DNA from: an uncultured Eubacteriales bacterium
Lineage (GTDB): Bacteria > Bacillota > Clostridia > Lachnospirales > Lachnospiraceae
Length of the DNA: 64,000 nt
Reading direction: 5' to 3'
Assembly: GCA_900314565.1 (NCBI GenBank)
Contig: OMVU01000003.1
Span: 44,341 to 108,340 of the forward strand
Positions within the stretch are counted from its first letter, which is position 1. Every line of letters begins with the position of its first letter. Under the pieces are notes generated by a model. The model saw only the letters and a program-made list of their open reading frames with translations. It had not been told where the DNA came from and searched no databases. Position numbers and translations under genes: made by a program. Shown here piece after piece: positions 1-64,000 of this stretch.

Positions 1-509
1 TCCGGATATGTAAAGAGAACAATGTAGGATTTATTGCAATGAAAGGACTGGCAGGCGGGCTGGCTAACCATTCTGACGCCTGCATGGCTTTTATGCTTCA
101 GTTCGACAATGTTCTTCCCATCTGGGGAATTCAAAAGCAGAGCGAGCTTGACGAGTGGATCTCCTACATGGACAATCCTCCGTCCATGACCCCGGAAATG
201 ACTGCCTTCATTGAAAAAGAGCGAAAGGAACTTGCCGGAGACTTCTGCCGCGGATGCGGATACTGCATGCCCTGCACCGTCGGAATTCAGATCAACAACT
301 GTGCGCGCACTTCCCTGATGCTGCGGCGCGCTCCGTCCTCCTTCTGGCTCTCTCCGAAGTGGCAGGCAGAGATGATGAAGATCGAGGACTGTGTGAACTG
401 CGGACTCTGTTCATCACGCTGTCCGTATGAGCTGGATACCCCCGCGCTCCTGCGCAGGAATCTGGAGGATTATAAGGAAGTCCTTGCCGGAAGAAGAAAA
501 GTCCAGTAA
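1..509 (+). CDS. Aldo/keto reductase with C-terminal 4Fe-4S domain (5' truncated)
   Basis: The reading frame is already open at the left edge (in frame from base 3), so this is the C-terminal part of a larger gene; the ATG at 39 is internal. The visible part carries the end of an aldo/keto reductase barrel followed by a ferredoxin-like tail: a CRGCGYCMPC cluster and a CVNCGLCSSRCPYEL cluster. This pattern is typical of clostridial aldo/keto reductases annotated as 4Fe-4S binding NAD(P)H oxidoreductases. The substrate cannot be told from this part. The gene is followed by a strong hairpin at 560-627. Family assignment is secure, substrate unknown. Confidence 0.88.
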   Translation, partial: RICKENNVGFIAMKGLAGGLANHSDACMAFMLQFDNVLPIWGIQKQSELDEWISYMDNPPSMTPEMTAFIEKERKELAGDFCRGCGYCMPCTVGIQINNCARTSLMLRRAPSSFWLSPKWQAEMMKIEDCVNCGLCSSRCPYELDTPALLRRNLEDYKEVLAGRRKVQ

Positions 510-559
510 AAGGCAGCAGTAAAAGACACGGTAAAAAATGCAGACCGGTCCTGCAAAAA

Positions 560-627
560 GAAAGCAGGCTCACACATAGAGGCAATGACCATTCACCGAT
601 GGAACCTTCATGTGTGAACCTGCTTTC
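560..627. terminator. Bidirectional hairpin between convergent genes
   Basis: An 18-base stem (560-577 with 610-627, one mismatch) lies between the + strand reductase and the - strand CDF gene. It is well placed to end transcription from either side, but T-runs are weak. Confidence 0.6.
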
Positions 628-659
628 CTTTGCGCAGTCAACTCACCCTTTCGTCGCGG

Positions 660-779
660 GAATTCTGCGCCACTGAATTTTGCATCATTGAATTCTGCGC
701 CACTGAATTCCGCATCATTGAATTCTGCGTCACTGAATTCTGCACCAATGAATTCTGCACCACGAATTCTGCGTCAGAG
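660..779. repeat. 15-bp tandem repeat, 8 units, next to the CDF stop codon
   Basis: Eight near-identical units start at 660, 675, 690, 705, 720, 735, 750 (14 bp) and 764. Most units begin GAATTCTGC (GAATTTTGC and GAATTCCGC in two), and alternate between GCCACT-like and ATCATT-like halves. The array ends one base before the last base of the CDF stop codon at 781. Its last unit contains the motif TTCTGCGTCAGAGAT, which recurs at 14.47, 25.45 and 25.61 kb. Confidence 0.93.
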
Positions 780-780
780 A

Positions 781-1938
781 TTAAATCTCACTGTAGTCCG
801 TATCCATTACCCCGATGATCTGATAATCCGGGAACTTCTCTTCCACCTTCTTCAGGATCTCATTGAAAAGCGCATATCTGTCATTCTCATCAAAGCTTAT
901 GACCGTATCGAACCGGATCGTCTTCTCCTTCTCGTCAAGATAGAAGCCATGGACCTGAAGGACATTCTTGTAAGACTTCGCGATCTTCATGACCTCTTTT
1001 CGGGCTTCCGTAGCTTCCAGATTCTGTGTGTTGTAGGCGTACACCCCGATTGCTGTGAGTATAACATCCAGTTCTTCGTATACCTTGACCTGGATCTCCC
1101 GGACCAGCTGATCGATCTGATCGGCAGTATAGTAATCCGGCACCTCGATATGCACGGATCCGTTATAATTGTCCGGCCCGTAATTATTGAGGATCAGATC
1201 ATAGACTCCCCGCACATCGTCATATTCCATGATGGTTTTTTTAATTTTCCTGGCAAGCTCGGGGTCGATATTTTCTCCGAGGATCTTTGACAGCGTTTCC
1301 CGGAGCATTTCAATACCGGATTTGATGATAATGACGGAGATGACCGCACCGAGCCATGCTTCCAGGGATACTTTTGTGAAAATGAAGATCAAGGCCGCAG
1401 CAAGCGTCGCCGTCGAGATGAGCGAATCAAGCTTCGCGTCTTCCCCGGAATTGACCAGAGAATCAGAATTGAGTTTTTCTCCCTGCGCTTTGACATAAGT
1501 TCCCAGTATGATCTTCACGAAGACAGCGACCGCAACGATCACAAGTGTCACCGGTCTGTAATCCGGTGTCTCCGGATGGATGATCTTTTTCACTGATTCG
1601 ACCAGCGACGTAACACCGGCGTACAGAACGATCAGTGAGATGGTCATCGCGCTCAGGTACTCGATCCGCCCATGTCCGAAAGGATGCTTTTTGTCCGGGC
1701 TCCTGCCCGCCAGCTTTGTACCGACGATCGTGATGACAGAAGACGCAGCATCGGACAGGTTGTTCACCGCATCCAGAATAATTGCGATGGAATGGGACAG
1801 GAGACCGACGAAGACTTTGAAACCGGCAAGAAGAAGGTTCGCGGCAATTCCAACGAGGCTCACCCGAATGATCTTCCTGTCCCGGCTCAGGACATTTTCC
1901 GTGCGGGTGCCGATACCCATATTCTTTTTATCTTTCAC
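781..1938 (-). CDS. Cation diffusion facilitator family metal exporter, probably Mn2+ type
   Basis: This is a 385-aa membrane exporter of divalent metals driven by proton antiport. Six hydrophobic segments fill the first two thirds, followed by a cytoplasmic alpha/beta CDF dimerisation domain. Signature HPFGHGRIEYL follows TM2-TM3. The metal site in TM2 reads NNLSD (NxxxD) and that in TM5 EDAKLD (DxxxD), a combination reported for manganese CDFs rather than zinc ones; the metal choice is inference. I chose the GTG at 1938 because AGAGAGGTGA lies just upstream; an open frame extends to 2019 but has no ribosome binding site. A promoter (1984-2011) precedes it and the gene stands alone. Confidence 0.88.
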   Translation of the reverse strand: MKDKKNMGIGTRTENVLSRDRKIIRVSLVGIAANLLLAGFKVFVGLLSHSIAIILDAVNNLSDAASSVITIVGTKLAGRSPDKKHPFGHGRIEYLSAMTISLIVLYAGVTSLVESVKKIIHPETPDYRPVTLVIVAVAVFVKIILGTYVKAQGEKLNSDSLVNSGEDAKLDSLISTATLAAALIFIFTKVSLEAWLGAVISVIIIKSGIEMLRETLSKILGENIDPELARKIKKTIMEYDDVRGVYDLILNNYGPDNYNGSVHIEVPDYYTADQIDQLVREIQVKVYEELDVILTAIGVYAYNTQNLEATEARKEVMKIAKSYKNVLQVHGFYLDEKEKTIRFDTVISFDENDRYALFNEILKKVEEKFPDYQIIGVMDTDYSEI

Positions 1939-1983
1939 TAAAGTCACCTCTCTCTGCCGCCTGACGGCGGCTGTGCTGGTATG

Positions 1984-2011
1984 ATTATACACCATACACG
2001 ATATTTCACAA
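1984..2011 (-). promoter_or_regulatory. Sigma-A type promoter for the CDF gene
   Basis: On the - strand: TTGTGA (2006-2011), 16-bp spacer, TATAAT (1984-1989). It sits 45-70 bases upstream of the chosen GTG start. Confidence 0.65.
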
Positions 2012-2037
2012 CACTTCATCCTCTATCACGGTCAGGC

Positions 2038-2365
2038 AGTTGCGCAACTCTGCTCTAAATAGAATTGTATGAACAATTCAAACAATCTGCACAAGCCGTA
2101 GAACTTCTTCATGAGCGAAAGATGTGGAATGAGCAAAAACCGAATTGTCTGAGCGAAGCGAGTTTTGATATTATCGGAAGTTGCAAAGCAACTTTCGATA
2201 AAAGGCCGATTTATCGGCCGAATTATGATTACAGGGTTCGCGAAGCGGTTCCTGTAATATGTTTTTTGCGAATGCTTTTCCACATCTTGAGTGAATGTTA
2301 GAAGTTCTTGGCGCGGAAGCCGTTTGAATGTTCATGCAATTCCTATGAAGAGCAGAGTTGTGCAA
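2038..2365. repeat. Long palindromic repeat, copy A1 (with nested module B1)
   Basis: A roughly 330-bp imperfect inverted repeat. The outer arms (2038-2081 with 2322-2365) share GCAACTCTGC / GCAGAGTTG ends and an internal TGAACAATTCAAAC / GTTTGAATGTTCA pair. Inner arms pair AAGATGTGGAA with TTCCACATCTT. The arms match copy A2 at 11.9 kb closely. The centre carries the three-stem-loop module B1 (2172-2257). This accounts for most of the gap between the CDF gene and hydA. Confidence 0.88.
2172..2257 (+). repeat. Three-stem-loop module, copy B1
   Basis: Stem 1 is 2172-2200 (TATCGGAAGTTGC loop AAA), stem 2 is 2204-2219 (GGCCGA/TCGGCC), stem 3 is 2229-2257 (TTACAGG/CCTGTAA). Between stems 2 and 3 is the conserved AATTATGATTA, and the stem 3 loop holds TTCGCGAAGCG. 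Copies B2 (24546-24633) and B3 (63160-63230, other strand) keep the layout with different stem sequences. Confidence 0.82.
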
Positions 2366-2391
2366 GCGCCTTTCTATCACGGTGATACCAA

Positions 2392-2441
2392 AAAAATACC
2401 ACTGAACATGGCCGCATTCCCAGCCACATTCAGTGGTATTA
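2392..2441 (-). terminator. Rho-independent terminator of the hydrogenase operon
   Basis: On the - strand a stem AATACCACTGAA/TTCAGTGGTATT with a GC-rich inner arm is followed by a run of T. It lies 27 bases beyond the hydA stop codon. Confidence 0.85.
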
Positions 2442-2467
2442 AAATCATAAACAGCAGACAGCGCTGT

Positions 2468-4231
2468 TTATTTGAGGATCTTAAATTTCTCCTTCGGTGA
2501 ATAGGTGGTGTGCAGCAGCTTCTCAGCAAGCTCGCTGCCCGGCTCTCCGAAGAACTCGGTGTACATATCCGTCATCTGCGCATTGTCCATGGACACTCTC
2601 TTCGGCATCATCTTGTCTTCCTCATAGAGGGTCTCCATACGCCATACCTTGTACTCATCGCCTACACGGGCCTTCTTACGGCCGGAAATGATGGACTGAC
2701 CGCCGCCGTTGATGCAGCCGCCCGGGCATCCCATAACTTCAATGAATGTGTACTTGGATGTGCCTGCACGCACTTCGTCAAGAAGCGGCTTTGCGCAGGT
2801 CATGGACGATGTGATCGCGATCCAGATCTTCTTGCCGTTCAGGTCGACTTCGGCTTCCTTTACGCCTGCCATACCGCGGCATTCCATAAAGTCAACGCTC
2901 TCAAGCGGCTTGCCGTCGAGGATCTGCTTGACTGTACGGAGAGCGGCCTCCATAACGCCGCCGGACGTACCGAAGATAACGCCTGCGCCGGTGTACTCGC
3001 CGCAGAAATCCTGATCGAACTTCTCGTCATCGAAGATGTCGATATTGTCCATACCATACATCTTGATCAGGCGGGCAGCTTCTCTTGTCGTGAGGACCGC
3101 ATCGACATCCTGATATTCGCCGGTCTTGCATTCCGGACGAAGGATCTCGGTCTTCTTCGCGATACAGGGCATGATGGAGACAACGAAGATCTTGGACGGA
3201 TCGATGTTGTTCTTCTCTGCCCAGTAGGTCTTCAGCGCAGCGCCGAACATCATATGCGGGGACTTTGCGCTGGAGAGGTGCGGAAGCAGATCCGGATACT
3301 CATACTCGATGTACTTGATCCATCCCGGTGAGCAGGATGTGAACATCGGAAGTGTTCCGCCGTTCTGGATTCTCTTAAGAAGCTCTGTGCCCTCTTCCAT
3401 GATGGTCATGTCAGCGCCGAAGTTCGTGTCATAGACACGGTCAAATCCGCAGCGCTTCAGAGCAGCGACCATCTTGCCTGTCACCAGCGTGCCGATCCTG
3501 TGGCCGAACTCCTCGCCGAGGGATGCTCTGACTGCAGGAGCAGTCTGGCAGATGACGACCTTATCCGGATCATTGATCGCCTGAACGACTTCGTGGATGC
3601 TCTCCTTCTCTGTCAGAGCGCCGACCGGACATGCTGTCACGCACTGTCCGCACTGCATGCAGTTGACATCCGTGAACTTCGCGTCATAAATCGGCCCGAC
3701 TTTCGTCTTGAAACCACGGTTGATAAGTCCGAGAACGCCGATGCCCTGGACCTTCTTGCAGGTCTGGATGCAGCGCTCGCAGAGCACGCACTTGGATGTA
3801 TCGCGAACGATACCCGGGCTTGCATCCTCGAATGTTGGCTCGGTGTACTCGCCTTCGAATCTGTTCTCGCGAACACCCAGCTCCTGACAGAGCTTCTGAA
3901 GCTCGCAGTTCAGATTACGCTTGCAGGACAGGCAGTTCTTGTTGTGGTTGGACATGATGAGCTCAACCGTTGTTTTGCGGGCGCGAATCGCGCGTTCGGA
4001 GTTGGTCCATACGACCATGCCCTCGGAGACCGGCGTTGTACATGCGGAAAGCAGAGCCCTTGCACCCTTGACTTCCACAAGACATACGCGGCACGCACCG
4101 CTCTTTACGACATCCTTAAGGTAGCAGAGCGTTGGGATCCGGATATTTGCCCTTCTGGCAGCATCCAGGATCGTTTCACCGGCCTGTGCTACGATCTTCT
4201 GATTATTTATAATTACATTCACTTCACCCAT
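2468..4231 (-). CDS. hydA: [FeFe] hydrogenase catalytic subunit, NAD(P)-linked type (HymC/HndD/HydA)
   Basis: The 587-aa catalytic subunit reduces protons to H2, or the reverse, in the cytoplasm. Domains in order: N-terminal plant-type 2Fe-2S domain (Cys near residues 36, 47, 50, 64), a His/Cys-ligated 4Fe-4S site (HNKNCLSC...), two ferredoxin clusters (CVLCERCIQTC, CMQCGQCVTACP), then the H-cluster domain with MPCIAKK and EVMGCPGGCINGGG. The first H-cluster motif reads TSCSPGW where many relatives have TSCCPxW. The gene is last of three (hymA-hymB-hydA) with 14 bases to the preceding gene and an AGGAGG site, so it is probably part of a trimeric NADH-dependent, possibly electron-bifurcating, complex. 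The maturases HydEFG are not in the window. Confidence 0.95.
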   Translation of the reverse strand: MGEVNVIINNQKIVAQAGETILDAARRANIRIPTLCYLKDVVKSGACRVCLVEVKGARALLSACTTPVSEGMVVWTNSERAIRARKTTVELIMSNHNKNCLSCKRNLNCELQKLCQELGVRENRFEGEYTEPTFEDASPGIVRDTSKCVLCERCIQTCKKVQGIGVLGLINRGFKTKVGPIYDAKFTDVNCMQCGQCVTACPVGALTEKESIHEVVQAINDPDKVVICQTAPAVRASLGEEFGHRIGTLVTGKMVAALKRCGFDRVYDTNFGADMTIMEEGTELLKRIQNGGTLPMFTSCSPGWIKYIEYEYPDLLPHLSSAKSPHMMFGAALKTYWAEKNNIDPSKIFVVSIMPCIAKKTEILRPECKTGEYQDVDAVLTTREAARLIKMYGMDNIDIFDDEKFDQDFCGEYTGAGVIFGTSGGVMEAALRTVKQILDGKPLESVDFMECRGMAGVKEAEVDLNGKKIWIAITSSMTCAKPLLDEVRAGTSKYTFIEVMGCPGGCINGGGQSIISGRKKARVGDEYKVWRMETLYEEDKMMPKRVSMDNAQMTDMYTEFFGEPGSELAEKLLHTTYSPKEKFKILK

Positions 4232-4245
4232 TTGTCATCCTCCTG

Positions 4246-6147
4246 TTAATGCCTTTCAACAGCACCAAACTTGCAATTTGTAATACACAGACCGCATTTG
4301 ATGCACTTATCGGCATCGATCTTGTAGACTTCCTTGCCGGGCTTGCCTGTGATGGCCTCAGCCGGGCAGTTGCGGGCGCAGAGTGAACAGCAGCGGCACT
4401 TATCCGGATTGATCACGTAGGTCAGAAGCTTCTTACATACGTGTGCCGGACATTTCTTCTCAAGGATGTGCGCTTCATACTCAGATCTGAAATGCCGCAG
4501 CGTGGAGAGAATCGGGTTCGGCGCCGTCTGACCAAGGCCGCAGAGCGCTCCGTCTCTGACCTCGTAGCAGAGCTGCTCCATCTCATCGAGCATCTCCATC
4601 GTGCCGTTGCCTTCAGTGATCTTGGTGAGCATCTCAAGGAGTCTCTTGGTTCCGATACGGCACGGTGTGCACTTGCCGCAGGACTCGTCACAGATGAATT
4701 CCATATAGAACTTAGCTACGTCGACCATACAGTTGTCCTCATCGAGGACGATCATACCGCCGGAGCCCATCATGGAGCCGGCCGCTACGAGATTCTCGTA
4801 CGTGATCGGAGTATCAAGTTCTTTCTCTGTCAGACATCCGCCGGACGGACCGCCCGTCTGGACTGCCTTGAATTTCTTGCCTTCCGGACATCCGCCGCCG
4901 ATATCATAGATGATCTCACGCAGCGTCGTGCCCATCGGAATCTCGACAAGACCTGTATTGACGATCTTTCCGCCAAGGGCAAATACCTTTGTACCGGTGG
5001 ATTTCCCGCTGCCCATAGCAGCATACCATTCCGGACCGTTCAGAATGATCTGTGTGATATTTGCAATTGTCTCGACATTGTTGATCGAAGTCGGCTTCTG
5101 CCATACGCCGGAAACTGCCGGGAAGGGGGGCTTCGGTGATGGCATGCCGCGCTTGCCCATAATGGATGCAATGAGCGCGGTCTCTTCGCCGCAGACAAAT
5201 GCGCCCGCGCCGAGGCGGATCTCAATATCGAAGTTAAAGCCTGTGCCGAAGATGTTCTCTCCGAGCAGGCCAAGCTCTTTCGCTTCCTTGATCGCGATGC
5301 GGAGTCTGTTGACGGCGATCGGATACTCGGCACGAATGTAGACATAACCCTGATGCGCGCCTACAGCATAAGCCATGATCGCCATGCCTTCCACGATGGC
5401 GTGCGGATCGCCTTCCAGAATGGAACGATCCATGAATGCGCCCGGGTCACCTTCGTCAGCATTGCAGATGACATACTTCTCATCGCCCGGCTGATCCTTC
5501 TCGAACTGCCACTTAAGGCCTGTCGAGAAGCCCGCGCCGCCGCGTCCGCGGAGACCGGAAGCCTTCACGATGTCAATAACTTCCTGCGGGGTCTTTTCCG
5601 TGAGCACATGGTACAGGGCCTCATATCCGTCGATGCCGATATACTCATAGATATTCTCCGGATTGATGCGGCCGCAGTTTCTGAGAGCGATTCTCTGCTG
5701 CTTCTCATAGAAGCCGATCTTTTCGATATCGTAGACTTTTTCTCCGGTCTTCCTGTCGGTATCGAACATCTGGAGTTCTTTGATGACATGTCCGCCGACA
5801 ACGTGGTCGTTCACGATCCGCTCTGCGTCTTCCGGCTTTACATGTGTGTAATAGATGCGGTCCGGATAAACAGCGACGATCGGTCCCTTCTGGCATAAGC
5901 CGAAGCATCCGGTCTTAACGACCTTGACCTGGTCCGCCAGCCCTGCTTCCGCAAGTTTCTCATTCAGTGCGCTGATAAGAACTTCGGAATCACCGGCAGT
6001 ACAGCCTGTACCGGCGCAGACGAGGATATTCATATGCTGGTCGCCTTCATCGAGGTCGAACTTGTTTTCCAGTCTGAGCTGAAGATACTTTCTCTCAGCT
6101 TCCTTTACCGCAAGAAGTGATTTTAAAGTTGAAATCTTTTCTTTCAT
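4246..6147 (-). CDS. hymB: NADH-binding NuoF-like subunit of the hydrogenase (HymB/HydB)
   Basis: This 633-aa flavoprotein passes electrons between NADH and the hydrogenase. An N-terminal thioredoxin-like 2Fe-2S domain (Cys of CAGTGCTAGDS and KTGCFGLCQ) is followed by the FMN/NADH core with GRGGAGFSTGLKW and GAGAFVCGEETAL, the NuoF 4Fe-4S motif CGKCTPCR, and a C-terminal two-cluster ferredoxin domain (CRCCSLCARNCP, CIKCGLCITNC). This is the layout of HydB/HndC rather than complex I NuoF. It overlaps the upstream hymA by 4 bases (ATGA), which implies translational coupling. The first 38 residues before MNILVCAG are charged and helix-like; an alternative start there is possible but lacks the coupling signal. 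Confidence 0.94.
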   Translation of the reverse strand: MKEKISTLKSLLAVKEAERKYLQLRLENKFDLDEGDQHMNILVCAGTGCTAGDSEVLISALNEKLAEAGLADQVKVVKTGCFGLCQKGPIVAVYPDRIYYTHVKPEDAERIVNDHVVGGHVIKELQMFDTDRKTGEKVYDIEKIGFYEKQQRIALRNCGRINPENIYEYIGIDGYEALYHVLTEKTPQEVIDIVKASGLRGRGGAGFSTGLKWQFEKDQPGDEKYVICNADEGDPGAFMDRSILEGDPHAIVEGMAIMAYAVGAHQGYVYIRAEYPIAVNRLRIAIKEAKELGLLGENIFGTGFNFDIEIRLGAGAFVCGEETALIASIMGKRGMPSPKPPFPAVSGVWQKPTSINNVETIANITQIILNGPEWYAAMGSGKSTGTKVFALGGKIVNTGLVEIPMGTTLREIIYDIGGGCPEGKKFKAVQTGGPSGGCLTEKELDTPITYENLVAAGSMMGSGGMIVLDEDNCMVDVAKFYMEFICDESCGKCTPCRIGTKRLLEMLTKITEGNGTMEMLDEMEQLCYEVRDGALCGLGQTAPNPILSTLRHFRSEYEAHILEKKCPAHVCKKLLTYVINPDKCRCCSLCARNCPAEAITGKPGKEVYKIDADKCIKCGLCITNCKFGAVERH

Positions 6148-6647
6148 GCCTTCGCCCCCGCTTTCTTTTCCTCACGTACAATTCTTCTGATCTCGTTCGT
6201 GAAATCACTGCTCGCAAGGGCATTACCAAAGTACTTTCCGTCAATGATGCATACCGGCGCAAGTCCGCATGCACCCAGGCATCTGGTCGCATCGAGGGAG
6301 AATAGTCCGTCTTCAGATGTCCTGTTGACCTTGGCACCGGTCAACTTCTCTACACGGTCGATCAGCTGCTGTGCGCCTTTGACATAACATGCCGTACCGA
6401 GACATACATTGATAACGTGCTTGCCCTTCGGTTCTGTTGTGAACTGCGCATAGAACATGACGACGCCGTACACTTCCGCAGCGCTGCTTCCTGTTGCCTC
6501 CGCGATCTTTTCCATAGCCTCGAACGGGATATAGCCAAGTTCGTTCTGAACTTCATGAAGCATTTCGATGCAGGGTCCGGCCTGATTTTTGTGCCGCGCA
6601 ACAATCTCATCAATCGTCCGCAGCGCTTCTCCATTTAGCTTTTCCAT
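6144..6647 (-). CDS. hymA: NuoE-like 2Fe-2S subunit of the hydrogenase (HymA/HydC)
   Basis: A 167-aa thioredoxin-fold 2Fe-2S protein that is the electron entry partner of NuoF-like proteins. An N-terminal helical bundle (residues 1-75) is followed by the cluster domain with CLGTACYVKGAQ and CLGACGLAPVC, giving the four expected cysteines. The ATG at 6647 follows AAAGGGG at good spacing; the frame stays open to 6743 but the extra residues have no ribosome site. First gene of the hymA-hymB-hydA operon, preceded by a promoter at 6715-6743. Confidence 0.92.
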   Translation of the reverse strand: MEKLNGEALRTIDEIVARHKNQAGPCIEMLHEVQNELGYIPFEAMEKIAEATGSSAAEVYGVVMFYAQFTTEPKGKHVINVCLGTACYVKGAQQLIDRVEKLTGAKVNRTSEDGLFSLDATRCLGACGLAPVCIIDGKYFGNALASSDFTNEIRRIVREEKKAGAKA

Positions 6648-6714
6648 ATAAAAGCCCCTTTCTTTGCAACAACAATTTACCTCAGCATGGTTGGTTGCAC
6701 AAATATCTATCATA

Positions 6715-6743
6715 AATATACCCGCAAAATGGAATTTTAACAA
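6715..6743 (-). promoter_or_regulatory. Promoter of the hydrogenase operon
   Basis: On the - strand TTGTTA (6738-6743), 17-bp spacer, TATATT (6715-6720), leaving a leader of about 60 bases before hymA. The surrounding DNA is AT-rich. No clear Rex-type operator was identified by eye. Confidence 0.55.
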
Positions 6744-6890
6744 TAATTTAAAGGGTCCTAACTACAACTTTTTTAAATTTTTAACATTTTCCGGTACACA
6801 TATCTTATTGATTGATAATAGCAGGTCCTTACAGCCGCCAACCGGAAGCTGCTTCGTTCCCATGTTATTCATACTCCCCGGTGTATCGGA

Positions 6891-7229
6891 TCATTTCGAA
6901 TAATGCGGGCGACGTCTGCGGATCATTTCCCGGACAGCCATCACTGCCGCAGCAACAGCCATAGCTGCTGCCAGAGTCAGCAAACTGCCCGCTATGCTGT
7001 GCTTAATTCCCGGCAGATGTTTACAAATCATGATGACCTGAAAATGAAACAGGTAGATATATATACTCAGTTTGCCGAGTTTTGCCCATAATGCGCATCC
7101 GTGACAGTTCAGCCAACGGCTGACCGGCCCGAAGTTGTTATTACCGTTAAGCAGAATAAAGGAGAACGGAATCAGCCAGAACACCATATCGGCGTTGGGA
7201 ATAACATCCTTCGGGAAGACAAACAGCAA
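6891..7229 (-). pseudogene. C-terminal remnant of an acyltransferase-3 family membrane protein
   Basis: About 112 residues resemble the last membrane helices of acyltransferase-3 (OatA-like) proteins: a hydrophobic FWLIPFSFILLNGNN stretch, LWAKLGKLSIYIYLFHFQ, a final helix, then a basic tail. The family usually has around 330-600 residues and ten or more helices, so at least two thirds is missing. The frame runs into a TAA just upstream of the TTG at 7229 and there is no ribosome site. I read it as a decayed fragment; the family call is moderately secure. Confidence 0.6.
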
Positions 7230-7351
7230 TATATTTAATTATATTTCTTTAACCGAAAACTTTCAAATGCCGTATCAGCCTGAGTCAGCTTGCTCATGAC
7301 TCTGCAGCCACGAGCATCCTGCACCGGTCAGTGAAGAGCTGCAGCGGTGTC

Positions 7352-7443
7352 TCTGAATGAAAATAAGAGTGTCCCGATACAATGCACGAATACATCATTT
7401 CGGGACACCCTCTCAGGTCTTATTCAGAACGCCTCGGCGTTCT
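7352..7443 (-). terminator. Terminator hairpin after the surface protein, plus hairpin D1
   Basis: GAGTGTCCCGA (7368-7378) pairs with TCGGGACACCCTC (7399-7412), with outer pairing CTGAAT/ATTCAG; on the - strand it is followed by a T-rich stretch. Next to it, 7426-7443 holds the short hairpin AGAACGCCTCGGCGTTCT, which recurs at 24.7 and 31.3 kb. Confidence 0.65.
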
Positions 7444-7522
7444 TTCCTCATCTCTTAAGGTGAGAAGCTCCTTTCTCTTTGCGCGGCTTCTGTTCTTCGG
7501 AGCCTGTGAGAAACAGACTGTT

Positions 7523-10500
7523 TTATCGTTTTGCTTTTCTCCTGCTGCTTACGCCTTTCGCGATGACGAAAAGCGATATGCCAAGGAGAGAGATCCAAAG
7601 GAGCGGGCTGCTGCTGTCGCCGGTCTTCGGAGATTTTGCGGATCCCTTCGCCGCACTCTGGCTGGTCTTCTTCGTTACGGTCGTTGTCCCCGACGTCTTT
7701 GCAGGTGTCGGCGCAGCCGCATGCTTCTTTTCTTTGATCGTAAATTCTGCGGAAGGATTGTTCCCGTCATCAAAGACCGCAGTGAGCGTATGCTTTCCGG
7801 CAGACAGCGTCTCCAGATATTCCGGCTTCAGCTTTACGATGACACTTCCGGATACTGCCGTATAATTCGCGACATCCAGATCCTTTCCATCTACCTGCAG
7901 TCCCGTGAAATGAGAAAATGCCTTTTCGTCTTCAATGCTGCGGTTGAAAACGAACTCGAGCGCATCCGAACTTCCATTCTCCCAGGTGTTGCCATCTCCC
8001 TTGGTATTGCGGTACTCCACGACAAGGTGCGGGATCGTTCTCGTCTCCGTCTCCTTGCAGCGGGTGCAGGTGCGTGTTTCCTCTCCGTCTTCGGTCTCCG
8101 TGACTTCTTTTGTAACTACCCATGCACCCCAATTATGACCGAGCGCATCGCTCGCGCGGGTCTCCTTCTCACTGCAGCGGGCGCAAGTGCGGGATTCCTC
8201 ACCCGGCTCAGTGCAGGCCGGAGCCTTGGTCTCGCTCCACTCACCCCAATTATGACCGAGCGCCGCGTCCTCCACCGTAGTGCGGGAGAGTTCGGTACCG
8301 CAGCCCTTGCAGCGGACGACCTCGTCATGTGAACCGGCATCGATGCAGCCGGGCAGGGTGACGTTCTCTTTTACAGGGTCTGCCGGGTCGTGGACAACTG
8401 CGACCTTAAGGGTGGCTTCGAGAGCATTGTCTGCAACAGTGGCTTTCACAAGCTCCCCGCCGCTTACGGCAATCTGGCCGCCGAACGATCCGTCCGTGCC
8501 GGCCGCAAATCCGTATCCGAATGCCGGCTCCAGCATTACGACAGCGGAATATTCCTCTCCGCCGACGAAATCACCCTCGTAGGATTCTAAAAAGTCGAAG
8601 CCCCAAATAGCGGGAAGTAAGCTTTCATTACCGCCAAGTCTGTAATTACCGCCGCCGGGTACCGAAACTGCAGGCGGATTGATCTGATTCGTCCAGGCCC
8701 AGCCGTCCTCGAACACCTCGGTCGATGTACCGCAATAAGGCGCCTCGATTGTCAGCTCCGCCGAATCGATCGTTTTCAGCATGATGGCGTAAATGTCCAT
8801 GCTGTCGTTCACTGCAGTCGACGCCTCGAGCCTGCCGTCATAGGAAGTGTTCATCTCGCCGTATGATGTGAAATCCGTGATAGGCTTCTCGCAGAAGCGG
8901 CCGAACGGCATATAACCGTCCTTCTTGAACGGCGAGTCGCTGAAACTGTACCCTGCATCCTCCAGGATATCTCCGAGCTTCCTGCCGGCCGTAAACGGAA
9001 TCTCGATGGGATCCATCAGATCCACGCCGTCGACAGAGCTCCAATGGATGGTCAGTGTCTTTTCAAAGACAGCAAAGAGGATCGTCGGCGTCTTACTGAA
9101 AGTGAACTCATAAGAGGCGTCCGTACAGAGGATCGTGCCTTCTCTCCTATCCTTTGCCCAGCCGACGAAACGCCATCCTTCCGCAGGATGTGCCGTGAGC
9201 GTAACGGCTGTGCCTTCCGCTATGCTGTCCGTGTCGAAATTAGTAACTCCTTCACCGGCAGCTTCCGCAGTCATATAATCAAAGGTGCCGCCGGCTTCGA
9301 CTTCGTTCCCGGTCCTGTCGTAGGTGAACACGCCGAGCTTGCCGTTCCACCGCGCATAGAGATCAAGGTCTTCCGTCACTTCGGAATCAAAGCTGAAAGC
9401 TTCCCCGTATCCTTCGTCCTTATACCAGCCGCCGAAGTCGAAGCCGCCTTCCTTCGTGGGCGCGGCGGGTTCGTCCGCCTTGCCCCCCGGCGCAAAGGTC
9501 TGCGCGGCGGGTTCCGGCGTGCCGCCGTTTGCATGGAACGTGACAGTGACCGTCGTATCCTTCTCCCACAGAATTTTGAATGTGGCTCCTTCGGAGAAAT
9601 TGAGACCGGTGATACTCTGGCCAAGAGCTCCGGTATGGGCGCCGTTTTTGTCGGTGACCTCGAGCCCTGCATACCTGCAGCCGTCAGGTGGGATTGCCAC
9701 ATCCTCACCCGTTTCCGGATTAACAAGATCGTTGCCGACATCCACCACAAACACGGAACCTATGTAACCCATGGTGTACGGGATTTTGATCAAATCGCCC
9801 GGCCATGCGGGTCCCTTCGTCCCGCCGTTCACATCGTAGTTGATAGTTACGGCCCTTTTCGCGTCTACGACGATGACGACCGCATCCTCAGGCATCGTGA
9901 AGGCGACCGTGAGGCCGGAGCCGTCTTCCGAGGAAGCCACCATGAAATCATCGATCGTTAGTCCGTCGGGCAGAGCGGCGTCGGAGAGAAGTGCATTATC
10001 CCCTGCGTTCATGACAGCGACCACGGTCGATCCTGCAGCGATCTGTCGTGAGACCTGCATTCCGCTGACCGGGAGAAGCCAGTCTTCCCCATTGACCGTA
10101 AATGAAGACACGATGTCTGTCAGAGACATCCCTGCTCCGTTTGCAATCTGAAAGTCGAACGTCAGATCCTCCAAAGGCGCCTCTTCCTCGAACAGCGCGT
10201 AAAGGGTCTTGCGGGACTCATTGATGAACGAATACACTGGATCGGTCCACTCAATATCGTCCTTCGATTTACTGGACGACCAGCCGACAAATTTAAAGCC
10301 CGGATTCGGGTTGGCGGTCAGCGTTTCCCGGGTTCCCTCGATGACGGTAGTCTGAGCATTTGAACGCGTCTGAGGTGAACCGTGATAAATGTGATCCCAT
10401 GTAATCGTGCCTCCCACACTCCAGACATCGTTCGTAATATCATAAGCCTGCAGCGAGAGAACCGTCTCATAGAGGGCATAAATCGTCATGTCTTCCGTAA

Positions 10501-11872
10501 CAGGATCCCGGAAAGGGTAGCCTGTGTTCCAGAACGTGTCGTAAGTCAGATCCTCCGGGGCATATTTGTTCCACCTGCTGAAACGCAGACCCGTCGTGTC
10601 GTAATCGGAGGCTTTATCGTAGTTGACGGGACTGGCCGGCTTGACTGCCTTCTCACCGTCTGCAACCTTCTGCGATGCGACTTCAGTGTAATGCCCCCGC
10701 ATATCGAAGGTCACGGTATGGGTATCTGCTTCCGGGATCGTGACAGCGATGATTGCCTGGATCCATATGTATGCGCCCCCACCTGCCTTTGTCACTGCAG
10801 AATTAGACTGCGCGATCTTTTCTCCGCCGGTTACCTGCAGATCGGTATTAAATGTGGAACCTCCGGCCGTTGCGGCGAAACTGTCGTTGCCATCGCTAAG
10901 GCATACATATGCGTAGTAGGTCTCACCCGCCTCGAAGGTCGTGCCGGGATCAAGAACCTGACGCCCGTATAAATTGCTGCCTGTCACCCACTGCAAACTG
11001 AACCCGTCAGAAGCTTCAGAGACAAGCCCGTAGCCGGCATCGCTGGGAAAGCTCACCTGAGGTGCCTGGGCAGCCGTTGTACCTGCAGCGGGAGGAGTGA
11101 TCGTCAGATATGCTGTCTCCAGGCCGAAGTATGCAGCCGCTTCTGTATCTGTTCCTGCTATGAGTGTATTGTCTGCGGTTCCGACCCACTGCCAGGACCC
11201 GTCTGCTTTCGTGACCCACCAATGATCCACCAAGTAACCGGAATCCGGTACAGCAACGACGGAAACTTCCGTGCCCTTATACCATGTGCCCGAAAACTCG
11301 GTGCCGTAGTCAGATCCGTTCACCAGTACCCTTCCGTGCCCGGGCGTCCATACACGCATTTCCACGGTTTCCCGGGATTCCTCCCCGGCCCCGACGAGGG
11401 CAGGCTCGGCAGCGGTCTTGCTGCTTTCTGCAGGCCTGGATTTTTCATCCGCAGCTTTTTTTGAAGCGCCGGGCGCCGCCTGTACCGGTTCAGAAGGTGT
11501 ATCCTCTGCTTCTGCTTTTGCGGGCTCTTCGTCGACTGCGGGTGCAGTATCGCCGTCGACATTGGCAGCGGATGTATTCCCGTCAGCGGTCTCGTAAACA
11601 GGCTGCTCTTCCTGCGCTTCTGCTGTTTCCTCCTGTTCGCCCGCTTCTATATCACAGGCTGCGGCCGATTCTTCCGGTACGGCAGCCGGTTCTTCATCAA
11701 CGTAAACCGCCGGAGCCGCATCATTCTCGAAGATCTCTTCGGCAGCAGGCTCATTTTCTGAGATCGCTTCTGCAGTTCCTCCGGCTGTCTCCTCCGCCAT
11801 TACAGGAAAACCTGCTATGAGGTTCAGTACCATAAAAAGTACCAGAAGGGCGGATATCAGTTTTTTCGACAT
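7523..11872 (-). CDS. Large secreted cell-wall-anchored repeat protein (InlB-type repeats, PKTG sorting signal)
   Basis: The 1449-aa surface protein starts with a signal peptide (MSKKLISALLVLFMVLNLIAG...), then a long acidic Glu/Ala/Pro-rich low-complexity stalk (about residues 30-170). Several Listeria-Bacteroides (InlB B) repeats follow, for example VTFHANGGTPEP ... GGWYKDEGYG ... LYARW, with FVGW motifs. Near residues 1190-1290 are two CxxC-rich ALGHNWGEW / ALGHNWGAW repeats, then a domain of about 100 residues. The C terminus is SPKTGD, a hydrophobic helix and RRKAKR, a sortase sorting signal. The ATG at 11872 follows AAAGGAAG; an alternative GTG lies 9 bases upstream. Probable adhesin or scaffold; the ligand is unknown. 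Confidence 0.88.
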   Translation of the reverse strand: MSKKLISALLVLFMVLNLIAGFPVMAEETAGGTAEAISENEPAAEEIFENDAAPAVYVDEEPAAVPEESAAACDIEAGEQEETAEAQEEQPVYETADGNTSAANVDGDTAPAVDEEPAKAEAEDTPSEPVQAAPGASKKAADEKSRPAESSKTAAEPALVGAGEESRETVEMRVWTPGHGRVLVNGSDYGTEFSGTWYKGTEVSVVAVPDSGYLVDHWWVTKADGSWQWVGTADNTLIAGTDTEAAAYFGLETAYLTITPPAAGTTAAQAPQVSFPSDAGYGLVSEASDGFSLQWVTGSNLYGRQVLDPGTTFEAGETYYAYVCLSDGNDSFAATAGGSTFNTDLQVTGGEKIAQSNSAVTKAGGGAYIWIQAIIAVTIPEADTHTVTFDMRGHYTEVASQKVADGEKAVKPASPVNYDKASDYDTTGLRFSRWNKYAPEDLTYDTFWNTGYPFRDPVTEDMTIYALYETVLSLQAYDITNDVWSVGGTITWDHIYHGSPQTRSNAQTTVIEGTRETLTANPNPGFKFVGWSSSKSKDDIEWTDPVYSFINESRKTLYALFEEEAPLEDLTFDFQIANGAGMSLTDIVSSFTVNGEDWLLPVSGMQVSRQIAAGSTVVAVMNAGDNALLSDAALPDGLTIDDFMVASSEDGSGLTVAFTMPEDAVVIVVDAKRAVTINYDVNGGTKGPAWPGDLIKIPYTMGYIGSVFVVDVGNDLVNPETGEDVAIPPDGCRYAGLEVTDKNGAHTGALGQSITGLNFSEGATFKILWEKDTTVTVTFHANGGTPEPAAQTFAPGGKADEPAAPTKEGGFDFGGWYKDEGYGEAFSFDSEVTEDLDLYARWNGKLGVFTYDRTGNEVEAGGTFDYMTAEAAGEGVTNFDTDSIAEGTAVTLTAHPAEGWRFVGWAKDRREGTILCTDASYEFTFSKTPTILFAVFEKTLTIHWSSVDGVDLMDPIEIPFTAGRKLGDILEDAGYSFSDSPFKKDGYMPFGRFCEKPITDFTSYGEMNTSYDGRLEASTAVNDSMDIYAIMLKTIDSAELTIEAPYCGTSTEVFEDGWAWTNQINPPAVSVPGGGNYRLGGNESLLPAIWGFDFLESYEGDFVGGEEYSAVVMLEPAFGYGFAAGTDGSFGGQIAVSGGELVKATVADNALEATLKVAVVHDPADPVKENVTLPGCIDAGSHDEVVRCKGCGTELSRTTVEDAALGHNWGEWSETKAPACTEPGEESRTCARCSEKETRASDALGHNWGAWVVTKEVTETEDGEETRTCTRCKETETRTIPHLVVEYRNTKGDGNTWENGSSDALEFVFNRSIEDEKAFSHFTGLQVDGKDLDVANYTAVSGSVIVKLKPEYLETLSAGKHTLTAVFDDGNNPSAEFTIKEKKHAAAPTPAKTSGTTTVTKKTSQSAAKGSAKSPKTGDSSSPLLWISLLGISLFVIAKGVSSRRKAKR

Positions 11873-11911
11873 AGAATGCACTTCCTTTCCCTTGAATTTT
11901 TATTCAGGCTC

Positions 11912-12144
11912 TTGCGAAACTCTGTGTGAAATGGAATTGTGTGAACAATTCAAACAATCTGCACAAGCCTTGGAACTTCTTCATGAACGAAAGATGTGGA
12001 ATGAGCAAAAACCGTACTGTCTGAGCGCAGCGAGTTTACGCTTTTTGCGAATGCTTTTCCACATCTTGAGTGAATGTTAGAAGTTCCTGGCGCGGAAGCC
12101 GTTTGAATGTTCATGCAAATTCCATGAAGCACAGACTTTTGCAA
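11912..12144. repeat. Long palindromic repeat, copy A2
   Basis: A 233-bp imperfect palindrome lies directly upstream of the surface protein gene. Arms of about 105 bases meet near 12028. The left arm holds TGAACAATTCAAACAATCTG and AAGATGTGGAATGAGC; the right arm holds TTTTCCACATCTTGAGTG and GTTTGAATGTTCATGC. The arms match A1 base for base over long stretches, but the centre lacks module B. Four further short hairpins lie between 12180 and 12260 (for example TTGCTTCGCCGAAGCAA and ATCTGAATTCAGAT). Confidence 0.88.
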
Positions 12145-12407
12145 TTGCCTGGAATATAATTTGAGATATTATCTCAGCTTCTCCATTGCTTCGCCGAAGC
12201 AAAATGTACGCATGCAAAAGCATACATACGGGATCTGAATTCAGATTGTTTTATATTGATCTATATAAAAAGCAGAATTCTTCCCCTTTATATGATAATA
12301 AAGATATCTGATGAACTCTATTCGATTTCCGATAAAGCACTGGTTTTGTCGGAAATATTCCTGTATCATTTCTGTATTCTTATGCATTACATCGAGGTGT
12401 CTCATCT

Positions 12408-14144
12408 ATGAAATTCAATGAGCAGTTAAGTACCTATCTTCATTCTGTCTCTGCCACGCAAAAAGAGCTGGCGGAATGCTCCGGCCTGAGCACGGCAACG
12501 ATCAGCAGGTTCCGTTCCGGAAAAAGGGAGCCCGCTTATAACAGCAAAGAACTCGAAGACCTTGCCCGGGCACTCACAGATCTCGCGGAAAAAAAGCAGA
12601 TCCCGATCGGTTCCTTTGAAGAAGTCTATCAGACTCTGCGGGATTCCGTGGAGGATCTGCTTCGTGTGGATCATGACGTTTTTCTTGGAAATCTGAATTA
12701 TCTCCTGAAGTACCTCGGTGTCAGGAACACGGAGCTGGCCGGCGGGATCCACAGTGATCTGTCGCACGTCTCCCGGATCCTGGCGGGGACCAGCAATCCG
12801 GGGAACACCAACATTTTCATCCATGAGGTGGCGACCTATCTTGCCATGCGCTACTCGGGAAGCAGTGAGCTCGAATCGATCGCAAAGCTCCTCGGCGTGA
12901 ACACTTCCGAGATCTCCACGTCCGCCGGACTGCGGGATCATATCGTGTACTATCTCGGCTCACATGCGCATACCGAAACGGACGACTCTTTTCCCCGGTT
13001 CCTGGCTGCTCTGGATACGTTCGACCTGAATGATTATCTGAAATCAGTACATTTCGACGAGATCAAAGTGCCCTCTTCGATACCGCATCTCCCTACGCGA
13101 AAAGAGTACTACGGTATCAAAAAAATGATGGAGAGCGAGATCGACTTTATGAAGACGACCGTTCTCTCCAAGTCAAATGAGGACTGTATTCTGTACAGCG
13201 ATATGCCTCTTGAAGAGATGGCATCCGATCCTGAATTTCCGAAAAAATATATGCTTGGCATGGCACTCATGCTGAAGAAAGGCCTTCATCTCCATCAGAT
13301 CCACGACGTGAACCGGCCTTTCCCGGAAATGATGCTGGGTCTCGAGAGCTGGATCCCTCTTTATATGACAGGGCAGATCTCGCCATATTATCTTCCCACT
13401 TCTCAGAATCAGGTGTTTCTGCATTTTCTGAAAGTGTCCGGCGTTGCTGCGCTCGAAGGAACTGCCATCGCGGGGCACCAGGCTTCCGGAAGGTATGTGC
13501 TCTACCGCTCCAAAGAAGATGTGAAGCATTATCAAGTCCGCGCAAAGCAGCTTCTTTCGAAAGCGCATCCGCTCATGGATATTTACCGGCAGGATAAGGC
13601 AGAACTCTTTCATAAGAAGCAAAGGCAGGCATTCGCCGGCAGCAGCTGCAAAATAATCTGTTCGAACCTTCCTGTTTACTTCCTCCCGGAAGAGCTCCTT
13701 CTCGGAGTACTGGAGAGAGCAAAAGCGAACAGAAAAAACCGGGCTGCCATTCTGCAGTATTACAGGAGTTCGCAGGACGTGCTGCAGACACTGCTCAGAG
13801 AGCACACGGTGCATCTGGTCGTGCCTGCGCCCGATGCCGCTTCGTTCGAATCCGGCGCACCCGGTCTCGCTCTCGCCGATCTCTTTCTGGATAAAGAAAT
13901 CTCTCTTACCTATGAAGAATATGCCGCCTGTATAAAAGCATTGAGGAAGATGGAGGAAGAAAATGAGAACCTGCAGCTGGAATTCGATCCTTCTCCCATA
14001 TTCCATCACATCAATATCTGCATCATCGGTGATAAATCGGTCATCGTCTCAAAGGAGAAGAGCCCGACCATCCACTTTGTGATCCATCATAAAAAGATGA
14101 TCAGGGCTTTCCGGAACTTCATTCCGCCGATCGTTGACAAATGA
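12408..14144 (+). CDS. Large protein with two N-terminal helix-turn-helix modules, function unknown
   Basis: The 578-aa protein begins with an XRE-like HTH (residues 1-50: SATQKELAECSGLSTATISRFRSGKREP). A second HTH-like segment follows at about residues 90-150 (NYLLKYLGVRNTELAGGIHSDLSHVSRILAG). The remaining 400 residues are soluble and match no family I recognise; there is no membrane segment or evident catalytic motif. GAGGTG lies before the ATG. The gene is alone and oriented away from the surface protein, so it could regulate that gene or itself. The stop codon lies in the first unit of a 54-bp repeat array. DNA binding is likely, the role of the large C-terminal part unknown. Confidence 0.75.
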   Translation: MKFNEQLSTYLHSVSATQKELAECSGLSTATISRFRSGKREPAYNSKELEDLARALTDLAEKKQIPIGSFEEVYQTLRDSVEDLLRVDHDVFLGNLNYLLKYLGVRNTELAGGIHSDLSHVSRILAGTSNPGNTNIFIHEVATYLAMRYSGSSELESIAKLLGVNTSEISTSAGLRDHIVYYLGSHAHTETDDSFPRFLAALDTFDLNDYLKSVHFDEIKVPSSIPHLPTRKEYYGIKKMMESEIDFMKTTVLSKSNEDCILYSDMPLEEMASDPEFPKKYMLGMALMLKKGLHLHQIHDVNRPFPEMMLGLESWIPLYMTGQISPYYLPTSQNQVFLHFLKVSGVAALEGTAIAGHQASGRYVLYRSKEDVKHYQVRAKQLLSKAHPLMDIYRQDKAELFHKKQRQAFAGSSCKIICSNLPVYFLPEELLLGVLERAKANRKNRAAILQYYRSSQDVLQTLLREHTVHLVVPAPDAASFESGAPGLALADLFLDKEISLTYEEYAACIKALRKMEEENENLQLEFDPSPIFHHINICIIGDKSVIVSKEKSPTIHFVIHHKKMIRAFRNFIPPIVDK

Positions 14145-14318
14145 ACTGCACCTGCGCGACCATATTCCGCCTGCAAAAACGTTCAGTAAGTTTGATGAAC
14201 TTTGTAAACACGACCATGTTCCATCCGCGAAAGCACTCAGTCAATTTGATGAACTTTGTAAATGCGACCATGTTCCGCCTGCAAAAACGTCCGATCAGTT
14301 TGTCGAACCTGTCGAGGA
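14140..14318 (+). repeat. 54-bp tandem repeat starting at the stop codon of the HTH gene
   Basis: Units begin CGACCATRTTCC at 14157, 14211 and 14265. Each ends GATGAACTTTGTAAA or a variant, and the gene tail AAATGAACT...CGACCAT (stop TGA at 14142-14144) aligns with that unit end. The 54-base period keeps frames open, so two short overlapping frames exist, but no ribosome site supports translation. Confidence 0.85.
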
Positions 14319-14408
14319 TTTTCATTTTCAGCGGACTTTTATTGAAGTAATATGCACAAAATGATACTATGAAAACAGATTAAAAAACGTATCCTGTTTC
14401 TAATGTAT

Positions 14409-14513
14409 TGCTCAGACTGCGGACAGCGTTTACGTTCCCCGCAGGCACTCACGACGCAAAAGACGGGATTTCTGCGTCAGAGATCAGATCCTTCGATGCA
14501 GACAGTCTGAGCT
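14409..14513 (+). promoter_or_regulatory. Possible structured leader before the 936-aa flavoprotein
   Basis: CTCAGACTG near 14412 is complementary to CAGTCTGAG near 14505 and would close a loop of about 85 bases just upstream of the gene at 14538. The loop contains TTTCTGCGTCAGAGATCA, the dispersed motif also seen at 764-780. No promoter was identified with confidence. The stretch 14319-14408 shows nothing recognisable. Confidence 0.35.
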
Positions 14514-14537
14514 GCTTAAAAATCAAGAGAGGTCACT

Positions 14538-17348
14538 ATGGGAAAAAGTATTGAAGAATGGAAAATCGGCGATCCCATGATCAACGAGCGGGATTACTGG
14601 CAGGACCCCAACTACGTCGCCCCCGACAAGGAAAAGGAAAAGATGGTCCTGAAGCTCGCGAGCATCATAACGGACCGCTATGTAAAAAAATTTACGGGAA
14701 CGATCAACAACAGGGATCCGGAATACTGGATGCTGGACATGATCCTCACAAAGGAGCAGGTCCGCTTCCTTCTGAATTTCAAGAAAACGCGCGTACCCTA
14801 CACCATCAGGGAGCTTGCCCGCATCAACAAAATGTCCATTAAGCACACGAAGGACATGGTGAAAGAACTCTGCTGGATCGGCGTCGTCGAGATGACGCGC
14901 GAAGGTGAGGACAAGCACAAAGAGTATAATCTGCCGATCTTCGTCCCGGGCTCCGCGGAATTCATGATGATGCAGCCCGCCCTCACGGACAAGTTCCCGC
15001 AGCTTGCCACCTTCTTCAACCTGATGACACAGCTTCCGCTCGGCGGCATCACCCAGATGGTCCCAGAGGGCGGCTCCGGTATCGGCATGCATGTCATCCC
15101 GGTCGAGAAGGCCATCAGCATGGAGAACAAATCCGTCTCCATCGAACATCTCTCCCACTGGCTTGAGAAGTATGATAAGTTCGGTGTCGCCGAGTGTTCC
15201 TGCCGCAAGCAGCAGTGCATGCGCGGAGAGGGATCCGGCGAGGTACGCGGAGAGTTCTGTATCGCCTGCGGCGATCTCGCCGAATATGAGTATGACCGCG
15301 GAATCGGCCGCAATATTACGAGGGAAGAAGTCTATGAGATCCTCGAGCGCGCTGAGCGTCACGGCTATGTCCACCAGATCACCAACATTGACGGCGAGGA
15401 TAAGATCGTTGCCATCTGCAACTGCGCCGTAGGCGTCTGCAACGCCCTGCGCACGTCCCAGCTCTACAACACGCCGAACATGTCTGCTTCCGCTTACCGC
15501 GCGCACGTGGAGAAAGAGAAATGCGTCGCCTGCGGAAAGTGCGTGGAGGTCTGTCCTGTCGGCGCGGCCAAGCTCGGCCAGAAGCTCTGTAAGAAGGACG
15601 GCTCTGCTGTCACGTATCCGAAATCCGAGCTCCCGAACGCAAAGGTCTGGGGACCGGACAAATGGAATTACAACTATCGCGAGGATGTCCGTATCCATTG
15701 CTACGACACCGGAACATCGCCCTGCAAGACGGCATGTCCGGCCCACCTGGCCATCCAGGGGTATATCAAGATGGCGTCGGAAGGACGTTTCCTCGACGCT
15801 CTGAAGCTCATTAAGCAGGACAATCCGCTCCCGGCTGTCTGTGGCGCAGTCTGCAACCGCCGCTGCGAGGACGCCTGTACGCGCGGAACCATCGACCAGC
15901 CGCTCGCGATCGACGAGATCAAGAAGTATATCGCAGCCCTCGATCTGAACAGCGAAGAACGCTACATCCCCTTCTGCGAGAAGCACGACGGCGGTTTCTG
16001 GGGCGACGAGTATAAGATTGCAGTCATCGGTGCAGGTCCGGCAGGTCTCTCCGCGGCCTATTACCTGAGGCTCAACGGGTATCCGGTCACTGTCTTTGAG
16101 AAAAATAAAAAACCCGGCGGCATGCTGACCTACGGCATCCCGTCCTACCGCCTCGAGAAGGACGTCATCGACGCCGAAGTGGACGTGATCCGCGAGATGG
16201 GCGTTGAATTCAAATGCGGCGTTGAAATCGGTAAGGACATAACGATCGAAGAGCTCCGGAAAGAGGGCTACAAGGCCTTCTTCGTGGCGATTGGCGCGCA
16301 GGGCGGCCGTCTCGCAGGTGTCCCGGGTGAAGACGCAGAGGGTGTAGAAACGGGTGTGGATTTCCTGAGAAGAAATAATCATGACCACGAATCCGCCACC
16401 CTCACGGGCGATACGGTGGTCATCGGAGGCGGAAACGTCGCAGTCGACGTTGCACGCACCGCTGTCCGCGCCGGAAACGGAAAGGTCACGATGATCTGCC
16501 TCGAAGGCCCGGACGAAATGCCGGCGGCCCACGACGAGGTCGAGGAGGCAAAAGAAGAAGGCATCTGCGTGATCAACGGCTGGGGTCCGAAGGAGATCCT
16601 CACCGAGAACGGTCACGTGACAGGCGTCCTCTTCAAAAAGTGCACATCCGTCAAGGATGCGGACGGCCGCTTCAACCCGCAGTACGATGAAAACGAGACC
16701 ATGACCCTTGCCTGCACGAACGTGCTGCAGTCCATCGGTCAGTCGATCCTCTGGGGAGACCTCCTCGCCGGCACAAAGGTCGAACTGAACCGCAACGGGA
16801 CCGCCGTGGCGGATCCGGTCACCCGGCAGACGGCGGAACCGGATATCTTCGTAGGCGGAGATGTCTTTACCGGACCGCGCTTTGCCATCGACGCAATCGC
16901 AGCAGGACGGGAAGGCTATGACTCGATCAACCGTTTCGTGCATCCGGGCAATTCCCTGACGATCTCCCGCGACCTCAGGAATTTCGTAGAACTCAACAAG
17001 GACGACATTCTCGTCGAGACCTTTGACAACGCGAAGCGCCAGATCCCCGGCAGAAAAGCAGGGATCGCCACCGAGACCTATGAAGACCTCCGTCTCTGCC
17101 TGACACCTGAGCAGGTGCAGACCGAGGCTGCAAGGTGCCTCGGATGCGGCGCGACTACCGTTGACGAGAACCGCTGCATCGGCTGCGGCCTGTGCACGAC
17201 AAGGTGTGAATTCGACGCGATCCACCTTGAGCGGACGCATCCGGATGCGAGCACCATGGTAACGGCAGAGAAGAAATTCAGCAAGATCGCGCCCTATGTC
17301 CTGAAGAGGGCCGGTAAGATCGCGATCAATAAGGTGACACGTAAATAA
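14538..17348 (+). CDS. Fe-S flavoprotein: Cys-rich N-terminal region fused to GltD-like NAD(P)H oxidoreductase
   Basis: The 936-aa cytoplasmic oxidoreductase has an N-terminal 160 residues that look like a winged-helix (ARINKMSIKHTKDMVKELCWIG). A Cys-rich segment follows (CSCRKQQC, CIACGD, CNCAVGVCN), then a ferredoxin site CVACGKCVEVCPVGAAK. From about residue 380 it matches glutamate synthase beta (GltD) type: CKTACPAHLAIQGYI, CGAVCNRRCEDAC, FAD site VIGAGPAGLSAAYY, NAD(P) site VIGGGNVAVDVART. It ends with CLGCG and CIGCGLCTTRCEF. GltD-like modules pass electrons from NAD(P)H to a partner; there is no glutamate synthase large subunit here, so the acceptor is unknown. AGAGAGGTCACT precedes the ATG, and a strong terminator follows. 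Confidence 0.85.
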   Translation: MGKSIEEWKIGDPMINERDYWQDPNYVAPDKEKEKMVLKLASIITDRYVKKFTGTINNRDPEYWMLDMILTKEQVRFLLNFKKTRVPYTIRELARINKMSIKHTKDMVKELCWIGVVEMTREGEDKHKEYNLPIFVPGSAEFMMMQPALTDKFPQLATFFNLMTQLPLGGITQMVPEGGSGIGMHVIPVEKAISMENKSVSIEHLSHWLEKYDKFGVAECSCRKQQCMRGEGSGEVRGEFCIACGDLAEYEYDRGIGRNITREEVYEILERAERHGYVHQITNIDGEDKIVAICNCAVGVCNALRTSQLYNTPNMSASAYRAHVEKEKCVACGKCVEVCPVGAAKLGQKLCKKDGSAVTYPKSELPNAKVWGPDKWNYNYREDVRIHCYDTGTSPCKTACPAHLAIQGYIKMASEGRFLDALKLIKQDNPLPAVCGAVCNRRCEDACTRGTIDQPLAIDEIKKYIAALDLNSEERYIPFCEKHDGGFWGDEYKIAVIGAGPAGLSAAYYLRLNGYPVTVFEKNKKPGGMLTYGIPSYRLEKDVIDAEVDVIREMGVEFKCGVEIGKDITIEELRKEGYKAFFVAIGAQGGRLAGVPGEDAEGVETGVDFLRRNNHDHESATLTGDTVVIGGGNVAVDVARTAVRAGNGKVTMICLEGPDEMPAAHDEVEEAKEEGICVINGWGPKEILTENGHVTGVLFKKCTSVKDADGRFNPQYDENETMTLACTNVLQSIGQSILWGDLLAGTKVELNRNGTAVADPVTRQTAEPDIFVGGDVFTGPRFAIDAIAAGREGYDSINRFVHPGNSLTISRDLRNFVELNKDDILVETFDNAKRQIPGRKAGIATETYEDLRLCLTPEQVQTEAARCLGCGATTVDENRCIGCGLCTTRCEFDAIHLERTHPDASTMVTAEKKFSKIAPYVLKRAGKIAINKVTRK

Positions 17349-17361
17349 ACGAACAATTCGG

Positions 17362-17392
17362 CGGGGAGGATGAAAAATCCTCCCCGTTTTTT
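17362..17392 (+). terminator. Rho-independent terminator
   Basis: A perfect 10-bp stem CGGGGAGGAT/ATCCTCCCCG with a 5-base loop is followed by six T. It lies 14 bases after the flavoprotein stop codon. Confidence 0.95.
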
Positions 17393-17535
17393 ACGCACTT
17401 CGGGTACACACTTTCGTTTCCTTTTGCAATTTACAGCATCTCGCTTTCCGCCTTTCCGGGAAGGCAAAAGGGACACCACCAATTTAAAGTCCTGAAATAT
17501 GTTCTCAAAAAATTGTATGCTAACTAATACATTTC

Positions 17536-17544
17536 TGTTATAAT
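17536..17544 (+). promoter_or_regulatory. Extended -10 promoter of the alanine/glycine symporter gene
   Basis: TGTTATAAT gives an extended -10 (hexamer 17539-17544) with no good -35 at normal distance. The leader of about 160 bases holds one hairpin (GGAATATGA near 17626 with TCATATTCC near 17664). The rest of the 17393-17709 gap shows nothing recognisable. Confidence 0.5.
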
Positions 17545-17709
17545 ATCCGAGTTAAGAAAAATTTTATAAATGCCCTCTGTCTTCAGCCCCGACACAGAAT
17601 GGCTGAAACTCGCATGCTGAAGGCCCGGAATATGAAAATCTCTTCAGAAACAGTATGGCAAACGTCATATTCCGAACAGTAAGGGGAGCAAAGAGAAAGG
17701 AGTATTATT

Positions 17710-19107
17710 ATGAGTTTTCATGAAATGGTATCAGCCGCCGACAGTTTCCTGTGGGGTTGGCCTCTCATCATCCTTCTGTTCGGGACACATCTCTTCATGA
17801 CGTTCCGTACCGGCTTTATTCAGAAGGATATCTTCAAGGCAATCAAGCTTTCTGTCACCAAGGATCCTGACTCTGAAGGCGATGTCTCCCAGTTCGGCGC
17901 TCTGACCACTGCGCTTTCCTCGACCATCGGTACCGGCAATATCGTCGGTGTAGGAACTGCGATCGCGATGGGCGGCCCGGGAGCAGTCCTCTGGATGTGG
18001 CTCACAGGTATCTTCGGCATTGCGACCAAGTACGCTGAAACTCTGATTTCCGTCAAATACCGTGTTAAAAGTGAGGACGGCTCCATGATCGGCGGTGCAA
18101 TGTACGCCCTGGACCGCGGACTTCACATGAGATGGCTCGGTATTATCTTTGCGGTACTTGCATCCGTCTGCGCGTTCGGCATCGGCTGCATGGTACAGGC
18201 CAACGCCGTTGCCGCCAACTTTACGACAAATTTCGGCGTTCCTTCCTGGATCATCGCAATCGCCCTTGCGGCTCTGGTCGCGCTCGTCATCATCGGCGGC
18301 ATCAAATCCATTACCAGAGTATCCGAACTTCTTGTTCCGTTCATGGCTGTATTTTATTTTATCGGATGTCTCATCATTCTGGTCATCAATCGTGACGTTC
18401 TTGGTCAGGCGGTCGCCATCATCGCAAAATCCGCCTTTACCACAAGAGCCGCGAGCGGCGGTTTCGTCGGAAGTACGATCGCGATCACCTGCCGTTACGG
18501 TTTCGCGAGAGGTCTGTTCTCGAATGAATCCGGTATGGGTTCCGCGCCCCTTGTTGCCGCTTCAGCACAGACACGCAACCCGAAGCGTCAGGCTCTGGTC
18601 TCCATGACCGGAACATTCTGGGATACCGTAGTCATCTGCCTTATGACGGGTCTCGTTCTGGTGTCCTGCATCATCAAGTACGAGCATATCGACGGACTTT
18701 CCGGAAACGGAGCCGAACTTACCTCCAAGGCATTCTCCATGATTCCTTACATCGGTCTTCCGATCCTTGTCGTCGGTCTTATCACTTTCGCGTTCTCGAC
18801 CATCCTCGGCTGGTACTATTACGGCGAGCGTGCGGCAGTCTATCTGTTCGGAGAGAAAACAATCATGGTCTATAAGGTCCTCTGGGTCGCAGCGGTCTTC
18901 ATCGGATCTCTCCAGGAGCTGAACCTCGTATGGGATCTTGCCGATCTTCTGAACGGACTGATGGCGATCCCGAATATTATCGCGGTGCTGCTGCTTTCCG
19001 GCGTCATCGTTGCAGAGACGAAGAAATACAACGGAAAACATATTGATGACAAAGATGACACACAGATCCCTGTTCTGAAGAACGCAAAGAAGGGTATCCT
19101 CGGATAA
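17710..19107 (+). CDS. Alanine/glycine:cation symporter (AgcS family)
   Basis: A 465-aa polytopic membrane protein that takes up alanine or glycine with Na+ or H+. About ten or eleven hydrophobic segments are visible. The family signature is clear: SSTIGTGNIVGVGTAIAMGG then PGAVLWMW near residues 75-100, and GFARGLFSNESGMGSAPLVAA near residue 270. Length is normal for the family. GAGAAAGGAG sits upstream of the ATG. Monocistronic, between a terminator upstream (17362) and one downstream (19132). Amino acid uptake suits a fermenter of amino acids. Ala versus Gly preference cannot be read from sequence. Confidence 0.95.
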   Translation: MSFHEMVSAADSFLWGWPLIILLFGTHLFMTFRTGFIQKDIFKAIKLSVTKDPDSEGDVSQFGALTTALSSTIGTGNIVGVGTAIAMGGPGAVLWMWLTGIFGIATKYAETLISVKYRVKSEDGSMIGGAMYALDRGLHMRWLGIIFAVLASVCAFGIGCMVQANAVAANFTTNFGVPSWIIAIALAALVALVIIGGIKSITRVSELLVPFMAVFYFIGCLIILVINRDVLGQAVAIIAKSAFTTRAASGGFVGSTIAITCRYGFARGLFSNESGMGSAPLVAASAQTRNPKRQALVSMTGTFWDTVVICLMTGLVLVSCIIKYEHIDGLSGNGAELTSKAFSMIPYIGLPILVVGLITFAFSTILGWYYYGERAAVYLFGEKTIMVYKVLWVAAVFIGSLQELNLVWDLADLLNGLMAIPNIIAVLLLSGVIVAETKKYNGKHIDDKDDTQIPVLKNAKKGILG

Positions 19108-19131
19108 ACAGAAATGAAAACATGACTTTAA

Positions 19132-19166
19132 AAAAGGATCGGCTCCGAACGGACCGATCCTTTTTC
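19132..19166 (+). terminator. Rho-independent terminator after agcS
   Basis: Stem AAAAAGGATCGG/CCGATCCTTTTT with a GC-capped loop and T-run. It works in both directions between convergent genes. Confidence 0.92.
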
Positions 19167-19295
19167 TTTGAAACATTATGCTTTTTCCTGCAGCGCATGC
19201 CTTCATCAGACTGTAGTATCATGTCAGACAAATGCATATTTCATACAGACCGCAGATGCCTTCCATTCAATTGTTCAATTCCTGCAGCGTGTATC

Positions 19296-19757
19296 TTACA
19301 TGCCGAACTCTTCGCAGAGACTCGCGTATCTGGCCTTCTCTTTGTCCTTGACCTTCTTTGAGAGGTCGTTCATGCAGTGGTGGATCACATCCGCATCCTT
19401 CAGCACCTCATCCATCGGAGCATCCACGGCATATTTATCATCATGATGATAAATCGCTGAACAGATGATTTCCGTCTCCTCTTCCGAAGTCAGTTCGAGT
19501 TCACCGAGGATCTTTCTCGCAAGCTCCGCCCCTTTGTGCGCGTGATCGTCATAGCTTCCGCTTTTGTAAGCGTGCAGGTCATGCAGCATCGCTGCCATTG
19601 ATGCAAGCTCCGGGTCCAGCCCCCGCTTTTTCGCGATCATCGTCGCCGCGAGCGACACACCGTACAGGTGAACGATCGCGCCGGTACGCTTGTCCTCATC
19701 CGACATCTTTAATAACTCTTTGTTCACATACTTTCTAAGATCTTTGAGTCGGCTCAT
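19296..19757 (-). CDS. HD-domain metal-dependent phosphohydrolase
   Basis: This 153-aa protein has the HD superfamily metal motif: H near residue 30 (VHLYGVSLAA), the HD pair in MLHDLHAYKSG (about residue 57), HH in AIYHHDDKYAVD (about residue 101) and D in LKDADVIHHCM. HD proteins of this size hydrolyse phosphoester bonds in nucleotides or similar molecules; the substrate is not predictable. I chose the ATG at 19757 because AAGGAGG ends five bases before it; an upstream GTG in the same frame would place that site inside the gene. Single gene. Confidence 0.85.
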   Translation of the reverse strand: MSRLKDLRKYVNKELLKMSDEDKRTGAIVHLYGVSLAATMIAKKRGLDPELASMAAMLHDLHAYKSGSYDDHAHKGAELARKILGELELTSEEETEIICSAIYHHDDKYAVDAPMDEVLKDADVIHHCMNDLSKKVKDKEKARYASLCEEFGM

Positions 19758-19794
19758 AGCATCCTCCTTCCGCACTCAGAACCATTCAGGCAAT

Positions 19795-19864
19795 TGAGAA
19801 ATTCTGTGCTTCACGGAAATCGTATGAACATTCGAATAATTCCATTTTGCACAGAGTTCCGCAA
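19795..19864. repeat. Short palindromic repeat, copy A3
   Basis: A 70-bp element: AAATTCTGTGCTTCACGG..., TATGAACATTCGAAT in the middle, ...GCACAGAGTTCCGCAA at the end. The arms match the outer 35 bases of A1 and A2 without their inner arms. It fills the gap between the HD and CorA genes. Confidence 0.82.
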
Positions 19865-19871
19865 GAGCCCG

Positions 19872-20792
19872 TCAGAACCATTTATTCTTTTTAAAAAATA
19901 CGATACATACGACCACGATCATCACGGACACAACGAAGACCAGCGGATATGCCCAGACCTTATCAAGTTCCGGCATATATTTAAAATTCATCCCGTACCA
20001 GCCTGCAATCAGAGTCAGCGGCATGAAAATGCTGGAAATGATCGTAAGAAATGCGAGATTCCGATTCTGCTTCTCATCAATTTTAGACTGGCAGAATTCC
20101 CGGAGCTGGATCGTAAAATCCACGAGCGTGAGAAGCATTTCCAGAAGTCTCTCTATCCTCTGGGCAACAAGGTGAAAATAGCGTTCATTTTCATCCTTGA
20201 AGAAATGGTTCTCATTTTCCTCGAACTCCTGGCACACATCAATGAGCTGCGTGTAGTGGATCTTCAGATCTCTGAGGTCGTTGCGGATCTCCGCGATCTG
20301 CTCGAGGACTCCCTCCGTATTCCCGTCCAGTATCTGGTCCTCAAGCTCGTCCAGAGTGTGGTCATAGCCCTCCAGCATCTTCCTGTCATCGCAGATGATC
20401 TGTTCCAGGAAGTCGTACAGGAACCGCTCGAGACACGGATTGACCAGCCTCTTGGTATTTGCGATTTTCCGTATGACCGCGTTGCAGAACCCTTCGTCGT
20501 CTATGAAGATAACGCCCTTCTCATCGAGCGAAAATGCGAACACATGATTATCGCCAGGCACATTCTCCCGCGCAGGTATATTGAAGCCTCCGGTGAGTGA
20601 GTCATAGTTGACCTCCGCTCGGGTGCTCCCGGTATCCTGCAAATCCGGATCCAGATCCATGCCGATATCGAACACAGCCTTCTTCCGGTTCCACTCCGCG
20701 GACTTCATTGTTATAACATACTGATAGGGAAGGTTCTGAAAATTCTTCGGAGTGACCGGCTCCATTTTCTCCTTAATTTGGTAACACTTCAT
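19872..20792 (-). CDS. CorA-family magnesium/divalent cation transporter
   Basis: A 306-aa inner-membrane channel protein of the CorA family. A long soluble N-terminal alpha/beta and helical region (to about residue 245, rich in Glu/Leu coiled helices) is followed by two C-terminal membrane helices. The selectivity motif is present as YGMNFKYMPEL between them, and the C terminus is basic. Length fits. Mg2+ is the usual substrate, but Co2+, Ni2+ or Zn2+ efflux are alternatives in this family. GAGGAGCGAAC lies before the ATG. Confidence 0.93.
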   Translation of the reverse strand: MKCYQIKEKMEPVTPKNFQNLPYQYVITMKSAEWNRKKAVFDIGMDLDPDLQDTGSTRAEVNYDSLTGGFNIPARENVPGDNHVFAFSLDEKGVIFIDDEGFCNAVIRKIANTKRLVNPCLERFLYDFLEQIICDDRKMLEGYDHTLDELEDQILDGNTEGVLEQIAEIRNDLRDLKIHYTQLIDVCQEFEENENHFFKDENERYFHLVAQRIERLLEMLLTLVDFTIQLREFCQSKIDEKQNRNLAFLTIISSIFMPLTLIAGWYGMNFKYMPELDKVWAYPLVFVVSVMIVVVCIVFFKKNKWF

Positions 20793-20941
20793 GTTCGCTC
20801 CTCGCAGCGGCCGAGATCTGCCGCGCTATGTGGCTTTTCACATTTTCGCGCTCCTGTGAGCCAGCTCACACCGCACTCTATGCGAAAGCCTCGCACCGCT
20901 CGTAGATCCGCGCATATTCTGATCTGCTTTAGTTAACTCAG

Positions 20942-21289
20942 TCAGTTTTTTGCATGTTCGATACTGACGATCAGTTTCTGTGAGTAGAGCATGATTTCAT
21001 CTCCGTCATACAACCGGCAGTCGACATTCGGTTCAAGCTGCTGGCCGTTCAGGAAAGTCCCGTTCAGGCTCTGCAGGTCACGGATATAATACTCTCCGTC
21101 TCTCCCGCGGAGAATCATGCAATGCCTTCGTCCGATATTCAGATTTCCTCTGATCCTGCCATCGACATCAATTCCCCGTCCCAGAAGAAACTCCGAACTT
21201 TTAATCAGGAAATTATATGTCCGGTCGGGTGAATACAGGACAAGAGCGTCTGTGCCCGCCTGCAGGTCTGGATATCCGTTAAAATTCAT
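20942..21289 (-). CDS. Stand-alone FHA domain protein
   Basis: The 115-aa protein is almost entirely one forkhead-associated domain: FLLGRGIDVDG, IGRRHCMILRG, SLNGTFLNGQQL and YDGDEIMLYSQKL are the conserved phosphothreonine-binding positions (Gly-Arg, Ser/Arg-x-x-His, Asn-Gly). It should bind a Thr-phosphorylated partner; no Ser/Thr kinase gene lies in the window. No membrane or secretion signal. The gene sits back to back with the FDP fusion at 21552, so the gap holds both promoters. Confidence 0.88.
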   Translation of the reverse strand: MNFNGYPDLQAGTDALVLYSPDRTYNFLIKSSEFLLGRGIDVDGRIRGNLNIGRRHCMILRGRDGEYYIRDLQSLNGTFLNGQQLEPNVDCRLYDGDEIMLYSQKLIVSIEHAKN

Positions 21290-21425
21290 AAATGCCTCCC
21301 AAAGGTCTACTTAAGTCATTATACAGGAAACGACTTGTTAAGACAACTTTCCAAAAAAGCTATGACCGGAATTCCTGCTGCTCATATTTTGCTCTATCCG
21401 ATTTGAATTTTTCCAAAAACAGAGC

Positions 21426-21455
21426 TTTACATTTTAAATTTTCCGTCATTATGGT
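21426..21455 (+). promoter_or_regulatory. Likely promoter of the FDP fusion gene
   Basis: TTTACA (21426-21431), 18-bp spacer, TATGGT (21450-21455). A second candidate hexamer TATGCT overlaps it. AT-rich surroundings, about 95 bases before the ATG. Confidence 0.35.
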
Positions 21456-21551
21456 ATGCTATGATTGTATCAGCACACCCGACTGCAGCAAAGACTCGGA
21501 AGCATATTTCTTTGTGCAGTGCGGGAACAATTTATACGAGAGGAGCACAGT

Positions 21552-24071
21552 ATGAAGGCTTTCAAAATCAAAAAAGACCTGTACTGGACCGGTGTCCTTG
21601 ATCCGGAGCTGCGTGTATTTGACATCATCATGGAGACAAAGTACGGTACGTCCTACAATTCCTATCTGCTCACGGGCAGCGAAAAGACGGCACTCTTTGA
21701 GACTTCAAAGCTCGCCTTTTTCGATGAGATGGTCAGCTACATTGAATCCGTAGTCTCCGTCTCACAGATCGACTATCTGATCATGGATCACACGGAGCCC
21801 GATCACGCCGGATCGATCGAAAAACTGCTGGAGCTGAACCCGCATATCACGATCGTCGCCACAGGAACTGCGATCCAGTTCCTCAAACACATTATAAACA
21901 CTGACTTCAACAGTATTGCCGTTCACGACGGCTCCACGCTCTCCCTCGGAGACAAGACCCTGGAATTCATGGTCCTTCCGAATCTTCACTGGCCGGACAC
22001 CATGTACACCTACGTCCAGGAAATAAAGACCCTCTTCCCCTGCGACTCTTTCGGCTCCCACTTTGCAGCCGAGGGCATTCTCAGGTCAAGCGTGACGGAC
22101 GAGGCCGGCTACGCGGAAGCGACCAAATATTACTTCGACTGTATCATCGGTCCCTTTGCGTATCCGTATATGTATAACGCCCTGGAACGCATAAAGGATC
22201 TGGAAATCGAGAACATCTGCTGCGGCCACGGGCCGGTCCTCGATTCTCACTTCGACCAGATCTTCGGCTGGTATCGTGAATGGTGCAAGCCGCCGGCAAA
22301 GAAAGAAAAGAAGCTGGTCGTGATGCCGTATGTCAGTGCCTACGGCTATACAAAACAGCTGTCCGAGGAAATCGCGAAGGGCGTCTCCGATGCGGGAGCG
22401 GAAGTTCACCGCTATGACCTCGTCTTCGATGACAAGACAAATCTGGCGGCCGATATAGCAGCCGCTGACGGCTATCTGTTCGGTACGCCCACGATCCTGG
22501 GCGAGGCTCTGGAGCCGGTATACAACCTGACCCTGGGTATGTATCCGCCGGTATTTAAGGGAAGACTGGCCTCCGCATTCGGAAGCTACGGATGGTCCGG
22601 AGAGGGCGTGCCGCATATTATCGAGAGACTCAAACAGGTCCGTCTCCGTGTTCTGGACGGCTTCCGGGTCCGCTTTAAACCCGATGCCAATCAGCTGGCG
22701 GACGCCTATGATTTCGGCTATAACTTCGGATGTGTCCTTCTCAAAAAGGAACAGAAGAAGCAGACTGCGAAGGGCGCCAGAACACTTGTCAAGTGCCTTG
22801 TATGCGGCGCGATCTTCGACTCCTCCATCGAGGAATGTCCGGTCTGCGGCGTAGGTCCGGAAAACTTTGTCCCTGCAGGAGAAGCCGGAACAGGGTATCA
22901 GAAAGATACGGATCAGAATTATCTTATCCTGGGAGGCGGAATTGCCGCTCTCGAAGCGGCCCGCGCAATCAGAGAGCGTGATAAGACAGGCACAGTCATC
23001 ATGATTTCTGAGGAGAAACATCTGCCCTACAACAGGCCGATGCTTACCAAAGCGATGCTCTCGGATTTCTCCGACAATCAGATGGCTGTCGAGCAGCCCT
23101 CCTGGTTCGAAGAGAACAACATCATCCTGCTCACGGAGACCAAGGTGGAATCAATCGACGCGAAGGCAAAGACCGTGGCCGTCGGAGGATATACATACGC
23201 CTATGACAAGCTGATCTATGCACTCGGCGCACACTGCTTTGTCCCGCCTTTCAAGGGACATGATCTCGACAAAGTCGTATCTATCCGGACCATCGAAGAC
23301 GCGGCCAAAGTAAAGGCTATGGTCCCGAAGATCAGGACCGCGGCGGTCATCGGCGGCGGTGTCCTCGGTCTCGAGGCAGCCTGGACGCTCCGCAGGGCAA
23401 AGATCGACGTGACCGTCATCGAGGGTGCGCCCGCTCTCATGGCAAGACAGCTGAATCCCTCCGCTTCGGCGATGATCAAGACGATCGCGGAGGACTGCGG
23501 CATCAAAGTCTATACGGCGGCAAGCACCTCGGAGATCAACGATGAGGGCGTCCTCCTCGCTGACGGTACACAGATCCCGGCCGATCTTGTCATCGTCTCG
23601 ACAGGCGTCCGCGGAAATCTCGGTCCTGCGCAGGATGCCGGACTTGCGATCGGCCGCTCGATCATCGTGAACGACCACATGGAGACAAATCTTGCAGACG
23701 TTTACGCCTGTGGAGACTGCGCGGAATATAACGGCATCAACTACGCTCTCTGGAGCCAGTCCGTCGATCAGGGCAAGACCGCCGGCGCGAACGCTGCCGG
23801 TGATGACCCGGCCTATGAGACCGTGGACGGTGCACTTGCATTCAACGGCATGAACACTTCCCTCTTCGCGATCGGCGATAACGGAAGCGATCCGGCAAAG
23901 CTCTACAAGACCGTTGAGACGACAGACCTCCGCCGCAGACAGTACGAGAAGTATACATTCGACAAGAACCGTCTGGTCGGCGTCATTCTGATCGGCGATA
24001 CGTCAAGGCTTGCCGAGCTGACCATGAAGGTCAAGGAGCACGCGAAGTTCAACGATGTGATCAAGATCTGA
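21552..24071 (+). CDS. Flavodiiron protein fused to rubredoxin and NADH:rubredoxin oxidoreductase
   Basis: This 839-aa protein detoxifies O2 (to water) or NO (to N2O), carrying its own electron chain. The metallo-beta-lactamase diiron domain (residues 1-250) keeps the ligands in HTEPDHAG, LPNLHWPDT, LFPCDSFGSHF and CCGHGPV. The flavodoxin domain follows (about 255-395). A short rubredoxin-like module (CLVCGAIFDSSIEECPVCG, about 415-440) comes next. The last 390 residues are a pyridine nucleotide-disulfide oxidoreductase with LGGGIAALEAARAIR, VIGGGVLGLEAAWTLR and VYACGDCAEYNG. The ATG at 21552 follows GAGAGGAGC. The stop codon lies inside the first unit of the 51-bp array downstream. Confidence 0.93.
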   Translation: MKAFKIKKDLYWTGVLDPELRVFDIIMETKYGTSYNSYLLTGSEKTALFETSKLAFFDEMVSYIESVVSVSQIDYLIMDHTEPDHAGSIEKLLELNPHITIVATGTAIQFLKHIINTDFNSIAVHDGSTLSLGDKTLEFMVLPNLHWPDTMYTYVQEIKTLFPCDSFGSHFAAEGILRSSVTDEAGYAEATKYYFDCIIGPFAYPYMYNALERIKDLEIENICCGHGPVLDSHFDQIFGWYREWCKPPAKKEKKLVVMPYVSAYGYTKQLSEEIAKGVSDAGAEVHRYDLVFDDKTNLAADIAAADGYLFGTPTILGEALEPVYNLTLGMYPPVFKGRLASAFGSYGWSGEGVPHIIERLKQVRLRVLDGFRVRFKPDANQLADAYDFGYNFGCVLLKKEQKKQTAKGARTLVKCLVCGAIFDSSIEECPVCGVGPENFVPAGEAGTGYQKDTDQNYLILGGGIAALEAARAIRERDKTGTVIMISEEKHLPYNRPMLTKAMLSDFSDNQMAVEQPSWFEENNIILLTETKVESIDAKAKTVAVGGYTYAYDKLIYALGAHCFVPPFKGHDLDKVVSIRTIEDAAKVKAMVPKIRTAAVIGGGVLGLEAAWTLRRAKIDVTVIEGAPALMARQLNPSASAMIKTIAEDCGIKVYTAASTSEINDEGVLLADGTQIPADLVIVSTGVRGNLGPAQDAGLAIGRSIIVNDHMETNLADVYACGDCAEYNGINYALWSQSVDQGKTAGANAAGDDPAYETVDGALAFNGMNTSLFAIGDNGSDPAKLYKTVETTDLRRRQYEKYTFDKNRLVGVILIGDTSRLAELTMKVKEHAKFNDVIKI

Positions 24072-24296
24072 CCATTGCGGGCGCGAAAAGCTCGCATAAT
24101 CCGGTGTTGCAATCGGGATCTGATTCTCGCTGACGTAAAAGCACACAAGGTCCGGTGATTCTATCGGGATCTGATCGTCGCTGACGTGAAAGCACACAAG
24201 GTCCGGTGTTGCGATCGGGATCTGATCCTCGCAGGCGCAAAAAGCATGCAAGGCCCGGTGATGCAATCGGAATCTGATCCTCGCAGGCAGACAAAG
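24060..24296 (+). repeat. 51-bp tandem repeat that begins inside the 3' end of the FDP gene
   Basis: Units start at 24060 (gene tail, ATCAAGATCTGACC), 24112, 24163, 24214 and 24266. Every unit has ATCRRGATCTGA or a close form, so the stop codon TGA of the gene is repeated in each. The gene tail matches the array unit at most positions over about 33 bases. Confidence 0.9.
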
Positions 24297-24305
24297 AATT
24301 CAAAA

Positions 24306-24402
24306 AAGGCTGTCGCATCAGGCAATATCATCCCTATCAATAACAGATGCTTGCATATAGCTTCTGTTATTTAGTGGTGTCAAGCCTTAGTGCGACAGCC
24401 TT
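24306..24402. mobile_element. 97-bp element with perfect 12-bp terminal inverted repeats (MITE-like or terminator)
   Basis: The ends are AAGGCTGTCGCA (24306-24317) and TGCGACAGCCTT (24391-24402). An inner hairpin AATAACAGA/TCTGTTATT is centred near 24355. A-run before and T-run after mean it could also terminate transcription in either direction. No coding capacity. It resembles a non-autonomous insertion element; no matching transposase is in the window. Confidence 0.6.
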
Positions 24403-24403
24403 A

Positions 24404-24540
24404 TTTTTATTCTTTATCGCGCAATACTCGTGATTTTAATCATGAGATACACGCGCAAAGTGAAGCTCGTTTTCATCGTGAGATACGCGCGCAAAGTGAA
24501 GCTCGTTTTCATCGTGAGCACAATCTCGCGATGAAGAATA
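24404..24540. repeat. 33-bp direct repeat and dispersed AATCACRAGTATTGCGCGAT motif
   Basis: Two copies of about 33 bp (GAGATACRCGCGCAAAGTGA, AGCTCGTTTTCATCGT) lie at 24449-24515. Reading leftwards, 24404-24440 matches 62655-62692 (GATYAAAATCACRAGTATTG followed by GCGCGATRAAGAATAAAA). Confidence 0.75.
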
Positions 24541-24545
24541 GATCT

Positions 24546-24633
24546 TATCGGAAGTTCCGAAAGGAACTCCCGATAAACGGCTTGCAGCGCAAACCGTATT
24601 ATGATTATGAGGTTCGCGAAGCATTTCTCATAA
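24546..24633 (+). repeat. Three-stem-loop module, copy B2
   Basis: Stem 1 24546-24575 (AGTTCC/GGAACT), stem 2 24577-24597 (ACGG.TTGC/GCAA.CCGT), stem 3 24605-24633 (TTATGAG/CTCATAA). ATTATGATTA and TTCGCGAAGC match B1 while the stems differ in a compensating way. It runs into a GCCTCCGGCGGATC motif at 24639 that is repeated inverted at 25425-25450, and into hairpin D2 (24691-24719). Confidence 0.82.
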
Positions 24634-24744
24634 TAAAAGCCTCCGGCGGATCTCAGCCGCGCAAAGAAGAAGGTGCTTCGCCCCCCGCGTGGCGCAGCAA
24701 GAACGCGAGGCGTTCTTGGATGAGTCATTTCATATTTGGATAAG

Positions 24745-25310
24745 CACAGGAACTTTCTTCGAAATTGTTCCCGTGAATTTGCTTTAGGTACAATATGTAG
24801 ATTTCCTGTGAATGTCCCCCATGGATTTCTGTCTTCGTGAGACGTTTTAGGTACATGGGACTAATTTCTATTAATTGTCCTCCATAGATTTCTGATCTGC
24901 CGAGGCTTTTAGGCACAGACAGCAGATTTCTTGTGATTGTACTACATATATTAGAGAAATCCAGGGGAACAAATCTGAGGAAAAACACCGCTGTACCTAA
25001 TCACCCGGAATACTGTAAAAAACCATGGAGAACAATTCTTCGAATTCCTTTTGCTGTACCTAATCCCCCGAAATGCCGCAAAAACCATGGAGAACAATTC
25101 TTCGAATTCCTTTTGCTGTACCTAATCCCCCAGGAATATTGCAAAACCATGGAGAACAATTCTTCGAATTCCTTTTGCTGTACCTTATCCCCCGGAATAC
25201 TGTAAAAACCATGGAGAACAATTCTTCGAATTCCTTTTGCTGTACCTAATCGCCCGGAATACTGCAAAAACCATGTGGAACAAATCTGCGAAAATCCCTT
25301 TCTGTACCTA
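24745..25310. repeat. 62-bp tandem array with older inverted units on its left side
   Basis: CTGTACCTAATC occurs at 24991, 25054, 25116, 25178, 25240 and 25302 (with one T/A variant), period 62-63. The core CCATGGAGAACAATTCTTCG is nearly invariant in the middle units; the only variable part is a segment of about 18 bases. Left of 24930 the units are diverged and in opposite orientation (TTAGGTACA at about 24785, 24848 and 24909, with TCCYCCATRGATTTCTG). The nearly invariant unit and missing unique spacers rule out a CRISPR array. Confidence 0.9.
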
Positions 25311-25344
25311 ATCGACAGAATTATTGTGAGTTGCAACGTAGAAT

Positions 25345-25452
25345 AACAGCCTCCGACGAATCGCGTTACGTGCGCTTTGGAAGGCACTGTGCTCCACGCA
25401 GGGTGCAAAGTACCTTCCAAATTGTGCGGCTGCGATCCACCGGAGGCTTTAA
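25345..25452. repeat. Long imperfect hairpin bounded by GCCTCCG / CGGAGGC
   Basis: GCCTCCGACGAATCGC pairs with GCGATCCACCGGAGGC, and TTGGAAGGCACTGTGC with GCAAAGTACCTTCCAA. Its ends match the element at 24639, so it is another dispersed palindrome. The dispersed motif AATCTCTGACGC follows at 25451. Confidence 0.75.
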
Positions 25453-25472
25453 TCTCTGACGCAAATTTGTTT

Positions 25473-25556
25473 CATGTTCACAAATTTGTATCCTGTTCAC
25501 ATATTTGTTTCCTGTTCACAAATTTGTATCCTGTTCACATATTTATATACTGTTCA
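25473..25556. repeat. 19-bp tandem repeat, about 4.5 units
   Basis: Units of TGTTCACAAATTTGTATCC / TGTTCACATATTTGTTTCC alternate with period 19 from 25475. It lies between the long hairpin and the 3' end of paaK, and a motif GAATTCTGCGTCAAAGATCA follows at 25604. Confidence 0.9.
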
Positions 25557-25680
25557 AAAGAAACGTTTCACTTTGCGCATTCATCTCCCTGCCCAAGTCA
25601 CGAGAATTCTGCGTCAAAGATCAATACGATGGTCTATTATTTCACCGGAACCATTCGTTAATCAGATCACACAAATCAGA

Positions 25681-26919
25681 TCAATCATATCTCTCATCGA
25701 ACACACGCTTTGACTTCTTTTCGCTCCTCGGAAGCAGGCCTGCCTCGACGACCTTGACGATTGGTGTGAATCCGATTGCAGCCTTGGTCTTCGCCGCGAT
25801 TTTCTTGCTCAGCTCAGCGAAGTCAACATGTCCGCTGACCGCCTCAACATAGAGACGCATCGTATCGCGCCCGTCGAGATGGGAAATACGGATCTGATAC
25901 TCGCTCGAAGCCTCCTCGAACTTGGCGAGGACCTCCTCGATCTGTGCCGGGAATACATTGACACCCTTGATCTTGATCATATCGTCCGTACGGCCCTTGA
26001 TGATGTCGATGCGCGGATAAGACCTGCCGCACTCGCATTTTCCGGGAATGATCCTGGACAGGTCATGTGTGCGGTAGCGAATGAGCGGAGCCCCCTCCTT
26101 GACCAGTGTCGTGATGACGATCTCGCCCCACTCGCCGTCCGGCAGATTCTTTCCCGTTACCGGATCGATGATCTCAAGATAGAGATAATCATCCCAGATA
26201 TGCATATAATCGGAGCCCTTGCAGTTGATGCCGATTCCCGGACCGTAAATCTCTGTCAGACCGTAAATGTCATAGAGCTCGATCCCGAGGATCCCCTGAA
26301 TGCGCTCACGCATGGCCTTGCTCCACCGCTCGGAACCGATCACGCCCTTCTTCAGATGGATCTTATCCCGGATACCCCGGCGCTCGATCTCCTCCGCCAG
26401 AAGCAGCGCGTAGGAAGACGTCGAGCAGAGGACCGTCGTCTTGAGGTCCATCATCATCTGCAGCTGCTTTTCCGTATTTCCGGGACCCATGGGGACAGCC
26501 ATCGCGCCGAGTTTTTCGCAGCCGTTCTGAAAACCGATTCCGGCAGTCCAGAGACCATAGCCGGGTGTGATCTGGATGCGGTCGCCTTTGCCGATTCCCG
26601 CTGTCTCGTAGCAGCGGCGGAACATTTCTCCCCAGTCATCGACGTCTTTCGCCGTATAGGGAATGATGACCGGAAGACCAGTAGTTCCCGACGAGGAATG
26701 GATGCGGACGATCTCCTCCTCGGGAGCGGTCATAAGTCCCAGCGGGTACGCATCTCGCAGATCCGCTTTCTCAGAGAACGGAAGCTTCTCAAACTCCTCC
26801 GCATCGGCAACATGTGTGATCCCTGCTTCCTTGAGCTTCTTTCCATAGAAACTTCCGGCAGTGACCAGCGCGTTGATGCGGTCATTGACCTGTGCGAGCT
26901 GTCTCTCATTGATTCTCAT
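25681..26919 (-). CDS. paaK: Phenylacetate-CoA ligase family enzyme
   Basis: The 412-aa AMP-forming ligase joins arylacetates (phenylacetate, indoleacetate) to CoA, or works in reverse in an arylpyruvate pathway. The ANL-family P-loop is visible as IHSSSGTTGLPVIIPYT near residue 75, with YDIYGLTEIYGPG near 220 and IDIIKGRTDDMIKIKGVNVFP near 300, the hinge that marks PaaK. The C-terminal domain (from about 320) is normal. It lies 99 bases downstream of iorBA on the same strand, and this pairing supports a role with IorAB. AAGGAG precedes the ATG. The stop codon is part of a short direct duplication TGATCTGATT. Confidence 0.92.
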   Translation of the reverse strand: MRINERQLAQVNDRINALVTAGSFYGKKLKEAGITHVADAEEFEKLPFSEKADLRDAYPLGLMTAPEEEIVRIHSSSGTTGLPVIIPYTAKDVDDWGEMFRRCYETAGIGKGDRIQITPGYGLWTAGIGFQNGCEKLGAMAVPMGPGNTEKQLQMMMDLKTTVLCSTSSYALLLAEEIERRGIRDKIHLKKGVIGSERWSKAMRERIQGILGIELYDIYGLTEIYGPGIGINCKGSDYMHIWDDYLYLEIIDPVTGKNLPDGEWGEIVITTLVKEGAPLIRYRTHDLSRIIPGKCECGRSYPRIDIIKGRTDDMIKIKGVNVFPAQIEEVLAKFEEASSEYQIRISHLDGRDTMRLYVEAVSGHVDFAELSKKIAAKTKAAIGFTPIVKVVEAGLLPRSEKKSKRVFDERYD

Positions 26920-27018
26920 AATAAAAACTCCTTCATCATAATTTTATATGTTCGTCGAAGCGATGCTTTTCGCGCTCCGCTTCGCAAAAGGCTCACAACA
27001 TTCGTTCGCAGGATAATA

Positions 27019-27624
27019 TCAGTCTTCCCGGCTGTCCTCTTCTCCGGTCAGCAGGAACGCCTTCTTATTGAGTTCCACGAACCGCTCCTTCACGACCTTA
27101 TCCATGACCGAGAGGACATTTTCCTCTGTGAGTCCTGTCGCCCCGGTCCTCACGGCCGCCCCCAGGAGCACTACGTTGAGCACTCTCGGATTTCCAAGCT
27201 TTGCGGCTTCACGGTCGCCGTCTACAACGAGAAGATGCTCCGGGTCAAGAACTTTCCTGAGATATGCGAGCATCGGCTCGGCCCCGTACGTCGATCCGGT
27301 CAGCGTAGCTGTCGTCGGCTTGATCGCCCGGTTATTGGTAATAACAAAACCGTCCTTCTTGAGGAAGGGAAGCATGCGGACCGTCTCCCCCGGTTCAAAA
27401 CCGAGAATGAGATCCGCCTCACCATGACCGATCATCGGCGCGAAGATCTCCTCGCCATCGCTGATGCGGATATTGCTGAAGACATTTCCTCCGCGCTGTG
27501 CCATCCCGATCGTCTCGGCGCTCATGACTTTGTATCCTTTTTCCATTGCAGCTGCCGCGAGGAGCTTTGAAGCGAGAACTGTCCCCTGTCCTCCGACACC
27601 GCACAGAACAATATTTCTGATCAT
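27019..27624 (-). CDS. iorB: Indolepyruvate:ferredoxin oxidoreductase, beta subunit
   Basis: The 201-aa gamma-type subunit of 2-oxoacid:ferredoxin oxidoreductase. The family start MIRNIVLCGVGGQGTVLASKLL is plain, followed by SAETIGMAQRGGNVFSNIR. With IorA it decarboxylates arylpyruvates (indole-, phenyl-, 4-hydroxyphenylpyruvate) to aryl-acetyl-CoA and reduces ferredoxin in the cytoplasm. I chose the ATG at 27624 because GGAGGTG precedes it and it overlaps the iorA stop by 4 bases (ATGA); the open frame continues to 27678 without support. Confidence 0.94.
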   Translation of the reverse strand: MIRNIVLCGVGGQGTVLASKLLAAAAMEKGYKVMSAETIGMAQRGGNVFSNIRISDGEEIFAPMIGHGEADLILGFEPGETVRMLPFLKKDGFVITNNRAIKPTTATLTGSTYGAEPMLAYLRKVLDPEHLLVVDGDREAAKLGNPRVLNVVLLGAAVRTGATGLTEENVLSVMDKVVKERFVELNKKAFLLTGEEDSRED

Positions 27625-29567
27625 CTTGCCACACCTCCGATCGCGCCTGTCGGACAGAGCTGCGCGCACAGTCCGCATCCGGTGCAGAGCGAGTCATCGA
27701 TCTTGACTTTACCGTCGTCAATGATGATCCCCGGACAGCCGATCTCGCGGATACAGCGCTTACATCCGATACATTTCTCCTGGTCGACCGCCATGAGCCC
27801 CTGCGGTTTCGTGATCGCGACACAGGGCGATTTATAAATGATCGCCTTCACGCCGGGCTCCGCTGCGGCTCTCCGCACGACGTCGACCGCCGCTTTGTGA
27901 TCCAGCGGGTCTACCGTTTCGACAAATGAAAGGCCGATCCCGCGAAGCACCGCCTCGATGCTTACCTTGGACACAACATCCCCCATCATCGTTTTTCCGG
28001 TGCCCGGATGCGGCTGATGGCCGGTCATGGCCGTCGTGGAATTATCTAATATAACGACCGTCATCTCCGCCTGATTATAGACGGCATTGATGATCCCGGT
28101 GATTGCGGAGGCAAAGAATGTAGAATCGCCGACGAAAGCAAAGGCTTTCGTATCCGGCTCGATCCGAAATACGCCCTGCGCAATGTTGATGCCGGCTCCC
28201 ATGCAGAGACAGGTGTCGCACATGTCGAGAGGCATTGCATTTCCGAGCGTGTAACAGCCAATGTCCCCGCAGAAGATGGTCTTTTTTCCCTTCATCGCAA
28301 CTTTTACCGCGTAGAAGGAGGCTCTGTGCGGACATCCGGCACAGAGAACAGGCGGACGAACAGGCGTGTCCGGTGCAGACGGAAGTTCTGCCTCCGATCC
28401 CGGACCCTTCGTCTGCTGTGCAGATGGAAGATCTGCCTTCGATCCCGGACCCTTCGTCTGCTGTGCAGATGGAAGATCTGCCTCCAATCCCGGACCCTTC
28501 GTCTGCTCAGCATTCGATGCCGCCGCTTCCTCATCAGAGCTCTCCGCAGATCCTGCAAAGTTCTCCACATATTTTCTCACAAGGTCGAGAGAATTCTCCC
28601 CTGCGCAGGCAGTGTCATGCGTAAGCTTTCCACGGATCTTTACCGGCAGACCGTACTTTCCGGCGACAAAAATGAGCTCCCGCTCGATGACCGGATCCAG
28701 TTCCTCCAGACAGAGGACTTCGGTAAGTCCCTGAAGGAAGGCGACTGCGAGCTTCTCCGGGAAGGGATGCGGGGTCGCGACCTTGAGGACGCGGACATCC
28801 TCCCGTCCTTTCAGGGCTTCCCGGGCAAGAGCATAGCTGATGCCCCCTGCCGCGATTCCCTTCTTTCCGTCTCCGGAAAACAGGATTTCATTTCTTTTGT
28901 AGTCGGAGAAGACATCCGAGAGGTCTTCATTTCTAGCCACGATCTTTTTGTGGTTCGCAAAGGAAAGACGCGGGAAGATGACCCATCTCTTTGAATCTTT
29001 GACGAAACCTTCCGGCTTATTGACCTTGTACTCATCCGGATCCTTCACGTCGATGGACGCGTACGCATGACAGATCCGGGTCGTCGGACGGAAGAAGACC
29101 GGCGTGCCATATTTCTCAGAGTACTCAAAAGCCTCCTGGATCATATCATAGGCTTCCTGCACGGATGTCGGGTCAAAGCAGGGCAGCTTGCTGAAATATG
29201 AAAAATGCCTGGTATCCTGCTCTGTCTGTGAGGAGATCGGTCCGGGATCGTCCGCGACAAGGACGACCATCCCGCCCTTCACGCCGATGTACTCCAGAGA
29301 CATCAGCGGGTCTGATGCGACGTTGAGACCGACCTGCTTCATAGTGACCATCGTGCGGGCACCTGCATAGGCCGCGCCCGCAGCGACTTCCATAGCGGAT
29401 TTTTCATTGACGGACCATTCCACGTAAGTCCCTTTTGTTTTATATTTTGCTACATTCTCGAGTGTCTCCGTGGACGGGGTCCCCGGATAGCCCGATACAA
29501 GATCAAGTCCGGCCGCAAGTGCGCCGAGAGCAATCGCAGCATTGCCCATTAAAAATTCACTGTGCAT
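27621..29567 (-). CDS. iorA: Indolepyruvate:ferredoxin oxidoreductase, alpha subunit, with a repeated linker
   Basis: The 648-aa TPP-dependent subunit. The N-terminal pyrimidine domain has SGYPGTPSTETLENV; the TPP domain has GDIGCYTLG and GDSTFFASAITG; the C terminus has two ferredoxin clusters (CIGCKRCIREIGCP, CTGCGLCAQLCP). Between the halves (about residues 350-400) is a low-complexity insert of three 15-residue units (EQTKGPGLEADLPSA and variants), encoded by a 45-bp tandem repeat at 28370-28510. The insert stays in frame and ends before CAGCPHRASFYAV, so the catalytic parts are intact. The start at 29567 has only a weak ribosome site. Confidence 0.93.
   Translation of the reverse strand: MHSEFLMGNAAIALGALAAGLDLVSGYPGTPSTETLENVAKYKTKGTYVEWSVNEKSAMEVAAGAAYAGARTMVTMKQVGLNVASDPLMSLEYIGVKGGMVVLVADDPGPISSQTEQDTRHFSYFSKLPCFDPTSVQEAYDMIQEAFEYSEKYGTPVFFRPTTRICHAYASIDVKDPDEYKVNKPEGFVKDSKRWVIFPRLSFANHKKIVARNEDLSDVFSDYKRNEILFSGDGKKGIAAGGISYALAREALKGREDVRVLKVATPHPFPEKLAVAFLQGLTEVLCLEELDPVIERELIFVAGKYGLPVKIRGKLTHDTACAGENSLDLVRKYVENFAGSAESSDEEAAASNAEQTKGPGLEADLPSAQQTKGPGSKADLPSAQQTKGPGSEAELPSAPDTPVRPPVLCAGCPHRASFYAVKVAMKGKKTIFCGDIGCYTLGNAMPLDMCDTCLCMGAGINIAQGVFRIEPDTKAFAFVGDSTFFASAITGIINAVYNQAEMTVVILDNSTTAMTGHQPHPGTGKTMMGDVVSKVSIEAVLRGIGLSFVETVDPLDHKAAVDVVRRAAAEPGVKAIIYKSPCVAITKPQGLMAVDQEKCIGCKRCIREIGCPGIIIDDGKVKIDDSLCTGCGLCAQLCPTGAIGGVAR
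28370..28510 (-). repeat. 45-bp in-frame tandem repeat inside iorA
   Basis: Three units of TGCAGATGGAAGATCTGCC...ATCCCGGACCCTTCGTCTGC (plus-strand reading), 45 bp each. They encode a Lys-Gly-Pro-Gly linker between two conserved domains. Confidence 0.9.
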
Positions 29568-29644
29568 CTATTCTCATATGATCCGATCATCGATAAGGGT
29601 GACCGGATTTTCCCTTCTCCTGGATTCTCCAGGGTATTCTGCAT

Positions 29645-30025
29645 TCACTTCCAGTCTATGAAGTCTCCTTCATCCCTCACCACACAGAAAAGGCCCTTCT
29701 CCTCCGCCTCTCCGAACAGCGTCATTATATATTTCCCGAGGGATACGCCTTTCGCCCTGGTAAATGCAGAGATCTTCTTATACGATGCCCTGCAGATATC
29801 CCCCTCCGAGTCAAAGACCAGGTCCTTCAGGAGGGAAGGGTTATTGGCCTCAAAATAGTACTGCAGAAATGCTTCCCAGTCTTTGCCGTCCATCCTGAGC
29901 CCCGGCCTGATCTCGGACATCTTCTGCCCGAGCTTTCGAACCTCATCATGTGACGTGTCAAGTGTCATACAGATCGTATCGCCTTCATCCGTGACCGTCA
30001 GGTAATCTCTTTTCAACAGCTCCAT
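29645..30025 (-). CDS. Conserved-looking hypothetical protein
   Basis: A 126-aa acidic soluble protein that I do not recognise. GAGAGGAATTTATT before the ATG and a start MELLKRDYLTVTDEGDTICM support it as a real gene. It is predicted to be mixed alpha/beta with two Trp (KDWEAFLQYYFEANN and the C-terminal FIDWK) and no signal peptide, membrane helix, Cys or metal motif. It sits 77 bases upstream of iorA on the same strand, so it may be cotranscribed, but nothing links its role to IorAB. Confidence 0.7.
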   Translation of the reverse strand: MELLKRDYLTVTDEGDTICMTLDTSHDEVRKLGQKMSEIRPGLRMDGKDWEAFLQYYFEANNPSLLKDLVFDSEGDICRASYKKISAFTRAKGVSLGKYIMTLFGEAEEKGLFCVVRDEGDFIDWK

Positions 30026-30080
30026 AATAAATTCCTCTCAGTAAAACATACGGTCTTAAGTGCATCGGAGACACCGTGGC

Positions 30081-30115
30081 AGTGAAGCGGACACTCTCAA
30101 TCCGCTTCACTTTTT
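30081..30115 (+). terminator. Hairpin with T-run on the + strand
   Basis: An 11-bp stem AGTGAAGCGGA/TCCGCTTCACT is followed by TTTTT. Both neighbouring genes are on the - strand, so its orientation is odd; it may block antisense transcription or simply be a structural repeat. Confidence 0.5.
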
Positions 30116-30174
30116 GCCTGTGAACCAATCCCGCTTTGCAGGTCTGTCAGGAGAAGCTTTGATCCCTCCTGATT

Positions 30175-31125
30175 TTACAGCATCTTTCGTATCTGATTTC
30201 CGGCCAGGAACTCTGTCACGTTTTCAAAGGCCATCACCGCACGGCGGTCGATCGACTCTCTCGTGTCAAATCCGACATGCGGCGTGCAGACCAGATTCGG
30301 GCAGCCGTAAAGCGGATGTCCCTCCGGCAGCGGCGGATCCTTCTCATAGACATCGATACCCGCTTTGATCTTCCCTGCGCGCAGGGCTTCCGCCAACGCC
30401 TCCGTATCGACGACCGGACCGCGGGCTGTATTGATGAGGATTGCTCCCTCTTTCATAAGAGCGATCTGCTCCCTGCCGATCAGGCCGCGTGTCTCCTGTG
30501 TCAGCGGCGTATGCACGGAGATAATATCCGCCTCTGCACAGACTTCATCAAGGCTCTTTAACTCAATTCCCAGGTCTATGGCCTGCTCACGCCTGGACCG
30601 GTTATATCCGATCAGCCTGCAGCGGAATACCTTGAAAATCTCTGCTGTTCTGCATCCGATTGCACCGGTCCCGACGATTCCGACACACTTACCGGCAAGC
30701 TCATGTCCCTGAAGGCCGGCTTTTCCGCCGCCCGCCTGGACGCTCCGGTCGCATGCGGTGACATTGCGCAGACAGTCAAGCGCAAGCCCGACCGCAAGTT
30801 CTGCCACTGCGTCATCACAGTACCCGCCTGTGTTGGAAATTGCGATTCCCTTCTCTCTGCAGGCATCCGTGTCCACATGGTCGATCCCGACAAAGGCTAC
30901 GGAAATGAACTTCAGATTCTCGTCTGCCCGGATCACCTCCCCCGGAAGGGGATGATTTGCGATCATTAAGATGTCCGCGCCTTCTGCACGGGTCTTCATT
31001 TCCTCAATATCCGTCGTAAAACTGTCATAGGCTCTGAATTCATGTCCGTCTTGTGTCAGCAGATCAGCCAGTTCTTTTAATGTTTCCGGAGAAATCCCCA
31101 AAGGCTCCATCAAAACGATTTTCAT
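30175..31125 (-). CDS. D-isomer 2-hydroxyacid dehydrogenase
   Basis: A 316-aa NAD-dependent dehydrogenase that interconverts 2-oxoacids and D-2-hydroxyacids. The Rossmann motif is GIVGTGAIGCRTAEIF (near residue 148). The catalytic triad is recognisable: Arg in NTARGPVVDTEAL, Glu in DVYEKDPPLPEGHPL, His in CTPHVGFDTRESI. Length fits. The closest functional classes are phosphoglycerate, hydroxypyruvate or aryl-lactate dehydrogenases; next to iorAB an arylpyruvate role (aryllactate formation) is attractive but unproven. AGGTAATTACAC precedes the ATG. Confidence 0.9.
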   Translation of the reverse strand: MKIVLMEPLGISPETLKELADLLTQDGHEFRAYDSFTTDIEEMKTRAEGADILMIANHPLPGEVIRADENLKFISVAFVGIDHVDTDACREKGIAISNTGGYCDDAVAELAVGLALDCLRNVTACDRSVQAGGGKAGLQGHELAGKCVGIVGTGAIGCRTAEIFKVFRCRLIGYNRSRREQAIDLGIELKSLDEVCAEADIISVHTPLTQETRGLIGREQIALMKEGAILINTARGPVVDTEALAEALRAGKIKAGIDVYEKDPPLPEGHPLYGCPNLVCTPHVGFDTRESIDRRAVMAFENVTEFLAGNQIRKML

Positions 31126-31332
31126 GTGTAATTACCTGCTTTCTACCTGAAATCCCCAGCTGCCGCTCCACCGTCGGCCGCTGAATTTTTTCGCGCAAAA
31201 GATTACCCACAGTCCCTCAGTAAGAACTTCCAGGGAATCAGCCTGACTGTACAAGGTAACCATAAACTACTTTAGCGCGCATCCCGTGCCTTGTCAAATT
31301 ATACATACTGCGCTTCTCCGGATCTTGTACTT

Positions 31333-31456
31333 CAAGAACGCCTCAGCGTTCTTGCCGCGCCGCACAGGGTGCGGAGAAAAGAAAAAAGAGGTTCCGGCAA
31401 AGCCGTCCCCTCTTCTGAACCCTTTCAGCTTCCCGGAGATTAAATCTCCGGGAAGC
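31333..31456. repeat. Hairpin D3 and a second stem-loop between ldh-like and larE-like genes
   Basis: 31333-31361 is the reverse copy of D2 (GGCGCRGCAAGAACGC followed by TGAGGCGTTCTTG). 31428-31456 is a 13-bp stem GCTTCCCGGAGAT/ATCTCCGGGAAGC that could end larE transcription, although no T-run follows. The remainder of 31126-31538 shows nothing else. Confidence 0.65.
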
Positions 31457-31538
31457 CTTGCACGAATTTCCTGAATTCGACCGGGTGATTTTCCGGATCC
31501 GGAGCGATCTGCGGTCTAAGCTCATGACCGGCCGGTCT

Positions 31539-32366
31539 TTACAAAATCGTCTCGTTCATACTCCCTGTCCTGTATCCGGCGAGATCCATCGATATATAGG
31601 TAAATCCATACCCTTTAAAAGTCTTTACGATGAGCAGCCGGTTTTCAAGAAGCTTTGGAAATTCTTCCGGCAGCACCTCGATCCGGGCAAGCAGTCCGTG
31701 GATCCGGACCCTGAACTGCGAAAAGCCGAGATCGAACAGGAGCTGTTCCGCCTGATCGACCATGGAAAGCTTCTCCACGGTAATCGCCTCCCCATATACA
31801 AATCTCGATGCAAGACATGCATAACTCGGTTTGTTCCACGTAGGAAGCCCGAAATATCCGGACAATGCGCGGATGTCGCTCTTTGTAAGCCCGCATGTAC
31901 GAAGCGGGCTCTCTATCCCAAGCTCGGCGATTGCCGTAAGCCCCGGTCGGTAATCCCCAAGATCATCAAGATTCGAGCCCTCCGCGACCGTGTCGATCCC
32001 GTGTGCGGCCGCTGCCTTCCGGATTTCCTGAAAGAGGGCTTTCTTACAGAGGTAGCAGCGGTTCTTCGGATTTTCCCGAAAGCCCGCGACTTCCATCTCC
32101 CGGAATTCAACGATTTCCTGGAGGATTCCATGTTCCGCACAGAAGTCCTTTGCTTCAGCAAGCTCTCTCTTCGGAAATGCGCCGGAAGCTGCTGTCACCG
32201 CAACAGCGTGTTCACCCAGCGCTTCCTTCGCGGCATAAAGAAGGAGGGCGGAATCGACGCCGCTTGAGAAGGCAACGGCGACGCTTTGAAACGATTTAAG
32301 ACAGGCCTTCAGCCTGTCATATTTTTCCAGCTGTTCTATCGTTGGAACTCCTGCAGAAATCTCCAT
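31539..32366 (-). CDS. larE: LarE-type ATP-dependent sulfur transferase
   Basis: The 275-aa PP-loop enzyme activates a substrate with ATP and donates sulfur; LarE makes the nickel-pincer nucleotide cofactor of lactate racemase. The PP-loop reads FSSGVDSALLLYAA; NRCYLCKKALF and KPSYACLASRFVYG contain the conserved cysteines, the latter matching the sacrificial-Cys position of LarE. larA, larB and larC are not in the window, so it may serve another nickel-pincer enzyme or a different sulfuration. AAGGAG lies before the ATG. Family assignment is firm; pathway role is inferred. Confidence 0.85.
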   Translation of the reverse strand: MEISAGVPTIEQLEKYDRLKACLKSFQSVAVAFSSGVDSALLLYAAKEALGEHAVAVTAASGAFPKRELAEAKDFCAEHGILQEIVEFREMEVAGFRENPKNRCYLCKKALFQEIRKAAAAHGIDTVAEGSNLDDLGDYRPGLTAIAELGIESPLRTCGLTKSDIRALSGYFGLPTWNKPSYACLASRFVYGEAITVEKLSMVDQAEQLLFDLGFSQFRVRIHGLLARIEVLPEEFPKLLENRLLIVKTFKGYGFTYISMDLAGYRTGSMNETIL

Positions 32367-32596
32367 ATCACATCTCCTTCTTACGCTTCATTTCCCAGTG
32401 TTTTACTATGTATTCTTCCATAATATACGCCTGCATGGATTCTGTCTACATGTTACTTCTTTTTACCTGTATTTTGAGATCGCTCAGACCTTTCGAGAAA
32501 GAACTGCCTGCTGTCAGCGGAATTGCCGCGCTCACCAGATCGTACCGGTTCTTCGGAGATGGACCGGTGTACCGCAGAGGAATAAACGAATATAAG

Positions 32597-32657
32597 AAAA
32601 CCACTATACACAGCAGTCTCGGAAAGTTTCGCATCTGCCATATACAGTGGTTCTTTT
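32597..32657. terminator. Terminator hairpin downstream of the GH1 gene
   Basis: AACCACTATA pairs with TATACAGTGGTT across a loop of about 38 bases; T-rich tails follow on both strands. The segment 32367-32596 has no supported gene. Confidence 0.5.
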
Positions 32658-32683
32658 TCGTTTCTGGAACGCCCTTTCCGGGC

Positions 32684-34359
<1,676 letters not shown>

Positions 34360-34432
34360 TTAGAGAAGATATAGTATAAAAAGAACCTTTAGCCTCACCA
34401 TCTTTTTAAGTATGGTAAGGATTCCTGCAGCA

Positions 34433-35275
34433 TCAGTTCTCCTCTGTAAAAATACCCGTAAGCTTCGGCACGCCATACCGCTCCGTAAAGAGATCGCACT
34501 TACAGAGAAAAGCATGGAAAATATGAATTCCTTCCCTTGAGATCGATTCATAGTTCCCCTGTCCCTTCGACAGAATGACATCCGCCTTCTGAAGCGCCTC
34601 CCGGGCTTCCGGTGTAATCATCCGGACGATCGTTCCTGCCACCGATGTCCCGTTGGAGACGATCGAGGCGACCTGATCGACTCCCGCATAGCGGGCATCC
34701 TCCTCCGTTGCGTCATTGAGAACTTCGCTGCCTCTCACCATTACCGTACAGTGAAGCTCCGGAAAACGTTCCCTGAGTATCTCAAGGAAAATGCGGTCAA
34801 GGACGATCTCACCGCAGTTATCTGCAATGAGAAGAAATTCTTCTGCGTTTTCGCATGCACTTAAAAATGATGCATACGTCACAAGATCCCGTTCTCCGAG
34901 GTCCGCCTCCTGAAAGAGAGCCAGGAAAGTATCCTTGTCCACATGGTTCATGGCACCGAAATCAATATAGTTTCCGACCCTCGCGTAGGCAAGTGCCCGA
35001 GCCAGCGGATCGGATGCTTCACGGATCCCGGCCTTTATGTCCTTTTCCATGGAGAGGACAAGATCATTGTACATACGCTTGACCCCGGCATAGCTGTCCC
35101 GCTTTCCGCATCTCGCCTCATAGAGAAGATTGAATTGGTGGACCATATAAGGGGCCGTGTCCGTTTCACGCCGTTCATTAAGCAGCTTTCTGACCTCTCT
35201 CAGATAGTCCTCTTCATCAAGTCTCGCTTTCTGTTTGTCATAAAGACACTCTGCGCATCGATCTGATATATACAT
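34433..35275 (-). CDS. DUF89-family (damage-control phosphatase) protein
   Basis: The 280-aa protein belongs to the DUF89/ARMT1 fold: metal-dependent phosphatases that remove damaged phosphometabolites. Diagnostic motifs are LIADNCGEIVLDRI (Asp/Asn/Glu metal site) and ILSKGQGNYESI; two N-terminal Cys (DRCAECLYDKQ) are typical of the bacterial and archaeal branch. The ATG at 35275 has GGGAGGAG just upstream; the open frame reaches 35308. Substrate unknown. Confidence 0.85.
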   Translation of the reverse strand: MYISDRCAECLYDKQKARLDEEDYLREVRKLLNERRETDTAPYMVHQFNLLYEARCGKRDSYAGVKRMYNDLVLSMEKDIKAGIREASDPLARALAYARVGNYIDFGAMNHVDKDTFLALFQEADLGERDLVTYASFLSACENAEEFLLIADNCGEIVLDRIFLEILRERFPELHCTVMVRGSEVLNDATEEDARYAGVDQVASIVSNGTSVAGTIVRMITPEAREALQKADVILSKGQGNYESISREGIHIFHAFLCKCDLFTERYGVPKLTGIFTEEN

Positions 35276-35417
35276 AACTCCTCCCGGATATAATCGCTGT
35301 TTGCTCATCTATTTGTATTTACGGCATGACAGTCAGGAATGCTCTCGAATTTATTTTATCATTCCTGCCGTTGTTTAACATCACACAATACCGCGATCCA
35401 TACAGTCAATCCACTCT

Positions 35418-35444
35418 CACTTCGACTTCGTCTCAGGGTCTTCG
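35418..35444 (+). repeat. 27-bp direct repeat flanking the ABC operon (left copy)
   Basis: CACTTCGACTTCGTCTCAGG... is repeated as CACTTTGACTTCGTCTCAGT... at 38054-38080 with about four mismatches and in the same orientation. The copies bracket the three ABC genes. Confidence 0.75.
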
Positions 35445-35453
35445 GCATTTGCA

Positions 35454-36419
35454 TCAATTGCCATATGCAATCTTTATGATATCGTCTATTCCGGCTTCTT
35501 CGATGGATACATCCTTGAGAGACTTCCCGGCGGACAGGTCAGCGATGATATCCGCGGCAGTGATATCGGATTTGTCAAATCTGTAGCGGGCAACATTGCC
35601 TTCGTGGCCGATCATCTCACACTTATCGTGTGATGGTGCTTCTTCATCATAGTATTCTACAACAAGAGTCTTATATGGAGCTATCCTGTCAGTAATCTCT
35701 TTAAGGTTTCCATCCTCCATCATCTTTCCGTGGTTGATGATTATGAGCCTTTCACACAGTTCCTGTATGTCGCCCAGATCGTGTGTTGTAAGTATTACAG
35801 TAGTCTTTCGGACCTGGTTTATCTCTTTTATAAACTTTCGGAGCGAATACTTGGCGGAAACATCAAGACCGATCGTCGGCTCATCAAGGAACAGAACCTT
35901 GGGAGAATGGAGCATGGATGCTGCAAGATCTCCCTTGACGCGCTGCCCGAGAGACATCTGACGGACAGGCTTGTCAATGAGTTCCTTAATGCCAAGTATG
36001 TCGTTCATGACATCCAGCGTCTTATCATAATCCGTTTGCCTGATGCGGTAGATGTGCTTTAACAATTCGAATGTTTCACCAAGTCTGAGATCCCAGTTGA
36101 GCTGAGTTCTCTGACCGAACACGACACCTATGTTCCTTACAACTTCCTTCCGATGCTTTGTGATATCCTCGCCGTCTATCAACACACTTCCGCTTGTAGG
36201 CGTGAGTATGCCGGACATCATCTTGATGGTCGTACTTTTTCCGGCACCGTTCGGGCCGATGAATCCGACGATCTCTCCTTCATCTATGTGGAACGACAGG
36301 TCCTTGACCGCGTGGATAACATCAGTGTTTCTTGTCACGAGTCCTTTCAAGGCACCTGACAGTCCGGCACCTTTGCGTTTTATCAAATAATCCTTGCTTA
36401 AGTTCTTAACGTCTATCAT
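35454..36419 (-). CDS. ABC-2 type exporter ATPase
   Basis: A 321-aa ATPase with Walker A GFIGPNGAGKSTTIKMMSG, signature MSLGQRVKGDLAASML, Walker B KVLFLDEPTIGLD and an H-loop (ILTTHDLGDI). The N-terminal insert before Walker A (about 45 residues, LIKRKGAGLSGALKGLVTRN) and a C-terminal domain of about 80 residues are typical of the ATPases that pair with ABC2_membrane_6 (DUF990) permeases. Last gene of the tetR operon, 2 bases after the permease stop codon. Exported substrate unknown; drug or lipid efflux is plausible because the regulator is a TetR. Confidence 0.93.
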   Translation of the reverse strand: MIDVKNLSKDYLIKRKGAGLSGALKGLVTRNTDVIHAVKDLSFHIDEGEIVGFIGPNGAGKSTTIKMMSGILTPTSGSVLIDGEDITKHRKEVVRNIGVVFGQRTQLNWDLRLGETFELLKHIYRIRQTDYDKTLDVMNDILGIKELIDKPVRQMSLGQRVKGDLAASMLHSPKVLFLDEPTIGLDVSAKYSLRKFIKEINQVRKTTVILTTHDLGDIQELCERLIIINHGKMMEDGNLKEITDRIAPYKTLVVEYYDEEAPSHDKCEMIGHEGNVARYRFDKSDITAADIIADLSAGKSLKDVSIEEAGIDDIIKIAYGN

Positions 36420-36421
36420 TG

Positions 36422-37246
36422 TCAGTTCCCTGCACTTTCGTACTTTTTAAGCCCTGAATTGAAATATGCACCTGCGAGAAGCATCACAAGCAGGCCGACA
36501 GCAAGCGTGATGAATGATGTGGCCATTCCACCGGATAAGCCGTTATCAATCCCAAGAAGGGAAGATACAGGATAAAAGGAAACCCAGCCGATCGGGATCA
36601 GGTATGTCAGAATGAACTGCATACTCTCAGGATACATCGATATCGGATACATCGTGGTCCTGTCCATGATCTCCTGTGTATACTGTCCGAAATCAACTGC
36701 GCTTCTCGTGTGAAAAGAGGTGCTTCCGAGTAAGATATAGATTCCTCCCCGGATAAGTGTTGCACCGATCAGCATGATTATGACCTGCACAATGAACAGG
36801 AAGGATACCTGAACTCCAGACTTCGCACAGCCGTATATGAATACGATCACTCCCGGGATAAGATCGGTTATCCCGAAGATATTGATGTTTGTGAAGAAAA
36901 ACTGGTACAGCACTCCGAGCGGTCTTGTAAGATACCTGTCAAAATCACCCTCGATCACATACCATCCCATGAACCATCCCTGAACAAAGAAGATCATCGA
37001 CAGAGCGTGGGATATTACGGATAATCCGTAAAGGAATGCAAGCTGTCCGTAATTCCATCCGTTTATTTCTCCAAAAGACTCCACGACAAACTTAATGATC
37101 GCAAATCCCATGATGAACTGGAGCGGGTTGGATATGAACCATCCCACGATATTTGACGGATATTCGATTATCGTCATAAATGCCATCTTTATTACCTGAC
37201 CGGTCACATCAAGGTAATGGCACAGCGTATCAAATGATTTTCTCAT
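36422..37246 (-). CDS. ABC-2 family permease (DUF990 type), second
   Basis: A 274-aa membrane protein with six hydrophobic segments. The motif region VIEGDFDRYLTRPLGVLYQFF is characteristic of this permease family. I chose the ATG at 37246, six bases after GGGAGG; another ATG two codons earlier is too close to that site. The gene begins two bases after the stop of the previous permease. With its neighbour it should form the heterodimeric membrane pore. Confidence 0.88.
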   Translation of the reverse strand: MRKSFDTLCHYLDVTGQVIKMAFMTIIEYPSNIVGWFISNPLQFIMGFAIIKFVVESFGEINGWNYGQLAFLYGLSVISHALSMIFFVQGWFMGWYVIEGDFDRYLTRPLGVLYQFFFTNINIFGITDLIPGVIVFIYGCAKSGVQVSFLFIVQVIIMLIGATLIRGGIYILLGSTSFHTRSAVDFGQYTQEIMDRTTMYPISMYPESMQFILTYLIPIGWVSFYPVSSLLGIDNGLSGGMATSFITLAVGLLVMLLAGAYFNSGLKKYESAGN

Positions 37247-37248
37247 AC

Positions 37249-38040
37249 TCATCCTCCCTGAACCATCACTTTTCTTGTTATTCGGCTCTGCGCATAGAAG
37301 AACAGCGCAGATAAGATCACAAGCCATATAAACTGGATACGCATCTGCGATATCATCGTGGTCCGGTCGCCTCTTCCGATGTATATACTTAGCGGAAGCT
37401 GGTATATATACACGAACGGGAGTGCGGAAAGCACCTTTGATACGCTTTCCGGGAAAAACCATATCGGAATGATGCTTCCGGCCAGGAGCCTTATAAGATG
37501 TTTTTTTACCTGGATCAGCGCGTTATTGTTTATCGTCGCAAATGCCATCATCCCGAACAGAGCTGCTATCAGCCAGTTGATCAGAAAAGACTCGACGACA
37601 GATATAACAAACATCGGGAGATTTCTGATATCTGCCATAACAGGAACTTTTATCATGAGCGATCCGATAAGAAGAATCGGAAGCATGTTCTGGAAAATGA
37701 GAGCAATGATACTTCCGATGTCTTCAGCAAGGAACATTCCGAACAGACTTATCGGCTTCATCATATCGGTTGCAACGGATCCCTTTTCAACGCTGCGTCC
37801 GATCCTTCTTTCGACATTTGTGATAAGGAGTACGGAAAGTGCGGATGATATTATGATGTAAGTCTGCATGCTGCCTACGTCAACGCCGTTCACAACACTT
37901 CGGCCGGTATAGAGAGCTCTCCAGAAATATGCCGAGGTGATCATGATTATCGTCTGCATGATGATGTTCCCGTAAACATTGAACTCATATGTCATGCTCT
38001 TTATGATCTGGGTTTTTATGATGTATAAGTACTTTTTCAT
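37249..38040 (-). CDS. ABC-2 family permease (DUF990 type), first
   Basis: A 263-aa permease with about six membrane helices. It contains EKGSVATDMMKPISLFGMFLAED, the same functional loop as in its partner. The start MKKYLYIIKTQ at 38040 has AGAGGACCG upstream; the open frame continues to 38100 without a site. It follows tetR by 82 bases. Confidence 0.88.
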   Translation of the reverse strand: MKKYLYIIKTQIIKSMTYEFNVYGNIIMQTIIMITSAYFWRALYTGRSVVNGVDVGSMQTYIIISSALSVLLITNVERRIGRSVEKGSVATDMMKPISLFGMFLAEDIGSIIALIFQNMLPILLIGSLMIKVPVMADIRNLPMFVISVVESFLINWLIAALFGMMAFATINNNALIQVKKHLIRLLAGSIIPIWFFPESVSKVLSALPFVYIYQLPLSIYIGRGDRTTMISQMRIQFIWLVILSALFFYAQSRITRKVMVQGG

Positions 38041-38053
38041 TTCGGTCCTCTTC

Positions 38054-38080
38054 CACTTTGACTTCGTCTCAGTGTTTTCG
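38054..38080 (+). repeat. 27-bp direct repeat flanking the ABC operon (right copy)
   Basis: Partner of 35418-35444. It lies in the short gap between tetR and the first permease. Confidence 0.75.
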
Positions 38081-38122
38081 TTCGCAAAATGTCGGCTCAT
38101 GCAGGCATGGCCGCCGCTTTGC

Positions 38123-38710
38123 TCACTTTTTCATATATACCTTACAAAAATGACGCAAATGCTTTTCAATATATTCCATGCATTCTTCCTCACACTGAGG
38201 CTGTCGGTCTGACCTTGCAATCTGCAGAACAGCCGGTGCGGTAAGTTCTGCCGCAAGCAGCTTCGGATCATCCTCTACGACCATTCCCTCATCCATCATT
38301 CCTTTGATGATCTTTGCAAACATCCTCTGTATCCCGTCCAGCTGATGCCTGGTCGTAGCCTCGGAAATCCTTTCATTCCTGAACTGTTCCTGAACAAGAA
38401 GCATCCGCGTCTTGCGGATCATGGGATCAAGCATTGTGAATGAAATCCTTTCCATCGTCACCTTTATGAACTCTTCCCGGCTCTGTGGTAACTTTCCGAT
38501 ATTATTCTCAGATCCAAACATCTCCTCATATCGCACTTCTGCGGAGTCAATCAATGCATTCAGAATATCCTCTTTGCCCTTATAATGTTTATAAAGCGAA
38601 GGCGCTTTGATCCCAACAATATTTGCAATCTGTTCCACACTTGTTCCATCGTATCCATTCTCTGCAAATAATGTTAAAGCTGCATCCAGTATTTTCTCTT
38701 TGGTTGACAT
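38123..38710 (-). CDS. TetR-family repressor, autoregulated
   Basis: The 195-aa regulator has an N-terminal TetR HTH: STKEKILDAALTLFAENGYDGTSVEQIANIVGIKAPSLYKHYKGKEDIL. The C-terminal ligand domain is not diagnostic. GGAGGGAGTC precedes the ATG at 38710. Its promoter contains two identical-type operators (38726-38741 and 38751-38766). Since no promoter separates it clearly from the ABC genes, the tetR-permease-permease-ATPase set is probably one transcript that represses itself until the export substrate binds. Confidence 0.92.
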   Translation of the reverse strand: MSTKEKILDAALTLFAENGYDGTSVEQIANIVGIKAPSLYKHYKGKEDILNALIDSAEVRYEEMFGSENNIGKLPQSREEFIKVTMERISFTMLDPMIRKTRMLLVQEQFRNERISEATTRHQLDGIQRMFAKIIKGMMDEGMVVEDDPKLLAAELTAPAVLQIARSDRQPQCEEECMEYIEKHLRHFCKVYMKK

Positions 38711-38725
38711 GACTCCCTCCGATCC

Positions 38726-38773
38726 GCTAACAATCATTAGCCATAGTATAGCTAACATTTATTAGCCTGTCAA
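38726..38773 (-). promoter_or_regulatory. tetR promoter with two GCTAA-N6-TTAGC operators
   Basis: On the - strand TTGACA (38768-38773), a 17-bp spacer and TATACT (38745-38750). Operator 1 GCTAACATTTATTAGC (38751-38766) fills the spacer. Operator 2 GCTAACAATCATTAGC (38726-38741) covers the start point. Repressor binding would block the promoter directly. Confidence 0.88.
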
Positions 38774-38781
38774 AGAAAATA

Positions 38782-38814
38782 ATAAGGCCAGCAAAGTTTC
38801 GTTCTCTGCTGACC
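38782..38814 (-). terminator. Terminator after the threonine aldolase pair
   Basis: On the - strand GGTCAGCA/TGCTGGCC with a 13-base loop is followed by TTATTATTTT. It insulates the tetR promoter from upstream transcription. Confidence 0.7.
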
Positions 38815-38907
38815 TGTATACTACCTGTCATTATATGTTTTTTCCCACATCCATTGTGATAGACTTGAACACCCGGCGCAGCAGCAGCATGAATATACAT
38901 ACACTTT

Positions 38908-39195
38908 TCACAGCCCTGAAAAAGCGAAATACAGTAATTTCATCTTTTCCTCGTTATGAATATATGTATTGCCGTGCCGGTCTCCTGCATAGACAGGCTC
39001 TCCGCTGCGGTAGACCATGAGCCGGTTCTGCGGGAACTCCGACCATCCGTCTGATTCAAGCGGTACGGTCGCAATCAGAACGCCCTCATCGATGTCTTTT
39101 TCATACAGCGTTCCGGGTTCGTTTTTATGTGCATAAAAAAGCTCGCCGGAAAGACCAGCATTTTTTGAGCAGGGTACCGGCAGAGTACTGTCCAT
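38908..39195 (-). CDS. Small protein of unknown function, coupled to the threonine aldolase
   Basis: A 95-aa soluble protein I do not recognise (GELFYAHKNEPGTLYEKDID, MVYRSGEPVYAGDRHGN). The TAATG overlap with the aldolase stop codon supports translation by coupling. No membrane, signal or metal motif. It may be a regulatory partner of the aldolase or the residue of a larger gene; the role is open. Confidence 0.6.
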   Translation of the reverse strand: MDSTLPVPCSKNAGLSGELFYAHKNEPGTLYEKDIDEGVLIATVPLESDGWSEFPQNRLMVYRSGEPVYAGDRHGNTYIHNEEKMKLLYFAFSGL

Positions 39196-40229
39196 TACAA
39201 AATGTTGATCAGTGCAATGGTCTCTGACTCAGTTGTTCCCCAGTCAGTCGCGAGCCGTATCACGGTGTGATTGTCATCGTACTTTTCCCAGAAACTATAC
39301 TCGACTTTTTCTCCCAGTATTTTCAGCGCTTCGTTTTCCATGACGACAAAGATCTGATTCGTCGGGGATCCGAAACACAGACGGTACCCTTTTTCCCGTA
39401 AAGCCTTCTTTATGTCTGCAGCTGCTTTGATTGCCGGTCCTCCGATCTGCATATACAGATCATTCCGGAACAGTTCATCGAACTGGATCCCAAGCAGTCT
39501 TCCTTTCGCCAGAAGGGCTCCGTGCTGTTTTATGATCGTAAAAAGGTGCGGAATCTTTTTCGGCTCCGGGACCACCACTGCTTCACCAAACAATGCGCCG
39601 CACTTGGTGCCGCCGATATAAAAGGCATCACAAAGCTCTGCCAGATCCTTAAGACGCACATCATTCTCAGGGCATGCGAGTGCATAGGCAAGTCTCGCAC
39701 CGTCAACATACAAATAGATTCCGAACCTGTCACAGACCTCTCTGAAGGCCTGCAGTTCTGCTTTAGAATAAAGAGTTCCGTACTCTGAAGGATGGGACAG
39801 ATAGACCATTCCCGGCATCACCATATGTTCATGATTTGCGTCATTATAGTAATTATCCAGATATCTTTCCACGTCACCTGCAGAAATCTTTCCGTACTGA
39901 TGAGGAACTGTAAGAACCTTGTGTCCGTTTGCCTCAATCGCCCCTGCCTCATGTACACTGATATGCCCCGTCTCGGCAGCAATGACTCCCTGGTAGGATC
40001 TCAGCAGGGCGTCGATCATGACGGCATTGGTCTGTGTACCTCCTGTCAAAAATTCCACAGCAGCGCTTTCGCATTCGCAGGCTTTTCTGATCCTGTTCCT
40101 GGCGGATTCGGAGATCTCGTCCAGCCCGTATCCCGCTGTTTTCATCATATTGGTCTGTATGATTCTCTGCAAAATGTCCGGATGCGCTCCTTTAGCATAA
40201 TCACAGGCAAAGCTGAGTTTTTCATTCAT
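39195..40229 (-). CDS. L-threonine aldolase / beta-eliminating lyase family
   Basis: A 344-aa PLP enzyme, fold type I. The PLP lysine is in FYIGGTKCGALFGEA, the pocket Asp in YLYVDGARLAYAL, and EFLTGGTQTNAVMIDAL opens the cofactor site. These fit low-specificity L-threonine aldolases, which cleave threonine to glycine and acetaldehyde. GGGAGG lies upstream; both a GTG at 40238 and the ATG at 40229 are possible starts. The gene leads a two-gene unit with the 95-aa protein. Confidence 0.87.
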   Translation of the reverse strand: MNEKLSFACDYAKGAHPDILQRIIQTNMMKTAGYGLDEISESARNRIRKACECESAAVEFLTGGTQTNAVMIDALLRSYQGVIAAETGHISVHEAGAIEANGHKVLTVPHQYGKISAGDVERYLDNYYNDANHEHMVMPGMVYLSHPSEYGTLYSKAELQAFREVCDRFGIYLYVDGARLAYALACPENDVRLKDLAELCDAFYIGGTKCGALFGEAVVVPEPKKIPHLFTIIKQHGALLAKGRLLGIQFDELFRNDLYMQIGGPAIKAAADIKKALREKGYRLCFGSPTNQIFVVMENEALKILGEKVEYSFWEKYDDNHTVIRLATDWGTTESETIALINIL

Positions 40230-40256
40230 GTCCGTCACAACCTCCCAAGATCATTC

Positions 40257-40826
40257 TCATTGAAGATCAGCAATCTTCTCCATTTTTTCCGCAAACAGCG
40301 CCTGATATTCCTCCTGCTCTCTGAGCATCGCCTGCTGCATGAGCATTATTTTTTCATGGTCAAGAACTTCGGAAGAGAGCCAGGTAAGCTGCTCTGCCGC
40401 TTTCTCCGTTCTGATCACGACCTGCGTGTACACCGGTCCGACCAGGAGAAGCTGCAGGGACTGCTCCCGGTTCAGGAATCCGCTGGTCGGAATCCCAAAA
40501 ACGTCATAAAGGATGTCGTTCGCGATCGGGCCTATTATTACATCATATCCGGATAGGAGATCCGATTTCCCGTTACGATTACTGAAGATGCAGTCAAACC
40601 ACTCCTCATCTCTGTCAAGCCGTTTGATCCGGAGTCCATCCGTAAGCAGTTCATACGTATTGATCACGGTGTTGCTGCCCTTGCGTTCTTTCGCCCATCT
40701 CTCTGAAAAAGACCGGTCCGGTGACATATAAAAGCCCTGCCCGAAGTCCGCGTTTTTCCGCCCATGATGAACATCAGGGCTTCTGATTTCCTCAAATCCT
40801 GTATGGTAAAGCAGTATACGATCCAT
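40257..40826 (-). CDS. DUF3990 family protein (ADP-ribosyltransferase-like fold)
   Basis: The 189-aa protein starts ILLYHTGFEEIRSPDVHHGRKNADFGQGFYMSPD, the DUF3990 signature. DUF3990 proteins resemble ADP-ribosyltransferases and are often found in accessory or toxin-antitoxin regions. The C-terminal 40 residues are a charged helix. No partner gene such as DUF3791 is adjacent. It opens the accessory block that includes AbiE. Function unproven. Confidence 0.8.
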   Translation of the reverse strand: MDRILLYHTGFEEIRSPDVHHGRKNADFGQGFYMSPDRSFSERWAKERKGSNTVINTYELLTDGLRIKRLDRDEEWFDCIFSNRNGKSDLLSGYDVIIGPIANDILYDVFGIPTSGFLNREQSLQLLLVGPVYTQVVIRTEKAAEQLTWLSSEVLDHEKIMLMQQAMLREQEEYQALFAEKMEKIADLQ

Positions 40827-41045
40827 CTGTTCTCATCTCCTCGTAAGTTCGTCTTCACATTCCGATTTTAGCATAATTTGACAGAGCACAGAATGCCAAC
40901 GCAGAAGTGATGGCGGAAAATTTCCGTGGATAGAGATCCTCCAAAATAAGCATATATGACAGGCTAAAAGGAACCGTGTGGCCTGATTTTTGTTATGGCA
41001 CCGCTTTGTTGAAGTTTCCTCCTCTGATAGTATGCATTGGGCAAA

Positions 41046-41849
41046 CTATAACGTTTTAAGAAATGATTCAATCCTGTCAAAAGCCACAGCCGTTTTAATT
41101 CGCAGCCAATTAGCCTTTTCTGAACCTTCGACATTTGAACGATATGTCCTGTTGCCGAAGGTTCTTGAAATTCGTCTTCGTATCGCATCCATATCATTTT
41201 CACGCATCTTCTCATCATCCAGAATATATGTCTTCAAACAGTTCTGGAGTCTCTCGCGATCCACATACTCTATAAGATAGCAGAGATCAAATATATCCTT
41301 GTATCGTGTTGACAAAGGGCCAAATCTTAAAAGTGATCTGAGTTTTTCTGCAAAAATCTGCTCCTTCGAATTAATCAACAGACTTGCACCTTCATCATCT
41401 AAACAAACATCAAAGCAGTATTCGTCCTGGGCGACCTGAATATTCTTATGCACACCCAGATCTATTTTGCTTTTGAATGAATGCCCTGTGTCGTCTTCGA
41501 GAATGACATAAACCCGCTTGCCTCTGTATTCCTGCTGTGATAGTTCCTCTATCTTTCCTGTAATCTTTATGGAAATGCCTTCCAGACAATTCAACTTATC
41601 GATAAACTGACGGATGGCGTCCTCATTAAGAGAATATCGGATAAAATCCAGATCCATATCCTGCGTGGCGCGACGTATATTTCCCGTAATACTTCTCATC
41701 ACCACGCCGCCCTTTATTGTCACATTTCTGCTCAGGTCGCTTTCTGCAATTGCTTTCAAGACAATGTCCTGACAAACACGGGCTTCCGCATTCTGATCTG
41801 AGTACCCTTCTTTCCTGAATTCATCTGCCAATAATTCAAGATCAGCCAT
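41046..41849 (-). CDS. abiEii: AbiEii-type nucleotidyltransferase toxin
   Basis: A 267-aa DUF1814 nucleotidyltransferase. The NTase core is clear: TIKGGVVMRSITGNIRRATQDMDLDF, with the family T-x-D-x-D metal site, and FAEKLRSLLRFGPLSTRYKDIFDLCYL downstream. AbiEii-type toxins halt growth and give phage abortive infection in the AbiE system, where the antitoxin gene comes first. Here the ATG overlaps the abiEi stop by one base (TAATG), as expected for a type IV pair. Confidence 0.92.
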   Translation of the reverse strand: MADLELLADEFRKEGYSDQNAEARVCQDIVLKAIAESDLSRNVTIKGGVVMRSITGNIRRATQDMDLDFIRYSLNEDAIRQFIDKLNCLEGISIKITGKIEELSQQEYRGKRVYVILEDDTGHSFKSKIDLGVHKNIQVAQDEYCFDVCLDDEGASLLINSKEQIFAEKLRSLLRFGPLSTRYKDIFDLCYLIEYVDRERLQNCLKTYILDDEKMRENDMDAIRRRISRTFGNRTYRSNVEGSEKANWLRIKTAVAFDRIESFLKTL

Positions 41850-42388
41850 TACAACACCTCCGATTGCAATAAATCTAATACTTTTGCGCTTTTAGGAGCA
41901 TCAAGCGCAAGATCCTGTATTTCCTGAATATTTAAAGTCGGGAGTATTTTTCTGTAATTCAGAACCACCTCTTTATAGAAATCATAAGAAAGTTTCGATT
42001 TATATCTTAATAGTTCCACGAGCATTCTCTCCTTACTGTAAACGGAAATCCTATATCCTTCGTAATCGATATGATCAATGCCTTCTTTAAAGAACTCTTC
42101 AGAAACGAAATACTGTTTTACACGTTTATCTTTGATTTTAGCTGCGTCCCGGGGCGTTGCCAGATCGATGACATCCGGTATAACATCTGTCAGGCCATAT
42201 AGATAAAATGCACTTCCCATTGTTACAACGGCATTTGGATACTTAAAAGATACAATCGCAATCTCCGGGATATGCTTCTTCAAAGCATATATCCCTTTGT
42301 CGATTCGAAACAGTTCTCCAGATTCAACTTTTTTTTGAATATAATAATCCGACCCATATTCTTTCAAACATTGCTCTCTTGACAGCAT
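41849..42388 (-). CDS. abiEi: AbiEi-type antitoxin / transcription regulator
   Basis: The 179-aa protein has an N-terminal winged-helix (CLKEYGSDYYIQKKVESGELFRIDKGIYALKK) followed by the AbiEi antitoxin domain (FKYPNAVVTMGSAFYLYGLTD...). AbiEi proteins bind inverted repeats at their own promoter and counter AbiEii. Both expected operators are present (see 42420-42528). GGAGG lies nine bases before the ATG. Confidence 0.92.
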   Translation of the reverse strand: MLSREQCLKEYGSDYYIQKKVESGELFRIDKGIYALKKHIPEIAIVSFKYPNAVVTMGSAFYLYGLTDVIPDVIDLATPRDAAKIKDKRVKQYFVSEEFFKEGIDHIDYEGYRISVYSKERMLVELLRYKSKLSYDFYKEVVLNYRKILPTLNIQEIQDLALDAPKSAKVLDLLQSEVL

Positions 42389-42419
42389 GCATTATTACCT
42401 CCATGAATTTATACCGTCA

Positions 42420-42528
42420 TCCGCATTTTTCTATATTTTGCGGACGTTTATATAAATAATACAAGGCAAGCGGCATCTAGTCAAGATTTGATTTCAAATA
42501 GTATCCGCACTTTTATCACTTTTGCGGA
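42420..42528 (-). promoter_or_regulatory. abiE promoter flanked by two TCCGCA-N13-TGCGGA operators
   Basis: On the - strand TTGACT (42479-42484), 17-bp spacer, TATTAT (42456-42461). Operators with identical half-sites and identical 13-bp spacers lie at 42504-42528 (upstream of -35) and 42420-42444 (downstream of -10), 84 bp apart. Cooperative binding by AbiEi is likely. Confidence 0.88.
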
Positions 42529-42542
42529 TATTTGCTCAAATT

Positions 42543-43592
42543 CTATGCATCTGATTTGTTATCTGCTTCTTCACGCCTTCCTTTGTCCAACCGAATCCAA
42601 TCATCCAGTGTCAGCGGAATATAATCCGAAAACATGCAGAAGCAGTTGATCATATTGCAGGGTATCGGATGCTCCTCTATCTGACGTGCGGATTTCACCA
42701 TTGTTGATCTGGTGATCCGGATGAATTCGTTGACAAGCCTCTCATCATGCGTATTATGAACATGGCCATAAAGCATGTATGTCAGCGGAGTACCCTCAGG
42801 TGTCATGCGGTACTGCCCTTTATAGCAGAACACCGGATAGTGGGAGAGGATAACCTGACGTCTGCAGTCCCTGATCTCCGCATAAGGACGGATCCACCTG
42901 AATAAAGAGCGGTCAAATTCCTTGTCATCCAGAAACTTATCATGATTTCCTTCGATCAGATATTTCTTTCCGTTCATCTGCCCAAGGACCTCATTTGCCG
43001 CTTTCCCTCTGGAAATAGCAAAATCGCCAAGAATATACACTTCATCCTTCTTTGTCACATGATCGTTCCACTGACGGATCATATGGGCATTCATTTCTTC
43101 ATAGCCTGAAAAGCCGCGCATATCCATACGATGGTTTAGACTGTCATGGAAGAAATGAAGATCTGAAATATACAGTTTCCGGGTCGGGATCCTCTTGCTA
43201 TAACGCAGCTTTTTCTGCAATGCTGAAACATCTACAGGCCCCTTCTCAATCGTCATGCCGATAACAGTTGCTCTTTGTCTGATCTCATCTTTGCTGACAG
43301 GTATATTCTGAAGATTGAAATGTTCCCTCAGCACATCATATTTTTCACGCACCAGCAGCTCATAGATCATCAATGCTTTTGAAAGGTGATTCTTTTCTTC
43401 GGCACCTAGCGACACATCCAGATCCGTCAGCTTATGAAGTTCTGCTTCGAGCCGACCGTGCAGCACCCTGAAAATATTACTGAGGTCTAAGCCTGTCATT
43501 CCAAGCGCCGCCAGTTCACAAACCCTCAAACAATACTCAGCCTCCGGCTTTGTCAGTGTAAATACTTCTTCGTTCACCCTTACCACCACCAA
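42543..43592 (-). CDS. Calcineurin-like metallophosphoesterase with extra N-terminal domain
   Basis: This 349-aa protein has a helical N-terminal domain (about 1-135) with no family I recognise. A metallophosphoesterase core follows: SDLHFFHD, ILGDFAIS, EGNHDKF, LSHYPVFC and YGHVHNTH. The five motifs of the dinuclear site are present. The start is unclear: a TTG at 43592 and a GTG at 43577 are both possible. It begins six bases after the next phosphoesterase gene, so the two are cotranscribed. Substrate unknown. Confidence 0.82.
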   Translation of the reverse strand: MVVVRVNEEVFTLTKPEAEYCLRVCELAALGMTGLDLSNIFRVLHGRLEAELHKLTDLDVSLGAEEKNHLSKALMIYELLVREKYDVLREHFNLQNIPVSKDEIRQRATVIGMTIEKGPVDVSALQKKLRYSKRIPTRKLYISDLHFFHDSLNHRMDMRGFSGYEEMNAHMIRQWNDHVTKKDEVYILGDFAISRGKAANEVLGQMNGKKYLIEGNHDKFLDDKEFDRSLFRWIRPYAEIRDCRRQVILSHYPVFCYKGQYRMTPEGTPLTYMLYGHVHNTHDERLVNEFIRITRSTMVKSARQIEEHPIPCNMINCFCMFSDYIPLTLDDWIRLDKGRREEADNKSDA

Positions 43593-43598
43593 TCATAT

Positions 43599-44309
43599 TT
43601 ATCGTATGCTCTGGTAATCCCAGGCAACTGTGTCAATCACCATGAATTCCTGTGTCCCAATCGGCTTCCCTACGCTGTCTGTCGAAAACACATCACAGGA
43701 AATGAGGTTCCCTTTTCGTGTTATCCCTCCAACCGGTGTATGCCCCACTACCTGCAAAAGCTTCCTTGGCTTATAAAGCCGCCCTTTGTAATACTGCGGC
43801 CGGCACCAGATAGGAGAAGCATCTTGCCACATTTCTCCGCAGCTGAATCCATTGATCGTATCGACGACCGCATTAATGTCGTTATATTTACCTGTTGGAA
43901 TATACCGGTGGACAAATGCATCCGCCAGACCGCCATGGGAGAACAGGACATTGTCGATCCGGTGAAGATAAGCCAGCTGCCGCTCATCCGGAAGTGATTC
44001 CCGCAGAATCCGCAGTTTCTCGCAGACTGTCCATGGTGCGATCTTGGAATAACCTGTCTCCCGCTGATTCCACAGATAACAGACATCGTGATTGCCATAG
44101 CACCACAGGGTCTCCGGATACTCTTTCGCAAAATCGATCGCTGCATCATAGGTCTGTATATACAGATCCAGATTGAACTGCTGCCGCCAGTCGTCCGCAA
44201 TATCCATCAGGCAGATTGCCCGGTCCGGTTTTATTTCTTTCATTAGTTCTGATGCCCGCTGAAACATCCAGGGCTTCAGATGGACATCCGGAATTACGAG
44301 TACTTTCAT
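43599..44309 (-). CDS. Ser/Thr-phosphatase-like metallophosphoesterase
   Basis: A 236-aa metallophosphoesterase: IPDVHLKPWMF, LMDIADDW, CYGNHDVCYLW, LFSHGGLADAF and VGHTPVGGI. The core differs from the downstream enzyme, so the pair is not a recent duplication. It lies 83 bases after the small XRE regulator on the same strand. A role in phage or stress defence is possible from context, but nothing shows it directly. Confidence 0.82.
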   Translation of the reverse strand: MKVLVIPDVHLKPWMFQRASELMKEIKPDRAICLMDIADDWRQQFNLDLYIQTYDAAIDFAKEYPETLWCYGNHDVCYLWNQRETGYSKIAPWTVCEKLRILRESLPDERQLAYLHRIDNVLFSHGGLADAFVHRYIPTGKYNDINAVVDTINGFSCGEMWQDASPIWCRPQYYKGRLYKPRKLLQVVGHTPVGGITRKGNLISCDVFSTDSVGKPIGTQEFMVIDTVAWDYQSIR

Positions 44310-44392
44310 GACTTCTTATCCTTTAAAAAAACCGGCTCACCGTTGATCTGCGACGGGCCGGGATAGTGTTTTCCGTATATGATCTTTCCTGT

Positions 44393-44698
44393 TCAGGCTG
44401 CCATGCATTCCTGTATGAGCCTGTAGTACCGGAAGAGGCGCTCCGCACTTTCCGGTATATCCTTCTTCGGATCATAACGCCGGTTTCCGCAGACCAGCAT
44501 ATCCATCGGCACCTTCAGCAGATCGCTTAAGGCATAAAGATTGTCCAATGTGGGCATGCTCTGGCCATCCAGCCAGTGATAGACACTCTGCACGCAGGCC
44601 AGTGAAAGCGCGTTTTTCACGTCTCTTACCGTTACCCCGCGTTTTTCCATCAACAGACGGATCTGCTGTCCTGTTTTTGCTTTATCAATTTTTGTCAT
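44393..44698 (-). CDS. Small XRE-family regulator
   Basis: A 101-aa helix-turn-helix protein: GQQIRLLMEKRGVTVRDVKNALSLACVQSVYHWLDGQSMPTLDNLYALSDLL. The C-terminal 35 residues are helical. The start at 44698 has AGAAAGAAG upstream; the open frame to 44776 has nothing better. It probably controls the two phosphoesterase genes that follow. The gap 44699-45058 shows nothing beyond a TATACT hexamer near 44891 that might belong to a pepC promoter. Confidence 0.82.
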   Translation of the reverse strand: MTKIDKAKTGQQIRLLMEKRGVTVRDVKNALSLACVQSVYHWLDGQSMPTLDNLYALSDLLKVPMDMLVCGNRRYDPKKDIPESAERLFRYYRLIQECMAA

Positions 44699-45058
44699 GA
44701 CGATTCTTCTTTCTTTTTGGCGCTGTATGCGCAAGGCCTTTGCAGGTATTATAACCGATATAAAGAGGCCTGTCATTGAACTTGTCGTTCAATATTGACA
44801 CCTCACAGGACCTTTCACATGTTCCTTGCGATGTCAGACAGCTGGCTGATGACCTGGTGTTTTACTCATTCACGAAGTCAAGAATCGGAGTATACTCATG
44901 CCTAAAGCATAGTTCATAAAGCGTATGGTAAAAATATAAAGCATGTGCTACATTTATCTGGTAACCCGTCAATCTCAGCGTCCGATCGCCGCAGATTTTC
45001 TCTGCGCCTCCGGTGCTGTCTCTTTCAGCTGAACTCATGACAAGGAGCAGACCTCTAA

Positions 45059-46384
45059 ATGAATGATGTATCTTTAAGCCTTATCGAAAAATTCCGGGAC
45101 CAAACCGAAAACTCCGCGTTCGACCGCGCCATGACGAACGCACTGACAAAGCACAATGTGAAAGATGTCGCCTTCACGAACAGAGGACTTGAGGAGGCGC
45201 AGTTCGCATTTTCCGTCAATGTCCCTACGATGGAAGTAACGAATCAGAAGCAGAGCGGGCGCTGCTGGATCTTCGCCGCGCTCAATCTCTTCCGTGAAGA
45301 GATCGCTGAGAAATGCAATATCGAGAAGTTCGAGCTCTCCCAGAATTATATCGCCTTCTGGGACAAATTTGAAAAGATCAACTTTTTCTATGAATCGATG
45401 ATCGAGCTCGCTGACAGACCTCTGACGGATCGACTCGTCATATATCTTCTCGACTCGGGAATCGGTGACGGCGGTCAGTGGAATATGCTCGTCAACCTCG
45501 TTGAGAAGTATGGTCTTGTGCCGAAAGCAGCCATGCAGGAGACGTTCCAGAGCAGCCATACACGGGACATGAACCGTCTGATCAACACGCTGCTGCGGAA
45601 GGGCGCGCTGGATCTTCGAAAAGCTTACAGCGAAGGCAGCGATGTGATGCAGGTCAAGGAGAAATACCTCCTCGACGCTTACCGGCTTCTCACCATGTGC
45701 TTCGGAGTCCCGCCGAAGAGCTTTGATTTTGAATACACCGACAAGGATGATGCGTATCATATCGACCGCGGTCTCACACCAATCGAATTTGCCGGAAAAT
45801 ATACCAGCCTGAATCTCCGCAGCGACTATGTGGGAATCATCAACTCCCCGACAGAGGACAAACCGTTCTATCAGCAGATCACGATCGACTATCTCGGCAA
45901 TGTTGCAGGCGCTCCGCCCGTCACTTACCTGAATCTTCCCATGGAGGAGATCAAAGATCTGATCGTGAGACAGCTTCAGGACGGAAAGCCGGTCTGGTTC
46001 GGTTCTGACGTCGGCTCCATGGGCGAACGCAGTATGGGAATCTGGAGCGATAAGGTTTATGACTTTGACGGAACGCTGGGAATTGATTTCTCCATGACAA
46101 AGGAAGAACGGCTGAACATCCGGGAGAGCGCGATGAATCACGCGATGGTGATCACCGGCGTGAACCTTGACGAGAACGGCGTGCCGAACCGCTGGAAGAT
46201 CGAGAACAGCTGGAGCGATCAGAACGGAGAAAAGGGATACTATGTAATGAATGCCGGCTGGTTCGACAAATTCGTATATCAGGCAGTCATTGAAAAATCC
46301 TATTTAGATGAAAAGCAGCTCGAAGCGCTCCAGACAGAGCCCATGCATTTTATGCCGTGGGATCCGATGGGAACGCTCGCATGA
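45059..46384 (+). CDS. pepC: Aminopeptidase C (bleomycin hydrolase family, C1B)
   Basis: The 441-aa cytoplasmic cysteine aminopeptidase trims N-terminal residues of peptides. Catalytic Cys is in NQKQSGRCWIFAALNLF, His in MNHAMVITGVN, Asn in WKIENSWSD, all in the right order and distance. Length matches PepC. AAGGAG lies 11 bases before the ATG. Single gene, oriented away from the accessory block. Confidence 0.95.
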   Translation: MNDVSLSLIEKFRDQTENSAFDRAMTNALTKHNVKDVAFTNRGLEEAQFAFSVNVPTMEVTNQKQSGRCWIFAALNLFREEIAEKCNIEKFELSQNYIAFWDKFEKINFFYESMIELADRPLTDRLVIYLLDSGIGDGGQWNMLVNLVEKYGLVPKAAMQETFQSSHTRDMNRLINTLLRKGALDLRKAYSEGSDVMQVKEKYLLDAYRLLTMCFGVPPKSFDFEYTDKDDAYHIDRGLTPIEFAGKYTSLNLRSDYVGIINSPTEDKPFYQQITIDYLGNVAGAPPVTYLNLPMEEIKDLIVRQLQDGKPVWFGSDVGSMGERSMGIWSDKVYDFDGTLGIDFSMTKEERLNIRESAMNHAMVITGVNLDENGVPNRWKIENSWSDQNGEKGYYVMNAGWFDKFVYQAVIEKSYLDEKQLEALQTEPMHFMPWDPMGTLA

Positions 46385-46491
46385 TCTGAAATCTCATTGT
46401 GACAGGGATATGTGAAAACCAAAAATGCTGTTGTCTGAGACTGTTTCAGGTTTTGTGCAGACCCGGAAGACCGGGATAAGATTTGTTACAA

Positions 46492-46690
46492 AAACTTCCC
46501 ACATCCTTTTTTCCTGAGGCTCCCGGAATAAATATTTCCACGTCGGGACGCTCCCGCTCGCTCGCACTGGCAGCGGTACTAACTTTCTTTTGCAGCCTTC
46601 GGCATTAAAAAGAAGTACCGGCCGTGCTCGGACGCCCGACTTTGGAAATTATTTATTCCCGGTCGCAGTCACGTTAATGTGTGTGGAAAG
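46492..46690. repeat. 200-bp imperfect palindrome between pepC and GH5
   Basis: The left arm CCCGGAATAAATATTTCCAC...CGGGACG pairs with CGCCCGACTTTGGAAATTATTTATTCCCGG. Inner arms GGTACTAACTTTCTTTT and AAAAAGAAGTACC meet near 46600, and outer ends AAACTTCCCACA / TGTGTGGAAAGTTT extend it. It is unrelated in sequence to family A but similar in architecture. Confidence 0.8.
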
Positions 46691-46709
46691 TTTCAGTTTA
46701 TTGCAATTA

Positions 46710-46747
46710 ACAAGAGCAGAGCCGGAAATCCGGTTCTGCTCTTGTTT
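46710..46747. terminator. Bidirectional terminator between pepC and GH5
   Basis: A 14-bp stem AAGAGCAGAGCCGG/CCGGTTCTGCTCTT with a four-base loop is followed by GTTTC. It serves the two convergent genes. Confidence 0.85.
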
Positions 46748-46806
46748 CACCCCGTCCACTAAACGCCGGTCGGGGAGGAAAGGTTATTTGTCATATTCCT
46801 CTCCGG

Positions 46807-47835
46807 TCACAGCACTTTGAGGATTTCAGGAAGCACCGGCTTCATGTGCTCATCGATCAGTCCGAAGTCCATCTCCTTATAACTCCAGGCGGCTCTGCCG
46901 ATGCCATATTTATCAAACGTTCCTCCGATCAGCTGATACCATGTGAGCGTGTCTTCCGGCGAGGCAAGATTGATGACTCCGTACTCTCCGCAGTAGAGCG
47001 CGACATTTCTCTCTTCCGCGATCTGTACAGCCTCGGAAAAATACTTTTCAAAGTACTCCGGACCGAGCGTACAGTTCTCAGGAAAACCATCGAATCCGAC
47101 TGTACCCATATGGATATACTTTGCAGTCATCTGTGCCATCTCTTTATAGGTCGCATTCAGGGACATGCGAAAACTCGTATCCATCCCCGGTGCCCAGTAC
47201 GCACCCTGATGAGTAAAGATGACCGGCTCATAGCAGTGGAAATTGTATATAATATTTTCATCCAGGGGCATGGGCAGATCCTTCAGCGCCTCGATACTGT
47301 TGTTGTAGTATCCTCCGATCAGGATGCTGATCTCAGGGGAAATTTTCCGGATCCGTCGGATACAGTCCGTTGAAATCCTGTTCCAGACATCACTGACCTC
47401 TTTCTCAGTTACCTCGTTCAGAAGTTCAAAAGCCAGCATATCCTGATACTTTGAAAAACGACGGGCAAACTCCTCCCAGAGTTTCATGAAGCGTTCCTGA
47501 TAGGCTTCGTTTTCAAAGAAGCCGCTCTCTCCCTCGCCCACGTCAAATGAATATCCGTATGTCTTGTGCAGATCGAGGATCATATTCAGCCCGTACTTTC
47601 TGCACCAGCCGATCGCCTTCTCTATATACGAGAAGCCCTCTTCCTTATAGGTGCCGTCCTCTTCCTCCACCAGATCATAGTCGACCGGGATGCGGATGTG
47701 GTCAAGACCGAAGCTTTTGATCTTTTCTATATCTGTTTCAACGATAAAGGTATCATACCTCTCCTTCGTATGATCGCACTGGGACAGCCAGCCGCCCAGA
47801 TTGACACCATGCTCATAACCTGCCCATCGTTTCAT
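46807..47835 (-). CDS. GH5-family glycoside hydrolase, cytoplasmic
   Basis: A 342-aa TIM-barrel glycosidase. It starts GYEHGVNLGGWLSQCDHT, with IRIPVDYDL, MILDLHKTYGY, FELLNEVTEK (acid/base Glu) and VALYCGEYGV (nucleophile Glu) in GH5 order. There is no signal peptide, so it acts on short oligosaccharides taken up by the cell; GH5 members of this kind include exo-1,3-glucanases and beta-glucosidases. AGGAGGTAAAAA precedes the ATG. Confidence 0.88.
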   Translation of the reverse strand: MKRWAGYEHGVNLGGWLSQCDHTKERYDTFIVETDIEKIKSFGLDHIRIPVDYDLVEEEDGTYKEEGFSYIEKAIGWCRKYGLNMILDLHKTYGYSFDVGEGESGFFENEAYQERFMKLWEEFARRFSKYQDMLAFELLNEVTEKEVSDVWNRISTDCIRRIRKISPEISILIGGYYNNSIEALKDLPMPLDENIIYNFHCYEPVIFTHQGAYWAPGMDTSFRMSLNATYKEMAQMTAKYIHMGTVGFDGFPENCTLGPEYFEKYFSEAVQIAEERNVALYCGEYGVINLASPEDTLTWYQLIGGTFDKYGIGRAAWSYKEMDFGLIDEHMKPVLPEILKVL

Positions 47836-47927
47836 TTTTTACCTCCTCATCAGTACCATCCTGATCCGTTCAAATACCGTTCTTTGTTACTGTAAAATTA
47901 CCCTTTACGTATTCCGGTATGGAAGCC

Positions 47928-47964
47928 GTTTTGCGCACTCCGGATCCTCTCCGGCCGGCAAAAC
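47928..47964. other. Hairpin in an otherwise empty 530-bp divergent gap
   Basis: GTTTTGC/GCAAAAC encloses a CCGG-rich stem between the divergent GH5 and esterase genes (47836-48367). I see no gene, convincing promoter or repeat in the rest of this gap. Confidence 0.45.
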
Positions 47965-48367
47965 AACCATGTATCGCAAACACCCGGCAGTTTCCTAAAG
48001 TATATATCTATTATAACCGGCATGCTCCCAAATTCCATGCATTTCTTTCTCTTTACTGTCCCTCCACCATTTTTTAAGCGCCTCGTCCGTTTCTTCTTTT
48101 CCGTCATCAATAAATGATTATACCCAACACATGTAACGGGATACCGATGCTGTCAGGACCATTTACAAACAGGCTATTCCTTATCAGTGCATCGATGTAG
48201 TACAATTGTCATCAGGAACGTCCCGACATTCCTCATGTGCCGCGCAACATACAAAATTCCCTGCTTGTCGTACGACTTTTATCCACCTCGTATTTTTTCC
48301 ACATGCGAGAGAAAAGCCAGAGAATTTATTCGCCCGCACGGCATCTGCCTGATGAAAGGAGAACACA

Positions 48368-49153
48368 ATGACAGATCTTACGATCCGCTTCCAATCATAC
48401 TGTCTCGGAAAATCGACAACGGTCCACGTCATCCTTCCTACGATCATGAATCCGTTGGAAAACCCCGGCCGGATCTCCTTTAAAGGACCTTTCCGGACCC
48501 TTTATTTCCTGCACGGAGCCCAGGACGATCCCGAGGATGTCATTGCCCGGACCAGGATCGGGGACTATGCCATGGAGAACAATCTGGCGGTCATTCTGCC
48601 TGAAGGGGATAACGCTTTCTATCTGGACCTGGTCCCGGGATTCGGCTATGAAAGCTTTGTAACAGATGAACTCATCGAAGCGACCCGGGAGCTTCTCCCG
48701 CTCTCAGCGAAACGCGAGGATACCTTTATCGGCGGCTACTCGATGGGCGGCTACGGGGCTGTGCGCGCATCGCTTCTGCACCCGGAGAAATACGCAGCGT
48801 GTATCTGTCTGTCCGGCGCGCTTGAAATCAAGCGGACCGCGTATTTTGTCCGCGCGCTTACTCCTCTGATTCCGGAGCAGCTGCGCGAGCCAAAGACGCT
48901 TCCCGGAAGCGAGTACGATCTGCTTCATCTGCTTGATAAGATCCGCATTTCCCAAAATGAAACGCAGGTCTCCTATCCGTCCTTCTATCTTGCCTGCGGC
49001 AGCGACGATCCGTTCGTTTCCCAGACAAGAGCCTTCTTAGAGGCCGCCGAGGGCAGTCCGCTCCGCATGGAAAGCCATATCACGCCCGGCGGACATGACT
49101 GGCCATACTGGGATACAGCCATATCCAAGGCGATGCAGTGGCTGAATCTCTGA
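48368..49153 (+). CDS. Esterase D / tributyrin esterase-like alpha/beta hydrolase
   Basis: A 261-aa cytoplasmic esterase. The nucleophile elbow is FIGGYSMGGYGAVRA, the Asp lies in CGSDDPFVS and the His in TPGGHDWPYWD. RTLYFLHGAQDD is the oxyanion strand. It belongs to the esterase D / S-formylglutathione hydrolase group; short-chain acyl or acetyl ester cleavage is likely. GAAAGGAG lies before the ATG. A hairpin at 49178-49216 follows. Confidence 0.88.
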   Translation: MTDLTIRFQSYCLGKSTTVHVILPTIMNPLENPGRISFKGPFRTLYFLHGAQDDPEDVIARTRIGDYAMENNLAVILPEGDNAFYLDLVPGFGYESFVTDELIEATRELLPLSAKREDTFIGGYSMGGYGAVRASLLHPEKYAACICLSGALEIKRTAYFVRALTPLIPEQLREPKTLPGSEYDLLHLLDKIRISQNETQVSYPSFYLACGSDDPFVSQTRAFLEAAEGSPLRMESHITPGGHDWPYWDTAISKAMQWLNL

Positions 49154-49177
49154 TTCTGAAATAAATGCAAAACAAAA

Positions 49178-49216
49178 CGAGCCTCCGGCTGTCCCTTCGT
49201 ACAGTCAGAGGCTCGT
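49178..49216 (+). terminator. Hairpin after the esterase gene
   Basis: ACGAGCCTCCGGCTGT (from 49178) pairs with ACAGTCAGAGGCTCGT (to 49216) with two mismatches. It lacks a T-run, so termination is only likely. Confidence 0.55.
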
Positions 49217-49291
49217 ATACTGTTCTGCATATTGTATTCGCTGATTTCTCAGAAGAAGCAGCGTACATCGATGATCCGGGAGATCTCCGGT

Positions 49292-49393
49292 GGATCCACG
49301 AATGTCCATTCGGAAATCCCGAAACAATCTGATCACTTATTGGGAATCCCTGAATATCCATCCGGGAACCCGTAAACAATCTGATTGCTTATC
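49292..49393 (-). repeat. 51-bp direct repeat containing the smsB stop codon
   Basis: Two units (49342-49393 and 49292-49341) match at most positions: GATAAGCAATCAGATTGTTT versus AATAAGTGATCAGATTGTTT on the - strand, then CGGG..TTCCGGATGGAYATTC. The stop codon TAA of smsB is inside the first unit and is kept in the second. Confidence 0.88.
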
Positions 49394-50306
49394 TGAGGAA
49401 GCCCTGAATGATCGTCTCCTCAGCCTCCTTCTCGGAGAGGCCGAGAGTCATGAGCTTCATCAGCTGATCCCCGGCGATCTTTCCGATTGCAGCTTCGTGG
49501 ATCAGGGAAGCCTCCACGTTGGTGGCCTTCAGCTGCGGGGTTGCAAGGATCACGCCGTGGTCCATGATGATGGAATCGCACTCGGCATGACCGGAGCAGG
49601 CCGCGTTGCCTGAAATCCCGAGGACTACTTCCTGATAGCTCTCATCCTTGGCGACGCCGCGGCTTATGATATCGCAGCTGCTGCCGTCCCCGTTCATCTC
49701 GACATTGATCTGGGCAACAGCCTTCTGATCCTTGTTCGTCAGGATCTTGTCGTGGATGATCAGGGATGCGTTCTCTTTCATAGTTGCACGCGTGATGCGT
49801 GTAGTGTCATCGATTCCGCCGATCTGGGAGGTCTCCATCTCCATCGTCGCGCCTTCCTCCAGTTCAACGACTGTCGTCGGATTCATAAGGCGCTTCCCGG
49901 TGCCTGTTCCCTCCCCGTAATGCTTCTCGATATAGCGGACCTTCGCGTTCTTTCCGACAAAAAAGCTGTGCACGCCGTCATGCTCGGAGTCCCCGCCGCC
50001 GCAGTTGGAAATACCGCATCCGGCGATGATGGTCACGTCACTGTCTTCTCCGATAAAGAAGTCATTGTAGACCAGCTCCTTAAGACCGGTCTCACTGATG
50101 ATGACCGGGATATGCACACTTTCCTTTTTCGTTCCCGGCTTAATAATGATATCGATGCCCTGCTTGTCTTCCTTGGTGACGATATCGATATTCGCCGTAG
50201 TATTTCTGGCCGCACTCGTGCCATTGCTCCTTATGTTGTATGCGCCCTGCGGCAGAGCGTCGAACGCAGCTACTTCGCGCAGCAGATTCCTCTGAATCGC
50301 ATCCAT
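49389..50306 (-). CDS. smsB: Minimal SufB/SmsB-type Fe-S cluster scaffold
   Basis: A 305-aa SufBD-core protein, shorter than SufB of Suf systems (about 460) and without its N-terminal extension. The beta-helix core is recognisable: HDGVHSFFVGKNAKVRYIEKHYGEG, GYS-like GISGNAACSGHAECDSIIMD and the conserved C-terminal EASLIHEAAIGKIAGDQLMKLMTLGLSEKEAEETII. With the ATPase next door it forms the two-gene SmsCB system that anaerobes use to build Fe-S clusters. GGAGG lies before the ATG. No sufS or sufU is in the window. Confidence 0.88.
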   Translation of the reverse strand: MDAIQRNLLREVAAFDALPQGAYNIRSNGTSAARNTTANIDIVTKEDKQGIDIIIKPGTKKESVHIPVIISETGLKELVYNDFFIGEDSDVTIIAGCGISNCGGGDSEHDGVHSFFVGKNAKVRYIEKHYGEGTGTGKRLMNPTTVVELEEGATMEMETSQIGGIDDTTRITRATMKENASLIIHDKILTNKDQKAVAQINVEMNGDGSSCDIISRGVAKDESYQEVVLGISGNAACSGHAECDSIIMDHGVILATPQLKATNVEASLIHEAAIGKIAGDQLMKLMTLGLSEKEAEETIIQGFLR

Positions 50307-50309
50307 TTC

Positions 50310-51041
50310 TTATGCCTCCTTTCCGGTCTTCGGACCCTTCTCGTTGAGGATCTCACAGCCCGGCCCGATGATGTTGATGGAGGCGAGCACTTTATCCCGC
50401 TCATCGTACATCTCGACCCTGCCGTCCTTCAGATAAATGATCTTATCCGCGATCCCGAGGATCCTTTCCTGATGGGAAATGATAACAATACTTCCCGATG
50501 TCTTCTCGTACAGATTCTCAAAGATATGGATCAGGCTCTGGAAGCTCCAGAGGTCAATACCCGCTTCCGGTTCGTCAAAGAGGGAGAGCTTCGATCCTCT
50601 GGCTGCAGTCATGGCGATCTCGATGCGCTTCATTTCCCCGCCGGAGAGCGTTGAATTGAGCTCTCTGTAAATATAATCTTTGGCACATAATCCGACATCG
50701 CTCAGGATCCCGCACGCCTTTTTAAAGGATCTGGCGTCCTTATTCGCAAGCTCCAGAATATCCTTCACGCGCAGGCCTTTAAAATGGACCGGCTGCTGAA
50801 AAGCATAGCTGATCCCGAGCTGCGCCCGCTCATTGACAGGCATCTCCGTAATATCCTGTCCGTCAAAAATGATCTGACCGGAGGTCGGCCGAATGATTCC
50901 CATGACGATCTTGAGCAGCGTAGATTTACCGCTGCCGTTCGGACCAGTGACCGCTACGAAACGGTCATCGATCGTAAGGTTGATATCCTTCAGGATCTCC
51001 TTGTCTTCCACAACATAGTTGATATTTTTCAGTTCAAGCAT
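50310..51041 (-). CDS. smsC: SufC/SmsC-type ATPase of Fe-S assembly
   Basis: A 243-aa ABC-type ATPase: Walker A VTGPNGSGKSTLLKIVMG, signature NSTLSGGEMKRIEIAMTAARG, Walker B LSLFDEPEAGIDLW, H-loop VIISHQERIL. The EPEAGID segment is characteristic of SufC. It precedes smsB by three bases. AAGGAATGAGAAA lies before the ATG, and a strong promoter (51197-51225) upstream. Confidence 0.93.
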   Translation of the reverse strand: MLELKNINYVVEDKEILKDINLTIDDRFVAVTGPNGSGKSTLLKIVMGIIRPTSGQIIFDGQDITEMPVNERAQLGISYAFQQPVHFKGLRVKDILELANKDARSFKKACGILSDVGLCAKDYIYRELNSTLSGGEMKRIEIAMTAARGSKLSLFDEPEAGIDLWSFQSLIHIFENLYEKTSGSIVIISHQERILGIADKIIYLKDGRVEMYDERDKVLASINIIGPGCEILNEKGPKTGKEA

Positions 51042-51196
51042 TTTCTCATTCCTTCAAGCAAATATCCGAAATCTTCCATCCGAAATCTTCCCGTATGAAA
51101 AAGCCTCGTGTTCCGTGACCGTATCTTTCCGTTCACAAAAAGTGGCTGCATACGGGCAGCTCCAGTAAGTATTCCTGTATTTTTACTGCGCTCTTT

Positions 51197-51225
51197 ATTA
51201 TACGTAGAGAACCGTCCGGATTCAA
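51197..51225 (-). promoter_or_regulatory. Promoter of smsCB
   Basis: On the - strand TTGAAT (51220-51225), 17-bp spacer, TATAAT (51197-51202). It abuts the treC terminator and gives a leader of about 150 bases with a 14-bp direct repeat (ATCCGAAATCTTCC, twice) near the smsC start. Confidence 0.75.
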
Positions 51226-51263
51226 GTAAAAAAAGCCCCGTGCGCATTCACGCGCACGAGGCT
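51226..51263 (-). terminator. Terminator of the trehalose operon
   Basis: On the - strand a 12-bp stem AGCCTCGTGCGC/GCGCACGGGGCT is followed by TTTTTTT. A second, weaker structured stretch (51270-51340) lies between it and the treC stop. Confidence 0.88.
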
Positions 51264-51343
51264 CAGATCCCTGATCTCCCCGGTCCCACGGTAACCGGAG
51301 AGCAGCCCGCGCATTCTTTACGCGCGCCGGACAGGGCCTTTTT

Positions 51344-52978
51344 TCACTTCTTTATCACCAGAAGCTCGTAGGGCTTCAGCAGTACCTCGCCTGCCGGGAT
51401 ATCGCCCTCCATCCCGTAATTTGAAAGAAACAGCTTTCCGCTCTCCGGGATCCTGACCGTCTTTTCGTCCCCTGTCAGGTTCGCCCAAACAAAGAGCTGT
51501 GTCTCTTCATACGAACGTGTGTAAGCAATGACGCCGTACGGCACTTCTACTTCAAAATCGATCCGGCCGTCCGAGATGACCGGCTCTTCCTTCCGAAGCG
51601 CCACCAGCTTTCTGTAAAATGCGAGGATCGAATCCGGATCCTGTTCCTCGTTTTCCACGTTGATCGTCTTATGATTCTCGGGTATTCCGAGCCACGGTGT
51701 GCCTGTCGTAAAGCCTGCGTTCTCCGTCCCGTCCCACTGCATGGGCGTCCGTCCGTTATCCCGCGACCGCTCACCGATGATCTCCAGGGCCTCCGCCTCT
51801 GTCTTTCCCGCTTCGCGAAGGATCCTGTAATAGTTAAGGCTCTCCACATCCCGGTAAGAATCGATATCTTTAAATCCCGCGTTGGTGATACCGATCTCCT
51901 CACCCTGATATATATAAGGCGTACCGCGCATCAGATGGATCAGACCGGCCAGCACTTTTGCGGATTCTTTGTGATACGTGGTGTCATTCGTGAATCGGGA
52001 AATGGCTCTCGGCTGATCGTGATTATTCAGGAACAGCGCGTTCCAGCCGTCTGCCTCCTGCATTCCCTCCTGCCAGGTCTTGTACAGACTGCGAAGTTCG
52101 TCGAAATCCGGCGCTTTCAGCGCCCATTTATCGCCATTTTTGTAGTCGACCTTGAGATGATGGAAGCTGAATACCATTGCCAGCTCATGCTCCTTCGGAT
52201 TCGTGTAACGAATACAGTTCGCAAGAGAGGTGGACGACATCTCACCGACCGTGATGTATCCGTCAAGCCCGCCTTCTGCCGCCAGGCCCTTGAGATACTC
52301 ATGAACGTGGGGACCATCCGTATAGAATCGGCGTCCATCCCCTTCGTAATCGTTCTCAAATACCGCCGGTTTGGAAATCAGATTCACGACGTCGAATCGG
52401 AATCCCTTTATCCCCTTGCCCTTCCAGAACCGGATGATATCTGCGAGCTCTGCACGGACCTCGGGGTTATCCCAGTTGAGATCCGCCTGGCTGACGTCAA
52501 AGAGGTGCAGATAATATTTTCCGAGTGACGGCACATATTCCCAGGCTGACCCGCCGAACTTGGAGACCCAGTTCGTCGGCGCGCCCTCATCGGTACCGTC
52601 CCGGAAAATATAATAGTTCATGTATTTCGGATCGCCATTCAGCGCCTTCTGAAACCACTCATGATGTGTCGATGTGTGATTGAAGACCATGTCGAACATG
52701 AAGCCCATGCCGAGACGGTCTGCTTCGGCGATCATTTTCTCACAATCTTCCATCGTTCCGAAAAGAGGATCCACCGCCCTGTAATCGGCAACATCATATC
52801 CGTTATCGTTAAGCGGAGAAACAAAGAATGGCGTCGTCCAGATGTAATCCACCCCCAAAGATTTGAGGTACGGAAGCTTCTTCGTAATGCCGTTAAGATC
52901 TCCGATCCCGTCTCCGTTGGAATCGCAGAAGGACTTTACATAGATCTGATAAACTGTGCTTTTTCTAAAATCGTCCAT
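51344..52978 (-). CDS. treC: Trehalose-6-phosphate hydrolase (GH13)
   Basis: A 544-aa GH13 enzyme that cleaves trehalose-6-phosphate to glucose and glucose-6-phosphate. It shows MFDMVFNHTSTHH, GFRFDVVNLI (nucleophile Asp), ITVGEMSST (acid/base Glu) and FLNNHDQPRAISRF. The HLFDVSQADLNWDN and SYRDVESLNYY segments are typical of TreC rather than other oligo-1,6-glucosidases. The treB gene upstream supports this. AGGAGAACGC precedes the ATG at 52978; the frame runs on to 53074 without a site. Confidence 0.93.
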   Translation of the reverse strand: MDDFRKSTVYQIYVKSFCDSNGDGIGDLNGITKKLPYLKSLGVDYIWTTPFFVSPLNDNGYDVADYRAVDPLFGTMEDCEKMIAEADRLGMGFMFDMVFNHTSTHHEWFQKALNGDPKYMNYYIFRDGTDEGAPTNWVSKFGGSAWEYVPSLGKYYLHLFDVSQADLNWDNPEVRAELADIIRFWKGKGIKGFRFDVVNLISKPAVFENDYEGDGRRFYTDGPHVHEYLKGLAAEGGLDGYITVGEMSSTSLANCIRYTNPKEHELAMVFSFHHLKVDYKNGDKWALKAPDFDELRSLYKTWQEGMQEADGWNALFLNNHDQPRAISRFTNDTTYHKESAKVLAGLIHLMRGTPYIYQGEEIGITNAGFKDIDSYRDVESLNYYRILREAGKTEAEALEIIGERSRDNGRTPMQWDGTENAGFTTGTPWLGIPENHKTINVENEEQDPDSILAFYRKLVALRKEEPVISDGRIDFEVEVPYGVIAYTRSYEETQLFVWANLTGDEKTVRIPESGKLFLSNYGMEGDIPAGEVLLKPYELLVIKK

Positions 52979-53114
52979 TGCGTTCTCCTGATCCTTTCCT
53001 GTGAGATACGCTCTGCTGCCGTCGGCGCAGTCCGAATATCTGCAGACGTTCAAGCGCCCTCGCGTGCCTGGCACGCTTCCCTTTTGCTTCGATCGGGCAA
53101 AAGTGCAGTGAATG

Positions 53115-53147
53115 CGTTCATCTCAGTGGAAGTATCCACTCCCACTG
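53115..53147 (-). repeat. TCTCAGTGG / CCACTGAGA hairpin between treB and treC
   Basis: ATCTCAGTGG and CCCACTGAGAC enclose a short loop. The same ends occur in the 92-bp element at 55381-55472 upstream of treB. It lies in the 203-base treB-treC gap and could modulate readthrough or processing. Confidence 0.6.
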
Positions 53148-53181
53148 AGACAGATTTCCAGGTACAAAAGCATTTGCTTTT

Positions 53182-55095
53182 TTATCCGATCGCTCCGAGC
53201 GTATCCGTTCCGGCCTTCACCGTCTTGCCCGCTGTAAAGGAAATATTGTTGTCCGCCGGATCCGTCACGACAAGCATCGTGATCGTCGGATGCCCGGCCG
53301 CCTTGATCACTTCCGGATCGAACGTGATGAGCTTCTCACCGGCTTTCACTTTCTGCCCGTTCTTTACATGGCAGGTAAAGCCCTTGCCGTTCATATTGAC
53401 TGTGTCGAGACCGATGTGAATGAGCACATCCGCTCCGTTCTCAAGCATGAAGCCGACTGCATGATTGCTCTCATCCATCGTCACGGAGATGACGCAGTCC
53501 GCAGGAGCAATGACAACATTGTCTGTCGGCTCGATCGCGATTCCGTCGCCGAGTGCCTTGGATGCGAATACCTGATCCGGGACATCCTCGATAGCGACCG
53601 TCTTTCCGGACAGGAATGCGCGAAGTTCTACCTTCTTTGCCACGCGTACGGCTTCTTCCTCTGCTTCCGGTTCCGGAGCCTTATCGACGCCGCGTGCTTT
53701 TCCTAAAATATATGTGCCTGCGAACGGAACGCCGATCGCGATTGCCATAGCGATTGCGAAAAATACCATCTTATCCGGCTTGATGGAGAGAATGCCGGGA
53801 AGACCGCCGACACCGATACCGAACGCCTCTACGCCGGTAAGGACTGAGAAGATCGCTGCAAGAGCAGAACCTGTCATGGCGCATATGAACGGGAACAGGT
53901 ACTTCAGGTTGACACCGAAGATAGCGGGTTCCGTGACGCCAAGGTAGCAGGAGATGCAGGACGGAACATTGACTTCCTGTGCCTCTTCGTTCTTTCTCTG
54001 AAGAGCGATCATGCCGAGAACAGCAGATCCCTGCGCAATATTGGAGAGCGCGATCATCGGCCAGAGCATCGTTCCGCCGAACTCGGCGACGAGCTGAAGG
54101 TCGATTGCGTTGGTCATGTGGTGCAGACCGGTAATGACAAGCGGTGCGTAGACAAAGCCGAACAGCGCTCCGAAGAGTACGCGTGCCGGTCCCGTAATTC
54201 CCGCATAGACGACGGAGGAGATGACAGAGCCGATCTTCCAGCCGATCGGGCCGAGGACAAAGTGGGCTGCCATGACCGCCAGTGTGATACTGAAGAACGG
54301 AACAAAGATCATCGATACGACCGGCGGAATGATCTTGCGGAAGAACTTCTCAAGGTAGGTCAGAACGAAGCCGGCAAGCATCGCCGGGATGACCTGTGCC
54401 TGATAACCGATCATATTGACCTGGATAAATCCGAAATTCCACTTGGGAATATCCGCTGCCGCCGTACCGGCAACTGCATACGCATTGAGCAGCTGGCCGG
54501 AAACAAGTGTGAGACCGAGAATGATTCCGAGCATTTCCGTTGTGCCCATCTTCTTTGCTATGGACCAGCAGATGCCGACCGGAATACCGACGTGGAAGAC
54601 CGCCTCACCGATGAGCCACAGGAAATGGTCAAGTCCTGCCCAGAACTGGCTCAGCTCGACAAGCGTATGACCGCCCTGGAAAACATACAGGGAGTCGATG
54701 ACATTTCTGAAACCGAGGATAAGACCTCCGGTGATGATGGCCGGGAGGAGCGGAGTAAAGATCTCCGCGAGGACCGTTGCGATCCTCTGCAGCGGATTCT
54801 GATTCCTCTTCGCCGCCTGCTTGACCTCCGCCTTGGAAACGCCGGACACTCCGGCGACGGCTGTAAAGTCATTATAAAAATCTGATACTGTGTTGCCGAT
54901 GATGACCTGGAACTGGCCGGACTGTGTGAATGTTCCCTTGACGACCTTCATTGCCTCGATCTTCTTGATGTCGGCCTTCTTCGGGTCATTCAGAACAAAA
55001 CGCATACGCGTCATACAATGTGAAACGGCACCGATATTCTCTTTGCCACCCACATATTCCAGAAGTTCTCTGGAATCGTCTGTATACTTACCCAT
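53182..55095 (-). CDS. treB: PTS trehalose-specific EIIBCA permease
   Basis: A 637-aa phosphotransferase permease that imports and phosphorylates trehalose. The N-terminal EIIB domain has the phosphocysteine in GAVSHCMTRMRFVL and KGTFTQSGQFQVIIGN; about ten hydrophobic EIIC segments follow (120-455); the C-terminal EIIA(Glc)-type domain has the phosphohistidine in ADVLIHIGLDTV. EIIA fusion is common in Gram-positives. AGGAGGAAAAA precedes the ATG. Transcription probably starts 575 bases upstream at a promoter with three TreR-like operators. No treR gene is seen in the window. Confidence 0.94.
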   Translation of the reverse strand: MGKYTDDSRELLEYVGGKENIGAVSHCMTRMRFVLNDPKKADIKKIEAMKVVKGTFTQSGQFQVIIGNTVSDFYNDFTAVAGVSGVSKAEVKQAAKRNQNPLQRIATVLAEIFTPLLPAIITGGLILGFRNVIDSLYVFQGGHTLVELSQFWAGLDHFLWLIGEAVFHVGIPVGICWSIAKKMGTTEMLGIILGLTLVSGQLLNAYAVAGTAAADIPKWNFGFIQVNMIGYQAQVIPAMLAGFVLTYLEKFFRKIIPPVVSMIFVPFFSITLAVMAAHFVLGPIGWKIGSVISSVVYAGITGPARVLFGALFGFVYAPLVITGLHHMTNAIDLQLVAEFGGTMLWPMIALSNIAQGSAVLGMIALQRKNEEAQEVNVPSCISCYLGVTEPAIFGVNLKYLFPFICAMTGSALAAIFSVLTGVEAFGIGVGGLPGILSIKPDKMVFFAIAMAIAIGVPFAGTYILGKARGVDKAPEPEAEEEAVRVAKKVELRAFLSGKTVAIEDVPDQVFASKALGDGIAIEPTDNVVIAPADCVISVTMDESNHAVGFMLENGADVLIHIGLDTVNMNGKGFTCHVKNGQKVKAGEKLITFDPEVIKAAGHPTITMLVVTDPADNNISFTAGKTVKAGTDTLGAIG

Positions 55096-55380
55096 TTTTT
55101 CCTCCTATTTTACTCCTTCTGAACCCCTTTTGACTGTGAAAAATGCGCCTTCACCGCTCCTCATTGTTTCTCGCTGCTTTTTCACGTTCTGCCTGTATGA
55201 TCGGAGCGCCCGGGCGTCTTACCCGGTCCGCCTGCCGGCGGAAAGGCGGGGTTCAGGTGCTGCTGTCGATACACCTGTTTCCATGAAAGAGATCGTATTG
55301 CCGTACTCATGATGTGTCTTCAGCTGCGTCTCAAAATGTCATATTCCTTATGTTTCATATTTCATGTCTCATGCTGTTTT

Positions 55381-55472
55381 ATCTCAGTGGGGAAGACCCC
55401 CGCTTCTATAAAGCGGAGGATAAATCAATATCCTGCCCGTCTCAGTGGTGGGTTACAATCCCCCACTGAGAT
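55381..55472. mobile_element. 92-bp element with perfect 12-bp terminal inverted repeats in the treB leader
   Basis: The ends are ATCTCAGTGGGG (55381-55392) and CCCCACTGAGAT (55461-55472). Inside are hairpins around CCGCTTCTATAAAGCGG and GGATAAATCAATATCC and a third TCTCAGTGG half-site at 55440. No coding capacity. It looks like a non-autonomous palindromic element; a close relative sits in the treB-treC gap. Confidence 0.6.
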
Positions 55473-55489
55473 AAACGCTCAGCTCCACA

Positions 55490-55612
55490 ATGCTCCACAG
55501 GAGCATTGCTACGCATGCATAGGCACGCGAGGATGCGCAGGGATTCGGTTTGGAAGATGTCAGCTTGCGCTGACCCGAATCCCGCGCCAATTCTCGCGAG
55601 CGAGAATTGAAT
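55490..55612. repeat. Cluster of three stem-loops in the treB leader
   Basis: ATGCTCCACAGGAGCAT (55490-55506); GATTCGG...CCGAATC (55542-55581) with an inner CAGC/GCTG stem; CAATTCTCGCGAGCGAGAATTG (55588-55609). They lie between the tre promoter and the 92-bp element. Confidence 0.75.
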
Positions 55613-55648
55613 TATCAGGATACAAGTTACAAACCTTCCGCGGTAAAG

Positions 55649-55716
55649 TTGTTTATACAAGTACCCGATGAGCTTAGTATACCTTGTTCAAACAAGTCTG
55701 TCAACATGTTTATACA
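55649..55716 (-). promoter_or_regulatory. Tre promoter with three TreR-like operators
   Basis: On the - strand TTGACA (55699-55704), 17-bp spacer, TATACT (55676-55681). Operator-like palindromes: TGTTTATACA (55707-55716, above -35), CTTGTTCAAACAAG (55683-55696, filling the spacer) and TTGTTTATACAA (55649-55660, below the start). They resemble the TTGTATATACAA type bound by TreR. Confidence 0.8.
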
Positions 55717-55773
55717 TCTTTTTTCGACAAGTTATTTAACCATTTTTTTGACCGGTCAGGGAAAGACCGCCTG

Positions 55774-55820
55774 AAAAAAAAAGACTTTATTCCGTCAGAT
55801 CTTTTGAGCGGAATAAAGCT
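55774..55820 (-). terminator. Terminator upstream of the tre promoter
   Basis: On the - strand AGCTTTATTCCG/CGGAATAAAGT is followed by a run of nine T. It ends the adh-CMD transcription unit. A further GAGGCACCGC/GCGGTGCCTC hairpin is at 55849-55897. Confidence 0.88.
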
Positions 55821-55951
55821 CTCTCAATTAAATACAAAATCTCTGATTGAGGCACCGCTGTGGCGCGCCGGAGGATCCGGCAGCCGGGCGGTGCCTCTTT
55901 ACAAAAGTCTGTCTGCCGATGCAGAACCTGTATGCAGCGAAAGGCTGCTGT

Positions 55952-56506
55952 TTATGAAATTGCATCACGCCATGTCGCCGGCTTGAACTGATCTCTGAGC
56001 GGTAAGAGACGCTTGTCTACATCCACCCCCAGCACGGAGTTGAAATTATTCGTTGCCTGCATCTGCGCTCCGAACCCGACGATAATGATGATCTGCTCAT
56101 CCGTATAAAACTTCCGAAGTCCATCGAGCAGCTCGTTCGATACTTTTGTCGGATCTTTTACGATCTGCTGTCCGAGCTTCTGCAAAAGCTTTTCATTTTC
56201 TTCGGTCTCAAAATTATTCGGATCAAGTCCCAGCTCCCTGAGGTCACTGATAAAGAACAGGGAGCACAGCAGGCAGCCGTTGGTCGTAGAGATGGAATGT
56301 GCATAAATGGTCGCCGCACGCAGTCCGACTGCTTTCTCAAGACTCTCCCACGAGTCATACCAGCCCATAAAAGCCTTGTATGTACCGTAGTCCTGAAGCA
56401 TGACGAGCTTCATATTCGTAATCTTTCCTGCAGCATCGAGTTCCTCGTATGCCTTCCTTGCCTCACCTGTAAGTTCCTCCGGCTGTTTTAAACTGACTCT
56501 TGCCAT
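55952..56506 (-). CDS. Carboxymuconolactone decarboxylase (AhpD-like) family protein
   Basis: A 184-aa alpha-helical CMD-domain protein. The redox motif reads TTNGCLLCSLFFISDL (CxxC, with Ser in place of the usual His near it), so a peroxidase-like or thiol-disulfide role is plausible. AAGGAG is three bases before the ATG at 56512 and nine bases before that at 56506, so either may be the start. It lies 84 bases after the alcohol dehydrogenase on the same strand. Confidence 0.8.
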   Translation of the reverse strand: MARVSLKQPEELTGEARKAYEELDAAGKITNMKLVMLQDYGTYKAFMGWYDSWESLEKAVGLRAATIYAHSISTTNGCLLCSLFFISDLRELGLDPNNFETEENEKLLQKLGQQIVKDPTKVSNELLDGLRKFYTDEQIIIIVGFGAQMQATNNFNSVLGVDVDKRLLPLRDQFKPATWRDAIS

Positions 56507-56590
56507 TTTCATATTCTCCTTTCTCTTAAGAACCTCACTTTTTTCCCGGATTTCCTTTTTTGAAACACTGTCTTCATTAACACACCGTAT

Positions 56591-57751
56591 TTATCTTGCC
56601 AGATTCAGGATTTCCACGATCCCAGATGCATCCAATGGAAGATAATGTCCTACCCTTCCATTCCTGGTCGCCCGTTCCGCCATCACCTCAAAATCCCTGT
56701 CATCTATTCCAAACTCTGCCAGAGTGATCCGAAGACCCAGCTTTCTGAAGAACTCCGACAGTTTTTCAGCGAGGATATATGCCCTTTCCTTCTCCGTATG
56801 ATCATAAGGATCTGCGCCAAAGACCCGGCTGGCCAGAAGCGCCGGACGCCACGGCTTTTTCTCCGCCATATACTTTGTCCAGGCAGTGATGGTGACCGCC
56901 ATCCCCTCGCCGTGGGTGATGTTATACTGCGCTGAAAGCTCATGTTCTATGCGGTGTGAAGCCCAGTCCGCACGTCTTCCTGCATCCAGAAAATTATTGT
57001 GGGCCACACTGGCGAGCCACTGAATTTCCCCTCTTGCATTCACGTCTCCGGGATCTTTCAGGAGCCTGCCGGCATTTAAAAGCAATGCTCTGACCGCACC
57101 CTCGATAAGATAATCTGTTGTGTCGGAATGCCTTTCATCCGAAAAATATCTTTCCAGAAGATGGGTCAATACATCTGCAATTCCGACAAATGTCTGGTAA
57201 GGCGGCAGCCCGACAGTAAACCGCGGATTCATAATGGCAAACTGCGGGATGATCCTGTCGTCCTCAAACCCGAGCTTCCATTCTCCGTTCGAGATAATGG
57301 CTGCGTTCGAGGTCTCGGATCCGCTGGATGCCGTCGTGGCGATTACTCCTACGGGCAGGACCTTATGGGGCGCAACGCCCTTATCAAAGAAATCCCATAC
57401 ATCGCCCTCATAGGGGATTCCAAGCGCCACGGCTTTTGCGGTATCTATGGAGCTTCCGCCGCCCACCGCCAGCACGAAGTCTGCATTTTCCTTTTTCCCC
57501 TGTTCCACCAGTTCTCTGACCAGTTCTACTGAAGGATTCGGCACGACATTTCCGCTTTCCAGCAAATGGATCCCCAGTTCTTTGACCGTCTCCCGAATCA
57601 GGGAATGTATGCCAAGTGTCCTTATAAAGTCTCCGCTGTAGATCAGGAGCAAAGATTTTACCTCATACTGCGTGAGTAGATCAGGGAGAGCTTTTTCGCT
57701 GTCTTCTCCAAAAATGATCCTGGCAGGATTGTAATATTTAAATCCGATCAT
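56591..57751 (-). CDS. Iron-containing alcohol dehydrogenase (butanol dehydrogenase type)
   Basis: The 386-aa NAD(P)H-dependent group III alcohol dehydrogenase reduces aldehydes. The cofactor motif is LAVGGGSSIDTAKAVA, and TTASSGSETSNAAII is the family signature. Metal ligands are in IADVLTHLLERY (Asp, His), HRIEHELSAQYNITHGEGMAV (two His). Length fits BDH/YqhD-like enzymes. It starts 59 bases after metQ; its first codons are part of a 31-bp direct repeat of the metQ stop region. Confidence 0.92.
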   Translation of the reverse strand: MIGFKYYNPARIIFGEDSEKALPDLLTQYEVKSLLLIYSGDFIRTLGIHSLIRETVKELGIHLLESGNVVPNPSVELVRELVEQGKKENADFVLAVGGGSSIDTAKAVALGIPYEGDVWDFFDKGVAPHKVLPVGVIATTASSGSETSNAAIISNGEWKLGFEDDRIIPQFAIMNPRFTVGLPPYQTFVGIADVLTHLLERYFSDERHSDTTDYLIEGAVRALLLNAGRLLKDPGDVNARGEIQWLASVAHNNFLDAGRRADWASHRIEHELSAQYNITHGEGMAVTITAWTKYMAEKKPWRPALLASRVFGADPYDHTEKERAYILAEKLSEFFRKLGLRITLAEFGIDDRDFEVMAERATRNGRVGHYLPLDASGIVEILNLAR

Positions 57752-57821
57752 GATTTTTCTCTCTCCTCAATCAGAGCTGCTGTTCCGTCGATTGCAATAT
57801 TCAGATCCGATCATGATTTTT
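57728..57821 (-). repeat. 31-bp direct repeat linking the metQ stop codon and the adh start codon
   Basis: 57728-57758 and 57791-57821 match at 28 of 31 positions and are 63 bases apart. In the right copy TCATGATCGGAT is the metQ stop (TCA TGA). In the left copy the same letters supply the adh start (ATG ATC GGA). Confidence 0.9.
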
Positions 57822-58671
57822 TCCCCTGATTCAGCGGTACTACTGCTCCGTCATATGTCTCTTCAATATATTTGCTGATCTCGTCGCTCTGCAATACTTC
57901 AACAAGGGTCTTTAGCGCCGCATCATTCGCCTTGTCGGGAGATGTGGCGATAATATTTCCATAGGTAGATGCGGCGAGTCCGTCATTTGCCTCCACAGCC
58001 AGAGCTCCGCTCACATGGAGACCGCCCTCGATGGCATAATTTCCGTTGATAACGGCAATATCCACATCCGGAAGTGCAGCCACCAGCTGTTCGGGAGCGA
58101 GTTCCTTGAATGTGATATTCTTCGGATTTGCCGTGATATCTTCTACAGTGGCATTGATTCCGGCATCTTCCTTAAGGGAAATGATTCCCTCCTGGGCAAG
58201 AAGCAGAAGTGCCCTCGCTTCATTTGTGACATTATTCGGAACAGCCACCAGGGCTCCTTCCGGGAGCGCAGCAAGGTCCGCGGTCTTTCCCGCATAGATC
58301 CCGAACGGCTCATAATGAATCGCTCCGATGGAGACCAGATCAGATCCGTTCTCCTTATTGAACTGTTCAAGATATGGCACATGCTGAAAATAGTTGGCAT
58401 CCAGGCTGCCCTCGATCACACCGGTATTCGGAGTGATGGAATCCTCCAGCTTTACGATCTCAAGGGTGATGCCCTTTTCTGCCAGTATGGGCTTGGCCTG
58501 CTCAAGGATCTCTGCATGAGGCGTGATATTGGCACCGACTTTGATCACCGTGCCTGCTTCTTTGGCAGGTGTACTCCCGGATGCGCCGGCACCTCCGCAG
58601 GCGGCCGTGGTAAGGGCTACTGCAGCAGCCAGTGTGAGTGAAAAAATCCTGCGTACGAAATTCTTTTTCAT
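57811..58671 (-). CDS. metQ: MetQ/NlpA methionine-binding lipoprotein
   Basis: A 286-aa solute-binding lipoprotein. The signal peptide ends in a lipobox LTTAACGG. The mature part shows KVGANITPHAEILEQAKPIL, YFQHVPYLEQF and VPNNVTNEARALLLL, the NlpA family pattern. It delivers methionine (or a derivative) to MetNI at the membrane. AAGGAGATTTATT precedes the ATG. It is fifth in the mccB-mccA-metN-metI-metQ operon. Confidence 0.94.
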   Translation of the reverse strand: MKKNFVRRIFSLTLAAAVALTTAACGGAGASGSTPAKEAGTVIKVGANITPHAEILEQAKPILAEKGITLEIVKLEDSITPNTGVIEGSLDANYFQHVPYLEQFNKENGSDLVSIGAIHYEPFGIYAGKTADLAALPEGALVAVPNNVTNEARALLLLAQEGIISLKEDAGINATVEDITANPKNITFKELAPEQLVAALPDVDIAVINGNYAIEGGLHVSGALAVEANDGLAASTYGNIIATSPDKANDAALKTLVEVLQSDEISKYIEETYDGAVVPLNQGKKS

Positions 58672-58800
58672 AATAAATCTCCTTCTTTATTGTTTTTTTC
58701 TATTCCTTCTGTTTTTAGTGTTTTCTGTCTCTTCTGTTCTTATTTTTTCTAAATCTTCCGTCAGGCTCCGGAGAAACTCTTCTTGAAACGGAAGTGCCCG

Positions 58801-59451
58801 CTATTTCCTGCTCCTCTTTGCGATCAGATTCCCGCTCTCCTGGATCAGCATCACCATGATCACAAGTATGGTCACGGTAGTCCAAAGCACATCTTTCTGA
58901 TATCTGTAGTACCCATATTGAAGTGCAATGGCCCCGAGTCCTCCGCCACCGATCACACCTGCCATTGCCGAATATCCGAGGACCGTGGAAATGTTTATAG
59001 CCGCGCCCAGCAGCAGGGACGGTGCTGCCTCCGGCAAAATAAAGTGGATGATTATGTATATGGGGGAAGCCCCCATAGATAAGGCGGCCTCGATTATTCC
59101 GGGCTGCACCTCGCTCAAGGAGGATTCCACCATCCTGGCTACAATAGGAATCGCGCCTACCGTAAGCGGCACTATGGAGGCTGTCGTCCCTATGGAGGAT
59201 CCTGTCACGAACCGTGTGAACGGTATCAGCAGCACAAGGAGGATCAGAAACGGAAGGGATCGGCATATATTAACAGCCATTCCGACCGCAAAATTCACAT
59301 ACCGGTTGGCCATGATGCCGTCTTTTGCCGTCGAATACAGGATGATTCCAATCGGAAGACCTATGATATAGGCAAATACAGAGGCGAAGAAGGTCATTTC
59401 AAGGGTCTCTATTATTCCGCTTTTTATGGCGTCAATTATATAATTGCTCAT
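58801..59451 (-). CDS. metI: MetI methionine ABC transporter permease
   Basis: A 216-aa permease with five membrane helices. The EAA loop reads EAALSMGASPIYIIIHFILPEA, and the protein starts MSNYIIDAIKSGIIETLEMTF. The start overlaps the metN stop by 4 bases (ATGA). Length fits MetI. An overlapping frame on the same strand (58715-59266) is a shadow. Confidence 0.93.
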   Translation of the reverse strand: MSNYIIDAIKSGIIETLEMTFFASVFAYIIGLPIGIILYSTAKDGIMANRYVNFAVGMAVNICRSLPFLILLVLLIPFTRFVTGSSIGTTASIVPLTVGAIPIVARMVESSLSEVQPGIIEAALSMGASPIYIIIHFILPEAAPSLLLGAAINISTVLGYSAMAGVIGGGGLGAIALQYGYYRYQKDVLWTTVTILVIMVMLIQESGNLIAKRSRK

Positions 59452-60452
59452 GCCCCCTTCACCTCCTGTACGCTCAGTCCCCTTCCCTCAAAGAATTTTA
59501 TGACTGTATTCTGATCCTGTATGTCCTTCGGCAGCTCCAGGACCATCTGACCATATCCGATGCCTCCTACGCTTTTTGTGTTGGCACTCAGTATATTTAC
59601 CTTTATTCCCGTACTCTCCACCAGTTCGGCTATAAATGGCCGGCTGGCCGCAAGTCCGTCGAACACGAGACGAATGAGCCTCGCGTCCTTATCCGACGGG
59701 TCAAAAGGATTGCCCGGAAACACAAGTTTTCTCGCCGCGTCTGATCTCGGATTCCGGAATATTTCTTTTACCTCACCGATCTCAGCGAGTTCTCCGTTAT
59801 CTATGATCGCAACTCTGCTGCAGATCTTTTCGACCACAGACATTTCATGGGTAATGATCACTACCGTCAGTTTTCTGGTTCGGTTGATCTCATTTAACAG
59901 ATCCAGAATTTCAGCGGTCATCTTCGGATCAAGGGCACTGGTCGCTTCGTCGCAGAGGAGCACCTTCGGATCCGACGCGAGGGCTCTTGCGATCGCCACC
60001 CGCTGCCGCTGGCCGCCGGAGAGCCTTGAGGGATATTCTTTTTTCTTATCCTCAAGCCCCACCACCCTGAGCATCTCAAGGGCCTTTTCCTTCCTTTTTT
60101 CCTTCGGAAATCCTCTTATTTTCAGCGGCTGCATGACATTGGAGAGGACATTTCTCTGGTGAAGAAGATTAAAGCCCTGGAAGATCATCGCAATCTCTCT
60201 TCTGACGATCCTTATCTCTTTGGAATTCAGCTCTGAAAGATCCTGCCCGTAAAAACTGACGGTTCCGGACGAGACCTCCTCCAACCGATTGAGGGTCCTT
60301 ACCAGAGTGGATTTTCCTGCTCCGCTCATACCTATGATGCCGAATATTTCGCCTTCTCTTATTTCAAGGCTGACATCATTCAGCGCATTGAACTCCTTTC
60401 CGTCGTTTACATATTTTTTTGATACATGATCAAGTTTAAAAACTTCCTTCAT
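59448..60452 (-). CDS. metN: MetN methionine ABC transporter ATPase
   Basis: A 334-aa ATPase: Walker A GIIGMSGAGKSTLVRTLN, signature LSGGQRQRVAIARALA, Walker B KVLLCDEATSALDP, H-loop IITHEMSVV. A C-terminal NIL domain (from about 265: VNILSANTKSVGGIGYGQMVLEL) senses methionine in the cell and gives trans-inhibition, so uptake is limited at protein level. GGAGACAGATGAC lies before the ATG. The substrate is inferred from the family and the sulfur amino acid context. Confidence 0.95.
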   Translation of the reverse strand: MKEVFKLDHVSKKYVNDGKEFNALNDVSLEIREGEIFGIIGMSGAGKSTLVRTLNRLEEVSSGTVSFYGQDLSELNSKEIRIVRREIAMIFQGFNLLHQRNVLSNVMQPLKIRGFPKEKRKEKALEMLRVVGLEDKKKEYPSRLSGGQRQRVAIARALASDPKVLLCDEATSALDPKMTAEILDLLNEINRTRKLTVVIITHEMSVVEKICSRVAIIDNGELAEIGEVKEIFRNPRSDAARKLVFPGNPFDPSDKDARLIRLVFDGLAASRPFIAELVESTGIKVNILSANTKSVGGIGYGQMVLELPKDIQDQNTVIKFFEGRGLSVQEVKGA

Positions 60453-60534
60453 GTCATCTGTCTCCTAAATGTCACACTGATCTCTGTCCGATTTCTGCTC
60501 GAGCGTCACACCCGCTGCTGCTTACATATCTTTA

Positions 60535-61449
60535 TTAAATGTCATACAGGCCCTTGCTCAGATACCTCTCTCCTTTATCGGGAAACACCACGACGATATT
60601 TCCATGGTCTGTTCTCTCTGACAGCCTGATCGCAGCGGAAAGCGCAGCTCCTGACGAAGTCCCGGCGAGCACCCCCTCTCTCCCTGCCAGGAGCCGCGAC
60701 ATATTAAAGGCATCCTGATCCGTCACTTTGATGACCATATCCACCAGGGACATATCCATGGTATCAGCTATGAAATCGTTACCGATGCCCTCAATATCAT
60801 AATCTGCATGTTCCCCTCCGCCGATCACAGAGCCGACCGGATCAGCGAGAACTCCTTTTATCGCAGGATTCTTTTCCTTCAGATACCTCATTACCCCTGA
60901 AAAAGTCCCTCCGCTTCCTGCTCCGGCCACGAAATAATCTATTTTCCCATCCATCTGCCTGTATATTTCAGGCCCCGTAGTCTCATAGTGGGCAAGAGGA
61001 TTCGCAGGGTTATGGAACTGGCCCAGGGATATAGCCCCCGGAATTTCCTTTATGAGCTCTTCGGCCTTTTTCTCAGCTCCCAGCATGCCTTCTTCCCTGC
61101 TCGTGTTGACAACTTTTGCCCCGAGCGCCTTCATGATCTTCTGCTTTTCCACGGAAAATTTCGTCGGAACGGTAAAAATGACCTGATATCCTCTGTTCAG
61201 CGCCGCGATTGCTATACCGATTCCGGTATTTCCTGCGGTAGCTTCCACGATCGTCCCGCCCGGCTGCAGTCTTCCGCTCTCTATGGCCTCATTCAGCATA
61301 TACATTCCAACGCGGTCCTTTATACTGCCTTCCGGATTCAGCAGTTCCAGCTTTGCGTACACCCCGACCTGCTCTCTGATACCCATATTATTGAGCTTCA
61401 GCATCGGGGTATTTCCGATCATATCCTGAATGCTCATATATACATCCAT
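60535..61449 (-). CDS. mccA: Cystathionine beta-synthase/cysteine synthase family (MccA-like)
   Basis: A 304-aa fold II PLP enzyme. The PLP lysine is in NPEGSIKDRVGMYM, the loop is VEATAGNTGIGIA, and GAGSGGTFSGVMRYLKEKN binds the phosphate. The immediate cystathionine lyase neighbour suggests the MccA branch, which makes cystathionine from O-acetylserine and homocysteine, rather than a plain CysK. It begins one base before the mccB stop region ends the previous gene and has GGGGGTGG upstream. Confidence 0.88.
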   Translation of the reverse strand: MDVYMSIQDMIGNTPMLKLNNMGIREQVGVYAKLELLNPEGSIKDRVGMYMLNEAIESGRLQPGGTIVEATAGNTGIGIAIAALNRGYQVIFTVPTKFSVEKQKIMKALGAKVVNTSREEGMLGAEKKAEELIKEIPGAISLGQFHNPANPLAHYETTGPEIYRQMDGKIDYFVAGAGSGGTFSGVMRYLKEKNPAIKGVLADPVGSVIGGGEHADYDIEGIGNDFIADTMDMSLVDMVIKVTDQDAFNMSRLLAGREGVLAGTSSGAALSAAIRLSERTDHGNIVVVFPDKGERYLSKGLYDI

Positions 61450-61450
61450 A

Positions 61451-62611
61451 TCACACCACCCCCTTTCCGGAGGCTTCGATTGCCCCTTCCAGATCCGCGA
61501 TCAGATCGTCCACATCTTCTATCCCGACGGACAGGCGGATGAGTTCATCAACAATCCCGACCTCTCTTCTGATATTTTCGGGAATGGCGGCATGTGTCAT
61601 CGTTGCAGGATGGCATACAAGAGATTCCACACCTCCCAGGCTTTCCGCCAGTGTGATGACCTTCAGATTTTTGAAGAACTTCCTGTAATCATATGTATCT
61701 TTGAGTACAAAAGAAATTATAGCTCCGGGGCCGTCCGCCTGTTTTTTCTGTATCTCATAACCGGGATCCTCCGGCAGCCCGGGAAAATATACTCTGTCCG
61801 CATGACCGCTCTCAGAGAGCCAGCGGGCAATCCGTTCCGCATTTTTTACATGCCGGTCCATCCTTACGCCGAGTGTCTTTATTCCTCTTATGACCAGAAA
61901 GCTGTCCCAGGGTGCCAGGACTCCTCCTATGGCATTTTGAAGATAATACAGACGGTCCGCCAGAGCTTTCTTTTTTACCACGACAAGACCTGATACCGTA
62001 TCACTGTGGCCTCCGAGATACTTTGTCCCGCTGTGGATCACAATATCGGCTCCGAGAGTAATCGGTCTCTGAAGGTACGGTGTCAAAAAGGTATTGTCCA
62101 CTATGAGGAGCTTTCCGTGTTCATGGGCGATCTTTGCCACTGCCTCTATGTCCGTTACGGTGAGAAGCGGATTTGCCGGACTTTCTATAAAAACTGCTTT
62201 GACATCTTCGTCAATCGCATCCTCGACCTTCTGCAGATCGGAAGTATTCACTATTTCATAAGCGATCCCGAAATTGCTGAATACATTTTCAAGGATCCGA
62301 AAAGTCCCGCCATAAATATTGTCCGAGACCACCAGCTTATCTCCCGATTTGAAAAGGGACAGAACTGTGTTTATGGCTGCCAGCCCGGAGGCAAATGCAA
62401 AACCGTATTTCCCATGCTCAAGTTCTGCTATGAGCCTTTCGAGAGCGTCTCTTGTCGGATTCCCGGTCCTGGAATACTCCCATCCTCTTGTCACTCCCAG
62501 GCCGTCCTGTTTGTAAGTCGACGTCTGATAGACAGGAATATTGACTGCTCCCGTAGTCACGTCTCCGTCGATCCCACCGTGTATTAAAATTGAATCTGTT
62601 TTTAAAGACAT
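61451..62611 (-). CDS. mccB: Cystathionine gamma-lyase/synthase (MccB-like)
   Basis: A 386-aa fold I PLP enzyme of Cys/Met metabolism. The PLP lysine is in IVIHSGTKYLGGHSDT, with YSRTGNPTRDALERLIAELE and FASGLAAINTVL at the N terminus and SLGGVESLVCHPATMTHA near the C terminus. With mccA it would convert homocysteine sulfur to cysteine; a gamma-synthase role is possible. GAAGGGATATAC precedes the ATG at 62611; the frame extends to 62668 without a site. A terminator-like hairpin lies about 80 bases upstream. Confidence 0.9.
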   Translation of the reverse strand: MSLKTDSILIHGGIDGDVTTGAVNIPVYQTSTYKQDGLGVTRGWEYSRTGNPTRDALERLIAELEHGKYGFAFASGLAAINTVLSLFKSGDKLVVSDNIYGGTFRILENVFSNFGIAYEIVNTSDLQKVEDAIDEDVKAVFIESPANPLLTVTDIEAVAKIAHEHGKLLIVDNTFLTPYLQRPITLGADIVIHSGTKYLGGHSDTVSGLVVVKKKALADRLYYLQNAIGGVLAPWDSFLVIRGIKTLGVRMDRHVKNAERIARWLSESGHADRVYFPGLPEDPGYEIQKKQADGPGAIISFVLKDTYDYRKFFKNLKVITLAESLGGVESLVCHPATMTHAAIPENIRREVGIVDELIRLSVGIEDVDDLIADLEGAIEASGKGVV

Positions 62612-62689
62612 GTATATCCCTTCTTTCTGATTGATCCGGGGAAAGCATTTTATATTGATCAAAATCACAAGTATTGCGCGATGAAGAAT

Positions 62690-62723
62690 AAAAAAGACCG
62701 GGGCTCTTTACAGGCACCCGGTA
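62690..62723 (-). terminator. Terminator-like hairpin in the leader of the mccBA-metNIQ operon
   Basis: On the - strand ACCGGG/CCCGGT with a GC-rich loop is followed by CTTTTTATT. No - strand gene ends upstream for over 600 bases, so it may be an attenuator. Upstream sequence (62724-62960) shows no S-box, T-box or other class I recognise. Confidence 0.55.
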
Positions 62724-63083
62724 CAAATGGACATATACGTTGAAAGCAAATCAACATCGCTTTTCTATGCGCACGAAACAGAGATCGAACGCACCCGTCC
62801 TGATTTGTCTCCGGGCAGTATTCATTCGACAGCACATGCACATATTCATATATCTGTTTTCAAAAATCGATCCGTTCATTGTTTTGCAGCCTTTCTTTTT
62901 AAGCTGCGTTCATACTAACACACGGCTTTCTTTTTGAAAATTCACTCTATCTGATCGTTCGTGATAAGCACTGGTTATCGCGATGATATTTCCTCCGCAT
63001 GAATGAAACGTCAACTTACTCATGACTGAAGTCACGAGAATGCGCCGACTATTTTTCAATGTGTGCTTCGCGAACAGGCGATA

Positions 63084-63150
63084 GCAAAAGTCTGTGCTTC
63101 ACAGGAATTGTATGAGCATTCAAACAATTCCACTCCGCACAGAGTATTGC
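63084..63150. repeat. Short palindromic repeat, copy A4
   Basis: GCAAAAGTCTGTGCTTCACA..., ATTGTATGAGCATTCAAAC, ...CCGCACAGAGTATTGCAAA. It matches A3 and the outer arms of A1 and A2. Module B3 follows at once. Confidence 0.82.
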
Positions 63151-63159
63151 AAACACCTG

Positions 63160-63230
63160 GGCGCTTCGCGGTTCTCATAATCATAATTCAGCCTGCACAG
63201 CGGGCTTTTTATAGAAAGCAGCTTTCTATA
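63160..63230 (-). repeat. Three-stem-loop module, copy B3
   Basis: Read on the - strand: stem 1 TATAGAAAGC/GCTTTCTATA (63210-63230), stem 2 AGCCCGC/GCAGGCT (63190-63206), then GAATTATGATTATGAG and CGCGAAGCG. Stem 1 has almost no sequence in common with B1 or B2 but pairs fully. The remaining 62960-63083 and 63231-63327 show only short palindromes. Confidence 0.75.
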
Positions 63231-63327
63231 AAATTATAATACCACCTGCCGCGCCATATTTCCCTCTCATCTGTGTCTGTTTTTCTTTTTCTTTGAACGG
63301 CCCTCCCTTTCAGCTCATCATTGACAG

Positions 63328-63851
63328 TTATGCCTTTTTCATCATTTTCTGTTCCATCGCCTCATGGATCTGATCCAGACAGACAGTATCGAACGTCTTT
63401 TCCACAGGCAGGAAAGTCAGCAAACGCTTATATGCCTCCCCCCAGGAGACGTTTTCACCGTCCGCTTCATTCTGATCCTCCAAAACAAAAGAGCTCCGGC
63501 CCGAAATCCTGCTCCTTTGAAGCATGAAAAAAAGCACCCGCAAAAAGGTGCTGCCTGTCAAGGCTTTGTCCTCTCTGCGGGTACCGGTTCACAACGCACC
63601 GCGCTCACGATTGCATCTGTTACAGGGGCATCCGGCGCTCCCGAGGAAGGACTCTTAAAGGTAGAACTGGGCGATGGCATTCAGATATGGCTTTGGGACA
63701 AAGATGCTCATTCGCTGAAATTTCGGCGTAGTCGCTTTCGGCGTATAGAGAATATCCTCCAGACACCATACCTGCCACTCGCCGTCAAAAGTCCATTGAT
63801 TCCGACAATCAGCCAGTTCCATTGATTGACAACAGGTATTCTAAATTCCAT
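63328..63851 (-). pseudogene. Decayed gene, possibly an alpha/beta-hydrolase/esterase
   Basis: GGAGGGATCTT precedes an ATG at 63851 (MEFRIPVVNQWN). A short duplication (AATCAATGGA twice) shifts the frame; another frame continues WTFDGEWQVWCLEDILYTP...FQRMSIFVPKPYL, reminiscent of the N terminus of feruloyl/tannase-type esterases, and stops near 63678. A further open stretch at 63328-63561 (SWGEAYKRLLTFLPVEKTFD...) may be the tail. Several frame changes and short length imply a broken gene. Family call is tentative. The last 150 bases of the window show nothing else. Confidence 0.4.
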
Positions 63852-64000
63852 AAGATCCCTCCGTTCCGTAAAGATCAAATCAGATGTCCGTAATGAAAGG
63901 ATACAACGGAAAAAAAGCCCTCGTCAATAAACACTCCCGGTCATGCTTATGCATTTTTTTGAATCAATCTTCTGCTCATTTGGAGTTGTTTTACCCCATA

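Follow-up and report, generated by a model that had tools for sequence, protein, structure and literature searches.

Several genes in the window, a 64,000-nucleotide stretch of a 4.2-Mb Lachnospiraceae-like genome (G000), end within a repeat that continues into the 3' flank, and this raises the question of whether gene ends in this organism are copied by a system of their own or merely lie where repeats are tolerated. Our best reading is that the stop-spanning arrays are not a new system. We consider it likely, with a probability of roughly 80%, that they reflect ordinary short tandem duplication together with tolerance at gene 3' ends, 5' ends being protected, in a clade with a high duplication load.

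Repeats at gene ends in the window

Gene ends were taken from a simple hexamer-based caller made for this analysis rather than a published one, with starts less sure than stops, and 51 genes were called in the window. A stop codon was scored if it lay within a segment that recurs no more than 200 bp downstream, and the score was compared with 1000 first-order Markov resamplings of each 3' flank. Repeat finding bore out the presence of the arrays that the preliminary description had reported at these genes. The accompanying claim, that the stop itself belongs to the repeated segment, held at the FDP, GH1, smsB and metQ genes (scores of 44, 56, 27 and 31, each reached in 0/1000 resamplings), was marginal at paaK (score 12, 9/1000, before allowing for the 51 window genes) and failed at the HTH-like gene (score 7, 682/1000).

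The FDP-reductase fusion gene (21552..24071, plus strand), with flavodiiron/flavorubredoxin and NADH-dependent reductase domains by NCBIfam matches, has its TGA stop at 24069-24071, and a 51/52-bp array (24037..24290) lies across and downstream of it; the segment 24037-24130, stop included, recurs at 24191-24284 (73%). The GH1 gene (32749..34221, minus strand; 6-phospho-beta-glucosidase-like by NCBIfam) ends in TGA at 32749-32751, and the first of the six units of a 13-bp array (32683..32763) is formed by its coding end plus the stop. The units, GAGATCATYGACTGA, copy the coding end, which is GAGATTATTGACTGA here and GAGATCATCGACTGA in the sister species G034, where two units are present instead of six, a comparison of one locus between species; the array is absent in G014, G030 and G022. 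At the SufB/SufD/SmsB-like Fe-S assembly gene (smsB; 49389..50306, minus strand; every NCBIfam match below the curated cut-off), the TAA stop at 49389-49391 lies within the gene-side copy of a 47-bp segment present twice, 52 bp apart (49294..49392).

The metQ-like lipoprotein gene (57811..58671, minus strand, NCBIfam) ends in a TGA (57811-57813) that overlaps a copied ATG. Its 31-bp match 63 bp apart, which had been taken for a copy of the gene end, does place the stop inside a duplication but was mis-read, as the 63-bp unit (copies at 57790-57852 and 57727-57789, together 57727..57852) spans the junction of the metQ end, spacer and dehydrogenase start and takes in the following gene's start codon. 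This junction is single in G022. At the two remaining genes, a two-copy 14-bp repeat is found at the paaK stop (25681-25683; repeat 25660..25687, minus strand), and three copies of a 54-bp unit (14157..14318, plus strand) follow the HTH-like gene (12408-14144), starting 12 bp beyond its stop.

Outward copying of gene 3' ends, as the preliminary description suggested, is real: the GH1 units copy the coding end, and independent 3'-end duplications exist at the FDP gene of G011 (lag 67) and the metQ gene of G030 (lag 29). That the arrays are artefacts of the draft assembly, which comes in 191 contigs with 3.84% contamination, appears extremely unlikely, since repeat copies in the window mostly differ by ~5-25%, unlike doubled reads, and similar events are present in other genomes.

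Stop codons, start codons and the 3' flank

The sample of G000 comprised 708 kb for the first counts and 1.108 Mb for the later ones, with stretches chosen by contig number or hit location and hence not at random. Arrays are locally dense in the window, which has 9 noncoding ones where the remaining sample predicts 3.0 (P 0.004). Of its 36 stops with a 3' flank of 60 bp or more, 3 were duplicated outward where 1.2 would be expected (P 0.12); metQ, with a 59-bp flank, falls outside this count. A stop was counted as duplicated outward by any covering duplication pointing outward (21 in G000, 9 in G030) or, under a stricter rule, by the best-scoring covering duplication alone (20 and 8, respectively).

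Outward duplication was found at 21/585 stops in G000 (1.108 Mb), 7/143 in G041 and 9/195 in G030, compared with 6/604, 1/145 and 3/211 starts; pooled over the three genomes, 36/903 stops and 10/947 starts were affected (Fisher p 6.6e-5). In G030 alone the asymmetry was borderline, 8/195 vs 2/211 under the best-scoring rule (p 0.054). In Markov-resampled G000 intergenic DNA, 12/2925 stops were duplicated over five rounds, and duplications covered 0.26% of the resampled intergenic sequence against 6.1% of the observed. Stops are thus duplicated outward more often than starts, but the special, recurring position that had been proposed for the stop is not supported, as it is duplicated no more than the adjacent 3' flank (pooled, 4.0% vs 5.2% for the interior flank; difference -1.25 points, 95% CI -2.6 to +0.1). 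Speaking against this, duplications in the initial 708 kb covered 7.6-8.1% of positions at +10 to +40 after stops, slightly more than the ~5.4-6.5% at +50 to +130.

The direction of copying bears on whether gene 3' ends are copied outward by a process of their own, a reading that we judge very improbable. At stops, outward copies outnumbered inward ones by 17 to 1 in the first 708 kb, as such a process would predict; inside intergenic DNA, however, the two directions were about equal (21 outward and 20 inward at +60 in G000), and the bias at the stop itself is accounted for by the damage that an inward copy does to the gene. Consistent with this, inward copies over the stop numbered 4/585 in G000 vs 18-20 of 579-585 at +30 to +60, and 0/143 in G041 vs 3-9 of 140-143 over the same positions, with a less clear depletion in G030 (4/195 vs 7-11 at +15 to +60).

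The asymmetry between stops and starts was absent in a mixed set of near-relative loci (3/165 vs 4/185 under the best-scoring rule), which overlaps in contigs with the G041 and G030 samples taken later, and was not seen in G001 (3/181 vs 2/195). Two small samples of nine loci each, from other Lachnospiraceae/Clostridia and from Bacillaceae and similar, contained 0/71 and 0/77 duplicated stops and 0/82 and 0/111 duplicated starts, respectively; five loci (L043, L044, L046-L048) were assigned to no comparison group. The E. coli K-12 control gave 0/140 duplicated stops, and its array density was 1.0 per 100 kb compared with 11.3. Short-lag duplications occupy 6-9% of intergenic bases in the clade, whereas the figure is 2.6% for G001 and 2.1% for E. 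coli.

A proposed tolerance model for gene-end duplications

In light of these counts, we propose that tandem duplications of ~10-200 bp, which probably arise through replication slippage or unequal exchange, are kept where they are harmless. A duplication spanning the 3' end would leave the first copy, with gene and stop, intact and add inert copies before the terminator, and for that reason it would be tolerated at a rate similar to that of a duplication confined to the 3' flank. Duplications at the 5' end, judging from their rarity, would upset ribosome-binding and promoter spacing and be removed, so that stops come to lie inside the first unit of an array and starts rarely do; of the duplications that reach a stop, only the outward ones leave the gene intact. 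Later slippage may then alter the unit number, and the outer copies would become indistinct as point mutations accumulate. The CDF array, discussed below, would have a separate origin inside a dispersed element adjoining the stop.

On the proposal of a stop-targeted repeat system, stop-spanning repeats would be expected to recur at the same genes. Among the orthologous ends of the seven genes in relatives, 3/58 readable stops were duplicated (stop-through score of at least 13), near the genome-wide rate, and one of the three is the shared GH1 case (FDP 1/20, smsB 0/22, metQ 1/2, GH1 1/4, paaK 0/3, HTH 0/2 and CDF 0/5). This count omits a partially matching smsB locus and two FDP loci whose contig ends before the stop, and retains three loci, two of FDP and one of smsB, despite short flanks (12, 90 and 99 bp). 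In G041, the FDP gene has no repeat through its stop and a different duplication 76 bp beyond it, and smsB has no repeat at its stop. The two outcomes that the preliminary description had itself named as speaking against it, no enrichment at stops and relatives that lack the arrays at these genes and have them elsewhere at random, are largely what we observed.

Retention of the downstream copies as a source of back-up stop codons, one form of selection suggested earlier, seems to us most unlikely. The copies often repeat a stop triplet, and as the GH1 unit has a length (13 bp) that is not divisible by three, TGA falls in one frame after another. Over 35 cases, however, the lags fell 11/15/9 into remainders 0/1/2 modulo three, so that multiples of three make up no more than the chance share; stops show no excess over the flank, and the available part of PMC6764699 reports no evidence of selection on additional 3' stops in eubacteria.

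The arrays might instead act as 3' mRNA structure or as a spacer, protecting the transcript or separating the stop from the terminator, which we regard as improbable. At CDF, FDP, GH1 and smsB the array lies between the stop and a putative terminator, read from the sequence as an inverted repeat or hairpin: GGCTGTCGCA/TGCGACAGCC after the FDP array (24308..24405, plus strand), 32599..32652 (minus strand) beyond the GH1 array, with a similar one in G034, and 49179..49214 (minus strand) beyond the smsB duplication. The last resembles the hairpin directly after the G041 smsB stop, and a hairpin likewise follows soon after the G041 FDP stop, so the gap from stop to terminator-like structure is ~174 bp here vs ~10 bp in G041 for smsB and ~236 bp vs ~20 bp for FDP. 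A terminator pattern scan of the smsB region (48900-49700) made no call. The FDP and GH1 flanks fold somewhat better than shuffles (z -1.7 and -2.2), whereas the HTH, smsB and CDF flanks gave z of -0.1, -0.3 and -1.2, and the five flanks have no common excess of structure; a common 3' RNA fold was rejected on these values, Rfam at the gathering threshold likewise giving no match in the window. Most orthologous ends lack repeats, and it is also between stop and terminator that a neutral insertion is least harmful.

Comparison with known repeats

The arrays resemble bacterial minisatellites or VNTR loci, with head-to-tail units of 10-150 bp, diverged copies and a unit number that differs between close relatives at GH1. 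The GH1, CDF, FDP and HTH arrays consist of tandem units above ~9 bp, and smsB and metQ are two-copy duplications. Unlike minisatellites, a noticeable share of those described here start inside the coding 3' end, with the gene end as first unit. Close direct repeats (10-mers within 50 nt) are mostly over-represented between rather than within genes (PMC4060949), and the arrays are similar in being short-range repeats of intergenic DNA; that survey, in the part available, gives counts per phylum and nothing on gene ends, where the present arrays were analysed. In having further stop triplets beyond that of the gene, the arrays recall the fail-safe additional stops covered, in the part available, by PMC6764699, but the repeated stops here show no frame preference. 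A permissive process alone can give a pattern that looks designed, and the tolerance model is a useful null for reading function into gene-end repeats. The clade is rich in short tandem duplications, and the evolution of its 3' flanks can be traced between sister species.

A dispersed element at the CDF stop

The CDF array had been described as starting directly at the stop. The stop-duplication score is marginal (12, 6/1000, before allowing for the 51 window genes), and it is the head of a dispersed 70-100-bp element (768-783) that adjoins the stop (781-783), the 15-bp array (660-776; whole feature 660..783, minus strand) having grown from that head. The sister species G034 carries the element at the same CDF stop without the 15-bp array. 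The units of the different arrays look unrelated, as had been noted, except at CDF, where the unit derives from the element. One shared unit family behind all arrays was rejected, as 4/58 noncoding arrays in the G000 sample overlap an element copy.

The element is short, intergenic and present in many copies, 76 in 1.108 Mb of G000 with none wholly within a called gene, and the inverted TTTAATCTCTGACGC...GCGTCAGAGATTAAA is full or nearly full in four of them. In size, dispersal and inverted ends it is like the MITE-like BOX, RUP and RU elements, as far as these are covered in the available parts of PMC3049150 and PMC2759123, and it differs from them as far as a target duplication, an Rfam match and a parent transposase were looked for. 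An unsystematic look noticed no direct (target-site) duplication, Rfam at the gathering threshold gave no match either in the window or at four loci that carry element copies, and a plasmid collection searched with one copy and its surroundings gave none. A conjectured link to IS200/IS605-type transposases was not borne out: with the Y1 family alone searched, 1/9 Y1-transposase loci had a weak partial match (E 1.3e-4).

In G000 the left end of the element adjoins stops, that of CDF included, above the expectation from a TAA/TGA site preference, a null picked after the heads had been seen. A loose pattern listed 16 genes, with at least one (L075) being a spurious ORF within the element, and 74 coding matches to the short head pattern were excluded from the count as chance. 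The excess was not repeated in G030 (0/4 heads preceded by TAA/TGA; 11 noncoding heads). That this MITE-like element of the clade settles exactly at stops (TAA/TGA followed by TCTCTGACGC...), forming the 3' flank, with a head that can seed minisatellites as at CDF, is a tentative and rather doubtful proposal. In G041, neither of two noncoding heads is preceded by TAA/TGA, and one stands directly after a TAG stop. Within the window, the FDP/paaK spacer holds two further copies (24408-24473, plus strand, and 25623-25557, minus strand, within 24408..25623) together with arrays at 24434-24518, 24990-25313 and 25462-25556.

Stop codons and repeated units in the window

The tandem arrays of the preliminary description are present in the window. 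Each stop codon was given the score of the strongest ungapped repeat running through it, and this score was compared with those from 1000 versions of the 3' flank resampled with a first-order Markov model. The claim that the stop lies inside a unit repeated downstream held for the flavodiiron/reductase fusion gene (FDP), GH1, smsB and metQ (0/1000 each) and was marginal for paaK (9/1000) and CDF (6/1000), since 51 genes are called in the window, whereas it failed for the HTH gene (682/1000), whose 54-bp array starts 12 bp 3' of the stop. The 63-bp metQ unit takes in the end of the metQ coding sequence, the spacer and the beginning of the dehydrogenase gene that follows, including its start codon. 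This junction is single-copy in the relative G022, where the metQ TAA stop precedes the ribosome-binding site; the window gene is without a stop at that place and terminates at a TGA overlapping the copied ATG.

Domain matches broadly uphold the gene names first proposed (CDF transporter, FDP and reductase fusion, PaaK-like ligase, GH1 6-phospho-beta-glucosidase, SufB/SufD/SmsB-like protein and MetQ-like lipoprotein), with only the CDF superfamily model passing its curated cut-off; the HTH gene gave a weak domain match and nothing stronger. The window is part of contig C160 of a 4.22-Mb genome in 191 contigs (G000), and the nearest relatives of the FDP protein among the matches listed come from metagenome-assembled genomes of Lachnospiraceae and other Clostridia, several of which carry rumen or ruminant-gut sample names.

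Repeat load and position relative to genes

Repeats in general exceed chance in the source genome. In a 1.108-Mb sample, 6.1% of intergenic bases lie within duplications with a lag (distance between copies) of at most 200 bp, versus 0.26% after resampling intergenic DNA, and outward duplications, in which a stop-containing segment is copied into the 3' flank, span 21/585 stops (flank at least 60 bp) versus 12/2925 in five resamplings. The window is a dense patch, with 9 noncoding arrays versus 3.0 expected. The load varies widely within the genus, intergenic coverage being 6.1% in G000, 8.2% in G041 and 9.2% in G030 versus 2.6% in G001. According to PMC4060949, 10-mers that recur at short distance are for the most part over-represented in prokaryotic intergenic DNA.

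In G000 the outward rate of 21/585 at the stop compares with 25/585, 28/585, 23/585 and 21/579 at +15, +30, +45 and +60, and inward copies, pointing into the gene, number 4/585 at the stop, fewer than the 18-20 at +30 to +60. Over the pooled G000, G041 and G030 samples, with 903 stops followed by 66 bp or more of flank, the rate was 4.0% at the stop versus 5.2% in the interior flank (difference -1.25 points, 95% CI -2.6 to +0.1), and the stop thus resembles its neighbouring flank instead of being the special position that had been suggested. Starts gave 10/947 versus 36/903 for stops (Fisher p 6.6e-5). Because the stop rate is close to the flank rate while starts differ, the asymmetry is one between 3' and 5' gene ends, with no peak at stops. 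Counter-evidence to this asymmetry comes, however, from mixed near-relative loci (3/165 stops, 4/185 starts) and from the repeat-poor congener G001 (3/181 and 2/195), and inward copies at the stop are less clearly depleted in G030 (4/195). No outward duplications were found in the controls, namely E. coli K-12 (0/140 stops, 0/169 starts; 1.0 arrays per 100 kb), other Clostridia (0/71, 0/82) and Bacillaceae and similar (0/77, 0/111), and no description of stop-centred tandem arrays in bacteria appeared among the titles and abstract openings surveyed.

Orthologous gene ends in relatives

In G041, whose smsB protein is 95% identical, a hairpin lies ~10 bp after the stop and the repeat is absent; in the window a similar hairpin lies ~174 bp from the stop, with the duplication between the two. 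The FDP stop of G041 is followed by a hairpin ~20 bp away and is not spanned by a repeat, but a different duplication begins 76 bp past it. The GH1 array, whose unit evidently derives from the coding end to judge by its sequence, has 6 units in G000 versus 2 in the sister species G034 (98%), with similar flanks, demonstrating a unit-number difference between sister species at this one locus; it is absent from the orthologous ends in G030, G014 and G022. Independent outward copies of the 3' end were seen for FDP in G011 (lag 67), absent from G030, and for metQ in G030 (lag 29). Across all seven genes, 3/58 readable orthologous stops reach a stop-through score of at least 13, near the genome-wide rate. 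From this count and the locus comparisons, therefore, the arrays apart from GH1 are unshared, relatives' repeats are mostly different, and absence from most relatives is established. The smsB-like gene of G034 (L143) looks interrupted, with two overlapping match pieces and a TGA within the first.

Function and origin of the arrays

The earlier proposal that gene 3' ends are copied was confirmed, as outward copying of the coding end is demonstrated; such duplications would arise by slippage or unequal exchange. Its two selective explanations fared less well. Selection for multiple stops predicts in-frame repetition, yet lags in 35 stop-spanning cases leave remainders of 0, 1 and 2 modulo three in 11, 15 and 9 cases, so no in-frame preference exists; likewise, according to PMC6764699, extra stops in eubacteria show no evidence of having been selected. 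As to a common 3' mRNA structure, folding z-scores were -0.1 (HTH), -1.7 (FDP), -2.2 (GH1), -0.3 (smsB) and -1.2 (CDF), two of the five flanks folding slightly better than shuffles and nothing being common to all. Four arrays lie between the stop and a terminator-like inverted repeat, as read by eye, which is the least constrained part downstream of a gene; a terminator scan at smsB called none. From lags, folding and this position, we therefore take the arrays to be mostly neutral.

A dispersed element at the CDF stop

The CDF stop adjoins a MITE-like intergenic repeat. A search for the pattern TCTGCGTCARAGAT gave 57 matches in G000 and 0 in a reversed control, and the commoner form of this pattern, TCTGCGTCAGAGAT, present in 10/42 genomes of the genus including G000, is the left end of a 70-100-bp dispersed element, followed in some copies by a second, hairpin-rich segment. 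The element profile found 76 copies in 1.108 Mb, 0 of them wholly within called genes. Window copies lie at 768-783, 14448-14486, 24408-24473 and 25557-25623, with a head of TRA followed by TCTCTGACGCAGAATTC... and an inner inverted repeat. G034 carries the element at the CDF stop without the 15-bp array, which in G000 has grown from the element head.

TAA/TGA precedes 30/49 noncoding heads, and 9/30 are exact gene stops versus 6.1% expected from TAA/TGA site use in permitted DNA (p 5e-5, for a null chosen post hoc); the excess was not repeated in G030 (0/4). The element may prefer TAA/TGA gene-stop sites, or its insertions close to the ends of genes may be retained where the first bases of the element complete a stop codon. 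Neither the window nor four further loci carrying copies gave an Rfam match at the gathering threshold.

The 1.6-kb FDP/paaK spacer (24072-25680) holds four arrays with different units (51, 36, 62 and 19 bp), along with one element copy in each orientation. The hairpin-rich segment GCCTCCGGCGGATCGCAGCCGCGC...AAGAACGCCGAGGCGTTCTTGA has 12 copies by pattern search, often directly after the element: window 24639-24730, spacer 25340-25450, and the fetched loci L061, L075, L076, L078, L080, L100, L101, L104, L123 and L138. The element also has a second head type, TTTTTATTCTTCATCGCGCAA.
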